Assembly (NCBI GenBank): GCA_945643635.1
Contig: CALZFC010000248.1
Span: forward strand, 1,789,001 to 1,853,000
From: Allodiplogaster sudhausi
Taxonomy: Eukaryota > Nematoda > Chromadorea > Rhabditida > Diplogasteridae
Length of the DNA: 64,000 nucleotides
Direction: 5' to 3'
Positions within the stretch are counted from its first letter, which is position 1; the number at the start of each line of letters is the position of its first letter. The translations under genes and the position numbers were made by a program. Of the stretch, positions 1 through 64,000 are shown one piece after another. The notes under the pieces were generated by a model. That model was not told where the DNA came from, ran no database searches, and worked only from the letters and a program-made list of their open reading frames with translations.

Positions 1-151
1 AAACAAGATGAAGGCAGCATCTTGTGAGTCAATGATTATTGTGTCTTTTAATTCTAACTATATACTTTTAACCATTGAGAGTAAAAAGTAAAAAAAGAGT
101 GAAATTCCTTTAAGATATGAATGAAAGAAGGGAAAAATGCAATAGTCAAAC

Positions 152-410
152 CGGCTTCGGCGATTCGGTCGAACGTGCTGAAGAAGCGATCGTGCTCGGC
201 GCGGCAGATGGTCAAGGAGTTGACACCGAGACGCGCCTTCCGCACTACCGTATTCCAGGCAGACGAGGACGAGTGGATCGAGAAGCTGCGGCGAGTCAGG
301 TACTTTTGGGCACGGCGCGGAGACAGCGTCACGATTGCGCCTGTTTTGAAGAGGGATTGTGAAAGGGATGGGGTGAGAGAGAAGCAGAGAAAAGATAGGG
401 AGAGTGAGCG

Positions 411-445
<35 letters not shown>

Positions 446-839
446 AAGATGATAAGGAAGCACGAAAGATGACGTTATCCACGCACCTTTCTCATCCCAG
501 CTGACGCGCATCTTGCGTAGAAGTGTGAAGAAGACTTCATCAATCTGCTCGTCGAGGTAGGAGTTCGCGTCCTAAAAGATATTTTCTCTTTTGTGCCTTC
601 TTTTCTATAATAATAACATGCTTTTACAAATAGCCTTTTCCTTAATATAAAAAAAATCTTTTTTTTAAATGAAAGGCAAGGAGTGGATATAATATGTTTT
701 TTTTATGAAACGAAAAAGTGGATAAAAGGCAAGATGCCTGGAGCGCGACAATGTCCTCGAGCTCGAGCTGCTGGCAGATCAGAATGAGCACGTCGCCAGG
801 CAGGCGTGCGATGTGCGGAGCCGCGGGCAGCACCTGCAT
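152..839 (-). CDS. F-box protein, 5' part of gene (continues beyond window start)
   Basis: Three minus-strand exons can be read: 839-738, 571-487 and 340-152, with phases that fit at each junction. The first begins with ATG and encodes an F-box: the motif IARLPGDVLILICQQLELED has the leading L-P and the following amphipathic helices typical of the domain that binds Skp1 in SCF ubiquitin ligases. The second exon reads DANSYLDEQIDEVFFTLLRK and the third contains CRAEHDRFFSTFDRIAEAG; I recognise no substrate-binding domain in them. Exon 3 ends at a GT donor (GTTTGA), so more exons lie to the left of the window. The first intron appears to use a GC donor (CAG|GCATCT) with a normal TTTTAG acceptor; otherwise the frame runs into a stop. 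The expected role is substrate recognition for ubiquitylation, by family only. An upstream 5' UTR exon may exist, because ATG is preceded by ..CGACAG. Confidence 0.6.
411..446. repeat. (GA)n microsatellite in F-box intron
   Basis: Run of GA dinucleotides on the plus strand, lying inside the intron between the second and third F-box exons. Confidence 0.9.
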
Positions 840-2100
840 CTTCTGTCGAGGACGACGGGGGACAATGGAGAACCTATAAACAACAACAACTACAAATATC
901 ATTATATTACATTGGATATATTTATTCATATTTTTTAACATAAATTTTTGCTCGAATTGAAGCAAAGATAGATATGATCAACGACTGTTAATTACACGAC
1001 ATGTCAACAGCCAATGAAAATGCTCAGTTCGTCGAGCTTCGAAGAGCGCCATGTACGCTCATATTTGGAACGTTGAGCATGAGAGTTAAGAGAGAGAGAG
1101 AGCGAAGAAGAGAGAAAGAGATAGAGAGAGATAGTGAATGGGAACGAGAGAGGGAAAGAGACGTTAAATGCGGAACGTGAGTGACGCTTCTCAAATTATG
1201 CAGGCTAGAGTGGAGGGCAGCATAATTACGGCGTATGCCCATGTTCTTCGGAAGATGAGGCAGCAAAGAAGATGGACGCATGCAATCAATCAGAATAATT
1301 AAAGAATACGTTAATTAATTAATTAATTAACAAACAAATAAATCAAATATCCCAGCATTACTCGCATTCCGGACGAAGAATGCAAAAATGAAAGTGAACA
1401 AGGTAGCGTAGTGAAAAGCGAAAGCAGACGTGAGAGTAGCACCGATTTGATAAGCCAGCGGAGGAGTAAGAAACGCTTATTAAGCAGAAAACAGTTCACA
1501 ACCTCTGTTCGATGCACTTTTCGCATTTGGAAAGGGTAAATAATAGAAATGTACCCCTAGTAAACATCGTTACAATCGGGCATAGCAATCTCATTGTTCA
1601 TAGAAAATTGAATTAATACCTTAAATTCTCTAGACTCTACAGTAACCCAACTAGGACACGAATAGCACCGGAAACCTTAAACGGTTGCTTCCGTGGGCCG
1701 CCTAGGCTGGAGTGAGAGTGAGTGCGTGTGGGAGGAGAGTAGATGATGTCGACCGATTAAGACTCTGCTGTGCTTACTCGAGCGGCAGTTCTCTCGATCT
1801 GTGCTTCTCTGCTGCGCTCTCCCGATCTCATGCACTCTCTGTTTCTGTTTCTATTTCTGTCTCTCTCTCTCTCACTCTCACTAATTCTCTTCCTCTTCCA
1901 CCACACACAGCACCCTGTGGTGGTAGAATGGGAGTGGCATAGCATAGATGTTAAAAGGCGGGAGGGGGAAGACATTGAGAGAGCTAGAGAGCATGTAAAG
2001 AGGAGAGACGCAGACGCTATGGGACATTCTGAGTGAGAGAGACATGAAGTCGACGCGGGGTCTCCCTTGCTCGGCCCGCTCTTTTCCACGACAAAAGCAC
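840..2100. other. Intergenic; GA/CT-rich, no supported gene
   Basis: Contains GA-rich stretches around 1089-1160 and a CT-rich stretch around 1858-1896, plus an AATTAATTAATT run near 1310-1330. Open frames here are mostly Ser/Leu or Arg/Glu translations of the dinucleotide repeats. I see no splice-consistent gene. Confidence 0.6.
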
Positions 2101-2116
2101 TCACGTCCAGGCGAGA

Positions 2117-2415
2117 CGTCAGAGAGTGTTCGGGCGTGAGAGACGGCGAGAGAGGCAGAGAAGATGGCAGGTGGCGAGAGAGAATGAGCGAGGGCGAGAG
2201 AGAGTGAAAGAAAGAGACAAGCCACAAAACAAATTCGGCCGGGTGTCGAACAATTGGGAGGTCGTGAGAGAAGCGAATGCAGCTGGTTCAAGGAGAGAGG
2301 GTGGCATGGGGATCGAGAGAGAGAGAGACGGAAGAAAGAGAGAGAGGGTGGAGAGTGAGAGACGGAAAGAGGGAATCGAGAGAGAGACACAGAGAGAGGG
2401 AGAGAGGGCAGAAAG

Positions 2416-2452
<37 letters not shown>

Positions 2453-2515
2453 GAGAGAGAGAGAGAAAGGGAGAGAGAGAGAGTGAGAGGAAGAGAAAGG
2501 AAGCCAATGGGATAG
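2117..2515. repeat. Polypurine (GA-rich) tract
   Basis: About 400 bases of almost pure A/G on the plus strand, with the cleanest (GA)n between about 2420 and 2495. It generates long but meaningless open frames in several phases on both strands. Confidence 0.85.
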
Positions 2516-3700
2516 AGAGTACAATTGTGATCAAAAAGAAGACTATAAGAAGAGGCATTGCAGCAAAGACAGTTACATACGATAATTGTGGCGGATTCCC
2601 GGTTCGGCTCTTCTTCACGTGCAAGCAATTAGAGATTCAGAACAGGCATGTAGAGAGGGCTTGAATGAAAGGAGCAGAGAGAAAAATGTGTATCCCTTTG
2701 ATTTTTTTTAAAGTAAATTTGAAGAAATCTTGTGGAAAATACAGAAAATTGTACACAGAAAAACGTGTAATTTAATTCTCTTATAATAGCGGCAGCAGAG
2801 GAGTGCACGATAATTTGTAACTGCTTGCAAGAGCGGAAAGGGTTGTCTTTTATTGCCGTGTTTCAGGGAAAGACAAAATTCCTTTCAATCTTTAAGTTTT
2901 CACTGCCTAATTCTTCTTGTTCTTCTGTCTACATACGTTCTTCACTCTTTCCCTTTATTTGCAATGGTTAATCTATTTTGCATGTGACATAAGAAAGCGA
3001 ATAGCTGAAGAATGTCTCGGAAATTGGAGAGTTCCAAAAATGTTCTCTATCTCTTTGCTGATCAAAAAGCGTTCTCGAACGGTCTGTCACTGATAAAGTG
3101 GCAGGGGATTTGACGTCCGAGAAAGTGTTCGCAAGGAGGTGATAATTAGTTGTGCGCACTACCAAAGTAGTCGCTTGAAAAAATGACTGAAAACAAGAGA
3201 AACAGCCAATGATCCGAATGTAATCTATATTTTATATATGTAAATGATGACGAAAGAAGTGAAACAAGTTGTTCGCTTTATTAATAGAACGAAAAAAAAA
3301 TCAAAGTATGAAAAATTTGTGCCCATGATGAATTCATGATCATGGTCCGCGGCAAATACTGATGCACTCATGAATCTTTTGTTTCTTCACTTTTTAAACA
3401 GTTATGAGAGCTTTGAACTTACTTTTAAATTTTAAGGTTTGAACTGCTTCTTTTTCTTTAAGTTGGCGTCCTTATGGTCGGCACAATTTTTTTTCAGATC
3501 CCTAGCTCCCAGTCTCATGCGTCTTCTTAATTGGGTGCCCGACCTCCCTCATCCTCCTCCTCCTCGCTAATGGTAAGACCCCTCCCTGTTGATGATAAGA
3601 GGAAGGTGGTTGCTAGGTCTGCGTGCAGCGCGGACCAAAAGAGGCCTGTCGTCGACAAACAGCGCATTTTCACGACTGTTCAGGACTGGTCTTCCACGAT
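2516..3700. other. Intergenic, no supported gene
   Basis: AT-rich sequence without a recognisable domain. A short frame from about 3531 into 3715 has non-repetitive composition and could be an exon, but no partner exons or family were found. Confidence 0.5.
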
Positions 3701-3710
3701 TTACTACTGC

Positions 3711-3788
3711 AGAGGAAGAGAGAGAGAAGGAGAATGAGAGAGAGAGGAGAAGGAGAAAGAGATAGAAAGAGAACGAGAGAGAACGGGA

Positions 3789-3828
<40 letters not shown>
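3711..3828. repeat. (GA)n / polypurine tract
   Basis: Nearly pure GA/GGA purine tract on the plus strand; the end (about 3788-3828) is a clean GA dinucleotide run. Confidence 0.9.
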
Positions 3829-3829
<1 letters not shown>

Positions 3830-4099
3830 ATGGAGATGGTCGAAGTACAAAACCGTGAATGTTATTGCATCCATTCTGCTTCTACACACTTCGAATTTCT
3901 GGAATCCTCGCATGCATAAAACGAACAACTTTTTTCATTTCGTCGTAATTTCCATTGTAAGTAACAAATATAGTGCTGCAGTTATAATACATGATCTATA
4001 CATGAAAGTCGCTTTTATTTCGCTCGTCTCGTTCTTCTTGATTTTACTATTATCAAGAAAACTAAAAAGACAAAAACCTGTCTTAAAATAACACTTTCC

Positions 4100-5060
4100 A
4101 GCCACATCAATAAAAGATTTTAGCGGATGCGCTTATGAACTTATTTAGTCGCTAAGCACCGCCGAGGAAAACTGAAGCCGAAAAGTCTTATTCCTGAAAC
4201 TTTCTTCCCATGTAAAGTTATACAGTTTTGAAATTGTAGAATTTCTCTTCCGTTAGAGTGTTGCAAAAGAGAGAGCAGCAAATCAGAAAATCCGCCTTAA
4301 TTGATTTTCAGTTATGCGCTCGCCCTCAACATTACTGGGCCCGATTTTAATCATACCAATAATATCAATAATATTTATAATATTAATATAATTAATATGA
4401 ACTGGAAGGTCTCCCCGATATGAGAATCTATCCGATTGTGAAAACCGTTTCAATGTCGGATAAAGAGAGAGAGAGAGAGAGAAATGGCTGATTGTGAGAA
4501 TGTAATGTAATGTGACAGAGTTCGTCTGGTAATCTCAAGGTTCAGGGTTCACCCGTCCCAGCACAAGGTTTTGAACCTTAAAGAAATACCTATTTTGCAG
4601 TATTTTATCATTTTAACTCAACAAATAAGAAACTCAAACAAAACAAACGAAAAACTCTCGCAGTCGTGTTCACCAAAGACGAAATAGGTTCTCACTTAGC
4701 GGAAACGGTATGAAAATACGTGTTCAGTGCGCAATTTTGTTCACATTATTTTATTAATGTTATTTATATTTCTGATATCGGACCCAATAATTGTGAGAAT
4801 GTATCTATGTATTACAGTCTAGTTCATTATCATCCAGCCCTTCCTTTTTACTATGACTCCTTCAAGAAAATGCAAGTGCCAGCTCTATATCTGAAGGAAA
4901 AAACACTTTAATGCGAAATCCATAAAAGCTTTTAGCAGAACTTCTTTCGACACTGCATCGCCGTGGAAATAGGAACAAAAAATTTTCTTTCACGGCTCCT
5001 GAAAAATATTTCTATTTGAGTGAAAAAGAGAGTTGTAAGGCAGTTGCCCCATCGTTATTT
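4100..5060. repeat. Dispersed repeat R1, copy 1 (diverged)
   Basis: Shares an ordered series of blocks with 18430-19420: the 'AAAAGCTTTTAG' block, 'CATTAGAGTGTTG(T/C)', 'GCAAATCAG', 'ACAT TATTGGGTCCGAT'-like, 'GACA(G/A)AGTTCG', 'AATAAGAAACT', 'GTCGT(A/G)TTCACC' and 'GAAATAGGTT'. Part is also shared with 5870-6470. It precedes a PAN-like exon pair, as the third copy does, so it is probably part of a duplicated segment rather than an independent insertion. No terminal repeats or target duplication were found. Confidence 0.6.
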
Positions 5061-5361
5061 TTAAAATTCGTTAAATTTATTTTCTTAAAATCCGTCTCTC
5101 AATGGTGTAACGTCTAACAAAATGTGGTTTATTTCAATGATAAAAAAGGAAATAAATACAGTCATGAAGCCTGGGACCACTCTTGTTCTTCTCCATCTTC
5201 TTCAAAATGCAATGAGCACGGTTAATTTCGTTACTTTCTCCCTAAATGAAATTATACTATTAATATTTTATAAAATATGGTTTTCAAGTTCTCTAATACA
5301 ATTCATAATTTTTCAAATACAATTCGTAATTTCTTAATTATAATTCGCAATTTGTCAAAAA

Positions 5362-5852
5362 GCTACCATGTGCCTACGAGAGAATCCCTGATTCGACCGA
5401 GCTGCGGCCGAGGCTCAAGCTGCTGAGCAACTCTTCCAGAATGCACGAGCGAATGCGATAAGGTTGTAATCGACTCAGTAATGTTGAGCGGGACTTTACA
5501 TACATATGTTTATTCATACATACATACATATGTACATAATGCATCTGGATACATACGCACGTAACACCATTCTGTAGCAAAAAAATGCAAATTAAAATTT
5601 ATTCCATGCACCATAGTTTGTGTTTGGTTGCACAGACACAAGTGGTTTATCGGCAAAATCTTGGAATCGGTCATAATCGGACGTTCAGCTCATCGAATGC
5701 AAAGCGGTCGCATTCGACGGATTCGGCGCCTGCGCCCTTCTCGGAAGCTTCTTCAACCACTCTTGCCGGCCTCAGCCTCTCTACTTCAAGCCAGAAACAT
5801 GCACGGAGACGAGCACCACGGAGAAGACCAGCACTTCTTTCTGCTTTCGTTG
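5362..5852 (+). pseudogene. PAN/apple-like domain, two exons, frameshifted
   Basis: Exon a (about 5365-5463) encodes a fragment with STELRPRLKLL and, after a +1 shift, ATLPECTSECDK followed by a GT donor. Exon b (5689-about 5852) begins after TTCAG and encodes IECKAVAFDGFGACALLG, then SFFNHSCRPQPLYFKPETC and a short Thr/Ser-rich start. The Cys spacing (C-x3-C ... C-x-A-V-A-F-D ... C) resembles PAN/apple modules, which mediate extracellular protein or carbohydrate contacts. The same exon pair recurs at 20767-21194 and, more decayed, near 19620. The one-base shift in exon a makes this copy a probable pseudogene unless a splice variant removes it. No signal-peptide exon was located. Confidence 0.5.
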
Positions 5853-5869
5853 CTATGTATGGAAGAGGA

Positions 5870-6470
5870 AAAATGATGCCGAAAAGTTTATCCATGAAAC
5901 TTTCTTCAGAAGTGAAGTCTTGAAATTTTAGATTTTTTCCATTAGAGAGTTGTGAAAGAGAGAGCTGCAAATCAGCTTATCCATCTTTTTTACGAGTAGT
6001 TTTGTACGGTCCCGCTCAACATTATTATAATAATATGAATAATGTTAATAGAAAAATAATACGGAATTACACACTGAATATGCATTTTGGTGCGGTTTTC
6101 ACCATAGCAGAGCCTATCTTCAGGGAACACGACTGTAAAGACCGATTCAAAAATATACAGAAATGGATGTTTGTGATAATGGAATGTATGTACATACTTA
6201 TGTACTTACATACATACATACATACAAACATGTGTATGAGATGCGACAGAGTTCGACTGGGAATCTAAAGGACAAGCATTTGCCCGTTTGTGAAATAAAT
6301 TATTTTGCATTAACTTATCATTAAAACTCAATCAAAATAAGAAACTACAATGAAATAAGAAGCGAAATTGCATTCTAAACTGTAGTTTGTAACCTTGGCT
6401 GCAGGAGCCAGCTCGTTTCTCAGCCAAAACACGACCAAGCCTCGCATAAAATGCAGTAAATGCTCTCTAG
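5870..6470. repeat. Dispersed repeat R1, copy 2
   Basis: Closest relative of 18500-19065. Shared stretches include 'GAGAGCTGCAAATCAGCTT', the block around 'CTGAATATGCATTTT', 'GACAGAGTTCGACTGGGAATC' and a long near-identical block at 6380-6465 / 18980-19062 beginning GTAACCTTGGCTGCAGGAGC. An (ACAT)n microsatellite sits at about 6190-6235. Confidence 0.7.
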
Positions 6471-7743
6471 CCCTTCGGGCAGGCAAAAAAAATGCGAATT
6501 AAGATTGAGTTTTTGACTTATTTAACCAAAGACGTATGTAGATCAATATATGTATATGAACGACTTCTGCTGATTGGCCACAACCAGTCGGTTTAACGAA
6601 AATACAGCGTAAATTGTAATTTTCAGTTAGAAAAAAGAGTGGACAATTAAAGTTTATGTTGGATTATATGAATACTTATTTCCTTCCTCTTTAATGCAGC
6701 ACAGAAAAGAACGACGGCGGTGATTAAAACGTGTACGATGTTTCATTCTGCCCCAAAACGAAAACAAATTAACAATAAAAGTGAAATCGTGAAAGAATCT
6801 CCTCGTGAGAAGAGCCTCGTGAGAAGACATTGATGGCTGCTCATATATAGATGCATAAAATTGTAGGAAGGCAATCGCAGAGAATGGCGGAATCAAGAAG
6901 CGGCAGCCTCTTCCTTCTCTGCATTCTGCTGTCTCTCTGCGCCATATCCCGCGGGCTCGGAAAACTTGAATTCTGTCGAGGTTTGATCTAAGTCTATTTG
7001 GGCGTTAACATGGGGAGCTCTCTCAACTCGTTTTCTTGCAAAGTAGGAATCATAATATGAATAGAAGCAAAAAAAGTGGTTGTTTTCTTTATTTTAATTT
7101 TAATGGCTTTAGCAACGTGCACAATCACACGAGACGAATGCGACGTAGACTGGATTCGCGCGCCTCCATCGTGGGGACGAAGTCACTTTCCATGCCAGGT
7201 TTTCTTATGCGACTCTCACGAGTTCTGTCAGTATGATCAATCTGATAGACATTATTTGCTGATAGTGAGATCTCATCGTGAAATAGATGCTCAATTCTTA
7301 AGCAAACAACTACCACCACCTCGCCGACGACGACACCCCCACCTCAGAGCACGACAACGAGCACGCTTACCAGCGCGACTGCGAGTGCGACGACCACGAA
7401 GATTACGACGACCACGACTCCGACCACAACGACCACTACTGTCGCCGGTCAGCGGAATTTGTCAACTATATTGACTTTTTTCTAGCCTTTGAGAGAATAT
7501 CAGCATTTGTTCGTGGTTTACTAAAAGCTCAAATGGTAAATAATGAATGCAGAACGTGTTGACATGACGACATTCATCTCTTTCTTCACGGGAGAGAGAA
7601 GCTGTATTGTGTTATTTCAAGATGACACTTTGAGTGTGCAAGAGTTGCACCCACGAGCGGCTGAACACGTCGCCGGTGCGGGCGACTGCCGTGCCATTCG
7701 CGGACGTCGCAATCACGACAGATGCCACTGGCTGCCTCAACTT

Positions 7744-7773
7744 CTCTGTAAATGAAAGTTAGCTAACTGACAG
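7744..7773 (+). repeat. Left terminal inverted repeat of the 4.3-kb element
   Basis: Thirty bases starting CTCTGTAAATG and ending AACTGACAG, identical to the reverse complement of 12055-12084. Confidence 0.85.
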
Positions 7774-8105
7774 ATTGTTGACACAAGAAGGCTAACTGAC
7801 AGGAGTTTGCCCGAAAGAAGGCTTACTGACAGGATTGCACGCACCGGAAAGGTTAACTGGTAGGATTGTAAAAAGTGGAAGGGTAATTGGCAGAAGTTCC
7901 TCTTGGAAGGCTTATCAGTAGGTTTTGGAAGGCTAATTAATAGGATGCGACGCGGTTGCGGTAGCGGATGAAACGGGAGCGATTATTTCGTAGTCGTTGT
8001 AGTTGCCTTTGATACAATTTTCTGTTTTCCGTGCCCGTTCTCGTTACCATGCATTTTGTGCCTAATTATATGCCTATTTCGCTTTAGACTGATAACAATT
8101 ATACA

Positions 8106-8461
8106 GGCACGTTTCGCGCGGCGTTACACCTTGCTGCTCAGTCAACACTGCGAAGAGCTCCTCGCACTCCTTGTCATCTCGAGTCGCTGTCGGTTTGTCA
8201 CCTCGTCTCTTCCTCCAGCGAAGCTATCGGTTAATGAAATGTGATTGCACCTTGAACAAATTTGGGGATCGTTGTACTTTGTTTGTGATTCAGTGGTTCT
8301 CATTAACCTTGCGCTTGCTATTTTCGGCCAATTATGTGCTCATTATTCTTGTAGATACGCAATGACAGCAGGCGCGCAGAGTCATTTCGGGCGGTGCTAC
8401 GGCCTGCCCACTCAGAAGAAGGATGATTGCGTGGTCATCACTATCGATGACTGCGACTTAA
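8106..8461. other. Uncharacterised putative exons inside the 4.3-kb element
   Basis: Two blocks have coding-like composition. One, 8356-8461 on the plus strand, sits between TTCTTGTAG and a GTAACC donor and would encode a Cys-containing peptide (HFGRCYGLPTQKKDDCVVIT). The other, about 8106-8224, could be read on the plus strand or, more persuasively, on the minus strand (DDKECEELFAVLTEQQGV) between an AG acceptor and GTATAA donor. I recognise no family and cannot decide the strand of the second block. Confidence 0.25.
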
Positions 8462-8785
8462 AAGTAACCTTTCCATTTAGCCGAGCGCTTCTTGATCTAG
8501 AAGCAGTTGGGCTTAAAGCAAATGCAAATTTTTTTCTATGCATAGTTGGCATCTTTATTCTACTTGTGCTATGCGGCATTCTCTGATATCTCAACTGTTT
8601 AAACGGTATATGCATGCCATGCAAGCATGCGGGTTGAATATGTATGAACACCTTTAGTCCTGCTTACTTTTATCAGAAATATTTACTAGAATGTTCTACA
8701 ATTTCTTTCTTCATTTTCTTATTGTTTCTTGCTTTAAGAAGGGCTTACTTAAACGCATTTAATTGAAGGATCTTCCCGAAGAAAA

Positions 8786-8823
8786 CGAGAGGATTGCGCA
8801 CCGAGTAGTGCGCGGTCCTCTCG
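8786..8823. other. 38-nt perfect-stem hairpin inside the 4.3-kb element
   Basis: CGAGAGGA pairs with TCCTCTCG and, after a TT/GG internal loop, GCGCAC pairs with GTGCGC around a CGAGTA loop. The surrounding sequence is GC-rich (8780-8890) in an otherwise AT-rich area. Confidence 0.5.
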
Positions 8824-8957
8824 CCCCCTTTCCGCGTCCGAGACTTCGCCGTCAAGGACTAAGCCGCCGAAGCGGGGTTTGTGCTGGGGGTTGAAGGGGT
8901 AAGTAGAAGATATATGAGTAATTTTTTCAATTGTGGGATCGTGGCAAGTGGACCTCG

Positions 8958-9072
8958 CGTGTCTACCGTGCTCTTCTACGGCAGCATTCTAATCAGCCAA
9001 GGCCTGCATACGGTATGTGCTTGTTGAAAATGTTTTAGCTAATTTTGGTTTTCTTTTTTTTCTAATAAAGAA
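8958..9072 (+). repeat. Direct repeat flanking the CRAL-TRIO exons, left copy
   Basis: Starts TCTACCGTGCTCTTCTACGG, contains CAGCCAAGGCCTG and ends in AATAAAGAATTCC. Nearly the same sequence occurs at 10801-10920 in the same orientation. Confidence 0.75.
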
Positions 9073-9331
9073 TTCCTGTGAGATCCGTCAAGTTATTATT
9101 TGATTACCTTTCTCTCAGTTTTGAGTAACCTAATATTTTTAATAAGTGCGAATCATACATGGCAAGCAGAAGATTCATTTTTTACACGTTTATCGTTATT
9201 CCAGTGAATACTGTACACAATGTACATTAGTCTTACCTTGTGTACTCTTTACTAGCTAAAAAAAAATTGGCTTTAGCTAATTGCAAAATGTAGCTAGATG
9301 TTATTGTTCTCTTTGAAAAATCTTTTCTCAG

Positions 9332-10149
9332 ATCCAAATGAATGCAACAAAGGGACCATCGACCGTTGCCCGGCTATTCTCTTTGGAGGTGATGACCTTC
9401 CCACTGTGATTCGATCAGCACGCCCCTCCAGTACCTCCCTGGTTGCTTTTCCATTCTAAGACAGCCTGCCTCAGATTTCTCTTTGAATCCTATTTGCCTT
9501 AAGTACTAGATGTCGGACACTGGAAATGAATGCGAATTGAACCTGTTTAGGATCTCTGATAGGCTTCGACAAGGATGGCAACGTCGTCTATCTCCAGGCC
9601 GTGGGAAGACTCGATGCCTCCGGTTTCATTTTTTCGTCCATCTGCACCATCAAATTAAAGAACTACAGACACAGACAGTAAAGTAAGAACGTAAAGGGCA
9701 TTTATGAATGCTGAAATATTGGAGGGTTGATGCAATGTCTGATGAACTCTGATCTGTACCGGATGCGAATTGCGGAGTGCGAAGGAGTGATGCAAGTCAT
9801 TCGAGAACAGGTCAGGCAGCCATTCACCGCATCTTGTTCTCGAGTATTTGCTTAAGGAGCGCAAAATGGGGAAGAAGTTGGGGACTTCGGTGATCTTCGA
9901 CTTGGATGGAATGAGGATGTCGATGCTGGACGTGCAAGCCATCAAAGTGATCACGACGATGCTCGCGCTGCTTCAGGTTCTCTTCTCGCACCAAGTCAAG
10001 TACTATCATTGGCTGCTTGTGTGCAGGAGATGTTCCCCGACGTGCTGCGGAAGATCTTCATAGTGAATGCGCCCTCATTCATCCAAGTTCTCTGGGCGGC
10101 CATCTCTCGTTGTCTGGCCAAGCAGACTCTCCAGAAGATTCAGTTTTGA
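9332..10149 (+). pseudogene. Sec14-like CRAL-TRIO domain, five captured exons (no N-terminus)
   Basis: Five exons join in frame with GT donors and AG acceptors: 9332-9388, 9551-9622, 9725-9810, 9857-9976, 10027-10149. They encode a classic CRAL-TRIO lipid-binding core: GSLIGFDKDGNVVYLQAVGR, LDASG, RMRIAECEGVMQVIREQ, KLGTSVIFDLDGMRM and EMFPDVLRKIFIVNAPSFIQ. These match the usual 'GyDKdGnpV', 'viD.eGl' and 'nYPerlk.i.iiNaP' motifs of Sec14-family phosphatidylinositol/lipid-transfer proteins, cytosolic in known members. The frame stops at TGA 10147 just after LQKIQF, earlier than in the family. A piece resembling the LPxxxGG loop (HGGPVPESF) follows in the same frame at about 10163-10195. No start or N-terminal CRAL-TRIO-N helix was found. 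The whole set lies inside a transposon, so it is probably a captured fragment. Confidence 0.7.
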
Positions 10150-10271
10150 CTCCCCCACTGGATTCGTCCGCATGGGGGGCCTGTCCCTGAATCTTTCAAG
10201 TCAATTACTTATCTTTCTTTTTACAATATGTTTTCTTGATTCCCACAATAAGAATGATTGAAAGTGTGGTA

Positions 10272-10437
10272 AGTTTAGAGAAGAAGTGGCAGCAGAAGAG
10301 AAGCCTTCTCCTCTCCTCTCATCAGCTTGGATGTCCCTGCTCGTTCCATCAAAACTGTCTCTCTCCACATTGAAGGTTCCTTGTCTCCATCCCAAGCTCA
10401 TCATGATTGCTTTGTTGAGAGTGGCCGTGCCGGATGG
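10272..10437 (+). pseudogene. Possible GOLD-domain exon of the captured Sec14-like gene
   Basis: After an AAGTTTAG acceptor, one frame reads SLDVPARSIKTVSLHIEGSL, which resembles the first strand of the beta-sandwich GOLD domain that follows CRAL-TRIO in many animal Sec14-like proteins. The position downstream of the CRAL-TRIO exons fits. The remaining sequence is not clearly conserved and another frame is open across the same block, so this is tentative. Confidence 0.35.
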
Positions 10438-10800
10438 AGAAATAGGCTGCGCCCACTACTAGAGCTTTTTCTCTGGTGACTGAGATGCAGGCTGGCCAGG
10501 TCTGCCGTCTCTTCGCTTACCAGAACTCCACCAATCGCAGGACTACGGACTGTTAGTTTAACTCCTTTGTTTTACTCTTATGACCAACTCTTTTGTAGAT
10601 TGAACACCCCAATTTTTGTGAATACTAAGTTTTGCACGAAACGTGGAAGAATTTTATAGGAATTGTGTAAAAAGTAAATGCTAGGGCTATTTTTTAATTC
10701 CTCTATTTTTTCTCGGTATTCTGCGATGAAGTTGTAGTGAGAGATGAGCTTGCAGATACGTGCTGGCGGATAGATTCGAGACGGCCCTTCCCTCTTCGTT

Positions 10801-10920
10801 GTGTCTGTACTCTTCTACGGCAGCATCTGATCAGCCAAGGCCTGCTGACATACGGTACGTGTTTGTTGAAATTGTTTTAGCTATGTTTGGTATTCTTTAT
10901 TTTTTTTAAATAAAGAATTC
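10801..10920 (+). repeat. Direct repeat flanking the CRAL-TRIO exons, right copy
   Basis: Second copy of 8958-9072 (shared TACTCTTCTACGGCAGCAT-like start, CAGCCAAGGCCTG and AATAAAGAATTC end). The two copies are about 1.84 kb apart and bracket the CRAL-TRIO/GOLD exons. Confidence 0.75.
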
Positions 10921-11189
10921 TTTCAAGGAAGGCGAACGAAGATGACCGCTCCAAGCTGATGTCGTACTGGTGCCACAAGTTCGAGCAGTACATGACGTCG
11001 ACAGATAAATTAGTCAGTGAGAATGGAGAGATTGTTTAGCATTTCTTTTCATTTGAATTTTACTGAGTAGATGTTTTTTTTATTTGAATTATTCCTTTTT
11101 CGACGCATTTTACGTCTGTAGGGGCCATTTTTATGAGTTATAAGGAAGTGATACTGTAACGTGGGATTTTTCCTTACTACTTTGAATAC

Positions 11190-11450
11190 GATTGCAGATA
11201 CGTGCTGGCAGATGGCCCTCCCCTCTTCGCACTCCATCCACGAAGTCAGACAGCAAGTCGCCCTTCCTCAACACGAAGCTCGCATCGCTTCCTCGCGAGT
11301 GACAAGGGCATGGTCTTGGCAAACATTTCGCCATCTGTTTCATCATTCATGTTGGACTCGAATCTTGATTCCTTCCTTCATTATGCCGTATTTTCGATGG
11401 AACTACCTGTTATTTCTTTGGTAGAAGCAAATCTTGCGGTTTTTAACTAG
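11190..11450 (+). other. Unidentified open frame inside the 4.3-kb element
   Basis: Begins at a GATTGCAG acceptor-like site and repeats a short block also seen at 10748-10800 (GCAGATACGTGCTGGC). An open frame of about 80 codons follows. No domain is recognised; it may be more captured exon sequence. Confidence 0.2.
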
Positions 11451-12054
11451 TTCTTGGGCAACAATGCGACTTTATTATAGGATATTCCTTTTAACTTGGT
11501 TGGTAGTGATCGGTTGGAGAATGTTCATCTTGATAACCAAACAAATAGCTCAGTTTAGTCTGTATTATAAGAGTTGATTTTTCATAACAGTCCTGGTGAG
11601 CTGTCCTTTCGTTGCTCTTGCTGATTTTTCTTGGGAACCTGCTATAACTAGCTCAACGTTCACTTTGTACTCTTGAAAACGATGATTTTCCCTTTTGTGC
11701 TTTTTTTCTCTTTCCGTTTTGTTCTTTTTCCTTTAGTAAGGCTGATTTCCGTTTAGACTCTTGTTTAGATACGTCCCTTAGCCTTTCATTCACTCTTAGA
11801 CAACATCCTTGTTACAAATAGCTGTTTTTGCTGTAGGTGAATTTCCGAAAGGAAAATGATTGATATAAAGTGTGTTTCAGCATCGTGCATAATACAGAGT
11901 GAGATTTACAAACTGAGTGCAGAGTAAGAAGAAGATGTATTGTCATATTTACAAATAATGCCTGGTGCACCTAACGAAAAAAACCTGCCAGTTAGCCTTC
12001 CTGCGCGCTTTTGGAAGGCTAATCGACAGGCGTGTTGACAGGCCTTCCACAATC

Positions 12055-12084
12055 CTGTCAGTTAGCTAACTTTCATTTACAGAG
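12055..12084 (-). repeat. Right terminal inverted repeat of the 4.3-kb element
   Basis: Reverse complement of 7744-7773. Immediately followed by TT and the continuation of the gene A C6 exon (GACTCTCACCTGC). Confidence 0.85.
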
Positions 12085-12799
12085 TTGACTCTCACCTGCA
12101 GCGCTTCCTCCTATCCATTCATTATAGTTGGCTTCTTTGCTCATTACTTACAAACAATTCCATAAGGTGATGTACCGTCCAAAATTGCGATTTGAAGGGC
12201 AGCGCGCGATGTTCCCATCGGCACCCTTTTTCAATACTATACGAAAAGATCCTTATATACATACATATTTAGAGTTTTTCTGTATTTTTCCACATCCATC
12301 ATATGATAATTGATGGTTGGTAGCATGGTGGAGTCTAAACAAAAATGAAAATCATTTTACACCACCTGGAATGAAGAAATAGTTGTGCTGAATGTGGAAT
12401 TTCATTTACTTAAAAAAATTAATATGGTCCAAGATGTCTACAATGAGATATTATTGTAATTGTGCCCCTCCTTTGCAAGGGTATCGAAAATATTACCCCT
12501 GGGTACTAATGGAGAAAATACGGTATGAATATTTGTAAATTTTATCAATAGTTCAAACACCATTATCATGACCATAATTTACTTGTATGTATAATCAAAT
12601 GGAGAAAAAGACAAAATGAAGTTACAGTCGATCTTCGGTAGAATGTGGGAGATGAGACAAGAATCTTTAGTTCAACACGGGTTCCGCCGGCGGCACGTCA
12701 GGCCCAGCGCCTTACATGTTCTGGCTGAAATGCGGGCCGGGCGGATGGATCATTCCGCAATCGGGCATCATTGCCACCATCGCGGAATGCGTCCCTTAG

Positions 12800-13735
12800 T
12801 ACTCATGTTATTTTTTATTAATTTCTCTCTCCCTCTGTTTCTTTCTTTCTCTATACTCTTCCTGCTTTAAGCGTTTGTTGTGCCCTGAACCCATGTACAT
12901 AATGGGAGCACCTGCAGTGACTTCGCTCATTACGTCGCCCCCCACAGTCTCTGTTAAAACCCAAACCCTCTCTGATATTAGCGTTACCTACGTTGTCTTT
13001 ACGCCTTTATTCCTGCGTCCGTCCGTGTGTACTTATGAACAATGAAAGGCTCAGTGATAAAGTACGACATTACCTCCTGTACATGTACGATAAGAGGAGT
13101 AACAACATAAAGCAATGAGGGTTATCAAAGCATCACTGGCCCAAAGTGTACAACAATGGAACTAAAAGCCGTAGCCAACTGGACGATAAAAAAGACACTG
13201 TTAAAGCAGTATGCTATTATTGGTGCAAATAAACTAGCCTAGAGCTGCCCGAATAACAAACGATGCTACACCAAAACATATCAGACATACATACATACAT
13301 ACATATGTACCTAGTACAAAGTTAACAGTGTTTTCCCCTGCGCTGGTTCTAAGCGAGAGAGCTCCGCTTTTACCAGCAATGAGTGTGGTCTGGATGGCCA
13401 CGGCATTTCCTTCCCCTGTCTGGTTCTCTTTTTCTCCATGTATCTACGCTCCTATGCGTTACTGTATTTATGCCCGATTATGACTCAACTAGAAGCTTCT
13501 TGCCGGCGACCAGCCATAAACTGGGAGTCTCCGCTTCCGTTCTTCCTGCCGCTGTTCCTGACCTTCCCGATTTTCCCCTCCTTGTTCCCCATCAACGACC
13601 ACCACGCCTCGGACCCAACGTCCTTCCCTGACGTCTCTCTCTCTCGTCCTGTCGAATAACGCTTGAGGCAAATTTCTCCCCCCCCCTTTTTACAGGCACT
13701 CGTTAAAAAATAACCATTAGAACCCAGGCGGGAAG
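12800..13735. other. Intergenic, no supported gene
   Basis: Contains a short (ACAT)n run near 13285-13310, a CCTTCC-rich pyrimidine block at 13540-13640 and a C-run at 13679-13687. Open frames on both strands of 13383-13770 show no recognisable family. Confidence 0.5.
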
Positions 13736-14012
13736 AAGCTAGAAACTTTGATTGCAAGTGTCCCGAAGTCACAAAAATTGTTCTGTCCGGAGGAAATTGA
13801 GAGTATTGGAGAATATTTTATCCTCCCGCCATTAAAAAAATTTTTTGGAGAGCCACACCGTGGCCAACGGGGCCATTAGGCTACTACGCTTGGAACGTAT
13901 GCATATGGTGCGCGCAACCAACGTTGGTCGGGTTTTGCTTAACACATCGGCTCACCTGCCATTTGTACAAATGATAAGATTCCTTGGTAGGAGTTTTTCC
14001 CTTATGGTAGGT
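13735..14012 (+). repeat. Dispersed repeat R2, copy 1
   Basis: Similar over its length to 34540-34925: shared blocks include GATTGCAAGTGTCCCGAAGT, 'GCGCAACCAAC(G/A)TTGG', 'CTCACCTG(C/G)CATT' and TGGTAGGAGTTTTTCCCTT. Copies have diverged and carry indels. No ends or target duplications were recognised. Confidence 0.7.
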
Positions 14013-14182
14013 ATCCTTTAACGAAAAGACAAATTCGAATTTTCTGTTGGAAAAAGAGTGAACATGAAGTTTACGTCTAACTATGTTGGATTATATGAAT
14101 TCTGATGTCCTTTCTCTTTAGGGCACAGAAAAGAACGAAAACGAAAACAAATTGACAATAAAAGTGAAGGCAATCGCTGAGA

Positions 14183-15530
14183 ATGGCGGAATCCAGAAGC
14201 GGCTTCCTTCTCTGCATTCTGCTGTCTCTCTGCGCCATTTCCCGCGTGGTTGGAAAACTTGAATTCTGTCGAGGTTTGATCGAAGACTTTTTGGGCGAAT
14301 ATGTGGAGCTCTCCAACGTGTTTTCTTGTAAAGTAGGAAACATAATATGAAAAGTAGCATTCAAGTTTGTTATTTTTCTTTATTTCAATTTTAATGCCTT
14401 TAGCAACATGCGCAATAACACGAGACGTATGCGACGTCGACTGGATTCGCACGCCTCCATCGTGGGGGCGAAGTCACTCTCCATGCCAGGTTTTCTTATA
14501 CGATCCTGTCTCACCAGTTCTGTCAGTACGATCAATTGTAACGACATGATATTTTAATATGTCCTATCGTGCAATAAGATGCTCAATTCTTAAGCAAACA
14601 ACTACCACCACCTCGCCGACGACGACACCCCCACCTCAGAGCACGACAACGAGCACGCTTACCAGCCCGACTGCGAGTGCGACGATCACGAAGATTACGA
14701 CGACCACGACTCCGACCACAACGACCACTACTGTCGCCGGTCAGCGGAATTTGTCAACTATATTGACTTTTTTCTAGCCTTTGAGAGAATATCAGCATTT
14801 GTTCGTGGTTTACTAAAAGCTCAAGTGGTAAGTAATGGATGCAGAACGTGTTGACATGACGACATTCATCTCTTTCTTTATTCACGGGAGAGACATAGAA
14901 GATGTATTGTGTTACATATATTAAAGAATGTACTTGTAATTATATTTAAAAAAAATTATATGCAAAGATATCTAAAAAATTTATTAATGCGCTTTTAGCG
15001 TGCGCGCTTTGCACTCGCGAGCAGCTGAACACGACTCCGACGGGGAAGAATGCTGTGCCATTCGCAGACGTCGCTATCAATACTGCTGCCAATGGCTGCG
15101 TCACCCTCACTCTCACTTGCATCGCTTCCGATATTGCATACATGGCGGTTGGCATCTTTGTTAACTACTCACAATCTTCCATATACAGTGACGTCCCGCC
15201 AAAATTGGCCGATTTGGAACGAAGCTTTTTTCCATCAGCACCAAAGTCGCACCTCGTTCAAAACTATATGAAAATAGCTTTATCAGAAGCCTTTGTTTTA
15301 TGAGGGTAGTTTAGTTGTACAATCAAATGGTTAAAAAAGGTAAAATGTAGTTAGATTCGATTTGCGAAAGAATCTGGTAAATGAGAGGAATCTCTTGAGA
15401 TCAAGTACAACACGACTTGGGGGGCGCCACGATGGGCCCAACGTTCACGCTGACCTGCGGGCCGGGCGGATGGTTGATTCCCGCGGGCATCATCGCGGTC
15501 TCCGCAGAATGCGGCTCTATTCTAGTGTAG
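14183..15530 (+). CDS. C6/mucin secreted Cys-rich protein, paralogue B
   Basis: Five exons keep one frame: 14183-14327, 14404-14489, 14595-14739, 14999-15187 and 15406-15530, about 229 residues. Order: signal peptide (MAESRSGFLLCILLSLCAIS), a short Cys region (KLEFCRGLIEDFLG, TCAITRDVCDVDWIRTPPSW), a 48-residue Thr/Pro-rich mucin-like linker (exon 3), then a C-terminal domain with exactly six cysteines: C-x2-C, GCVTLTLTC, TFTLTCGPGGW and AEC. That layout matches the nematode C6 domain (Pfam C6, formerly DUF281), normally extracellular with unknown function. The last codons come from a transposon: a Merlin insertion at 15513 adds GSILV-stop. The ancestral end, Y-P-stop, survives at 18356-18364 beyond the element. 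Paralogue A at 6884-12799 confirms the exon layout. Confidence 0.72.
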
Positions 15531-15736
15531 GCGTCCCATGGGATTATAGGCGTCCCATGGAAAATAAAGGCGTCCCGCCGTATTATGGGCGTCCCATGGA
15601 AAGATTAGGCGTCCCATGAAATTATAGGCGTCCGACCGAATTATAGGCGTCCCATGGCAAGAAAAGGCGTCCCATAGAATTTAAGGCGTCCTATAGAATT
15701 TAAGGCGTCCTATAGAATTTAAGGCGTCCCAAAAAG
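15529..15736 (+). repeat. Left subterminal array of GGCGTCCC repeats (Merlin)
   Basis: About eleven copies of (A/G)GGCGTCC(C) spaced about 20 bp apart, most followed by ATGG/ATAG and an A/T-rich spacer. Mirrored by the right-end array in opposite orientation. Probably transposase-binding sites (inference). Confidence 0.85.
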
Positions 15737-15854
15737 GTACTTTGAGGAGGAAATTAAACTTTTCGTGCATGAGTGTCTATATGTATATTTTAGTGTTTGT
15801 ATGTATATTTGAGTGTCCATACGTATATATGAGTGTCTAAATGTATAAAGAATA

Positions 15855-16055
15855 TGAGTGGATGCACTTTTCGTGACATGAAGAGGAAAGAACTCCCGAG
15901 AGCATGGAGGATGTAGGCTTTAGCCGCTTCTTGGTCGTGGAAGCACTTTTCGTGACATTGATGAATGAAGAGGAAGGAATACTCCCGAGAGCATGGAAGA
16001 TGGAGGCTTTAGCCGTTTCTTGCTCATGGAAGTGACATTGATGAATGACCTCCGT
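15855..16055 (+). repeat. Internal tandem duplications in the Merlin element
   Basis: Blocks containing GCACTTTTCGTGACAT, CTCCCGAGAGCATGGA and GGCTTTAGCCG(C/T)TTCTTG recur two to three times within about 200 bp. No coding function is apparent. Confidence 0.7.
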
Positions 16056-16192
16056 GGGCATGAAGAGAAGAGAGGAGGCAGAAGGGCGTGGTCAGCCCCT
16101 TGCATACTTTAGAATGAAAGCCTGCTTCATCGTTTTGGCAGCCTGCGGCAACGCTCACTTGTTAGTACTTTAAAAATTATACTTTTGATGTC

Positions 16193-16200
16193 TTTTTCAG
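16193..16200 (+). promoter_or_regulatory. Splice or trans-splice acceptor directly before ATG
   Basis: TTTTTCAG immediately precedes the ATG at 16201. In nematodes this is the form of a 3' splice site and can be an SL trans-splice acceptor. Alternatively it ends a 36-nt intron (16165-16200) following a short upstream ATG exon at 16114 (MKACFIVLAACG). Confidence 0.4.
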
Positions 16201-16654
16201 ATGTCTCTATTCGTGGTATGGCTCGTGTTCACCTGCGCCCTCGCAGAACGGAAGTACAACGAAATGGAGCACGACTGGCAAGACGGCTTACGAGTTTACA
16301 AGCCGTCCCAATGCTGCCAGTTGTGCGGGCCGGCGGACGAATGGAAAAGCTACCGGATTCGGAACGGCAGATGCGTCATGGCGGACATTGGAGATGGCTC
16401 ACTCGACGTTTAGTGAGTTCATCTACTTTCCGTTAGAAGAACAAAAACAAACTAAATCCAGTGCTGAGCTCCAAATCCCTCGGGTGAGGTTCTGGGGGCA
16501 GTGCTGCTATTTTTGCGGGCAAGAACCAGGTGACTTCATCTACACCGCATACAACGACGACCAAGACGGGTACTGCAAGGATACGAGCGGCCGGGTTCAA
16601 CTTCGCTCCGAAATCACAGATAGGCGAACTTCTCTCTGTCATCTTCGCAACTGA
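16201..16654 (+). CDS. Secreted two-repeat Cys-rich protein carried by the Merlin element
   Basis: Two exons, 16201-16412 and 16462-16654, joined in frame at a GTGAGT donor and ATCCAG acceptor, encode about 134 residues. The start MSLFVVWLVFTCALA is a good signal peptide. The mature part has two related units, each built on Q-C-C-x2-C-G followed by an aromatic-rich stretch and a further Cys: QCCQLCGPADEWKSYRIRNG and QCCYFCGQEPGDFIYTAYND. The pattern recalls PAN-like or other small extracellular modules, but I cannot assign a family. It lies between the Merlin left repeats and the transposase, same strand, clearly inside the element. It may be a captured host gene. No stop or frameshift disrupts it. 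Confidence 0.6.
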
Positions 16655-16660
16655 ACAGTA

Positions 16661-17030
16661 TTAAGTCGATTTTTTAAAGATAGTTGAATTAAATGAATTC
16701 GAAAGCATTGCAGCTGTATACTGTGCAAGGAGCTGATAAGAATTGCCAAAACTGTAGCTAGTCAGGGAGTCGATGCAGGAAGAGATCAGCTCAACGTATT
16801 CTGCGACGAAACTGTCTTTTTCGCCGGAGTTAGTACATACATGAAGAAGCCACAGCATATGTGGCCAATCGTTCCAGGTTTGCAAGCGGCTCGTCGCTGA
16901 TAGGCTTCAGGCGATTCTCTACTACTTGCACAATAATATCGCCGAAGGGACAATTTGCGGATATTTTCTGGGAATTTGTGAACAACAAGAACTGCTCGAT
17001 CATGAATCAGTGGCGGTGGGATATTTATTC
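16661..17030. other. Possible additional coding sequence inside Merlin, strand undecided
   Basis: The plus strand has an open frame ending NNKNCSIMNQWRWDI just before the transposase exons, which could be its 5' part. The minus strand has two partly overlapping frames (CPFGDIIVQVVENRLKPI and GEKDSFVAEYVELISSCID) offset by one frame. No family is recognised in any of them. Confidence 0.2.
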
Positions 17031-17061
17031 ATTTTTCTCATTATTTATCCATGATATTTAG

Positions 17062-18039
17062 CTTGGTGTGCCTCGATCTAGGAAATCCATTCTCGAGAAT
17101 GAATCCCCACGAGTGCCTGATGATCTCCTTCTTCTGCCTGAAATTACAACGACTACTTTGAATAACTACATTGGAGACGATGATACTGCCGAAGGCACTG
17201 AGAAAACACTCAAGTTTCTGGCAACCTACGGACTGATAAGGAACGAAGCTATGTGTTTCGACTGTTTGGAACAAATGACTCTGATAAGGGATGCGAAAAA
17301 AGACGATCATTTCATCTGGCGTTGCCCAAAATGCCGCCGTGCAGGGAAACGTACAAACGGCACCGAAGGAAGCCATCGATCCTCCGTCAGGTGAGGACTC
17401 AGTTACATAACATTTGATTCGCATTGAAGTTCATGTTTAGGGTTACTCGGTGGCCCGGGAAAGATAGTAGAGATCGATGAATCTCTCTTTTTAAGGTATA
17501 ATAGTGATGTATTATTAATGCAGAGAAGTGTAAGGATTTAGGCAAAATACAACAGAGGCCGAACGTTGCAAAGAGACCAAGTCTGGGTGTTCGGCATGAT
17601 TGAGAGAGGCACAGACGATATGGCGATGTTTGTCGTGCCGAAAAGAGACGCGGCCACTCTTCTCCCTCTTATAGAGCAGCATGTCCGGAGTGGTTAGAAT
17701 TAACAAGTAGTACCTTAGCCAATCTGTGTGATCTCAGGCATCAAAATCGTGAGCGATGGCTGGGTCGCGTACGGAGGAATATCCGCGCTTCAGACACAAT
17801 ACGACCACGACTACGTCAACCACAAGCTGAACTTTGTGGACCCAACAGATAGGAGCATCCACACCCAGTCCATCGAAGCCACTTGGGGAGCGTTAAAGAG
17901 GTCGCTAAAACATCTGTACGGCACACGCGACAATCGTCTCCCCAGCTATTTATATCAATACATGCTGCGCAGGAAATTCAAAAAAGAGAAGATTCTTAAC
18001 CACCTCCTCGTAGAGATGGCCAAGTCATTTACTCCTTGA
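17062..18039 (+). CDS. Merlin/ISXO2-like DDE transposase (one apparent frame break)
   Basis: Exons: 17062-17390, 17430-17495, 17542-17692 and 17738-18039. The N-terminal part has a zinc-ribbon-like motif ([10 protein letters not shown] ... [11 protein letters not shown]) usual in this family. The catalytic core shows [11 protein letters not shown] (first Asp), [16 protein letters not shown], then [11 protein letters not shown] (second Asp) and [18 protein letters not shown] (Glu), so the DDE residues are all present. Exons 1-2 and 3-4 join in frame; the junction 17495/17542 is one base out with the visible splice sites, suggesting a small lesion or a missed site. The 5' exon with the start codon was not found. 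The stop at 18037 is followed by AATAAA at 18095. The enzyme would bind the inverted repeats and move the element by cut and paste. Confidence 0.8.
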
Positions 18040-18094
18040 TGTGTTCCGCTTCCCCTATGTACATACTTCCTTTGTCACTATCACGAATATGCAT

Positions 18095-18100
18095 AATAAA
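18095..18100 (+). terminator. Polyadenylation signal AATAAA of the transposase gene
   Basis: AATAAA 56 bases after the transposase stop codon, just before the right subterminal array. Confidence 0.5.
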
Positions 18101-18150
18101 GAAGGATCGTTAAAAAAAGTTGGTTCTGTCACTTGCAAGTTAAATTTTTC

Positions 18151-18335
18151 GGACGCCCTAAAATTTATAGGACGCCTATTTTTTTTGTGACGCCTATATT
18201 TCTGATGGGACGCCTGTAAATCCTTCGGACGCCTATAAATATTTGGGACGCCTAGATTTTCTATGGGACGCCTTTATTTTCCATGGGACGCCTATAATCC
18301 CATGGGACGCCTATAATCCCATGGGACGCCTACAC
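18151..18335 (-). repeat. Right subterminal array of GGCGTCCC repeats (Merlin)
   Basis: About ten copies of the inverted form GGGACGCC at about 20-bp spacing, mirroring 15529-15736. The outermost units are the same as on the left, with one extra CCCATGGGATTATA-type unit. Confidence 0.85.
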
Positions 18336-18429
18336 TAGAATAGAGCCCAGAATGCTACCCTTAAAACCCAGAAAAGGTTTCTATAATCTACCTCCCCTTC
18401 TCTCTCTATCTCTCTCTCTGTCTCTTTTC

Positions 18430-19420
18430 TTGCCATATCGATAAAAGCTTTTAGAGGAAGCACTTCTTTCTTCTTACGTCGCTAAGCATGGCAGTGGAAA
18501 ATTGATTTCTTTTCCATTAGAGTGTTGTGAAAGAGAGAGAGAGAGAGAGAGAGAGATCTGCAAATCAGCTTTTCCATTTTTTTATAAGTCGTTTTATACT
18601 GTCCCGCTTAACATTATTGGGTCCGATATTAATAATATAAATAATGTTAAAATAAATAAAAAAACGATATGGAATTGCATACTGAATATGCATTTTTGTG
18701 CGGTTTTCATCACAGCAAAGCCTATGTTCAGGGAACACGACGGTGAAGACCGATTTAAAAATATATAGAAATGGATGTTTCTGAGAATGGAATGTACATA
18801 TGTACATAGATACATACATACTTATATGATGCGACAAAGTTCGACTGGGAATCTTAAGGTCCACGGTTCGATGCCCACCCAAGACCAAGCTTTTGCCCGT
18901 TAGATAAATATATTATTTTGCATTAACTTAAAATTTAAATTCGTTCAAAATAAGAAACTAAAAGGCGAAATTGCACTCTAAACTGTAGTTAGTAACCTTG
19001 GCTGCAGGAGCCAGCTCGTTTCTCAGCCAAAACACGACAAAGCCTCTCGTAAAATGCAGTAAATGTGGCATGTTATATAAGACTTTGAAAACGTTCTCCA
19101 CAGTCGTATTCACCCAAGTTGAAATAGGTTGTCACGTACTATTTGACGCGCAATTCCGGTTCATATTGTCTTATTAGCATGATTAATAATATTAATATCA
19201 ATATATGAGGGATAGTAGCAAAAATATGTATTAAAGCCTATTTTATTCTCTTGGAGACCTCCATTTTATTATGAGTACTTCAAGAACACTTTAGTGTAGG
19301 CCCCATATGTGAAAAAAAAAACTTGTGCTCTTTTAGAAAAACCTTTTAGAGTTAAGAACTTCTTCCATCGCAAAGCATCGCAGTCGAAGAAGGAATTTTG
19401 AAAATTTACATATGTCTAGA
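18430..19420. repeat. Dispersed repeat R1, copy 3
   Basis: Collinear with both 4100-5060 and 5870-6470 and followed, like copy 1, by PAN-like exon remnants. It contains a GA run at 18531-18556 and (ATAC)n at about 18795-18825. Around 18860 the stretch CACGGTTCGATGCCCACC includes a match to the Pol III B box (GGTTCGATGCC). Confidence 0.65.
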
Positions 19421-19559
19421 GTCCTGAAAAGAGAAAAAAGGATGATACACCTACATATATGTATGTACATACATCTACATGATACATCATAGAGACTTAC
19501 AGCAGTAGTCAATCCCATTCTGTATTTTAAAGAAATGCATATTACTCACCACAGTTTGA

Positions 19560-20290
19560 GCTTGTTGGAATACATAATAGAGGTTTCTCACACTGCAAGC
19601 GAGTTATGGAATTGGTCATAATCGATTGCAAAACGGTCGCATTCGTCGGATTAGGTTAGGCACACATTGCGCCATCCTCGGAAGCTTTTTCAACTACATA
19701 CTCTTGCCGACCTTGCCGCACCAAGCCAGAAAACATATTCAAATTATTTTGAATTTCGTTGTCATCCTCTCTACAGTGCACATGCTTTCTCGCCTTACTG
19801 AAACATCGCAGCTCACCTTGAGGTACGAGCCGGTTACACGGTCGGTGTCCACGAGCAGCGGTATGTAGGAGGAACTTCCTTCCGATCTGGAGCCGCATTT
19901 TCCTGTTTCGAAGCAGGGTTACCCCAGAGATTATATTACTCTTTGAGGTTACATGTATAAAACGTAAATACGCACGTACTTATTCTGTCTGCCTACTTTC
20001 CTTGCGCAGTCATCAAAGGAAGTCTCCGAATAAACATGTATGTAAATACCTAATATTGTGAAACTATTTCTTTAAAAAAAAAACCCTTAGAATCGTTAAG
20101 GGAACTATGTACATCACATATGCATAAAATTTTCAACATGTATATTGCAATAAAGATTGGTTCACATTTGCAAATATGTTTAAATTGACGGCGACACAAA
20201 TGTTTCCTCTTTGCCCGCAGAACCTCACTCTCACCATGAAGAACCGTGGCAGAAATAAGTAGTTAGGAACAATAATCCAAATTATAGAAG
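19560..20290 (+). pseudogene. Degenerate PAN/CCP-like copy
   Basis: Aligns piecewise with the better copy at 20940-22900. GATTGCAAAACGGTCGCATT matches the PAN exon b start. The intron-like block at 19735-19815 (CAAATTATTTTGAATTTCG ... CACATGCTTTCTCG) matches 21684-21772. TACGAGCCGGTTACACGGTC aligns with the exon that reads EPYSLDCQASSG, here with a stop. CCGCAGAACCTCACTCTCACC (20216) aligns with 22838-22860. Several stops and shifts make this a decayed duplicate. Confidence 0.5.
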
Positions 20291-20766
20291 CATCGACTGA
20301 GCCGTCAAGAACCCCAACACGAACAGCTTACGAGCGGCATCGGTGACCTCGAACATTTGTCCCAGTCACCACCGTCTTACATACTTGGGCACTTCGTCCT
20401 GGTCTGCCAAGCCATTATTCCTCACATGTTTCTAAAAGCTTCTGCGATCAAGTGTTGAAGTCGAAGGAGTAGATGCACATAAACACGCACACACAAATGC
20501 ACAAAAGCTCTTAAACCACTTAGAGCCTTCCGTCGCTAGGCGTCACGCAAAGTTGGAACACGCAAAGTTCTGATCAACTGAACAGCGCTGAAGCCGCTCA
20601 GTTGGAGGCCGAGTGGGGATGGCGAGTGGCGAGGCATCCAAGTGGCTACTGCTTCTTCTTCATCTTCTTCTTCACACAAACTCGGTCGGTTTAGCTTAAT
20701 TCGATGATAAAATATGTTGATATACTTTTGGTTTAAGTCAGAATAAAAAAAACTACTTAATCAAAG

Positions 20767-21970
20767 ATGACATGCGAGTATGAAGAAGACTTGAAGTCGA
20801 CTGAGCTAAGGACCAGGCTGGCGCTGCTACCGGGTATTCCAATGCTACATGAGTGCACGATGGAATGCGACCAGGTTCGACTATTACATCAATATAAATA
20901 AATAATGTTTATTTTTTGCTACATATTAAAGTAAAGTCAAACTTGAACATTCCGACAGTCGCCCAAGTGCGAGGCGGTTGCCTTTGACGTGCTCAGCGCC
21001 TAATGCGCCTTCCTCGGAAGCTTCTTCAACAACTCTTGCCGCCCTCAGCTACTCTACTACAAGCCAGAAAGATGCATCACCACGGATATGACCACAACGG
21101 ATGAGACCACGACGACCACAACCACGGCTGAGCCGTCCACGACCACAACGATCACAACAACCACCGAGGCTAAGACAACGACGACAACTAAAAGTACGGT
21201 AGCAGTTTTTTTTGTATTTGTTTTAACCATCATTTTAATTATACAACTATAACACCCGAGTCTCTCCAAGCCGGGGTCGCCACGGCTTACCATTAGTCTC
21301 GTGTTTCCAGAGACGCAACAAGCTCAAATAGGAGCAGCAGGGGTTGACTCGCGAATATCGATGAGGGTTTAGAGAGTATGGGGGGGGAAATGCTTAAAAA
21401 ATTAAAAACCACCAACTTTAATTGCATTTATCACAATAGCCAAGGAATCAAGAGATACTAAAACTACGGAGCGGCATTTATTTGCCATGTTCAGCACCCT
21501 CTCCTGTGCAGGTGGCTGTACGCGCCCTAAGAAGGAGCGGCACGAAGGCACGAATTGTCGGCCAAACCCGCCCATCTTCACCGACGACAAGATCTACTGC
21601 GAACCAGGATACCTCATGTTCACGACATGGGTTCAAGATCCCTAAAATTGTATTTTTACGTGGAAGGATTAAGTGGCAGCATATTTGAATTATTCAGAAT
21701 TTCGTAGTTATTCTTTCTCTAGACCACATGCTTTCTTGTTTTACTGACTGAAATATCGCTTCTTTACTTTAGGAAACAGGCGCTCATGAACCCTACAGCC
21801 TCGATTGCCAGGCGAGCAGCGGAAAGTGGAAGATTGGGAATCCATATCCCGAATTTATGCAGGGATCACCCGACTTGGAGCTGGAGTTTACAGGAGAAGA
21901 GATCACTATTTACGCGTGTGGAACTCGAGATGAAGAAGAAGGAGAGCCGTGGTTCCCAACGGTGTGTTAA
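20767..21970 (+). pseudogene. PAN - Thr-rich - CCP-like secreted gene, with an in-frame stop
   Basis: PAN exon a, 20767-20874, reads TCEYEEDLKSTELRTRL and LHECTMECDQ, intact here. PAN exon b, 20959-21194, reads SPKCEAVAFDVLSA, then an in-frame TAA, then CAFLGSFFNNSC and a Thr-rich mucin-like run of about 35 residues. A later exon near 21488-21645 (GTNCRPNPPIFTDDKIYCEP, GYLMFTTW) and the exon 21773-21970 (ETGAHEPYSLDCQASSGKW ... ending TVC-stop) resemble parts of a CCP/sushi module. Sequence type suggests an extracellular adhesive protein. The single TAA inside exon b, absent from the paralogous exon at 5689, is the main evidence for inactivation. No signal-peptide exon was found. Confidence 0.5.
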
Positions 21971-22162
21971 GCAGAGGTATAATGCGGTTAACATGACAAG
22001 ATTTATTAACAAGTTGAGAGCATAGAGATTGGTAAATACGCGCGCTTTTATTCTGCCTATTTTCTCTGCACAGTCATCTCCGTTCAACAAATTAGGTCCC
22101 CTAAAATACATGAAAACAATCAATATTGTAATAGGGTTTCTCAAAATCCTTAGAATTTGAAC

Positions 22163-22273
22163 TATGTATGTATGTATGTATGTATGTATGTATGTATGTA
22201 TGTATGTATGTATGTATGTATGTATGTATGTATGTACGTACGTATGTATGTATGTATGTATGTATGTATGTAT
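22163..22273. repeat. (TATG)n microsatellite, about 110 bp
   Basis: Continuous TATG tetranucleotide repeat with one TACG interruption near 22234-22241. Confidence 0.95.
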
Positions 22274-22314
22274 AGTGTAAGCGCGTACTCAGAAATTCCT
22301 CAATATGTGTAGAT

Positions 22315-22735
22315 CAGAGATTTACACGGCCCAAAGATTTTGGGCCGGCCCGGCCCGTCGGGCCCAAGGACTCGGCCAGCCCGGCCCGATCCATTTCCGG
22401 GCCCTAGAATTTTGGGCCCAGCTCGTGGGCCCGTTTGAGCCCGATTTTCAAAAAAATTCTGCGGAAAAAAGTCCGACGAGTTACAAATTGTTTTGAAATT
22501 TAGAATTTTTTCATGCTCGTGCTATGCACATTCATTTTAATGTATACAAGAAAGAGTTTTAGGGGGAAAATGAACAAATGAAGGAATTTTTGTACTTAAC
22601 AATGCCACCAATCGTCCTGCCTGGACGGCATTGTGTGCTTATCAAGCCCAATCGGGCCTGCGGGCCGGCCTTACTTTTTATGGGCCCGGCCCGGGCCCTG
22701 GAAAGTTGGGCCGGGCCGGCCACTTTACACCTCTG
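22315..22735. mobile_element. hAT-like MITE, 421 bp
   Basis: Flanked by a perfect 8-bp duplication GTGTAGAT (22307-22314 and 22736-22743). Ends are CAGAGATTTACACGGCCC and the complement of CAGAGGTGTAAAGTGGCC, i.e. imperfect inverted repeats of the CAGRGGTGTA type typical of hAT elements, followed by GGGCCGGCCCGGCCC stretches at both ends. No transposase is present, so it is non-autonomous. Confidence 0.85.
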
Positions 22736-22743
22736 GTGTAGAT

Positions 22744-23340
22744 TGCAATAAAGATGACTTGTTGCCCGAATTCGTTTAACATTTGCGGGGTGTGGAATTT
22801 GAGGGTGACACATTACATTCTTCTCTTTGACCACAGAGCCTCGCACTCAGCATGATGAAAATTCAGTGGTGAAAATAATGACAAGCCGTTGATTGATTAG
22901 TTAGGAATATTCACGTAATAATCGAAGACACAAAGCAGATATATGAATGTATGTGTGTATGTACATACATGCGATCGTCCTCGTCTCAGAGTTGCATTTA
23001 ACTCCTAATCACCGTCGTCTTATTACTTATCGAACATTTTGGAACTTTCCGAAAGTTCCGAAAGTTCTTATTCCGTTTATTCTTCACATGCTTCTTAATA
23101 CTTCTGCTACGTTCGTCCACACTTCCTTCTTCTTCAGTCCCATTCTGAAATGTGAAATCAATTGACCTAAAAATCCCTCGAATAATTATTAAATTCTTAT
23201 TAGCTGAATAAAATGAAAAGCTAATTCTCTCGGGCTCCTCAACCTCATCTCATAAGCGTGAAGAGTGAATGTATTACAGAAGAGATCAGTCCAATCTGAG
23301 AGGCTACTTATTTTTGATATTTAAGTTGGCTCTTCCGAGT
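22744..23340 (+). other. 3' remnant of the duplicated secreted gene, then intergenic
   Basis: After a CCACAG acceptor at about 22838, a short frame EPRTQHDENSVVKIMTSR-stop aligns with EPHSHHEEPWQK-stop of the degenerate copy at about 20220-20260, suggesting a shared last exon. Beyond 22910 no gene is visible. Confidence 0.35.
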
Positions 23341-26300
23341 CAAGGAGAAGCGAAAGAGATAGTCATAAGGTATTTAGAAGGGAATGTGAGAAAGAAGAGA
23401 AGAGAGGGATAAACTCTGCTTTCTCTCTTTTCTTTCTCCCTCGGCGAAGAACGACTTGAATAGCGGAACAAAACGGAATTTAGATGCGGCTGGACGCGCA
23501 AAATGTCACCTTTGCTTCGGGCGGGCATAAAGAATGGAGTGCAAGGCGGGCAGCTTCAAAGGACGCCGCTCAGAGAGAGACAGAGATAGCGAGAGAGAGA
23601 GAGAGCGGGAGAGAGAGAGGAAGAACAAATGAGACAGAAAGTAAAGAAGACAGATAGAGAGAGGAGAGGAGAGAGAGAGAGAGAGAAAGAAGGAGAGAGA
23701 ACTGTCCAGCAGATGTTTTCTAGCCACGCCCGAGCGTGCGCGGTAATAAAGACGGCGTTCAAGTTGACGCTAGACGACCGGACGAGAGAGTGCGCGAGCC
23801 ATGAGAGGGCAGACAGTTAAAGATCTCTTTTGTATGATCTAAGTGCTACACAGTGGATGATGCGGTAGCTAGGAGAGGACTATAAGGAGGCATGAGACAG
23901 AGAGGGGATAAAGATGAGAGAGAGAGAGAAAGAGGGGGAGCAAGAGAGAAAATGAAACGTTTTGAGGAAGTGAACATCATTTCCTCCTTACATCCTCGTC
24001 CTTTTGAGGAGCGATCTGCGAAGGCCATTCATATCCCATTCGACTTTGTCGGCAGCAAGTTATGGCAGATTTTCCCTTCTTTCATCTCCCCCCCCCCCCT
24101 CTCAATCCTTCTCATCCCATGCCCCGTTGTTTCAATCGTCCTCTTGTTTTTGACAAGTACTAGAAATGTTGGATGTCATCAAAGGCGCCCGCTCTGGATA
24201 ACACTATGGTAGCCGCCATAAAGCAGAATTCACGCTTCAGTGCACTCTATTATACTGTTCTCTCACTGTCTCATCTCTCATACTATCCTTCACTCTCTTT
24301 CTCTCTTCTCTTTCTATACTCCAATTCAACTTCCAATGAGAACATTTCCATACCTCTCACAGGCAACTCTCCCTTTCAGTGTTCTAACACGTGATAATGA
24401 TAAAAGTTTTTTTATTCTTATTCGTTGTAAGATATCATTTACTGACTGTGAGTTCGATATATTTCTCACATCTTGGTGGTATTCACTAATTCGAATTAGA
24501 GTTAACCGCACAGAGTGAATGGCGAATAGAATGAGTTTACCTTGCGCCTCGCTGTCATCGCATGATTGTGAGTCATTGTCAAAGTCCGTAGTAACGTATG
24601 AGCATTTAGATATGATTTAACCCTTCTTTTTTTTGTTTCTTGAATGATGGGTACTAAGTTAAGCGTACATATACCTGATGCTAATTATAATCAGTTCATG
24701 TTGATGGCGGCTCTTTCGCTCTCTTACTCTCCATTTCTCTTTCTCTCTCTATCTTTCTCTGTATCTCTCTTTCACTCACTATCTCTCCTTATCTCTCTCT
24801 CTCACTCTCTCTCTTCTCTCTTGAACGAAGTGGCAGTTTGAGATAGTGCAACAGCATCAATCGATTAGTGAGTAAACAAAAGGCTGAAAGAGCAAGAGAT
24901 AAGTGATGAGACGATGAAGATGAGTTTGAAACAGAGAAAAAGAGTAAAAGAGAGAGAGAGATGAGATAAAATGACAGAAATAAAGAAAGAAAGAGTGCGA
25001 GAGTGAAAGAAAGAGTGAGAGAGTGAGAGAGAGAGTGAGAGAGAGAGAGTGAGAGAGAGAGAGAGTGAGACGATAACTGTTTGCGAGAGTACTTGGTGAC
25101 AGAGGCAGACCGAATGGCAGCACGTCTTGCGACACGGCCCATTCGCAACTGTTTCCCTCTCAATTATCATTATTTATTATTTTATTCCTTTTAATCTTTT
25201 GACAGCTATATTTTCACAGTTTTTTCTTAATACGATTGACTCATATAAACTTTATGCAATATTTGTGAGCTCAAAGATAATTAATAAAAACTTCAATCAG
25301 TCACCAAATGGAAACGCATCTCAAAAGAGCTATGATTTTAAAGTCAATCCTCCTTGCTTCTTTCATACTTTCTGCATTTTTCGAACATATTTGCAGTTTG
25401 GAGCGATTTTCTTCCTTGATGTTTAAGTTGTAACTTCTTCTTGTGTGCTCACAGAAAAATCCAAATCCTCCCACGGACCGTTTCGCTGATCATCCGGGGT
25501 CTTCTAACCGTTGAGTACTCAACTTCCTTAGCGTAGTTCCACTTCTCTCTCTCTCATATATACTCTTTCTCTCTGTGCTCTCTAACTCTCCCTTTGGCTC
25601 TCCATCTATTTTCTACTAACCAACTTTCTCTCTGCAATTCTCACTTCATCTCCATCACTCCTCATCTTTTAAGAGACAACTTATCCTTTACGATATTATA
25701 CAACTTGTATACTTTAGCAAACCATCACTGAAATGTTCGTACTTTAACAGTTTGTATCTCTCTCGCTTTCTCCCTCCGAAATCACAAGCACGTCACGTCT
25801 ATGTTATGTCTCACTGCTTTCTCGCTATCCTTCGCTATCTCTCACCATCTCTCTCTCTCTCCTTCTCTCTCTCTCTCTTTCTCTCCCTCTCTCTCTCTCT
25901 CTCTTTCTCTCCCTCTCTCTTTCTCTTTATTTTCCCTCGATCTCTCTATCATTCGTCTCCAGCTGTTCATTCTCATCATTGATGCACTTGATCACGACTC
26001 CAAGTTGTCTGCAATAGAGACTCCTCGTGTTGGGGGGGGGGGAGTTGAGAAAGATGGGAGAAAGAAGGGAGAGAGAGAGAGAGCGCGCGAGAGAGTGAGA
26101 GAGAGAGTGTGTGTGTGTTAGAGAGTTATTGAGAGAGATATACAGAGAAAAATAAGGAGAGAAAGATTGACTGAGATGGATTGAAATGGAATAGAGTGAG
26201 AGAAGTTGAGTGTGTGGATACTAACAGTGTTATCATAGTGACGTCATGCATTATAAATACTGATTGAGGTTGTGGGTGGAACTGTTAGTCGAGAGAAAGG

Positions 26301-26934
26301 GTGGGAGAGAGAAAGCGTTAGAAAGGGAGAGAGAGAGAAAGAGAGAGAGAGGAGAGACTACATATGTAGATAGAGAGAGGGGGAGAGAGGGAGAGAGTGA
26401 AAGAGAGAGAGAGAGGAAAGAGAGTGAGTGAAAATACTTGGAGTGCACCAGCAGTCAGCTTATTTTTATTATTACTTTCCATTGCTTCATGTAATGTACA
26501 TACATATGTACATTACCAAATGACACTATGACATCTCTAATTTTTCCTGAAGCGGTTGTGGAACTCGCCAGGCGGAGAGATTGAGAGAGAGAGAGAGAGA
26601 GATATGAGAGTAAGACAGGAAGAGAGATAGAGGGAGAGAAAGAACGCGAGAGCGAGAGAGAGAGCGAGAGAAAGAGAGATGACTCACTCTTCCTCACCAC
26701 TTTCCCATGGTGCATATGGCCGGAGTGAGCAGGTCACACATAAGACCTCGTTATTCGTGCCATACTTTTTTGTTTCTCTCTCTATCTCTCTTTCTTACTC
26801 TTTTCAAAAGCACTTTCCAGTCTTTCTCTCTCGCCATCTCCCGTTGCCACAAGTCACATTCCAAGGCACCCACAGCCAACCCTCCATCCATCTTTTCACC
26901 ACATCAACGAGCCGTGCCCTGCTGTTTCTCGCAC

Positions 26935-26949
26935 TCTTTCTCTTCCCTC

Positions 26950-26980
<31 letters not shown>

Positions 26981-27052
26981 TTCTCTCTCTCTATCTCTCT
27001 GTATCTCTCTCTCTCTTTCTCATTCCTCACTCTCTCTCTCTCTCTCTTTCTC

Positions 27053-27096
<44 letters not shown>

Positions 27097-27105
27097 TCTC
27101 CCTCC
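26935..27105. repeat. (CT)n tract
   Basis: About 170 bases of nearly pure CT with occasional A or G. Confidence 0.9.
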
Positions 27106-27413
27106 TCTGTCCACCGGAACTGGCGTAAGAAATGCGCTAACAGGCCTCTTTGTTTCTCTGTCTTTTACAAGTCAGCAAAGAGAGAGAGAGCAGAAGCTCC
27201 CTTCCAGTTATGAGTAGGCATAATCCTTTTGCTCTTTCTTCATTTCTGTTGGAAGGAAAGAGGCGAAGGGGAAGGGATGAAGGAGAGGACGAATATTCCC
27301 GTTAATCTCTCTTTTAAAAATTGAAAGGAAATAGACGCTAAGTTCTGTTATTTTATTATTTATTTAGAGTGTCGTTCTATGAATTTTTTTTTGGATTTAA
27401 CATTCTTTTTCAG

Positions 27414-27522
27414 CGATGTAAAAGAAGACGAATTAGGCACTCAAATTGAAGCTGTAAATGTAAACAGCTCGTTCTCCTTCGTGTTCTTCTACTCTCTCCA
27501 GTTGGCAGGCGCGTCGCTCTGA
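27414..27522 (+). other. Candidate orphan last exon
   Basis: A strong acceptor (TTCTTTTTCAG) is followed by 35 non-repetitive codons starting DVKEDELGTQIEAVNVNSS and a TGA. No upstream exon or family was identified, so this may be chance. Confidence 0.25.
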
Positions 27523-27794
27523 GTTGTCGCTCATATCTTTCCGTTAGCAAATGAGTGATTTGTGATGATTCGAGAGTTGATCTGACAGGGGAGGCCAATT
27601 GGAGTTCCCCTCTTCCCCCCCCCCCCCCACCTCATTCACTCCCTCTCATTTGTACCTCCTCTCCTACATTCTATTATGCATGCCACAGTATGATGCTCTC
27701 ACCTTTCCTCTAACTGTCTGCTTTCTTCAACTAGCTTTTTCTCCTTAACTTGCTCAATATCTCATTATTTCTCGCGCTATCATTCGCTAACTCT

Positions 27795-27795
27795 C

Positions 27796-27846
<51 letters not shown>

Positions 27847-28015
27847 CTCTTTCCCCCGCTCTCTCGCTCACTCTCTCTCTCTGTCTCTCACTCGCTCTCT
27901 TTCCCTAGCTATCTCGCTCACTCTCTCTCTGTCTCTCACTCGCTCTCTTTCCCTAGCTATCTCGCTCACTCTCTCTGTCTCTCTCTCGCTATCTCGCTCA
28001 CTCTCTCTCTCTCAT
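27795..28015. repeat. (CT)n microsatellite with CGCT variants
   Basis: A clean (CT) run of about 50 bases is followed by repeated blocks of CTCGCTCTCTTTCCC-(C/T)AGCTATCTCGCTCACT, i.e. a short minisatellite built on the CT tract. Confidence 0.9.
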
Positions 28016-29000
28016 CCATTCCTCCCTCTCTCAATCATTTGATTCGCTGTCAGTCAGGCGAGCTCGCTGGTCAGCCAATCACTTTGACCCGTCTCGGTGA
28101 TCACTCAATTCATTAGGTGCAGCATGTGTGTCGAGATGTGTCTTTGTGCGATGTGATCTAATGACGGATGCTGTGAAATAGCGAGACGGAGAGATAAGGA
28201 GAACGAGAGAGGGTGAAAGAGAAAGAGAAAGAGATGGAGATAGGATAGTCGGATAAGACATAAGATAGAGAATGGTAAGGCGTGGGAGGAGGGATGTCAC
28301 AAGTTAAAAAGCCTTACAAATTAGCAAGGCTCTGAAAGAGTTGCTTGAAATGGTTCCAAGAAAAAAGGGGGAAGAGAGGGAGAGCTTAATGAATACAAGA
28401 AGCTGCGGGCGTTAGAGAACATGTAAGAGATCTGTGAGAGCTGGAGAGGAGGGCAACTAGAATGAGATTGCAAGAGGACAGATAAAGGCGAGAAAGTGTG
28501 ACAGAGGCGAGAGAAATGACGAGAGAGATATTGAAAGAGCTTGAGAAATGGAGATAGAGAATGAGAGAGCGAGAGCGCGAGAAAGAAATAACGTCAGAGA
28601 GATGGGGATAAAGAGAGAGAAAAGAGAAATAGAGAGCGTGTGAGAGACAGAGAGAGAGAGAGTGGGAGAGACAGAGAGAGAGAGAGAGTGTGTAAGAGAG
28701 AGAGAGACAGATGAACTGAATGAGCAGATCAACTTGGGATGTGTTTCTCTCCGATGGCGCCGTGCAAATTAAGCTTGATGATTCTTGGCGTGAAGGACAA
28801 GTGAGAAGCACACAAAAAGAGTAGCCTCTCGAGGCATCTAAAAAGCGGCCGGCTGGGCCAGTTCTTACCCGTCGCTCATCTCTCTCCGCTTTCTTACTGT
28901 CGCCCACCGATGGTATTAAAAAAATTATATATATATATAAATATTTTCCTTTAACACATTTCCCCATTAGCTCAAGTTCTCATGGTACAAAAAGCAAACT

Positions 29001-29460
29001 AAAATGAATTTCTACAGATATTGTGTATCCGCTATTTCTAACAAGTAAGTTGCCGAGTTAAGTTACGAAGGAGCAAGGTACAGTACCTTCCATCATCTAG
29101 GATGGTTATATCCATGGCTGTGTCTATGTAGTAGCCTTCTCTCTAATTGTCAGGGAGCCCTTCTTTTACTGTCCAACTCTTGTCACTCCTGTCCCACTCT
29201 AAGAAGCACTCCTGTCCTGTCCCTCCTTCCTTATCTCTTTCGACAGACACTACTGCCCACTGTCACTTTCTTATGGATAGTGCTGATAAGGTGTAGGCCC
29301 TTTCCTTCATGTCTTATGCGGATTCAGCCAGCTGGTTGAAGGATCATTTTACATACATTAGAAGCTTACAAAGTGATTGATATGTTATTTTAAATATTTG
29401 TTATCGAAACTAATTTTGTCAAGAAATGTTCCTCTTTTAATCTGGTACACTGTTATTGTC
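29001..29460. other. Intergenic, no supported gene
   Basis: Mixed composition with pyrimidine-rich stretch 29130-29260; no coding exon or repeat recognised. Confidence 0.5.
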
Positions 29461-29468
29461 TGAATGAA

Positions 29469-29500
29469 GCTTTCCGCTTAGTAATTTCCTAAGCGAAAGC
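29469..29500. other. Imperfect hairpin, 12-bp stem
   Basis: GCTTTCCGCTTAG at 29469-29481 pairs with CTAAGCGAAAGC at 29489-29500, one bulged C, seven-base loop. Confidence 0.6.
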
Positions 29501-29504
29501 AGTA

Positions 29505-29548
29505 ACATTTGCCATTAAAAGGACACATGTCCTTTTAATGGCAAATGT
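29505..29548. other. 44-bp near-perfect palindrome
   Basis: Two 21-base arms, starting ACATTTGCCATTAAAAGGAC, are exact reverse complements separated only by CA. It lies four bases after the hairpin at 29469-29500. Confidence 0.9.
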
Positions 29549-30909
29549 AAACGGATATATATATACATATGTATATATAATATAAGTTTAGTATTCATTT
29601 CCTTTGTACATTCATAATATCAATATACTTTTTTTTTAATATTTTCATTTTCATTATTCACCGAATTACCTGCTGTCTGTCAGTCTCCATCCTCTTTGCC
29701 TCTTTCTTTCTCTATATTTCTTTATCTGACTCTCGCTAGTTTTCCCCTCTTCACTCTCATTCGCTCTCACATTTCCACTCCTCTCAACACATGTCCATCA
29801 ACGTGTTAGCGATCCGCCGTAAATTGCAATGGGTTGCTTCTCATTTTCTCGCCTGCTTCCCGTAAGTTTGCAGCTTCTTCTTCGTCTTCCTCTTCTTCTG
29901 CCTTCTGTAATTAACCACAGCTAATTGCTGGAGGAGGAAATGAGAGAGAGTAGAAAAGAGAATAGAAAAGCAGTGAAAATAGACAGCGAGAGAAAGAGAG
30001 TGGGAGGTTGAGAAATAAAAAGATCAACTTTTCATAGATGGGGAATTGAGGATTATTTAGACTAATTTGACATTCTGATTATTATTCTTTTCCTGTATGT
30101 ATCAAATTAGTAATAATTGATGAGACGGATGCAAACAAGCTAGATGAAGAAAAAAATCAAAAACTCTTGTTAGAAAAGATTAAAAAAATATTCGCAAGGA
30201 CGAGAGTGAGAAAAATCATTGGAGCCAATTTGACATCTTGCCTTCTGATGGCATATTTGCGACTGTTTACAACGACCCGGATTCTTCCATTATTATTGCT
30301 AATCATTTTGTTTAGCGACCTTCTCTTTCCTTTTGCTTTCTTTTTTTAAGCCATCTCTCAAGAAGTTTCGCTTAACCATTTCTCTCATTGTCAGTTAAAG
30401 ATGTATAAATATTTATGTACATCAGTAGTTTCTTTATCTATATAACACTGGCCAACTCCATTTGTATGGTAGTCCCATGTCCCTCTTACCTTTTATGCTT
30501 ACTACTTCATGTGCGCAGCTGTTGTTGAAGGGAGGGAGGTTGGTTATGGCTGTTTTCCATTGACCTGCGGGATACGGTAGGGTGGAGCCGGGCCGTCGGA
30601 CGTGATGACAGAACATGCATCATGCCAAGGTTGGCGCCAGTTCGCTCTCTCTCTCTCGCGCGCTCTCTGTCTCTCTATATCTCTTTCTATTTCTCTCTAT
30701 CCATCACTCTCTCTCTCTTTCTTTCTTCGTTGCTCTTTCTCTCTCTTGTTATCCCGCTCTTTCTCCTGCCCCTTCCACACTCTTTCTCGCTCTCTCTTTC
30801 TTTTACACTATTTCAAACTCTGCTCTTCTCTCTGTCTCCTTCTCTCCACACACTTGACGGCAGGTCTGCGCTCCTTTTTCAGAAGCTATCCGCTATCTCT
30901 TTACTGCTT

Positions 30910-30951
<42 letters not shown>

Positions 30952-32139
30952 CTTTCTCTGCCTCCCTCACTCTGCGTTTTCCTCTACTACTCTTTCTTTC
31001 TCCTTTCTGACTGTTCTCTTTCTCTAATTTTGCACTTCACTTCGCGTTGTTCATCTTCTTCCGATCTCTTTTTGGATTGTGGATTCATAATTGATGCTAT
31101 TCTTCCTTGCATCTGACAATGCAAGTGTAATCTTCTGTCTACGATGTTAGAGCAGGCTATTCTCTTACACTAAAGACCTCCAGAAAACATCGCAAAAGTC
31201 TAAACAAGAACAAGAAATTAGACGCGGACTTTTCAACATAAGTGCGACAATATTACTTTCCAGTCTTGCTGTTCCCTTTAGCAAGAAAAGTCACTGACGA
31301 GAGACTGAGAGAGATAAAGAGGAAGGCGAGAAGAGAGAGCAAGAACGAGAGAGATGGAGAGAGAAGCAGACAAAGTAGCATAGCGCAGTTCGAAAATCTG
31401 AGCTGACAAGAGTCGTATTAGCACATGTACCGTGCCGGTCATTTGAGACCTCTGCTCTCAGCTTTCCGGATCACATTAGCACGGGGAGAAAGAGAGGGAG
31501 AGAGAGAAGGAGAGCGAGTGAGGGGAAAGTAGGATAGAAGATGTAGGAGCACAACTCATTTACAAGGCTGTCCTCTTTGTATTTCGATCTCTTTACCCTA
31601 GCTCTCTCTCTCTCACTCTCTATCCCCTCCCTTTCTTCCACCTCTTTCCCTCTCCATCTGCCTCTCTCGACTTTTCTCTTTCACGCTATTTCCCTTCTCT
31701 CTTCGTTCTGTACTTGCGAGATGGGAGATGATGAGACAATGAGATGGGTGGGCTTTCCCATTTGCTCATCGTTGCCTGGCGACAGCCACGGACGACTTAG
31801 CTACAGTATCGGGGCTGCGATAGATAGCCTATATGACTAGACTGTGAGAAATCTTCTTCAATTATGTATTCTCTCTGTCCACCATCATCTCATGCCATCT
31901 CATTAAAATTCAAATAAATTTTCCCGTTATATTTTTACGCATATGTTGCATATACTGATAATTGATTATCATTTGTAAAAAAAAAAGCTAAAAGAAATAA
32001 TGTGTTTTCAAAAGATCTAAATAGAATAAATGTAGTACATAGATTCGTTGGATGGGCATCACTTGTCCGGTGCCTCTCCCCTCATCTCCGCTCTTCCTTC
32101 TCTCTCCTCTCTCTTCGTGAACGTGTATGATGCCGTGTC
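29549..32139. other. Intergenic, CT/GA-rich, no supported gene
   Basis: Contains TATATA/CATATG-rich sequence at 29555-29585, CT-rich DNA at 30641-31025 and 31595-31700, and GA-rich stretches at 31300-31365 and 31480-31530. An ATGGGTTGC start followed by GTAAGT at 29829-29861 could be a tiny first exon but has no partner. Confidence 0.5.
30641..31025. repeat. CT-rich tract with (CT)n core
   Basis: About 385 bases of pyrimidine-rich sequence; the core 30911-30949 is a clean CT run. Confidence 0.85.
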
Positions 32140-35100
32140 ATGAGCCTCCTCTTAGCACTTATTCCGCTGCTGCTCGTTTCGTCCGCGCTAACAGGCTTGT
32201 GTTTATATTCTATTTTTAATTGTTTTTTAAAGAAAGAATTCTAAAATGAGAAATATTTGCTCAAACAAAATCCATACCAAAGATGAGAACTGTTAAAGGT
32301 TATTAGAAAGAACATGAAAATTTTTTTATTAATTAAAAAGATAAATATTTTTTAGATAGTGCCACCGCCGCAGCAGCAGAGTGTCGCATGGCCGCGTGCG
32401 CCACCGCCTACCACCGGACGATGGAGTACGAGGGACTGGCGGCTGCGCAAGACGAGAGATACTGCCAGGTGTTCATTTTATTTTATTTTATATTCAAAGG
32501 AATGTAATGAACCTTATAACAATGGGGCTTGCGATTTCGGCGATGTTATCATACATCTGGAGTATATAAGAGATATGTACTTTGATAGATAAATTTTCTC
32601 AATCTCATAACGGGTTTGTTATATTATACATATGTATATGTACAACAGTTCTCGAAGGCCATTCTCTGGGCAAAGAGTCCCGAGAACATTTCTTTTTTAA
32701 ATATATTTTTAAACCGCCAAATTGAAGCTTCTGGCGACGTACCGCGCATGCTTGCGTGAGTCGGGCGGTGCGTGCCGCGGCAATCTTCAGTTCCACTCGG
32801 ACGCGTTCTACCTCGAGCGACAGTGGACGGCGCTCGGCTGCGGCGCCGTTGTCGCCGCCGCGCCTCCGCCCGCGGATGGCGAGAATAGGTTAGGAGATAT
32901 TTGAGGGTTTTTTTTTTAAGTTTAATTGTTTATTTATATTTATGCCCTGTTATACATACAAATGTAGATATGTAAGCATATTGCAGAGAAGAAATGAATA
33001 AATCAATCGTTTGAAGATGCCATCTGATGCCGTCGACCTCGTCGCCGGACGCCGTCCGCCACTGCGCCTTCTGGGGGGACCCTCATCTGCGCACATTTGA
33101 CGGACGCTTCCACGCATGCGAGCTGAGCGGCGCCACTCCACTCGTTGATAATAGGTGGCCGGAACGGATGAGTGAGACTCGGGTTTACTGATGCACTGAT
33201 CTGTATAGTAAGATCTTTATAGATAAATAGTATATTCTTACTTACTTTTGTATTTTGTTTATAATATGTAGATACTTACATATCAATAATAATAAATAAT
33301 AATAAAAAACATAAAAATAAAAAAATGCCGATAATTTTGTTTGGAAAACAAAAAAATGAGAAATTTTTCAGATATTTCCTCGTGCAAGTGTCGAGTAGAC
33401 GTGTTCGCGAGGACAGCTTCGTGACGGCTGTCAGCAAGGTTTGCACTATTACGCGCCATTGGGAATTGAACCGGGATGCCAAGGACGCAAGCGGCCCACT
33501 CGGCCATCCTCCCCTCATCCGTTCAGGTGACTGTCATCGTGCGACGGCACAATTGCACGACCGAGCAGCTTCGTTACGAGGCGAGCGCCGAGGCTGCGAC
33601 GTTGCCGGTCGCCTTTGTCGACGGCACGACGCAGGCCGTCGTGCATGGACAGCAGGCCGTGCAGGTTAGGCAATTTCTTTGCATGCTCCTCGATTGAAGT
33701 CGTCGTCATAATAACATTGTAGTCGTTTGAGAGTCCCATAGAACGATCATGACCGCTAGCAAGTGTGTCCATGAAATGAATGCAGGTCCTTCGCCAAGAG
33801 GACGACCACGTCGAGATCGCGCTCCGGCACGCCGATTCCACGGTGCTCGTGCGGCGACGCGGCCCGTATCTGAGCGTCGCCATTCGCATGCCCAGTCAGG
33901 TCGTGCAGGTACGAATCTCTCCACCTCTCTCTTTCCCTCTCCCTCTCGTTCCCACTCTCTCTCTCCATCCCTCTCCCCTAATCTCTCTCCCTCCCTCTCA
34001 CTCTCTCCCTCTCCCTCTCTTGTCCTCTCTCTCTCTCCCTCTCTCTCCTTCTCCCTCCCTCCCTTTCCTTTTCCCCTCTCTCTCTCTCTCATCGTCTCTC
34101 AGGCGACTCCGCCGTCCTCGTCGGCCGTGCTGTCTGAGCAGCTGTGCCACTCTGGCTGCCGCCGCGCCGTTCTTCTTCCCCTGCCTGCCGCCCTCGCCAA
34201 TCCCTCCGCCTTCTCCGCCTGTCATCGTGCGCCCCTTCACGTGCCCATCAAGCTTGCAGCGGGTAGGTGCACTTTTTAAAGTCATGTTTTTTTGTTACTA
34301 AAAACATTTTCTCTGCTCACATTCGTTTTTAACTGTAAGAAAGTATGTTTATAAATTGTTAAATAATTTTAGCAAAACAAAGTATGTATTCCAGAGCGTT
34401 GCAAGGCACTGAACGCTACGGACGACTACTTTGACTCGTGCGTCTTCGATCTCATGGTCACAGGTACAACTCTAGCTTAAAGGAGGTCCGAGGCGAATAA
34501 ATAGTCTCTTGTTCTTTCGCCTTATTTGGTCGGGTTCAGGTAGAAACTTCGATTGCAAGTGTCCCGAAGTCACAAAAAATTCATGCCCTGAGGAAATTAA
34601 CACTGTTTTCTACTTTGAATTCCCAAATATTTTATTTTCCCGCAATTTTCAAAAATTTTTGATAGAGCAACACCGTGACCGCTGGGGCCAACCGAGTCAT
34701 GTACATGAATTGCATACATATGTTTCGCGCAACCAACATTGGCCGGGTTTTTCTTAACACGTAAGCTCACCTGGCATTGGTGCAAACCACAAGTTTCTGA
34801 GGGGAGAGGAGAGGGGCAGTAGCAGCATTTCTGTTGATTCTTTACTCCGTACGTTTTATCATTCCGCCCAAATCCGTCAGGGACTTCGTGGTAGGAGTTT
34901 TTCCCTTGTGACCTCCTTTAAAGGAAGGAGATCACTGAAATATTATTTGTGAGATTTCAAATTGATGCGGCCATTCATTCCACTCTCATACGCAATTTTG
35001 ACGCGGCAGTTTGTGCGACATGCGAAATAGCGTACGAGAGATGGTTATACTATCAAGGTGACCGCGGCCATTTGAACTGACATTACATAATTATTTTTCG

Positions 35101-35461
35101 GTAATTGGCCACAAATTGGGCTAAATAATTGAATTGTTTGATAACACGAGGATAGATTGATATTGTCTGGGAAGAGTAGATGAAGAAATTGAAGTTGATA
35201 TTCGTAGGTGACGAGCAGCTGGCCGCCATGTCGCGCGACTCGCAAACAGACATGGAGCGCGCCCTCACAAGGCGACGCGCCTACTCTGTCGGCCGCGTCG
35301 ACATCTCGCCCTACGAACATCTCGCTCGTCATACTTGGAGCGGCTGCGCGCCAACGCCGCCGCCGCCTCCCGCATCCTCGACGATACGCTCCGCCCACCC
35401 GTCCACTTCGGCCGTTTGCGTACTGATAATTATAGCACGCTGCTTGTTGGCCGTTTTATAA
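32140..35461 (+). CDS. drag-1: Repulsive guidance molecule (RGM) family, GPI-anchored BMP co-receptor; likely drag-1 orthologue
   Basis: Ten exons keep one frame: 32140-32198, 32360-32468, 32728-32888, 33017-33154, 33372-33438, 33527-33664, 33786-33908, 34103-34262, 34395-34463, 35208-35461; about 425 residues, the family's size. Signal peptide MSLLLALIPLLLVSS; N-terminal Cys region with CRMAACATAYHRT and ACLRESGGACRGNLQFHSDA (RGM 'C.RGNL.YHS'); partial von Willebrand D-type core HCAFWGDPHLRTFDGRFHAC, whose GDPH is the known autocleavage site; then VTVIVRRHNCTTEQLRYEAS, HVEIALRHADSTVLVRR, LCHSGC and DYFDSCVFDLMVTG, in the family order. The hydrophobic C-terminus (STSAVCVLIIIARCLLAVL) fits a GPI signal. 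RGMs bind BMPs and neogenin at the cell surface. Exon 1 is the least certain. Intron 7 holds a CT tract and intron 9 a copy of repeat R2. Confidence 0.85.
33912..34101. repeat. (CT)n/CCCT tract filling RGM intron 7
   Basis: Pyrimidine-rich low-complexity sequence occupying nearly all of the intron between exons 7 and 8. Confidence 0.9.
34540..34925 (+). repeat. Dispersed repeat R2, copy 2 (in RGM intron 9)
   Basis: Second copy of the 13735-14012 repeat, same orientation, with an insertion of about 90 bp near 34790-34880 relative to the first copy. Confidence 0.7.
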
Positions 35462-36077
35462 ATTGCATTATATTTCCATATCCCTTCATAAACATATATA
35501 CCATTCACATCTTTGTAACCATGCAAATCGATTCGTTTTGTTCATTTAATTTTTTACGTCGTTTTTTTTACCTCTTCTCCATATGCATATGTATGTATTT
35601 TTCCTCTCGCTATAGGCTATTGAAATGCGCAAGGTACTTCCGATTGATTATTGCTAGCCAGTCAATGTCATTTTCCTGTCTTACACACGAGCCTCTCTTA
35701 CGGGTCCCATCCTTCTGAAAAGAAAAGATTTCTCCCGCTGAATCATTCAGCCAGTTTTTTATTCGCTGAATTATCCTAATTTTGTTTCCTTCTCTTCTCA
35801 TCATAAACATAATAAACAAGAAATCCAGAATGAACACTCTTGAGCAATCGCCAGGGAGAGATAGAGATAGACCGAGAAGAAATTTTGGAGTGTTGAGAGA
35901 TCGACAGCCGAATGGCAGAGGATGGACTTCAAAAGACCAAACTCTACCTTGCTTGTCCTTGAAAATAGGCATTGTACATCGCGTGAACAGCCAGCAAAAA
36001 ACTGTATGTCAAAAAATATTCTGTTTATAGTTGTTTTAACCAATTACGTAGAAATGCAAAGAAGAATAAATGGCATC
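35462..36077. other. 3' flank of RGM gene, no further gene seen
   Basis: Likely 3' UTR and intergenic DNA up to the tRNA array. An AATAAA lies at 35811. An open frame across 35830-35970 (rich in Arg/Asp) has no recognisable family. Confidence 0.5.
35811..35816 (+). terminator. Candidate polyadenylation signal of the RGM gene
   Basis: AATAAA 350 bases downstream of the RGM stop; no closer canonical signal was seen. Confidence 0.3.
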
Positions 36078-36128
36078 CGATCAACACTGATGTCTGCTTG
36101 ATGAATGTCACAAAAATTAAAAGATTTG

Positions 36129-36200
36129 TTCCGATGCCGGGAATCGAACCCGGGCCTTGCGGGTGAGAGCCGCAAATCATGACCACTAGACTACATCGGA
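36129..36200 (-). tRNA. tRNA-Glu (CUC), unit 1, consensus type
   Basis: Minus-strand transcript: acceptor TCCGATG pairs with CATCGGA, discriminator A, no encoded CCA. D-arm GTC-TAGTGGTCAT-GAT, anticodon arm TGCGG-CTCTCAC-CCGCA with anticodon CTC, T-arm CCGGG-TTCGATT-CCCGG. A box TAGTCTAGTGG fits TRGYNNANNNG; B box GGTTCGATTCC is exact. An oligo-T terminator follows within ten bases. It would decode GAG. Confidence 0.95.
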
Positions 36201-36287
36201 TATGTTTCATTAAATCCAACGTGGTGTCTACTTGCCAGAAAGAACAGCTGCAGATATGGAGAAATGTCACAAAAATTAAAAGATTTG

Positions 36288-36359
36288 TTCCGATGCCGGG
36301 AATCGAACCCCGGCCTTGCGGGTGAGAGCCGCAAATCATGACCACTAGACTACATCGGA
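36288..36359 (-). tRNA. tRNA-Glu (CUC), unit 2, T-stem variant
   Basis: Same as unit 1 except that C50 is G, giving a G-G mismatch in the T-stem (plus strand CCCCGG). The A box, B box and anticodon are kept. This class recurs many times through the array. Confidence 0.85.
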
Positions 36360-36446
36360 TATGTTTCATTAAATCCAACGTGGTGTCTACTGGCCAGAAA
36401 GAACAGCTGCAGATATGGAGAAATGTCACAAAAATTAAAAGATTTG

Positions 36447-36518
36447 TTCCGATGCCGGGAATCGAACCCGGGCCTTGCAGGTGAGAGCCGCAAATCATGA
36501 GCACTAGACTACATCGGA
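36447..36518 (-). tRNA. tRNA-Glu (CUC), unit 3, D-loop G19 variant
   Basis: T-stem and acceptor are intact, but the D-loop GG is GC (plus strand GAGCACTAG), removing the conserved G at the end of the A box. The anticodon stem has a G-U wobble (CTGCA). A recurrent class. Confidence 0.75.
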
Positions 36519-36605
36519 TATGTGTATTTAAATCCAACGTGATGTCTACTTGCCAGAAAGAACAGCTGCGGATATGGAGAAATGTCACAAAAATTAAAAG
36601 ATTTG

Positions 36606-36676
36606 TTCCGATGCCGGGAATCAAACCGGGCCTTGCGGGTGAGAGCCGCAAATCATGACCACTAGACTACATCGGA
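36606..36676 (-). pseudogene. tRNA-Glu unit 4, probable tRNA pseudogene
   Basis: 71 nt: one base is missing in the T-arm region and the B box reads GGTTTGATTCC (C56 to T), disturbing the T-loop C that contacts the D-loop. Confidence 0.6.
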
Positions 36677-36762
36677 TATGTTAATTTAAATCCAACGTGA
36701 TGTCTACTTGCCAGAAAGAACAGCTGTGGATATGGAGAAATGTCACAAAATTAAAAGATTTG

Positions 36763-36834
36763 TTTCGATGCCGGGAATCGAACCCTGGCCTTGCGGGTGA
36801 GAGCCGCAAATCATGACCACTCGACTACATCGGA
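36763..36834 (-). tRNA. tRNA-Glu (CUC), unit 5, double-mismatch class
   Basis: Plus strand TTTCGATG and CCCTGG: acceptor pair 2-71 becomes C-A and T-stem pair 50-64 becomes A-G. Plus-strand ACCACTCG also changes the A box to TAGTCGAGTGG. The anticodon loop is intact. This double-mismatch class recurs at regular intervals and may be non-functional. Confidence 0.6.
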
Positions 36835-36920
36835 TATATTTATTTAAATCCAACGTGATGTCTACTTGCCAGAAAGCACAGCTGCGGATATGGAGAAATG
36901 TCACAAAATTAAAAGATTTG

Positions 36921-36992
36921 TTCCGATGCCGGGAATCGAACCCCGGCCTTGCGGGTGAGAGCCGCAAATCATGACCACTAGACTACATCGGA
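36921..36992 (-). tRNA. tRNA-Glu (CUC), unit 6, T-stem variant
   Basis: Same class as unit 2 (C50 to G), otherwise consensus. Confidence 0.8.
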
Positions 36993-37079
36993 TATGTTTC
37001 ATTAAATCCAACGTGGTGTCTACTGGCCAGAAAGAACAGCTGCAGATATGGAGAAATGTCACAAAAATTAAAAGATTTG

Positions 37080-37151
37080 TTCCGATGCCGGGAATCGAAC
37101 CCGGGCCTTGCAGGTGAGAGCCGCAAATCATGAGCACTAGACTACATCGGA
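37080..37151 (-). tRNA. tRNA-Glu (CUC), unit 7, D-loop G19 variant
   Basis: Same class as unit 3: intact acceptor and T-arm, D-loop GC in place of GG. Confidence 0.75.
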
Positions 37152-40100
37152 TATGTGTATTTAAATCCAACGTGATGTCTACTTGCCAGAAAGAACAGCT
37201 GCAGATATGGAAAAATGTCACAAAAAATAAAAGATTTGTTCCGATGCCGGGAATCGAACCCGGGCCTTGCGGGTGAGAGCCGCAAATCATGACCACTAGA
37301 CTACATCGGACATGTTTCATTAAATCCAACGTGGTGTCTACTTGCCAGAAAGAACAGCTGCAGATATGGAGAAATGTCACAAAAGTTAAAAGATTTGTTC
37401 CGATGCCGGGAATCGAACCCGGGCCTTGCGGGTGAGAGCCGCAAATCACGACCGCTAGACTACATCGGATATGTTTCATTAAATCCAACGTGGTGTCTAC
37501 TTGCCAGAAAGAACAGCTGCAGATATGAAGAAATGTCACAAAAGTTAAAAGATTTGTTCCGATGCCGGGAAGCGAACCCTGGCCTTGCGGGTGAGAGCCG
37601 CAAATCATGACCACTAGACTACATCGGATATGTTTCATTAGATCCAACGTGGTGTCTACTTGCCAGAAAGAACAGCTGCAGATATGGAGAAATGTCACAA
37701 AAATTAAAAGATTTGTTCCAATGCCGGGAATCGAACCCGGGCCTTGCGGGTGAGAGCCGCAAATCATGACCACTAGACTACATCGGATATGTGTATTTAA
37801 ATCCAACGTGATGTCTACTTGCCAGAAAGAACAGCTGCAGATATGGAAAAATGTCACAAAAATTAAAAGATTTGTTCCGATGCCGGGAATCGAACCCGGG
37901 CCTTGCGGGTGAGAGCCGCAAATCATGACCACTCGACTACATCGGATATGTTTATTTAAATCCAACGTGATGTCTACTTGCCAGAAAGAACAGCTGCGGA
38001 TATGGAGAATGGCACAAAAATTAAAAGATTTGTTCCGATGCCGGGAATCGAACCCGGGCCTTGCGGGTGAGAGCCGCAAATCATGACCACTAGACTACAT
38101 CGGATATGTTTCATTAAATCCAACGTGGTGTCTACTTGCCAGAAAGAACAGCTGCAGATATGGAGAAATGTCACAAAAATTAAAAGATTTGTTCCGATGC
38201 CGGGAATCGAACCCGGGCCTTGCGGGTGAGAGCCGCAAATCATGACCGCTAGACTACATAGGATATGTTTCATTAAATCCAATGTGGTGTCTACTTGCCA
38301 GAAAGAACAGCTGCAGATATGGAGAAATGTCACAAAAATTAAAAGATTTGTTCCGATGCCGGGAATCGAACCCGGGCCTTGCGGGTGAGAGCCGCAAATC
38401 ATGACCACTAGACTACATCGGATATGTGTATTTAAATCCAACGTGATGTCTACTTGCCTGAAAGAACAGCTGCAGATATGGAAAAATGTCACAAAAAATA
38501 AAAGATTTGTTCCGATGCCGGGAATCGAACCCGGGCCTTGCAGATGAGAGCCGCAAATCATGACCACTAGACTACATCGGATATGTTTCATTAAATCCAA
38601 CGTGATGTCTACTTGCCAGAAAGAACAGCTGCGGATATGGAGAAATGTCACAAAAATTAAAAGATTTGTTCCGATGCCGGGAATCGAACCCGGGCCTTGC
38701 AGGTGAGAGCCGCAAATCATGACCACTCGACTACATCGGATATGTTTATTTAAATCCAACGTGATGTCTACTTGCCAGAAAGAACAGCTGCGGATATTTA
38801 GAAATGTCACAAAATTAAAAGATTTGTTTCGATGCCGGGAATCGAACCCTGGCCTTGCGGGTGAGAGCCGCAAATCATGACCACTCGACTACATCGGATA
38901 TATTTATTTAAATCCAACGTGATGTCTACTTGCCAGAAAGCACAGCTGCGGATATGGAGAAATGTCACAAAATTAAAAGATTTGTTTCGATGCCGGGAAT
39001 CGAACCCTGGCCTTGCGGGTGAGAGCCGCAAATCATGACTACTAGACTACATCGGATATGTTTCATTAAATCCAACGTGGTGTCTACTTGCCAGAAAGAA
39101 CAGCTGTGGATATGGAGAAATGTCACAAAATTAAAAGATTTGTTTCGCTGCCGGGAATCGAACCCTGGCCTTGCGGGTGAGAGCCGCAAATCATGACCAC
39201 TCGACTACATCGGATATATTTATTTAAATCCAACGTGATGTCTACTTGCCAGAAAGCACAGCTGCGGATATGGAGAAATGTCACAAAATTAAAAGATTTG
39301 TTTCGATGCCGGGAATCGAACCCTGGCCTTGCGGGTGAGAGCCGCAAATCATGACCACTCGACTACATCGGACCTGTTTCATTAAATCCAACGTTATGTC
39401 TACTTGCCAGAAAGAACAGCTGCAGATATGGAGAAATGTCACAAAAGTTAAAAGATTTGTTCCGATGCCGGGAATCGAACCCGGGCCTTGCGGGTGAGAG
39501 CCGCAAATCATGACCACTCGACTACATCGGATATGTGTATTTAAATCCAACGTGATGTCTACTTGCCTGAAAGAACAGCTGCAGATATGGAAAAATGTCA
39601 CAAAAAATAAAAGATTTGTTCCGATGCCGGGAATCGAACCCGGGCCTTGCAGGTGAGAGCCGCAAATCATGACCACTAGACTACATCGGATATGTTTCAT
39701 TAAATCCAACGTGATGTCTACTTGCCAGAAAGAACAGCTGCGGATATGGAGAAATGTCACAAAAATTAAAAGATTTGTTCCGATGCCGGGAATCAAACCC
39801 GGGCCTTGCGGGTGAGAGCCGCAAATCATGACCACTAGACTACATCGGATATGTTAATTTAAATCCAACGTGATGTCTACTTGCCAGAAAGAACAGCTGT
39901 GGATATGGAGAAATGTCACAAAATTAAAAGATTTGTTTCGATGCCGGGAATCGAACCCTGGCCTTGCGGGTGAGAGCCGCAAATCATGACCACTCGACTA
40001 CATCGGATATATTTATTTAAATCCAACGTGATGTCTACTTGCCAGAAAGCACAGCTGCGGATATGGAGAAATGTCACAAAATTAAAAGATTTGTTTCGAT

Positions 40101-43100
40101 GCCGGGAATCGAACCCTGGCCTTGCGGGTGAGAGCCGCAAATCATGACTACTAGACTACATCGGATATGTTTCATTAAATCCAACGTGGTGTCTACTTGC
40201 CAGAAAGAACAGCTGCAGATATGGAGAAATGTCACAAAAATTAAAAGTTTTGTTCCGATGCCGGGAATCGAACCCCGGCCTTGCGGGTGAGAGCCGCAAA
40301 TCATGACCACTAGACTACATCGGATATGTTTCATTAAATCCAACGTGGTGTCTACTGGCCAGAAAGAACAGCTGCAGATATGAAGAAATGTCACAAAAGT
40401 TAAAAGATTTGTTCCGATGCCGGGAATCGAACCCGGGCCTTGCAGGTGAGAGCCGCAAATCATGAGCACTAGACTACATCGGATATGTGTATTTAAATCC
40501 AACGTGATGTCTACTTGCCAGAAAGAACAGCTGCAGATATGGAGAAATGTCACAAAAATTAAAAGATTTGTTCCGATGCCGGGAATCGAACCCGGGCCTT
40601 GCGGGTGAGAGCCGCAAATCATGACCACTAGACTACATCGGATATGTGTATTTAAATCCAACGTGATGTCTACTTGCCAGAAAGAACAGCTGCGGATATG
40701 GAGAAATGTCACAAAATTAAAAGATTTGTTCCGATGCCGGGAATCGAACCCGGGCTTTGCGGGTGAGAGCCGCAAATCATGACCACTAGACTACATCGGA
40801 TATGTTTATTTAAATCCAACGTGATGTCTACTTGCCAGAAAGAACAGCTGCGGATATTTAGAAATGTCACAAAATTAAAAGATTTGTTTCGATGCCGGGA
40901 ATCGAACCCTGGCCTTGCGGGTGAGAGCCGCAAATCATGACTACTAGACTACATCGGATATGTTTCATTAAATCCAACGTGATGTCTACTTGCCAGAAAG
41001 AACAGCTGCAGATATGGAGAAATGTCACAAAAATTAAAAGATTTGTTCCGATGCCGGGAATCGAACCCTGGCCTTGCGGGTGAGAGCCGCAAATCATGAG
41101 CACTAGACTACATCGGATATGTGTATTTAAATCCAACGTGATGTCTACTTGCCAGAAAGAACAGCTGCGGATATGGAGAAATGTCACAAAATTAAAAGAT
41201 TTGTTTCGATGCCGGGAATCGAACCCTGGCCTTGCGGGTGAGAGCCGCAAATCATGACCACTCGACTACATCGGACATGTTTCATTAAATCCAACGTTAT
41301 GTCTACTTGCCAGAAAGAACAGCTGCAGATATGGAGAAATGTCACAAAAGTTAAAAGATTTGTTCCGATGCCGGGAATCGAACCCGGGCCTTGCGGGTGA
41401 GAGCCGCAAATCATGACCACTCGACTACATCGGATATATTTATTTAAATCCAACGTGATGTCTACTTGCCAGAAAGCACAGCTGCGGATATGGAGAAATG
41501 TCACAAAATTAAAAGATTTGTTTCGATGCCGGGAATCGAACCCTGGCCTTGCGGGTGAGAGCCGCAAATCATGACTACTAGACTACATCGGATATGTGTA
41601 TTTAAATCCAACGTGATGTCTACTTGCCAGAAAGAACAGCTGCAGATATGGAAAATGTCACAAAAAATAAAAGATTTGTTCCGATGCCGGGAATCGAACC
41701 CGGGCCTTGCGGGTGAGAGCCGCAAATCATGACCACTAGACTACATCGGACATGTTTCATTAAATCCAACGTGGTGTCTACTTGCCAGAAAGAACAGCTG
41801 CAGATATGGAGAAATGTCACAAAAGTTAAAAGATTTGTTCCGATGCCGGGAATCGAACCCGGGCCTTGCGGGTGAGAGCCGCAAATCATGACCGCTAGAC
41901 TACATCGGATATGTTTCATTAAATCCAACGTGGTGTCTACTTGCCAGAAAGAACAGCTGCAGATATGAAGAAATGTCACAAAAGTTAAAAGATTTGTTCC
42001 GATGCCGGGAATCAAACCCGGGCCTTGCAGGTGAGAGCCGCAAATCATGAGCACTAGACTACATCGGATATGTGTATTTAAATCCAACGTGATGTCTACT
42101 TGCCAGAAAGAACAGCTGCAGATATGGAGAAATGTCACAAAAATTAAAAGTTTGTTCCGATGCCGGGAATCGAACCCGGCCTTGCGGGTGAGAGCCGCAA
42201 ATCATGACCACTAGACTACATCGGATATGTGTATTTAAATCCAACGTGATGTCTACTTGCCAGAAAGAACAGCTGCAGATATGGAAAATGTCACAAAAAA
42301 TAAAAGATTTGTTTCGATGCCGGGAATCGAACCCTGGCCTTGCGGGTGAGAGCCGCAAATCATGACCACTCGACTACATCGGATATATTTATTTAAATCC
42401 AACGTGATGTCTACTTGCCAGAAAGCACAGCTGCGGATATGGAGAAATGTCACAAAAATTAAAAGTTTTGTTCCGATGCCGGGAATCGAACCCGGCCTTG
42501 CGGGTGAGAGCCGCAAATCATGACCACTAGACTACATCGGATATGTTTCATTAAATCCAACGTGGTGTCTACTATCCAGAAAGAACAGCTGCAGATATGA
42601 AGAAATGTCACAAAAGTTAAAAGATTTGTTCCGATGCCGGGAATCGAACCCGGGCCTTGCAGGTGAGAGCCGCAAATCATGAGCACTAGACTACATCGGA
42701 TATGTGTATTTAAATCCAACGTGATGTCTACTTGCCAGAAAGAACAGCTGCAGATATGGAGAAATGTCACAAAAATTAAAAGATTTGTTCCGATGCCGGG
42801 AATCGAACCCGGGCCTTGCGGGTGAGAGCCGCAAATCATGACCACTAGACTACATCGGATATGTGTATTTAAATCCAACGTGATGTCTACTTGCCAGAAA
42901 GAACAGCTGCGGATATGGAGAAATGTCACAAAATTAAAAGATTTGTTCCGATGCCGGGAATCGAACCCGGGCTTTGCGGGTGAGAGCCGCAAATCATGAC
43001 CACTAGACTACATCGGATATGTTTATTTAAATCCAACGTGATGTCTACTTGCCAGAAAGAACAGCTGCGGATATGGAGAAATGTCACAAAATTAAAAGAT

Positions 43101-46100
43101 TTGTTTCGATGCCGGGAATCGAACCCTGGCCTTGCGGGTGAGAGCCGCAAATCATGACTACTAGACTACATCGGATATGTTTCATTAAATCCAACGTGAT
43201 GTCTACTTGCCAGAAAGAACAGCTGCAGATATGGAGAAATGTCACAAAAATTAAAAGATTTGTTCCGATGCCGGGAATCGAACCCGGGCCTTGCGGGTGA
43301 GAGCCGCAAATCATGACCGCTAGACTACATCGGATATGTTTCATTAAATCCAACGTGGTGTCTACTTGCCAGAAAGAACAGCTGCAGATATGGAGAAATG
43401 TCACAAAAATTAAAAGATTTGTTCCGATGCCGGGAATCGAACCCGGGCCTTGCGGGTGAGAGCCGCAAATCATGACCACTAGACTACATCGGATATGTGT
43501 ATTTAAATCCAACGTGATGTCTACTTGCCAGAAAGAACAGCTGCAGATATGGAAAATGTCACAAAAAATAAAAGATTTGTTCCGATGCCGGGAATCGAAC
43601 CCGGGCCTTGCAGGTGAGAGCCGCAAATCATGACCACTAGACTACATCGGATATGTTTCATTAAATCCAACGTGATGTCTACTTGCCAGAAAGAACAGCT
43701 GCGGATATGGAGAAATGTCACAAAAATTAAAAGATTTGTTCCGATGCCGGGAATCAAACCCGGGCCTTGCGGGTGAGAGCCGCAAATCATGACCACTAGA
43801 CTACATCGGATATGTTATTTAAATCCAACGTGATGTCTACTTGCCAGAAAGAACAGCTGTGGATATGGAGAAATGTCACAAAATTAAAAGATTTGTTTCG
43901 ATGCCGGGAATCGAACCCTGGCCTTGCGGGTGAGAGCCGCAAATCATGACCACTCGACTACATCGGATATATTTATTTAAATCCAACGTGATGTCTACTT
44001 GCCAGAAAGCACAGCTGCGGATATGGAGAAATGTCACAAAATTAAAAGATTTGTTTCGATGCCGGGAATCGAACCCTGGCCTTGCGGGTGAGAGCCGCAA
44101 ATCATGACTACTAGACTACATCGGATATGTTTCATTAAATCCAACGTGGTGTCTACTTGCCAGAAAGAACAGCTGCAGATATGGAGAAATGTCACAAAAA
44201 TTAAAAGTTTTGTTCCGATGCCGGGAATCGAACCCGGCCTTGCGGGTGAGAGCCGCAAATCATGACCACTAGACTACATCGGATATGTTTCATTAAATCC
44301 AACGTGGTGTCTACTGCCAGAAAGAACAGCTGCAGATATGAAGAAATGTCACAAAAGTTAAAAGATTTGTTCCGATGCCGGGAATCGAACCCGGGCCTTG
44401 CAGGTGAGAGCCGCAAATCATGAGCACTAGACTACATCGGATATGTGTATTTAAATCCAACGTGATGTCTACTTGCCAGAAAGAACAGCTGCAGATATGG
44501 AGAAATGTCACAAAAATTAAAAGATTTGTTCCGATGCCGGGAATCGAACCCGGGCCTTGCGGGTGAGAGCCGCAAATCATGACCACTAGACTACATCGGA
44601 TATGTGTATTTAAATCCAACGTGATGTCTACTTGCCAGAAAGAACAGCTGCGGATATGGAGAAATGTCACAAAATTAAAAGATTTGTTCCGATGCCGGGA
44701 ATCGAACCCGGGCTTTGCGGGTGAGAGCCGCAAATCATGACCACTAGACTACATCGGATATGTTTATTTAAATCCAACGTGATGTCTACTTGCCAGAAAG
44801 AACAGCTGCGGATATGGAGAAATGTCACAAAATTAAAAGATTTGTTTCGATGCCGGGAATCGAACCCTGGCCTTGCGGGTGAGAGCCGCAAATCATGACT
44901 ACTAGACTACATCGGATATGTTTCATTAAATCCAACGTGATGTCTACTTGCCAGAAAGAACAGCTGCAGATATGGAGAAATGTCACAAAAATTAAAAGAT
45001 TTGTTCCGATGCCGGGAATCGAACCCTGGCCTTGCGGGTGAGAGCCGCAAATCATGAGCACTAGACTACATCGGATATGTGTATTTAAATCCAACGTGAT
45101 GTCTACTTGCCAGAAAGAACAGCTGCGGATATGGAGAAATGTCACAAAATTAAAAGATTTGTTTCGATGCCGGGAATCGAACCCTGGCCTTGCGGGTGAG
45201 AGCCGCAAATCATGACCACTAGACTACATCGGATATGTTTCATTAAATCCAACGTTATGTCTACTTGCCAGAAAGAACAGCTGCAGATATGGAGAAATGT
45301 CACAAAAGTTAAAAGATTTGTTCCGATGCCGGGAATCGAACCCGGGCCTTGGGGGTGAGAGCCGCAAATCATGACCACTAGACTACATCGGATATGTTTA
45401 TTTAAATCCAACGTGATGTCTACTTGCCAGAAAGAACAGCTGCGGATATGGAGAAATGTCACAAAATTAAAAGATTTGTTTCCGATGCCGGGAATCGAAC
45501 CCGGCCTTGCGGGTGAGAGCCGCAAATCATGACCACTAGACTACATCGGATATGTTTCATTAAATCCAACGTGGTGTCTACTTGCCAGAAAGAACAGCTG
45601 CAGATATGGAGAAATGTCACAAAAGTTAAAAGATTTGTTCCGATGCCGGGAATCGAACCCGGGCCTTGCAGGTGAGAGCCGCAAATCATGACACTAGACT
45701 ACATCGGATATGTGTATTTAAATCCAACGTGATGTCTACTTGCCAGAAAGAACAGCTGCAGATATGGAGAAATGTCACAAAAATTAAAAGTTTTGTTCCG
45801 ATGCCGGGAATCGAACCCGGCCTTGCGGGTGAGAGCCGCAAATCATGACCACTAGACTACATCGGATATGTTTCATTAAATCCAACGTGGTGTCTACTTG
45901 CCAGAAAGAACAGCTGCAGATATGAAGAAATGTCACAAAAGTTAAAAGATTTGTTCCGATGCCGGGAATCGAACCCGGGCCTTGCAGGTGAGAGCCGCAA
46001 ATCATGAGCACTAGACTACATCGGATATGTGTATTTAAATCCAACGTGATGTCTACTTGCCAGAAAGAACAGCTGCAGATATGGAGAAATGTCACAAAAA

Positions 46101-49100
46101 TAAAAGATTTGTTCCGATGCCGGGAATCGAACCCGGGCCTTGCAGGTGAGAGCCGCAAATCATGACCACTAGACTACATCGGATATGTTTCATTAAATCC
46201 AACGTGATGTCTACTTGCCAGAAAGAACAGCTGCGATATGGAGAAATGTCACAAAATTAAAAGATTTGTTCCGATGCCGGGAATCGAACCCGGGCCTTGC
46301 GGGTGAGAGCCGCAAATCATGACCACTAGACTACATCGGATATGTTAATTTAAATCCAACGTGATGTCTACTTGCCAGAAAGAACAGCTGCAGATATGGA
46401 GAAATGTCACAAAATTAAAAGATTTGTTTCGATGCCGGGAATCGAACCCTGGCCTTGCGGGTGAGAGCCGCAAATCATGACCACTAGACTACATCGGATA
46501 TGTTTATTTAAATCCAACGTGATGTCTACTTGCCAGAAAGCACAGCTGCGGATATGGAGAAATGTCACAAAATTAAAAGATTTGTTTCGATGCCGGGAAT
46601 CGAACCCTGGCCTTGCGGGTGAGAGCCGCAAATCATGACTACTAGACTACATCGGATATGTTTCATTAAATCCAACGTGGTGTCTACTTGCCAGAAAGAA
46701 CAGCTGCAGATATGGAGAAATGTCACAAAAATTAAAAGTTTTGTTCCGATGCCGGGAATCGAACCCCGGCCTTGCGGGTGAGAGCCGCAAATCATGACCA
46801 CTAGACTACATCGGATATGTTTCATTAAATCCAACGTGGTGTCTACTTGCCAGAAAGAACAGCTGCAGATATGAAGAAATGTCACAAAAGTTAAAAGATT
46901 TGTTCCGATGCCGGGAATCGAACCCGGGCCTTGCAGGTGAGAGCCGCAAATCATGAGCACTAGACTACATCGGATATGTGTATTTAAATCCAACGTGATG
47001 TCTACTTGCCAGAAAGAACAGCTGCAGATATGGAGAAATGTCACAAAAATTAAAAGATTTGTTCCGATGCCGGGAATCGAACCCGGGCCTTGCGGGTGAG
47101 AGCCGCAAATCATGACCACTAGACTACATCGGATATGTGTATTTAAATCCAACGTGATGTCTACTTGCCAGAAAGAACAGCTGCGGATATGGAGAAATGT
47201 CACAAAATTAAAAGATTTGTTCCGATGCCGGGAATCGAACCCGGGCTTTGCGGGTGAGAGCCGCAAATCATGACCACTAGACTACATCGGATATGTTTAT
47301 TAAATCCAACGTGATGTCTACTTGCCAGAAAGAACAGCTGCGATATGGAGAAATGTCACAAAATTAAAAGATTTGTTTCGATGCCGGGAATCGAACCCTG
47401 GCCTTGCGGGTGAGAGCCGCAAATCATGACTACTAGACTACATCGGATATGTTTCATTAAATCCAACGTGATGTCTACTTGCCAGAAAGAACAGCTGCAG
47501 ATATGGAGAAATGTCACAAAAATTAAAAGATTTGTTCCGATGCCGGGAATCGAACCCTGGCCTTGCGGGTGAGAGCCGCAAATCATGAGCACTAGACTAC
47601 ATCGGATATGTGTATTTAAATCCAACGTGATGTCTACTTGCCAGAAAGAACAGCTGCGGATATGGAGAAATGTCACAAAATTAAAAGATTTGTTTCGATG
47701 CCGGGAATCGAACCCTGGCCTTGCGGGTGAGAGCCGCAAATCATGACCACTCGACTACATCGGATATGTTTCATTAAATCCAACGTGATGTCTACTTGCC
47801 AGAAAGAACAGCTGCAGATATGGAGAAATGTCACAAAAGTTAAAAGATTTGTTCCGATGCCGGGAATCGAACCCGGGCCTTGGGGTGAGAGCCGCAAATC
47901 ATGACCACTAGACTACATCGGATATATTTATTTAAATCCAACGTGATGTCTACTTGCCAGAAAGCACAGCTGCGGATATGGAGAAATGTCACAAAATTAA
48001 AAGATTTGTTTCGATGCCGGGAATCGAACCCCGGCCTTGCGGGTGAGAGCCGCAAATCATGACCGCTAGACTACATCGGATATGTTTCATTAAATCCAAC
48101 GTGGTGTCTACTTGCCAGAAAGAACAGCTGCAGATATGGAGAAATGTCACAAAATTAAAAGATTTGTTCCGATGCCGGGAATCGAACCCGGGCCTTGCAG
48201 GTGAGAGCCGCAAATCATGAGCACTAGACTACATCGGATATGTGTATTTAAATCCAACGTGATGTCTACTTGCCAGAAAGAACAGCTGCAGATATGGAGA
48301 AATGTCACAAAAATTAAAAGATTTGTTCCGATGCCGGGAATCGAACCCGGGCCTTGCGGGTGAGAGCCGCAAATCATGAGCACTAGACTACATCGGATAT
48401 GTGTATTTAAATCCAACGTGATGTCTACTTGCCAGAAAGAACAGCTGCGGATATGGAGAAATGTCACAAAATTAAAAGATTTGTTTCGATGCCGGGAATC
48501 GAACCCTGGCCTTGCGGGTGAGAGCCGCAAATCATGACCACTAGACTACATCGGATATGTTTCATTAAATCCAACGTGATGTCTACTTGCCAGAAAGAAC
48601 AGCTGCAGATATGGAGAAATGTCACAAAAGTTAAAAGATTTGTTCCGATGCCGGGAATCGAACCCGGGCCTTGCGGGTGAGAGCCGCAAATCATGACCAC
48701 TAGACTACATCGGATATGTTTATTTAAATCCAACGTGATGTCTACTTGCCAGAAAGAACAGCTGCAGATATGGAGAAATGTCACAAAATTAAAAGATTTG
48801 TTTCGATGCCGGGAATCGAACCCCGGCCTTGCGGGTGAGAGCCGCAAATCATGACCACTAGACTACATCGGATATGTTTCATTAAATCCAACGTGGTGTC
48901 TACTTGCCAGAAAGAACAGCTGCAGATATGGAGAAATGTCACAAAAGTTAAAAGATTTGTTCCGATGCCGGGAATCGAACCCGGGCCTTGCGGGTGAGAG
49001 CCGCAAATCATGACCACTAGACTACATCGGATATGTTTATTTAAATCCAACGTGATGTCTACTTGCCAGAAAGAACAGCTGCAGATATGGAGAAATGTCA

Positions 49101-52100
49101 CAAAAATTAAAAGATTTGTTCCGATGCCGGGAATCGAACCCCGGCCTTGCGGGTGAGAGCCGCAAATCATGACCACTAGACTACATCGGATATGTTTCAT
49201 TAAATCCAACGTGGTGTCTACTTGCCAGAAAGAACAGCTGCAGATATGAAGAAATGTCACAAAAGTTAAAAGATTTGTTCCGATGCCGGGAATCGAACCC
49301 GGGCCTTGCGGGTGAGAGCCGCAAATCATGAGCACTAGACTACATCGGATATGTGTATTTAAATCCAACGTGATGTCTACTTGCCAGAAAGAACAGCTGC
49401 AGATATGGAGAAATGTCACAAAAATTAAAAGATTTGTTCCGATGCCGGGAATCGAACCCGGGCCTTGCGGGTGAGAGCCGCAAATCATGACCACTAGACT
49501 ACATCGGATATGTGTATTTAAATCCAACGTGATGTCTACTTGCCAGAAAGAACAGCTGCGGATATGGAGAAATGTCACAAAATTAAAAGATTTGTTCCGA
49601 TGCCGGGAATCGAACCCGGGCTTTGCGGGTGAGAGCCGCAAATCATGACCACTAGACTACATCGGATATGTTTATTTAAATCCAACGTGATGTCTACTTG
49701 CCAGAAAGAACAGCTGCGGATATGGAGAAATGTCACAAAATTAAAAGATTTGTTTCGATGCCGGGAATCGAACCCTGGCCTTGCGGGTGAGAGCCGCAAA
49801 TCATGACTACTAGACTACATCGGATATGTTTCATTAAATCCAACGTGATGTCTACTTGCCAGAAAGAACAGCTGCAGATATGGAGAAATGTCACAAAAAT
49901 TAAAAGATTTGTTCCGATGCCGGGAATCGAACCCTGGCCTTGCGGGTGAGAGCCGCAAATCATGAGCACTAGACTACATCGGATATGTGTATTTAAATCC
50001 AACGTGATGTCTACTTGCCAGAAAGAACAGCTGCAGATATGGAGAAATGTCACAAAATTAAAAGATTTGTTTCGATGCCGGGAATCGAACCCTGGCCTTG
50101 CGGGTGAGAGCCGCAAATCATGACCACTAGACTACATCGGATATGTTTCATTAAATCCAACGTGATGTCTACTTGCCAGAAAGAACAGCTGCAGATATGG
50201 AGAAATGTCACAAAATTAAAAGATTTGTTCCGATGCCGGGAATCGAACCCGGGCCTTGCGGGTGAGAGCCGCAAATCATGACCACTAGACTACATCGGAT
50301 ATGTTTATTTAAATCCAACGTGATGTCTACTTGCCAGAAAGAACAGCTGCGGATATGGAGAAATGTCACAAAATTAAAAGATTTGTTTCGATGCCGGGAA
50401 TCGAACCCTGGCCTTGCGGGTGAGAGCCGCAAATCATGACTACTAGACTACATCGGATATGTTTCATTAAATCCAACGTGGTGTCTACTTGCCAGAAAGA
50501 ACAGCTGCAGATATGGAGAAATGTCACAAAAATTAAAAGATTTGTTCCGATGCCGGGAATCGAACCCGGGCCTTGCGGTGAGAGCCGCAAATCATGAGCA
50601 CTAGACTACATCGGATATGTGTATTTAAATCCAACGTGATGTCTACTTGCCAGAAAGAACAGCTGCAGATATGGAAAATGTCACAAAAAATAAAAGATTT
50701 GTTCCGATGCCGGGAATCGAACCCGGGCCTTGCGGGTGAGAGCCGCAAATCATGACCACTAGACTACATCGGATATGTTTCATTAAATCCAACGTGGTGT
50801 CTACTTGCCAGAAAGAACAGCTGCAGATATGGAGAAATGTCACAAAAGTTAAAAGATTTGTTCCGATGCCGGGAATCGAACCCGGGCCTTGCGGGTGAGA
50901 GCCGCAAATCATGACCACTAGACTACATCGGATATGTTTCATTAAATCCAACGTGGTGTCTACTTGCCAGAAAGAACAGCTGCAGATATGGAGAAATGTC
51001 ACAAAAGTTAAAAGATTTGTTCCGATGCCGGGAATCGAACCCGGGCCTTGCGGGTGAGAGCCGCAAATCATGACACTAGACTACATCGGATATGTGTATT
51101 TAAATCCAACGTGATGTCTACTTGCCAGAAAGAACAGCTGCAGATATGGAGAAATGTCACAAAATTAAAAGATTTGTTCCGATGCCGGGAATCGAACCCG
51201 GCCTTGCGGGTGAGAGCCGCAAATCATGACCACTAGACTACATCGGATATGTTTCATTAAATCCAACGTGGTGTCTACTTGCCAGAAAGAACAGCTGCAG
51301 ATATGGAGAAATGTCACAAAATTAAAAGATTTGTTCCGATGCCGGGAATCGAACCCGGGCCTTGCGGTGAGAGCCGCAAATCATGAGCACTAGACTACAT
51401 CGGATATGTGTATTTAAATCCAACGTGATGTCTACTTGCCAGAAAGAACAGCTGCAGATATGGAGAAATGTCACAAAAATTAAAAGATTTGTTCCGATGC
51501 CGGGAATCGAACCCGGGCCTTGCGGGTGAGAGCCGCAAATCATGACCACTAGACTACATCGGATATGTGTATTTAAATCCAACGTGATGTCTACTTGCCA
51601 GAAAGAACAGCTGCGGATATGGAGAAATGTCACAAAATTAAAAGATTTGTTCCGATGCCGGGAATCGAACCCGGGCCTTGCGGGTGAGAGCCGCAAATCA
51701 TGACCACTAGACTACATCGGATATGTTTATTTAAATCCAACGTGATGTCTACTTGCCAGAAAGAACAGCTGCGGATATGGAGAAATGTCACAAAATTAAA
51801 AGATTTGTTTCGATGCCGGGAATCGAACCCTGGCCTTGCGGGTGAGAGCCGCAAATCATGACTACTAGACTACATCGGATATGTTTCATTAAATCCAACG
51901 TGATGTCTACTTGCCAGAAAGAACAGCTGCAGATATGGAGAAATGTCACAAAATTAAAAGATTTGTTCCGATGCCGGGAATCGAACCCTGGCCTTGCGGG
52001 TGAGAGCCGCAAATCATGACACTAGACTACATCGGATATGTGTATTTAAATCCAACGTGATGTCTACTTGCCAGAAAGAACAGCTGCGGATATGGAGAAA

Positions 52101-55100
52101 TGTCACAAAATTAAAAGATTTGTTTCGATGCCGGGAATCGAACCCTGGCCTTGCGGGTGAGAGCCGCAAATCATGACCACTAGACTACATCGGATATGTT
52201 TCATTAAATCCAACGTGATGTCTACTTGCCAGAAAGAACAGCTGCAGATATGGAGAAATGTCACAAAAGTTAAAAGATTTGTTCCGATGCCGGGAATCGA
52301 ACCCGGCCTTGCGGGTGAGAGCCGCAAATCATGACCACTAGACTACATCGGATATGTTTATTTAAATCCAACGTGATGTCTACTTGCCAGAAAGAACAGC
52401 TGCGGATATGGAGAAATGTCACAAAATTAAAAGATTTGTTTCGATGCCGGGAATCGAACCCTGGCCTTGCGGGTGAGAGCCGCAAATCATGACTACTAGA
52501 CTACATCGGATATGTTTCATTAAATCCAACGTGGTGTCTACTTGCCAGAAAGAACAGCTGCAGATATGGAGAAATGTCACAAAAATTAAAAGATTTGTTC
52601 CGATGCCGGGAATCGAACCCCGGCCTTGCGGGTGAGAGCCGCAAATCATGACCACTAGACTACATCGGATATGTTTCATTAAATCCAACGTGGTGTCTAC
52701 TTGCCAGAAAGAACAGCTGCAGATATGGAGAAATGTCACAAAAATTAAAAGATTTGTTCCGATGCCGGGAATCGAACCCGGGCCTTGCAGGTGAGAGCCG
52801 CAAATCATGAGCACTAGACTACATCGGATATGTGTATTTAAATCCAACGTGATGTCTACTTGCCAGAAAGAACAGCTGCAGATATGGAAAAATGTCACAA
52901 AAAATAAAAGATTTGTTCCGATGCCGGGAATCGAACCCGGGCCTTGCGGGTGAGAGCCGCAAATCATGACCACTAGACTACATCGGATATGTTTCATTAA
53001 ATCCAACGTGGTGTCTACTTGCCAGAAAGAACAGCTGCAGATATGGAGAAATGTCACAAAAGTAAAAGATTTGTTCCGATGCCGGGAATCGAACCCGGGC
53101 CTTGCGGGTGAGAGCCGCAAATCATGACCACTAGACTACATCGGATATGTTTCATTAAATCCAACGTGGTGTCTACTTGCCAGAAAGAACAGCTGCAGAT
53201 ATGGAGAAATGTCACAAAAGTTAAAAGATTTGTTCCGATGCCGGGAATCGAACCCGGCCCTTGCAGGTGAGAGCCGCAAATCATGAGCACTAGACTACAT
53301 CGGATATGTGTATTTAAATCCAACGTGATGTCTACTTGCCAGAAAGAACAGCTGCAGATATGGAGAAATGTCACAAAATTAAAAGATTTGTTCCGATGCC
53401 GGGAATCGAACCCGGGCCTTGCGGGTGAGAGCCGCAAATCATGACCACTAGACTACATCGGATATGTGTATTTAAATCCAACGTGATGTCTACTTGCCAG
53501 AAAGAACAGCTGCAGATATGGAGAAATGTCACAAAATTAAAAGATTTGTTCCGATGCCGGGAATCGAACCCGGGCCTTGCGGGTGAGAGCCGCAAATCAT
53601 GACCACTAGACTACATCGGATATGTTTCATTAAATCCAACGTGGTGTCTACTTGCCAGAAAGAACAGCTGCAGATATGGAGAAATGTCACAAAAATTAAA
53701 AGATTTGTTCCGATGCCGGGAATCGAACCCGGGCCTTGCGGGTGAGAGCCGCAAATCATGACCACTAGACTACATCGGATATGTTTCATTAAATCCAACG
53801 TGGTGTCTACTTGCCAGAAAGAACAGCTGCAGATATGGAGAAATGTCACAAAATTAAAAGATTTGTTCCGATGCCGGGAATCGAACCCGGGCCTTGCGGG
53901 TGAGAGCCGCAAATCATGACCACTAGACTACATCGGATATGTTTATTTAAATCCAACGTGATGTCTACTTGCCAGAAAGAACAGCTGCAGATATGGAGAA
54001 ATGTCACAAAAATTAAAAGATTTGTTCCGATGCCGGGAATCGAACCCCGGCCTTGCGGGTGAGAGCCGCAAATCATGACCACTAGACTACATCGGATATG
54101 TTTCATTAAATCCAACGTGGTGTCTACTTGCCAGAAAGAACAGCTGCAGATATGGAGAAATGTCACAAAAGTTAAAAGATTTGTTCCGATGCCGGGAATC
54201 GAACCCGGGCCTTGCGGGTGAGAGCCGCAAATCATGACCACTAGACTACATCGGATATGTGTATTTAAATCCAACGTGATGTCTACTTGCCAGAAAGAAC
54301 AGCTGCAGATATGGAGAAATGTCACAAAAATTAAAAGATTTGTTCCGATGCCGGGAATCGAACCCGGCCTTGCGGGTGAGAGCCGCAAATCATGACCACT
54401 AGACTACATCGGATATGTGTATTTAAATCCAACGTGATGTCTACTTGCCAGAAAGAACAGCTGCAGATATGGAGAAATGTCACAAAATTAAAAGATTTGT
54501 TCCGATGCCGGGAATCGAACCCGGGCTTGCGGGTGAGAGCCGCAAATCATGACCACTAGACTACATCGGATATGTTTATTTAAATCCAACGTGATGTCTA
54601 CTTGCCAGAAAGAACAGCTGCGGATATGGAGAAATGTCACAAAATTAAAAGATTTGTTTCGATGCCGGGAATCGAACCCTGGCCTTGCGGGTGAGAGCCG
54701 CAAATCATGACTACTAGACTACATCGGATATGTTTCATTAAATCCAACGTGATGTCTACTTGCCAGAAAGAACAGCTGCAGATATGGAGAAATGTCACAA
54801 AATTAAAAGATTTGTTCCGATGCCGGGAATCGAACCCTGGCCTTGCGGGTGAGAGCCGCAAATCATGAGCACTAGACTACATCGGATATGTGTATTTAAA
54901 TCCAACGTGATGTCTACTTGCCAGAAAGAACAGCTGCAGATATGGAGAAATGTCACAAAATTAAAAGATTTGTTTCGATGCCGGGAATCGAACCCTGGCC
55001 TTGCGGGTGAGAGCCGCAAATCATGACCACTAGACTACATCGGATATGTTTCATTAAATCCAACGTGATGTCTACTTGCCAGAAAGAACAGCTGCAGATA

Positions 55101-58100
55101 TGGAGAAATGTCACAAAAGTTAAAAGATTTGTTCCGATGCCGGGAATCGAACCCGGGCCTTGCGGGTGAGAGCCGCAAATCATGACCACTAGACTACATC
55201 GGATATGTTTATTTAAATCCAACGTGATGTCTACTTGCCAGAAAGAACAGCTGCGGATATGGAGAAATGTCACAAAATTAAAAGATTTGTTTCGATGCCG
55301 GGAATCGAACCCTGGCCTTGCGGGTGAGAGCCGCAAATCATGACTACTAGACTACATCGGATATGTTTCATTAAATCCAACGTGGTGTCTACTTGCCAGA
55401 AAGAACAGCTGCAGATATGGAGAAATGTCACAAAAATTAAAAGATTTGTTCCGATGCCGGGAATCGAACCCCGGCCTTGCGGGTGAGAGCCGCAAATCAT
55501 GACCACTAGACTACATCGGATATGTTTCATTAAATCCAACGTGGTGTCTACTTGCCAGAAAGAACAGCTGCAGATATGGAGAAATGTCACAAAAATTAAA
55601 AGATTTGTTCCGATGCCGGGAATCGAACCCGGCCTTGCAGGTGAGAGCCGCAAATCATGAGCACTAGACTACATCGGATATGTGTATTTAAATCCAACGT
55701 GATGTCTACTTGCCAGAAAGAACAGCTGCAGATATGGAAAATGTCACAAAAAATAAAAGATTTGTTCCGATGCCGGGAATCGAACCCGGCCTTGCGGGTG
55801 AGAGCCGCAAATCATGACCACTAGACTACATCGGATATGTTTCATTAAATCCAACGTGGTGTCTACTTGCCAGAAAGAACAGCTGCAGATATGGAGAAAT
55901 GTCACAAAAGTTAAAAGATTTGTTCCGATGCCGGGAATCGAACCCGGCCTTGCGGGTGAGAGCCGCAAATCATGACCACTAGACTACATCGGATATGTTT
56001 CATTAAATCCAACGTGGTGTCTACTTGCCAGAAAGAACAGCTGCAGATATGGAGAAATGTCACAAAAGTTAAAAGATTTGTTCCGATGCCGGGAATCGAA
56101 CCCGGGCCTTGCGGGTGAGAGCCGCAAATCATGAGCACTAGACTACATCGGATATGTGTATTTAAATCCAACGTGATGTCTACTTGCCAGAAAGAACAGC
56201 TGCAGATATGGAGAAATGTCACAAAAATTAAAAGATTTGTTCCGATGCCGGGAATCGAACCCGGGCCTTGCGGGTGAGAGCCGCAAATCATGACCACTAG
56301 ACTACATCGGATATGTGTATTTAAATCCAACGTGATGTCTACTTGCCAGAAAGAACAGCTGCGGATATGGAGAAATGTCACAAAATTAAAAGATTTGTTC
56401 CGATGCCGGGAATCGAACCCGGGCCTTGCGGGTGAGAGCCGCAAATCATGACCACTAGACTACATCGGATATGTTTATTTAAATCCAACGTGATGTCTAC
56501 TTGCCAGAAAGAACAGCTGCAGATATGGAGAAATGTCACAAAATTAAAAGATTTGTTTCGATGCCGGGAATCGAACCCTGGCCTTGCGGGTGAGAGCCGC
56601 AAATCATGACTACTAGACTACATCGGATATGTTTCATTAAATCCAACGTGATGTCTACTTGCCAGAAAGAACAGCTGCAGATATGGAGAAATGTCACAAA
56701 AATTAAAAGATTTGTTCCGATGCCGGGAATCGAACCCTGGCCTTGCGGGTGAGAGCCGCAAATCATGAGCACTAGACTACATCGGATATGTGTATTTAAA
56801 TCCAACGTGATGTCTACTTGCCAGAAAGAACAGCTGCAGATATGGAGAAATGTCACAAAATTAAAAGATTTGTTTCGATGCCGGGAATCGAACCCTGGCC
56901 TTGCGGGTGAGAGCCGCAAATCATGACCACTAGACTACATCGGATATGTTTATTTAAATCCAACGTGATGTCTACTTGCCAGAAAGAACAGCTGCGATAT
57001 GGAGAAATGTCACAAAATTAAAAGATTTGTTCCGATGCCGGGAATCGAACCCTGGCCTTGCGGGTGAGAGCCGCAAATCATGACCACTAGACTACATCGG
57101 ATATGTGTATTTAAATCCAACGTGATGTCTACTTGCCAGAAAGAACAGCTGCGATATGGAGAAATGTCACAAAATTAAAAGATTTGTTTCGATGCCGGGA
57201 ATCGAACCCTGGCCTTGCGGGTGAGAGCCGCAAATCATGACCACTAGACTACATCGGATATGTTTCATTAAATCCAACGTGGTGTCTACTTGCCAGAAAG
57301 AACAGCTGCAGATATGGAGAAATGTCACAAAAATTAAAAGATTTGTTCCGATGCCGGGAATCGAACCCCGGCCTTGCGGGTGAGAGCCGCAAATCATGAC
57401 CACTAGACTACATCGGATATGTTTCATTAAATCCAACGTGGTGTCTACTTGCCAGAAAGAACAGCTGCAGATATGGAGAAATGTCACAAAAATTAAAAGA
57501 TTTGTTCCGATGCCGGGAATCGAACCCGGGCCTTGCGGGTGAGAGCCGCAAATCATGACACTAGACTACATCGGATATGTGTATTTAAATCCAACGTGAT
57601 GTCTACTTGCCAGAAAGAACAGCTGCAGATATGGAAAAATGTCACAAAAATAAAAGATTTGTTCCGATGCCGGGAATCGAACCCGGGCCTTGCGGGTGAG
57701 AGCCGCAAATCATGACCACTAGACTACATCGGATATGTTTCATTAAATCCAACGTGGTGTCTACTTGCCAGAAAGAACAGCTGCAGATATGGAGAAATGT
57801 CACAAAATTAAAAGATTTGTTCCGATGCCGGGAATCGAACCCGGGCCTTGCGGGTGAGAGCCGCAAATCATGACCACTAGACTACATCGGATATGTTTCA
57901 TTAAATCCAACGTGGTGTCTACTTGCCAGAAAGAACAGCTGCAGATATGGAGAAATGTCACAAAAGTTAAAAGATTTGTTCCGATGCCGGGAATCGAACC
58001 CGGGCCTTGCAGGTGAGAGCCGCAAATCATGAGCACTAGACTACATCGGATATGTGTATTTAAATCCAACGTGGTGTCTACTTGCCAGAAAGAACAGCTG

Positions 58101-61100
58101 CAGATATGGAGAAATGTCACAAAAATTAAAAGATTTGTTCCGATGCCGGGAATCGAACCCCGGCCTTGCGGGTGAGAGCCGCAAATCATGACCACTAGAC
58201 TACATCGGATATGTTTCATTAAATCCAACGTGGTGTCTACTTGCCAGAAAGAACAGCTGCAGATATGGAGAAATGTCACAAAAATTAAAAGATTTGTTCC
58301 GATGCCGGGAATCGAACCCGGGCCTTGCGGGTGAGAGCCGCAAATCATGACCACTAGACTACATCGGATATGTGTATTTAAATCCAACGTGATGTCTACT
58401 TGCCAGAAAGAACAGCTGCAGATATGGAGAAATGTCACAAAAATTAAAAGATTTGTTCCGATGCCGGGAATCGAACCCGGGCCTTGCGGGTGAGAGCCGC
58501 AAATCATGACCACTAGACTACATCGGATATGTTTCATTAAATCCAACGTGGTGTCTACTTGCCAGAAAGAACAGCTGCAGATATGGAGAAATGTCACAAA
58601 AGTTAAAAGATTTGTTCCGATGCCGGGAATCGAACCCGGGCCTTGCGGGTGAGAGCCGCAAATCATGACCACTAGACTACATCGGATATGTTTCATTAAA
58701 TCCAACGTGGTGTCTACTTGCCAGAAAGAACAGCTGCAGATATGGAGAAATGTCACAAAAGTTAAAAGATTTGTTCCGATGCCGGGAATCGAACCCGGGC
58801 CTTGCGGGTGAGAGCCGCAAATCATGAGCACTAGACTACATCGGATATGTGTATTTAAATCCAACGTGATGTCTACTTGCCAGAAAGAACAGCTGCAGAT
58901 ATGGAGAAATGTCACAAAAATTAAAAGATTTGTTCCGATGCCGGGAATCGAACCCGGGCCTTGCGGGTGAGAGCCGCAAATCATGACCACTAGACTACAT
59001 CGGATATGTGTATTTAAATCCAACGTGATGTCTACTTGCCAGAAAGAACAGCTGCGGATATGGAGAAATGTCACAAAATTAAAAGATTTGTTCCGATGCC
59101 GGGAATCGAACCCGGGCCTTGCGGGTGAGAGCCGCAAATCATGACCACTAGACTACATCGGATATGTTTATTTAAATCCAACGTGATGTCTACTTGCCAG
59201 AAAGAACAGCTGCGGATATGGAGAAATGTCACAAAATTAAAAGATTTGTTTCGATGCCGGGAATCGAACCCTGGCCTTGCGGGTGAGAGCCGCAAATCAT
59301 GACTACTAGACTACATCGGATATGTTTCATTAAATCCAACGTGATGTCTACTTGCCAGAAAGAACAGCTGCAGATATGGAGAAATGTCACAAAAATTAAA
59401 AGATTTGTTCCGATGCCGGGAATCGAACCCTGGCCTTGCGGGTGAGAGCCGCAAATCATGAGCACTAGACTACATCGGATATGTGTATTTAAATCCAACG
59501 TGATGTCTACTTGCCAGAAAGAACAGCTGCGGATATGGAGAAATGTCACAAAATTAAAAGATTTGTTTCGATGCCGGGAATCGAACCCTGGCCTTGCGGG
59601 TGAGAGCCGCAAATCATGACCACTAGACTACATCGGATATGTTTATTTAAATCCAACGTGATGTCTACTTGCCAGAAAGAACAGCTGCAGATATGGAGAA
59701 ATGTCACAAAATTAAAAGATTTGTTCCGATGCCGGGAATCGAACCCTGGCCTTGCGGGTGAGAGCCGCAAATCATGACCACTAGACTACATCGGATATGT
59801 TTATTTAAATCCAACGTGATGTCTACTTGCCAGAAAGAACAGCTGCGGATATGGAGAAATGTCACAAAATTAAAAGATTTGTTTCGATGCCGGGAATCGA
59901 ACCCTGGCCTTGCGGGTGAGAGCCGCAAATCATGACTACTAGACTACATCGGATATGTTTCATTAAATCCAACGTGGTGTCTACTTGCCAGAAAGAACAG
60001 CTGCAGATATGGAGAAATGTCACAAAAATTAAAAGATTTGTTCCGATGCCGGGAATCGAACCCCGGCCTTGCGGGTGAGAGCCGCAAATCATGACCACTA
60101 GACTACATCGGATATGTTTCATTAAATCCAACGTGGTGTCTACTTGCCAGAAAGAACAGCTGCAGATATGGAGAAATGTCACAAAAATTAAAAGATTTGT
60201 TCCGATGCCGGGAATCGAACCCGGGCCTTGCAGGTGAGAGCCGCAAATCATGAGCACTAGACTACATCGGATATGTGTATTTAAATCCAACGTGATGTCT
60301 ACTTGCCAGAAAGAACAGCTGCAGATATGGAAAAATGTCACAAAAATAAAAGATTTGTTCCGATGCCGGGAATCGAACCCGGGCCTTGCGGGTGAGAGCC
60401 GCAAATCATGACCACTAGACTACATCGGATATGTTTCATTAAATCCAACGTGGTGTCTACTTGCCAGAAAGAACAGCTGCAGATATGGAGAAATGTCACA
60501 AAAGTTAAAAGATTTGTTCCGATGCCGGGAATCGAACCCGGGCCTTGCGGGTGAGAGCCGCAAATCATGACCGCTAGACTACATCGGATATGTTTCATTA
60601 AATCCAACGTGGTGTCTACTTGCCAGAAAGAACAGCTGCAGATATGGAGAAATGTCACAAAAGTTAAAAGATTTGTTCCGATGCCGGGAATCGAACCCGG
60701 GCCTTGCAGGTGAGAGCCGCAAATCATGAGCACTAGACTACATCGGATATGTGTATTTAAATCCAACGTGATGTCTACTTGCCAGAAAGAACAGCTGCAG
60801 ATATGGAGAAATGTCACAAAAATTAAAAGATTTGTTCCGATGCCGGGAATCGAACCCGGGCCTTGCGGGTGAGAGCCGCAAATCATGACCACTAGACTAC
60901 ATCGGATATGTGTATTTAAATCCAACGTGATGTCTACTTGCCAGAAAGAACAGCTGCAGATATGGAGAAATGTCACAAAAGTTAAAAGATTTGTTCCGAT
61001 GCCGGGAATCGAACCCTGGCCTTGCGGGTGAGAGCCGCAAATCATGACCACTAGACTACATCGGATATGTTTATTTAAATCCAACGTGATGTCTACTTGC

Positions 61101-63843
61101 CAGAAAGAACAGCTGCGGATATGGAGAAATGTCACAAAATTAAAAGATTTGTTTCGATGCCGGGAATCGAACCCTGGCCTTGCGGGTGAGAGCCGCAAAT
61201 CATGACTACTAGACTACATCGGATATGTTTCATTAAATCCAACGTGGTGTCTACTTGCCAGAAAGAACAGCTGCAGATATGGAGAAATGTCACAAAAATT
61301 AAAAGATTTGTTCCGATGCCGGGAATCGAACCCCGGCCTTGCGGGTGAGAGCCGCAAATCATGACCACTAGACTACATCGGATATGTTTCATTAAATCCA
61401 ACGTGGTGTCTACTTGCCAGAAAGAACAGCTGCAGATATGGAGAAATGTCACAAAAATTAAAAGATTTGTTCCGATGCCGGGAATCGAACCCGGGCCTTG
61501 CGGGTGAGAGCCGCAAATCATGACCACTAGACTACATCGGATATGTGTATTTAAATCCAACGTGATGTCTACTTGCCAGAAAGAACAGCTGCAGATATGG
61601 AAAAATGTCACAAAAATAAAAGATTTGTTCCGATGCCGGGAATCGAACCCGGGCCTTGCGGGTGAGAGCCGCAAATCATGACCACTAGACTACATCGGAT
61701 ATGTTTCATTAAATCCAACGTGGTGTCTACTTGCCAGAAAGAACAGCTGCAGATATGGAGAAATGTCACAAAAGTTAAAAGATTTGTTCCGATGCCGGGA
61801 ATCGAACCCGGGCCTTGCGGGTGAGAGCCGCAAATCATGACCACTAGACTACATCGGATATGTTTCATTAAATCCAACGTGGTGTCTACTTGCCAGAAAG
61901 AACAGCTGCAGATATGGAGAAATGTCACAAAATTAAAAGATTTGTTCCGATGCCGGGAATCGAACCCGGGCCTTGCGGGTGAGAGCCGCAAATCATGAGC
62001 ACTAGACTACATCGGATATGTGTATTTAAATCCAACGTGATGTCTACTTGCCAGAAAGAACAGCTGCAGATATGGAGAAATGTCACAAAATTAAAAGATT
62101 TGTTCCGATGCCGGGAATCGAACCCGGGCCTTGCGGGTGAGAGCCGCAAATCATGACCACTCGACTACATCGGATATATTTATTTAAATCCAACGTGATG
62201 TCTACTTGCCAGAAAGAACAGCTGCGGATATGGAGAAATGTCACAAAATTAAAAGATTTGTTTCGATGCCGGGAATCGAACCCTGGCCTTGCGGGTGAGA
62301 GCCGCAAATCATGACTACTAGACTACATCGGATATGTTTCATTAAATCCAACGTGGTGTCTACTTGCCAGAAAGAACAGCTGCAGATATGGAGAAATGTC
62401 ACAAAAATTAAAAGATTTGTTCCGATGCCGGGAATCGAACCCCGGCCTTGCGGGTGAGAGCCGCAAATCATGACCACTAGACTACATCGGATATGTTTCA
62501 TTAAATCCAACGTGGTGTCTACTTGCCAGAAAGAACAGCTGCAGATATGGAGAAATGTCACAAAAATTAAAAGATTTGTTCCGATGCCGGGAATCGAACC
62601 CTGGCCTTGCAGGTGAGAGCCGCAAATCATGAGCACTAGACTACATCGGATATGTGTATTTAAATCCAACGTGATGTCTACTTGCCAGAAAGAACAGCTG
62701 CAGATATGGAAAATGTCACAAAAATAAAAGATTTGTTCCGATGCCGGGAATCGAACCCGGGCCTTGCGGGTGAGAGCCGCAAATCATGACCACTAGACTA
62801 CATCGGATATGTTTCATTAAATCCAACGTGGTGTCTACTTGCCAGAAAGAACAGCTGCAGATATGGAGAAATGTCACAAAAGTTAAAAGATTTGTTCCGA
62901 TGCCGGGAATCGAACCCGGGCCTTGCGGGTGAGAGCCGCAAATCATGACCACTAGACTACATCGGATATGTTTCATTAAATCCAACGTGGTGTCTACTTG
63001 CCAGAAAGAACAGCTGCAGATATGGAGAAATGTCACAAAATTAAAAGATTTGTTCCGATGCCGGGAATCGAACCCGGGCCTTGCGGTGAGAGCCGCAAAT
63101 CATGAGCACTAGACTACATCGGATATGTGTATTTAAATCCAACGTGATGTCTACTTGCCAGAAAGAACAGCTGCAGATATGGAGAAATGTCACAAAATTA
63201 AAAGATTTGTTCCGATGCCGGGAATCGAACCCGGCCTTGCGGGTGAGAGCCGCAAATCATGACCACTAGACTACATCGGATATGTTTATTTAAATCCAAC
63301 GTGATGTCTACTTGCCAGAAAGAACAGCTGCGGATATGGAGAAATGTCACAAAATTAAAAGATTTGTTTCGATGCCGGGAATCGAACCCTGGCCTTGCGG
63401 GTGAGAGCCGCAAATCATGACTACTAGACTACATCGGATATGTTTCATTAAATCCAACGTGGTGTCTACTTGCCAGAAAGAACAGCTGCAGATATGGAGA
63501 AATGTCACAAAAATTAAAAGATTTGTTCCGATGCCGGGAATCGAACCCCGGCCTTGCGGGTGAGAGCCGCAAATCATGACCACTAGACTACATCGGATAT
63601 GTTTCATTAAATCCAACGTGGTGTCTACTTGCCAGAAAGAACAGCTGCAGATATGGAGAAATGTCACAAAAATTAAAAGATTTGTTCCGATGCCGGGAAT
63701 CGAACCCGGGCCTTGCAGGTGAGAGCCGCAAATCATGAGCACTAGACTACATCGGATATGTGTATTTAAATCCAACGTGATGTCTACTTGCCAGAAAGAA
63801 CAGCTGCAGATATGGAAAAATGTCACAAAAAATAAAAGATTTG

Positions 63844-63915
63844 TTCCGATGCCGGGAATCGAACCCGGGCCTTGCGGGTGAGAGCCGCAAATCATGACCA
63901 CTAGACTACATCGGA
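63844..63915 (-). tRNA. tRNA-Glu (CUC), last complete unit in window, consensus type
   Basis: Identical in all arms to unit 1. The spacer that follows runs to the window end, so the array continues. Confidence 0.95.
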
Positions 63916-64000
63916 TATGTTTCATTAAATCCAACGTGGTGTCTACTTGCCAGAAAGAACAGCTGCAGATATGGAGAAATGTCACAAAAGTTAAAAGATT

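Follow-up and report, generated by a model that had tools for sequence, protein, structure and literature searches.

A long, regular run of glutamate tRNA genes in a nematode raises the question of whether such a locus is a set of working genes, a satellite that happens to carry a tRNA sequence, or a stretch of DNA whose role lies in chromatin. An earlier note on this DNA had offered three guesses (a tRNA-seeded satellite, a dosage device for GAG decoding, and a domain dense in Pol III), which are mutually compatible. The reading that we favor, with a probability of roughly 60%, is that a functional tRNA gene has grown to satellite scale by unequal exchange and that selection acts on the pool of copies rather than on each of them.

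Extent, unit plan, and Pol III signals of the array

The window, the whole stretch of 64,000 nucleotides that was analyzed, is C242:1789001-1853000, part of an 8.2-Mb contig (C242) in an Allodiplogaster sudhausi assembly of 351.8 Mb and 382 contigs. From 36104 to 64000 of the window, TRF, ARAGORN, and cmscan identify a tandem array of mostly 158/159-bp units, every unit bearing a single minus-strand gene of tRNA-Glu(CTC) type. The earlier note had let the array begin at 36078, and this start has to be moved, as TRF puts the array proper at 36104 (36104 to 64000, period 159, 176.1 copies, 95% matches). Its figure of about 176 copies in 28 kb agrees with every program used: besides the TRF count, ARAGORN called 176 tRNA genes between 36128 and 63915, all on the minus strand, and Rfam cmscan returned 176 RF00005 matches above the gathering score, with a best score of 64.6 bits among the 150 matches listed of the 176. 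The description of one gene per 158/159-bp unit on a single strand likewise holds, with the 175 gene spacings being mostly 159 (86) or 158 (63), followed by 157 (17), 160 (4), 156 (3), and 155 (2) bases. Chance is ruled out as the source of so regular an array.

The first gene, at 36129-36200 on the minus strand by cmscan (36128-36200 by ARAGORN), is among the top-scoring copies at 64.6 bits. The first full spacer follows at 36201-36286; as delimited from the sequence, the alignment, and the T-runs, it consists of the upstream side of gene 1 and the downstream side of gene 2, including the T-run terminator of the latter, and the spacer measures about 86-88 bp per unit across the array. ARAGORN read the anticodon as Glu(CTC) in 172 of the 176 genes in the window and left it undetermined in the other 4, which have an altered loop length; the copy at 47851-47922 (minus strand), identified from ARAGORN and the unit haplotypes, is an example of these decaying copies.

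Sequence fetched rightward closes the array, which the earlier note had called open-ended, at C242:1893684, about window position 104,684. The whole array is thus approximately 68.6 kb long, with 433 units counted by anchor. ARAGORN, run on separate pieces, called 429 genes (422 Glu-CTC, 6 undetermined, and 1 Gln-CTG), and the gap of 4 is presumed to stem from units cut at piece borders; the single copy reading Gln(CTG) does so through an anticodon change (fetched piece L012, 9820-9892). At the array end lies a fold-back junction, a partial unit in inverted orientation at C242:1893684-1893810 (end approximate), with other DNA beyond. Farther right, C242:1894224-1903000 holds a Maverick/Polinton-like element with a chromodomain-bearing integrase and an adenovirus-type protease; the match to its A32-like ATPase falls below the cut-off for that family.

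Each unit had been described as carrying an A box, a B box, and a terminator. For the terminator this is true throughout, with a run of at least four T's within 35 nt of the 3' end in 433 of 433 units of the whole array, but the A box is present in 366, the B box in 427, and both in 362 of the 433. The consensus unit has all three elements, and together with the cloverleaf and the RF00005 score of the best copies (64.6 bits) these identify a nuclear tRNA gene of the Pol III type 2 plan. The D stem of the consensus tRNA is interrupted at 13-22 by a T-T mismatch, and the D arm is missing when the bare 71-base sequence is folded to minimum energy. With internal A and B boxes and a T-run terminator, every unit has the makings of a complete Pol III gene, so that individual transcription of the intact copies is probable. 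The central observation of the earlier note, a giant single-isoacceptor tRNA array with Pol III signals in an invertebrate, is borne out.

Variation, constraint, and turnover among the units

The 433 aligned units fall into 219 distinct sequences, with 62 different versions of the tRNA, and the mean difference between units is 3.4%. The exact consensus tRNA is present in 168 of the 433. The remainder were sorted by cloverleaf and against a list of bases which we take to be invariant: 39 units carry tolerated changes only, 185 are damaged through an invariant-base change or a broken pair, and 41 bear indels, such that 226 of the 433 are damaged or contain indels. Several variants are frequent (positions in the 71-base gene), namely C49A in 93 units, G70A in 72, G18C in 54, C40T in 40, and G17A in 39. 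The change at position 49 breaks a T-stem pair, that at position 70 breaks an acceptor pair, and positions 17 and 18 are the GG of the D loop.

Two aspects of this variation point in different directions. Distinct variants that break the structure were as frequent, relative to those possible (22 of 140), as tolerated ones (12 of 73; p=1), and selection on single copies is therefore not visible. The tRNA part nevertheless varies less than the spacer, with pi at 0.023 versus 0.041, variable sites at 29 of 71 versus 53 of 88 (p=0.017), and distinct substitutions at 34 of 213 possible versus 67 of 264 (p=0.013), both tests being modest and treating sites as independent. Intact copies are also unevenly placed: exact-consensus copies make up 7 of 43 units in each of the first two bins, at the left end, versus 30 of 43 in the eighth, and are clustered along the array (runs test, z -4.9).

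A fully mixed array was considered at first, given a likeness of 0.964 between neighbors versus 0.962 between random pairs, and was rejected when a shuffle test gave signals both for neighbors and for longer lags. Adjacent units differed on average by 6.37 versus approximately 6.76 in shuffled order (z -3.6), and stronger similarity peaks appeared at lags of 47, 32, 15, and 12 units (z -10.8 to -7.2). Pairs of eight-unit blocks differing at no more than 2 positions per unit on average numbered 522 (overlapping windows counted) versus 0 in each of 10 shuffles. Blocks of many units have therefore been duplicated, as is expected under unequal exchange. This mode of turnover is characteristic of satellite DNA and supports the view that the array copies evolve like it. 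The term tRNA-seeded satellite is thus apt for the pattern of variation; the conserved consensus, on the other hand, supports real tRNA genes.

A second array offers a comparison. Contig C104 carries 26 units of the same 159-bp type, differing from those of the C242 array by approximately 6.8%. The left flanks of the two arrays are collinear, window 23297-36039 matching in four pieces of 82-90% identity (blastn, C242:1812297-1825039 versus C104:678009-695391). The two consensus units differ at 7 places, every one of them within the spacer (p=0.017, or p=0.066 when the 5 substitutions are taken alone, with sites treated as independent), and the consensus tRNA is identical at both arrays. That tRNA is found in only 4 of the 26 C104 units. 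Among the 24 tRNA genes called on this contig (C104:698001-708000), 3 read Glu(TTC), with an altered anticodon loop.

Other parts of the assembly also occur twice. The nematode cuticle-collagen domain PF01484 gave 396 first-look candidates, of which all 150 that were scored matched, with 0 in 14 prokaryotic control genomes, a result that marks the genome as a nematode's. Clusters of these collagen genes lie with equal or near-equal scores and similar spacing on the contig pairs C1/C17, C5/C110, C5/C119, and C7/C273 (e.g., C1:5757839-5763915 and C17:1123656-1129749), as if the assembly contained divergent haplotypes or a duplicated genome. C104 may therefore represent the alternative haplotype of the C242 locus, or else a duplicate of that region; if it is an allele, the length of the array differs from 26 to 433 units. 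Another contig, C228 (49 kb), has two COX1 matches, at 14856-16001 and 34974-36308, and accordingly resembles a concatemer of mitochondrial DNA, or else a mitochondrial genome that carries duplications; the COX1 piece is open throughout when read with the invertebrate mitochondrial code, also points to a nematode, and appears chromadorean by its likeness to the C. elegans protein.

The left flank of the array within the window contains several features of its own. A 2.8-kb segment at 15513-18347, with perfect terminal inverted repeats of 48-49 nt and subterminal arrays of TAGGCGTCCCAT, looks like a recently inserted DNA transposon. A (TATG)28 microsatellite lies at 22163-22273, and GA/CT-rich tracts are very numerous, occurring at many places from 375 to 34090. 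An open frame on the plus strand at 33265-33669, perhaps an exon, weakly matches the C-terminal domain of RGM, with an E value of 2.4e-4 that does not reach the curated cut-off; a PDB search with this frame gave no match.

tRNA arrays elsewhere in the genome

Comparison with other Glu(CTC) loci, as the earlier note had suggested, revealed the same gene type on C104 and a second Glu(CTC) type in an array of its own on contig C10. The C10 array starts at 762.6 kb and reaches 900.5 kb or beyond. Its unit of approximately 667 bp holds two genes, Glu(CTC) on one strand and Pro(CGG) on the other; the interval 762.6-800 kb contains 57 genes for Glu and 55 for Pro, and the array was present in all 5 further probes up to 900.7 kb. 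The interval 960-970 kb holds 1 tRNA gene, so the array ends before it. These Glu(CTC) genes are far more uniform than the C242 copies, with 45 of the 57 identical. The family differs from the C242 Glu type at 6 positions, four of which form two compensatory stem pairs, a substitution pattern suggesting that the Glu(CTC) gene family has been kept to the cloverleaf.

Other isoacceptors are arranged in the same manner. Lys(TTT) genes at spacings of mostly 137 or 259 bases form an array on C19 that begins no later than 2420.0 kb and continues to 2520.5 kb or farther (present at 6 of 6 places checked), and Arg(TCG) genes at spacings of mostly 231 or 345 bases form one on C21 from 1782.2 to approximately 1889.4 kb (5 of 5 places checked). 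On C9, 6 Arg genes within 7 kb make up a looser group. Genomewide, there are 15,714 occurrences of the exact B box, GGTTCGANTCC (6,073 plus 9,641 by strand), versus 197 of a reversed control pattern. The B-box figure counts motifs rather than proven tRNA genes, includes dispersed ones, and misses tRNAs whose B box differs. Among the 100 matches listed for this motif, all on C1, 84 fall in two runs: 71 at 1160.2-1188.2 kb, mostly about 402 bases apart among the matches listed, and 13 at 1221.2-1224.9 kb on the opposite strand. Three units fetched from these runs (one of the 71 and two of the 13) are Arg(ACG). Separate arrays are thus present for Glu(CTC), Glu(CTC)/Pro(CGG), Lys(TTT), Arg(TCG), and Arg(ACG).

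A first look with RF00005 across the whole genome gave 47,110 candidates, and 62 of the 63 that were scored were matches. The exact anticodon arm of the C242 Glu type occurs 382 times, always on the same strand; among the 100 of these matches that were listed, 82 lie on C242 and 18 on C104. Two solo copies that were examined, on C325 and C46, share with the array unit, by eye, just the tRNA and a few flanking bases.

This distribution bears on two ideas about the origin and use of the array. A private answer to GAG codon demand was rejected, and the guess of a dosage device specific to GAG decoding is accordingly weak, since Lys, Arg, and Glu/Pro arrays and a second Glu(CTC) family exist in the same genome. 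A tRNA-derived SINE, which would show dispersed copies and a LINE-like or A-rich tail, was also rejected, the copies here standing head to tail.

Explanations of the array and its place among known systems

A model of the array is proposed in which amplification has carried a functional nuclear tRNA-Glu(CTC) gene, together with its own flanks of approximately 87 bp, to satellite scale. Both copy number and the likeness of sequences would result from unequal exchange and from the duplication of blocks spanning many units, while selection would keep the consensus of the pool and not every copy, which would account for about half of the copies now being structurally damaged. A pool of intact copies would then be in use, with a growing share of dead ones, and the C242 array would be one case of a genome habit of placing tRNA genes in isoacceptor-specific tandem arrays.

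The strongest competitor, although we judge it unlikely at about half the weight of our own reading or less, is that the array is a passive or selfish repeat derived from a tRNA, its transcription incidental, with the worm relying on other Glu(CTC) genes such as those on C10. The 226 of 433 units that are damaged or carry indels, the lack of avoidance of breaking variants, and the much greater uniformity of the C10 Glu genes (45 of 57 identical) would all fit such a repeat. It sits less well with the lower variability of the tRNA part relative to the spacer, the unchanged consensus tRNA at C104, and the retention of the boxes in most units. Much less probable is a chromatin domain dense in Pol III and TFIIIC, serving as a boundary, a nuclear anchor, or a site of replication pausing, to which the tRNA product would be irrelevant. 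The exact B box in 427 of 433 units, more than have an intact tRNA, could be read in this way, and a role as boundary elements has been suggested for human tandem tRNA repeats (PMC4041453); however, because the B box is part of the T arm, its retention is also expected from constraint on the tRNA, or from chance. That the assembler inflated what is really a short array, or a handful of loose copies, is hardly credible despite the divergent second copies of some regions in the assembly, given the 219 distinct units among 433, the other sequence on both sides within one 8.2-Mb contig, and the several independent arrays of other isoacceptors and other unit lengths.

With head-to-tail units that each contain a tRNA gene, the C242 array is of the same kind as the tRNA arrays of Entamoeba and Phytophthora, in a new phylum. 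Among the matches listed from the open-licence literature, we found no report of tandem tRNA arrays in nematodes. Tandem tRNA repeats are known in Xenopus. Excerpts of a survey of tRNA copy number contain none of the terms "tandem," "cluster," and "nematod" (PMC9858662), and in passages of a paper on Meloidogyne hapla mentions of tRNA are confined to the mitochondrial genome and the references. Phytophthora infestans has isoacceptor-specific tandem arrays and approximately eight thousand tRNA genes, a number only modestly correlated with codon use; 271 tRNA-Cys copies with a 513-nt unit are found on one chromosome, and two-gene units occur as well (PMC9584435). Isoacceptor-specific arrays and two-gene units are thus common to this oomycete and the nematode; the monomeric arrays of P. 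infestans, however, are near-identical internally, whereas those of C242 show a mean difference of 3.4% between units, and about half of the units are damaged. Nearly all tRNA genes of the protist Entamoeba are in tandem arrays of repeated units of unclear function; Entamoeba histolytica has 25 such units, none with more than 5 genes (PMC2652664). The tandem repetition is shared with C242, but two Entamoeba species have short tandem repeats between the genes, and the C242 unit has none.

Nematostella, zebrafish, and other teleosts are animals with large clusters, of fifty and more tRNA genes (PMC2888827); in Nematostella and zebrafish, pairs are mostly of mixed amino acids, in contrast to the single isoacceptor and short regular unit of C242. 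The human tandem repeat at 1q23.3, which varies in copy number from 9 to 43 units per allele, has a GC-rich unit of 7.3 kb with five tRNA genes and CTCF sites, compared with 158/159 bp and one gene here; its authors considered homogeneous tRNA tandem repeats uncommon outside Entamoeba (PMC4041453). Plants have tandem single-isoacceptor repeats, such as 27 tRNA-Pro genes in Arabidopsis, and clusters of two to 110 genes (PMC12652284), with copies in the tens as opposed to the 433 units of C242.

What the worm might gain from such arrays can be guessed from zebrafish, in which maternal tRNAs are said to derive from highly repetitive regions (PMC11417395); by analogy, the arrays may provide surplus tRNA capacity for bursts of protein synthesis, e.g., in egg provisioning. 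More broadly, and at odds clearly below even, we tentatively suggest that much of the tRNA gene set of this nematode, more than 10,000 tRNA-like genes, has moved into isoacceptor-specific Pol III satellites that would act as a standing high-output bank, with selection on the summed output of an array leaving single copies free to decay.

In sum, more than 400 head-to-tail copies of one glutamate tRNA gene are a striking new animal case of a tandem tRNA array, and genome-scale isoacceptor-specific arrays, known from Entamoeba and Phytophthora, are now extended to a nematode. Natural arrays with hundreds of marked copies could show in how many of its copies a repeated gene is expressed, as well as how selection acts on an array as opposed to a gene.
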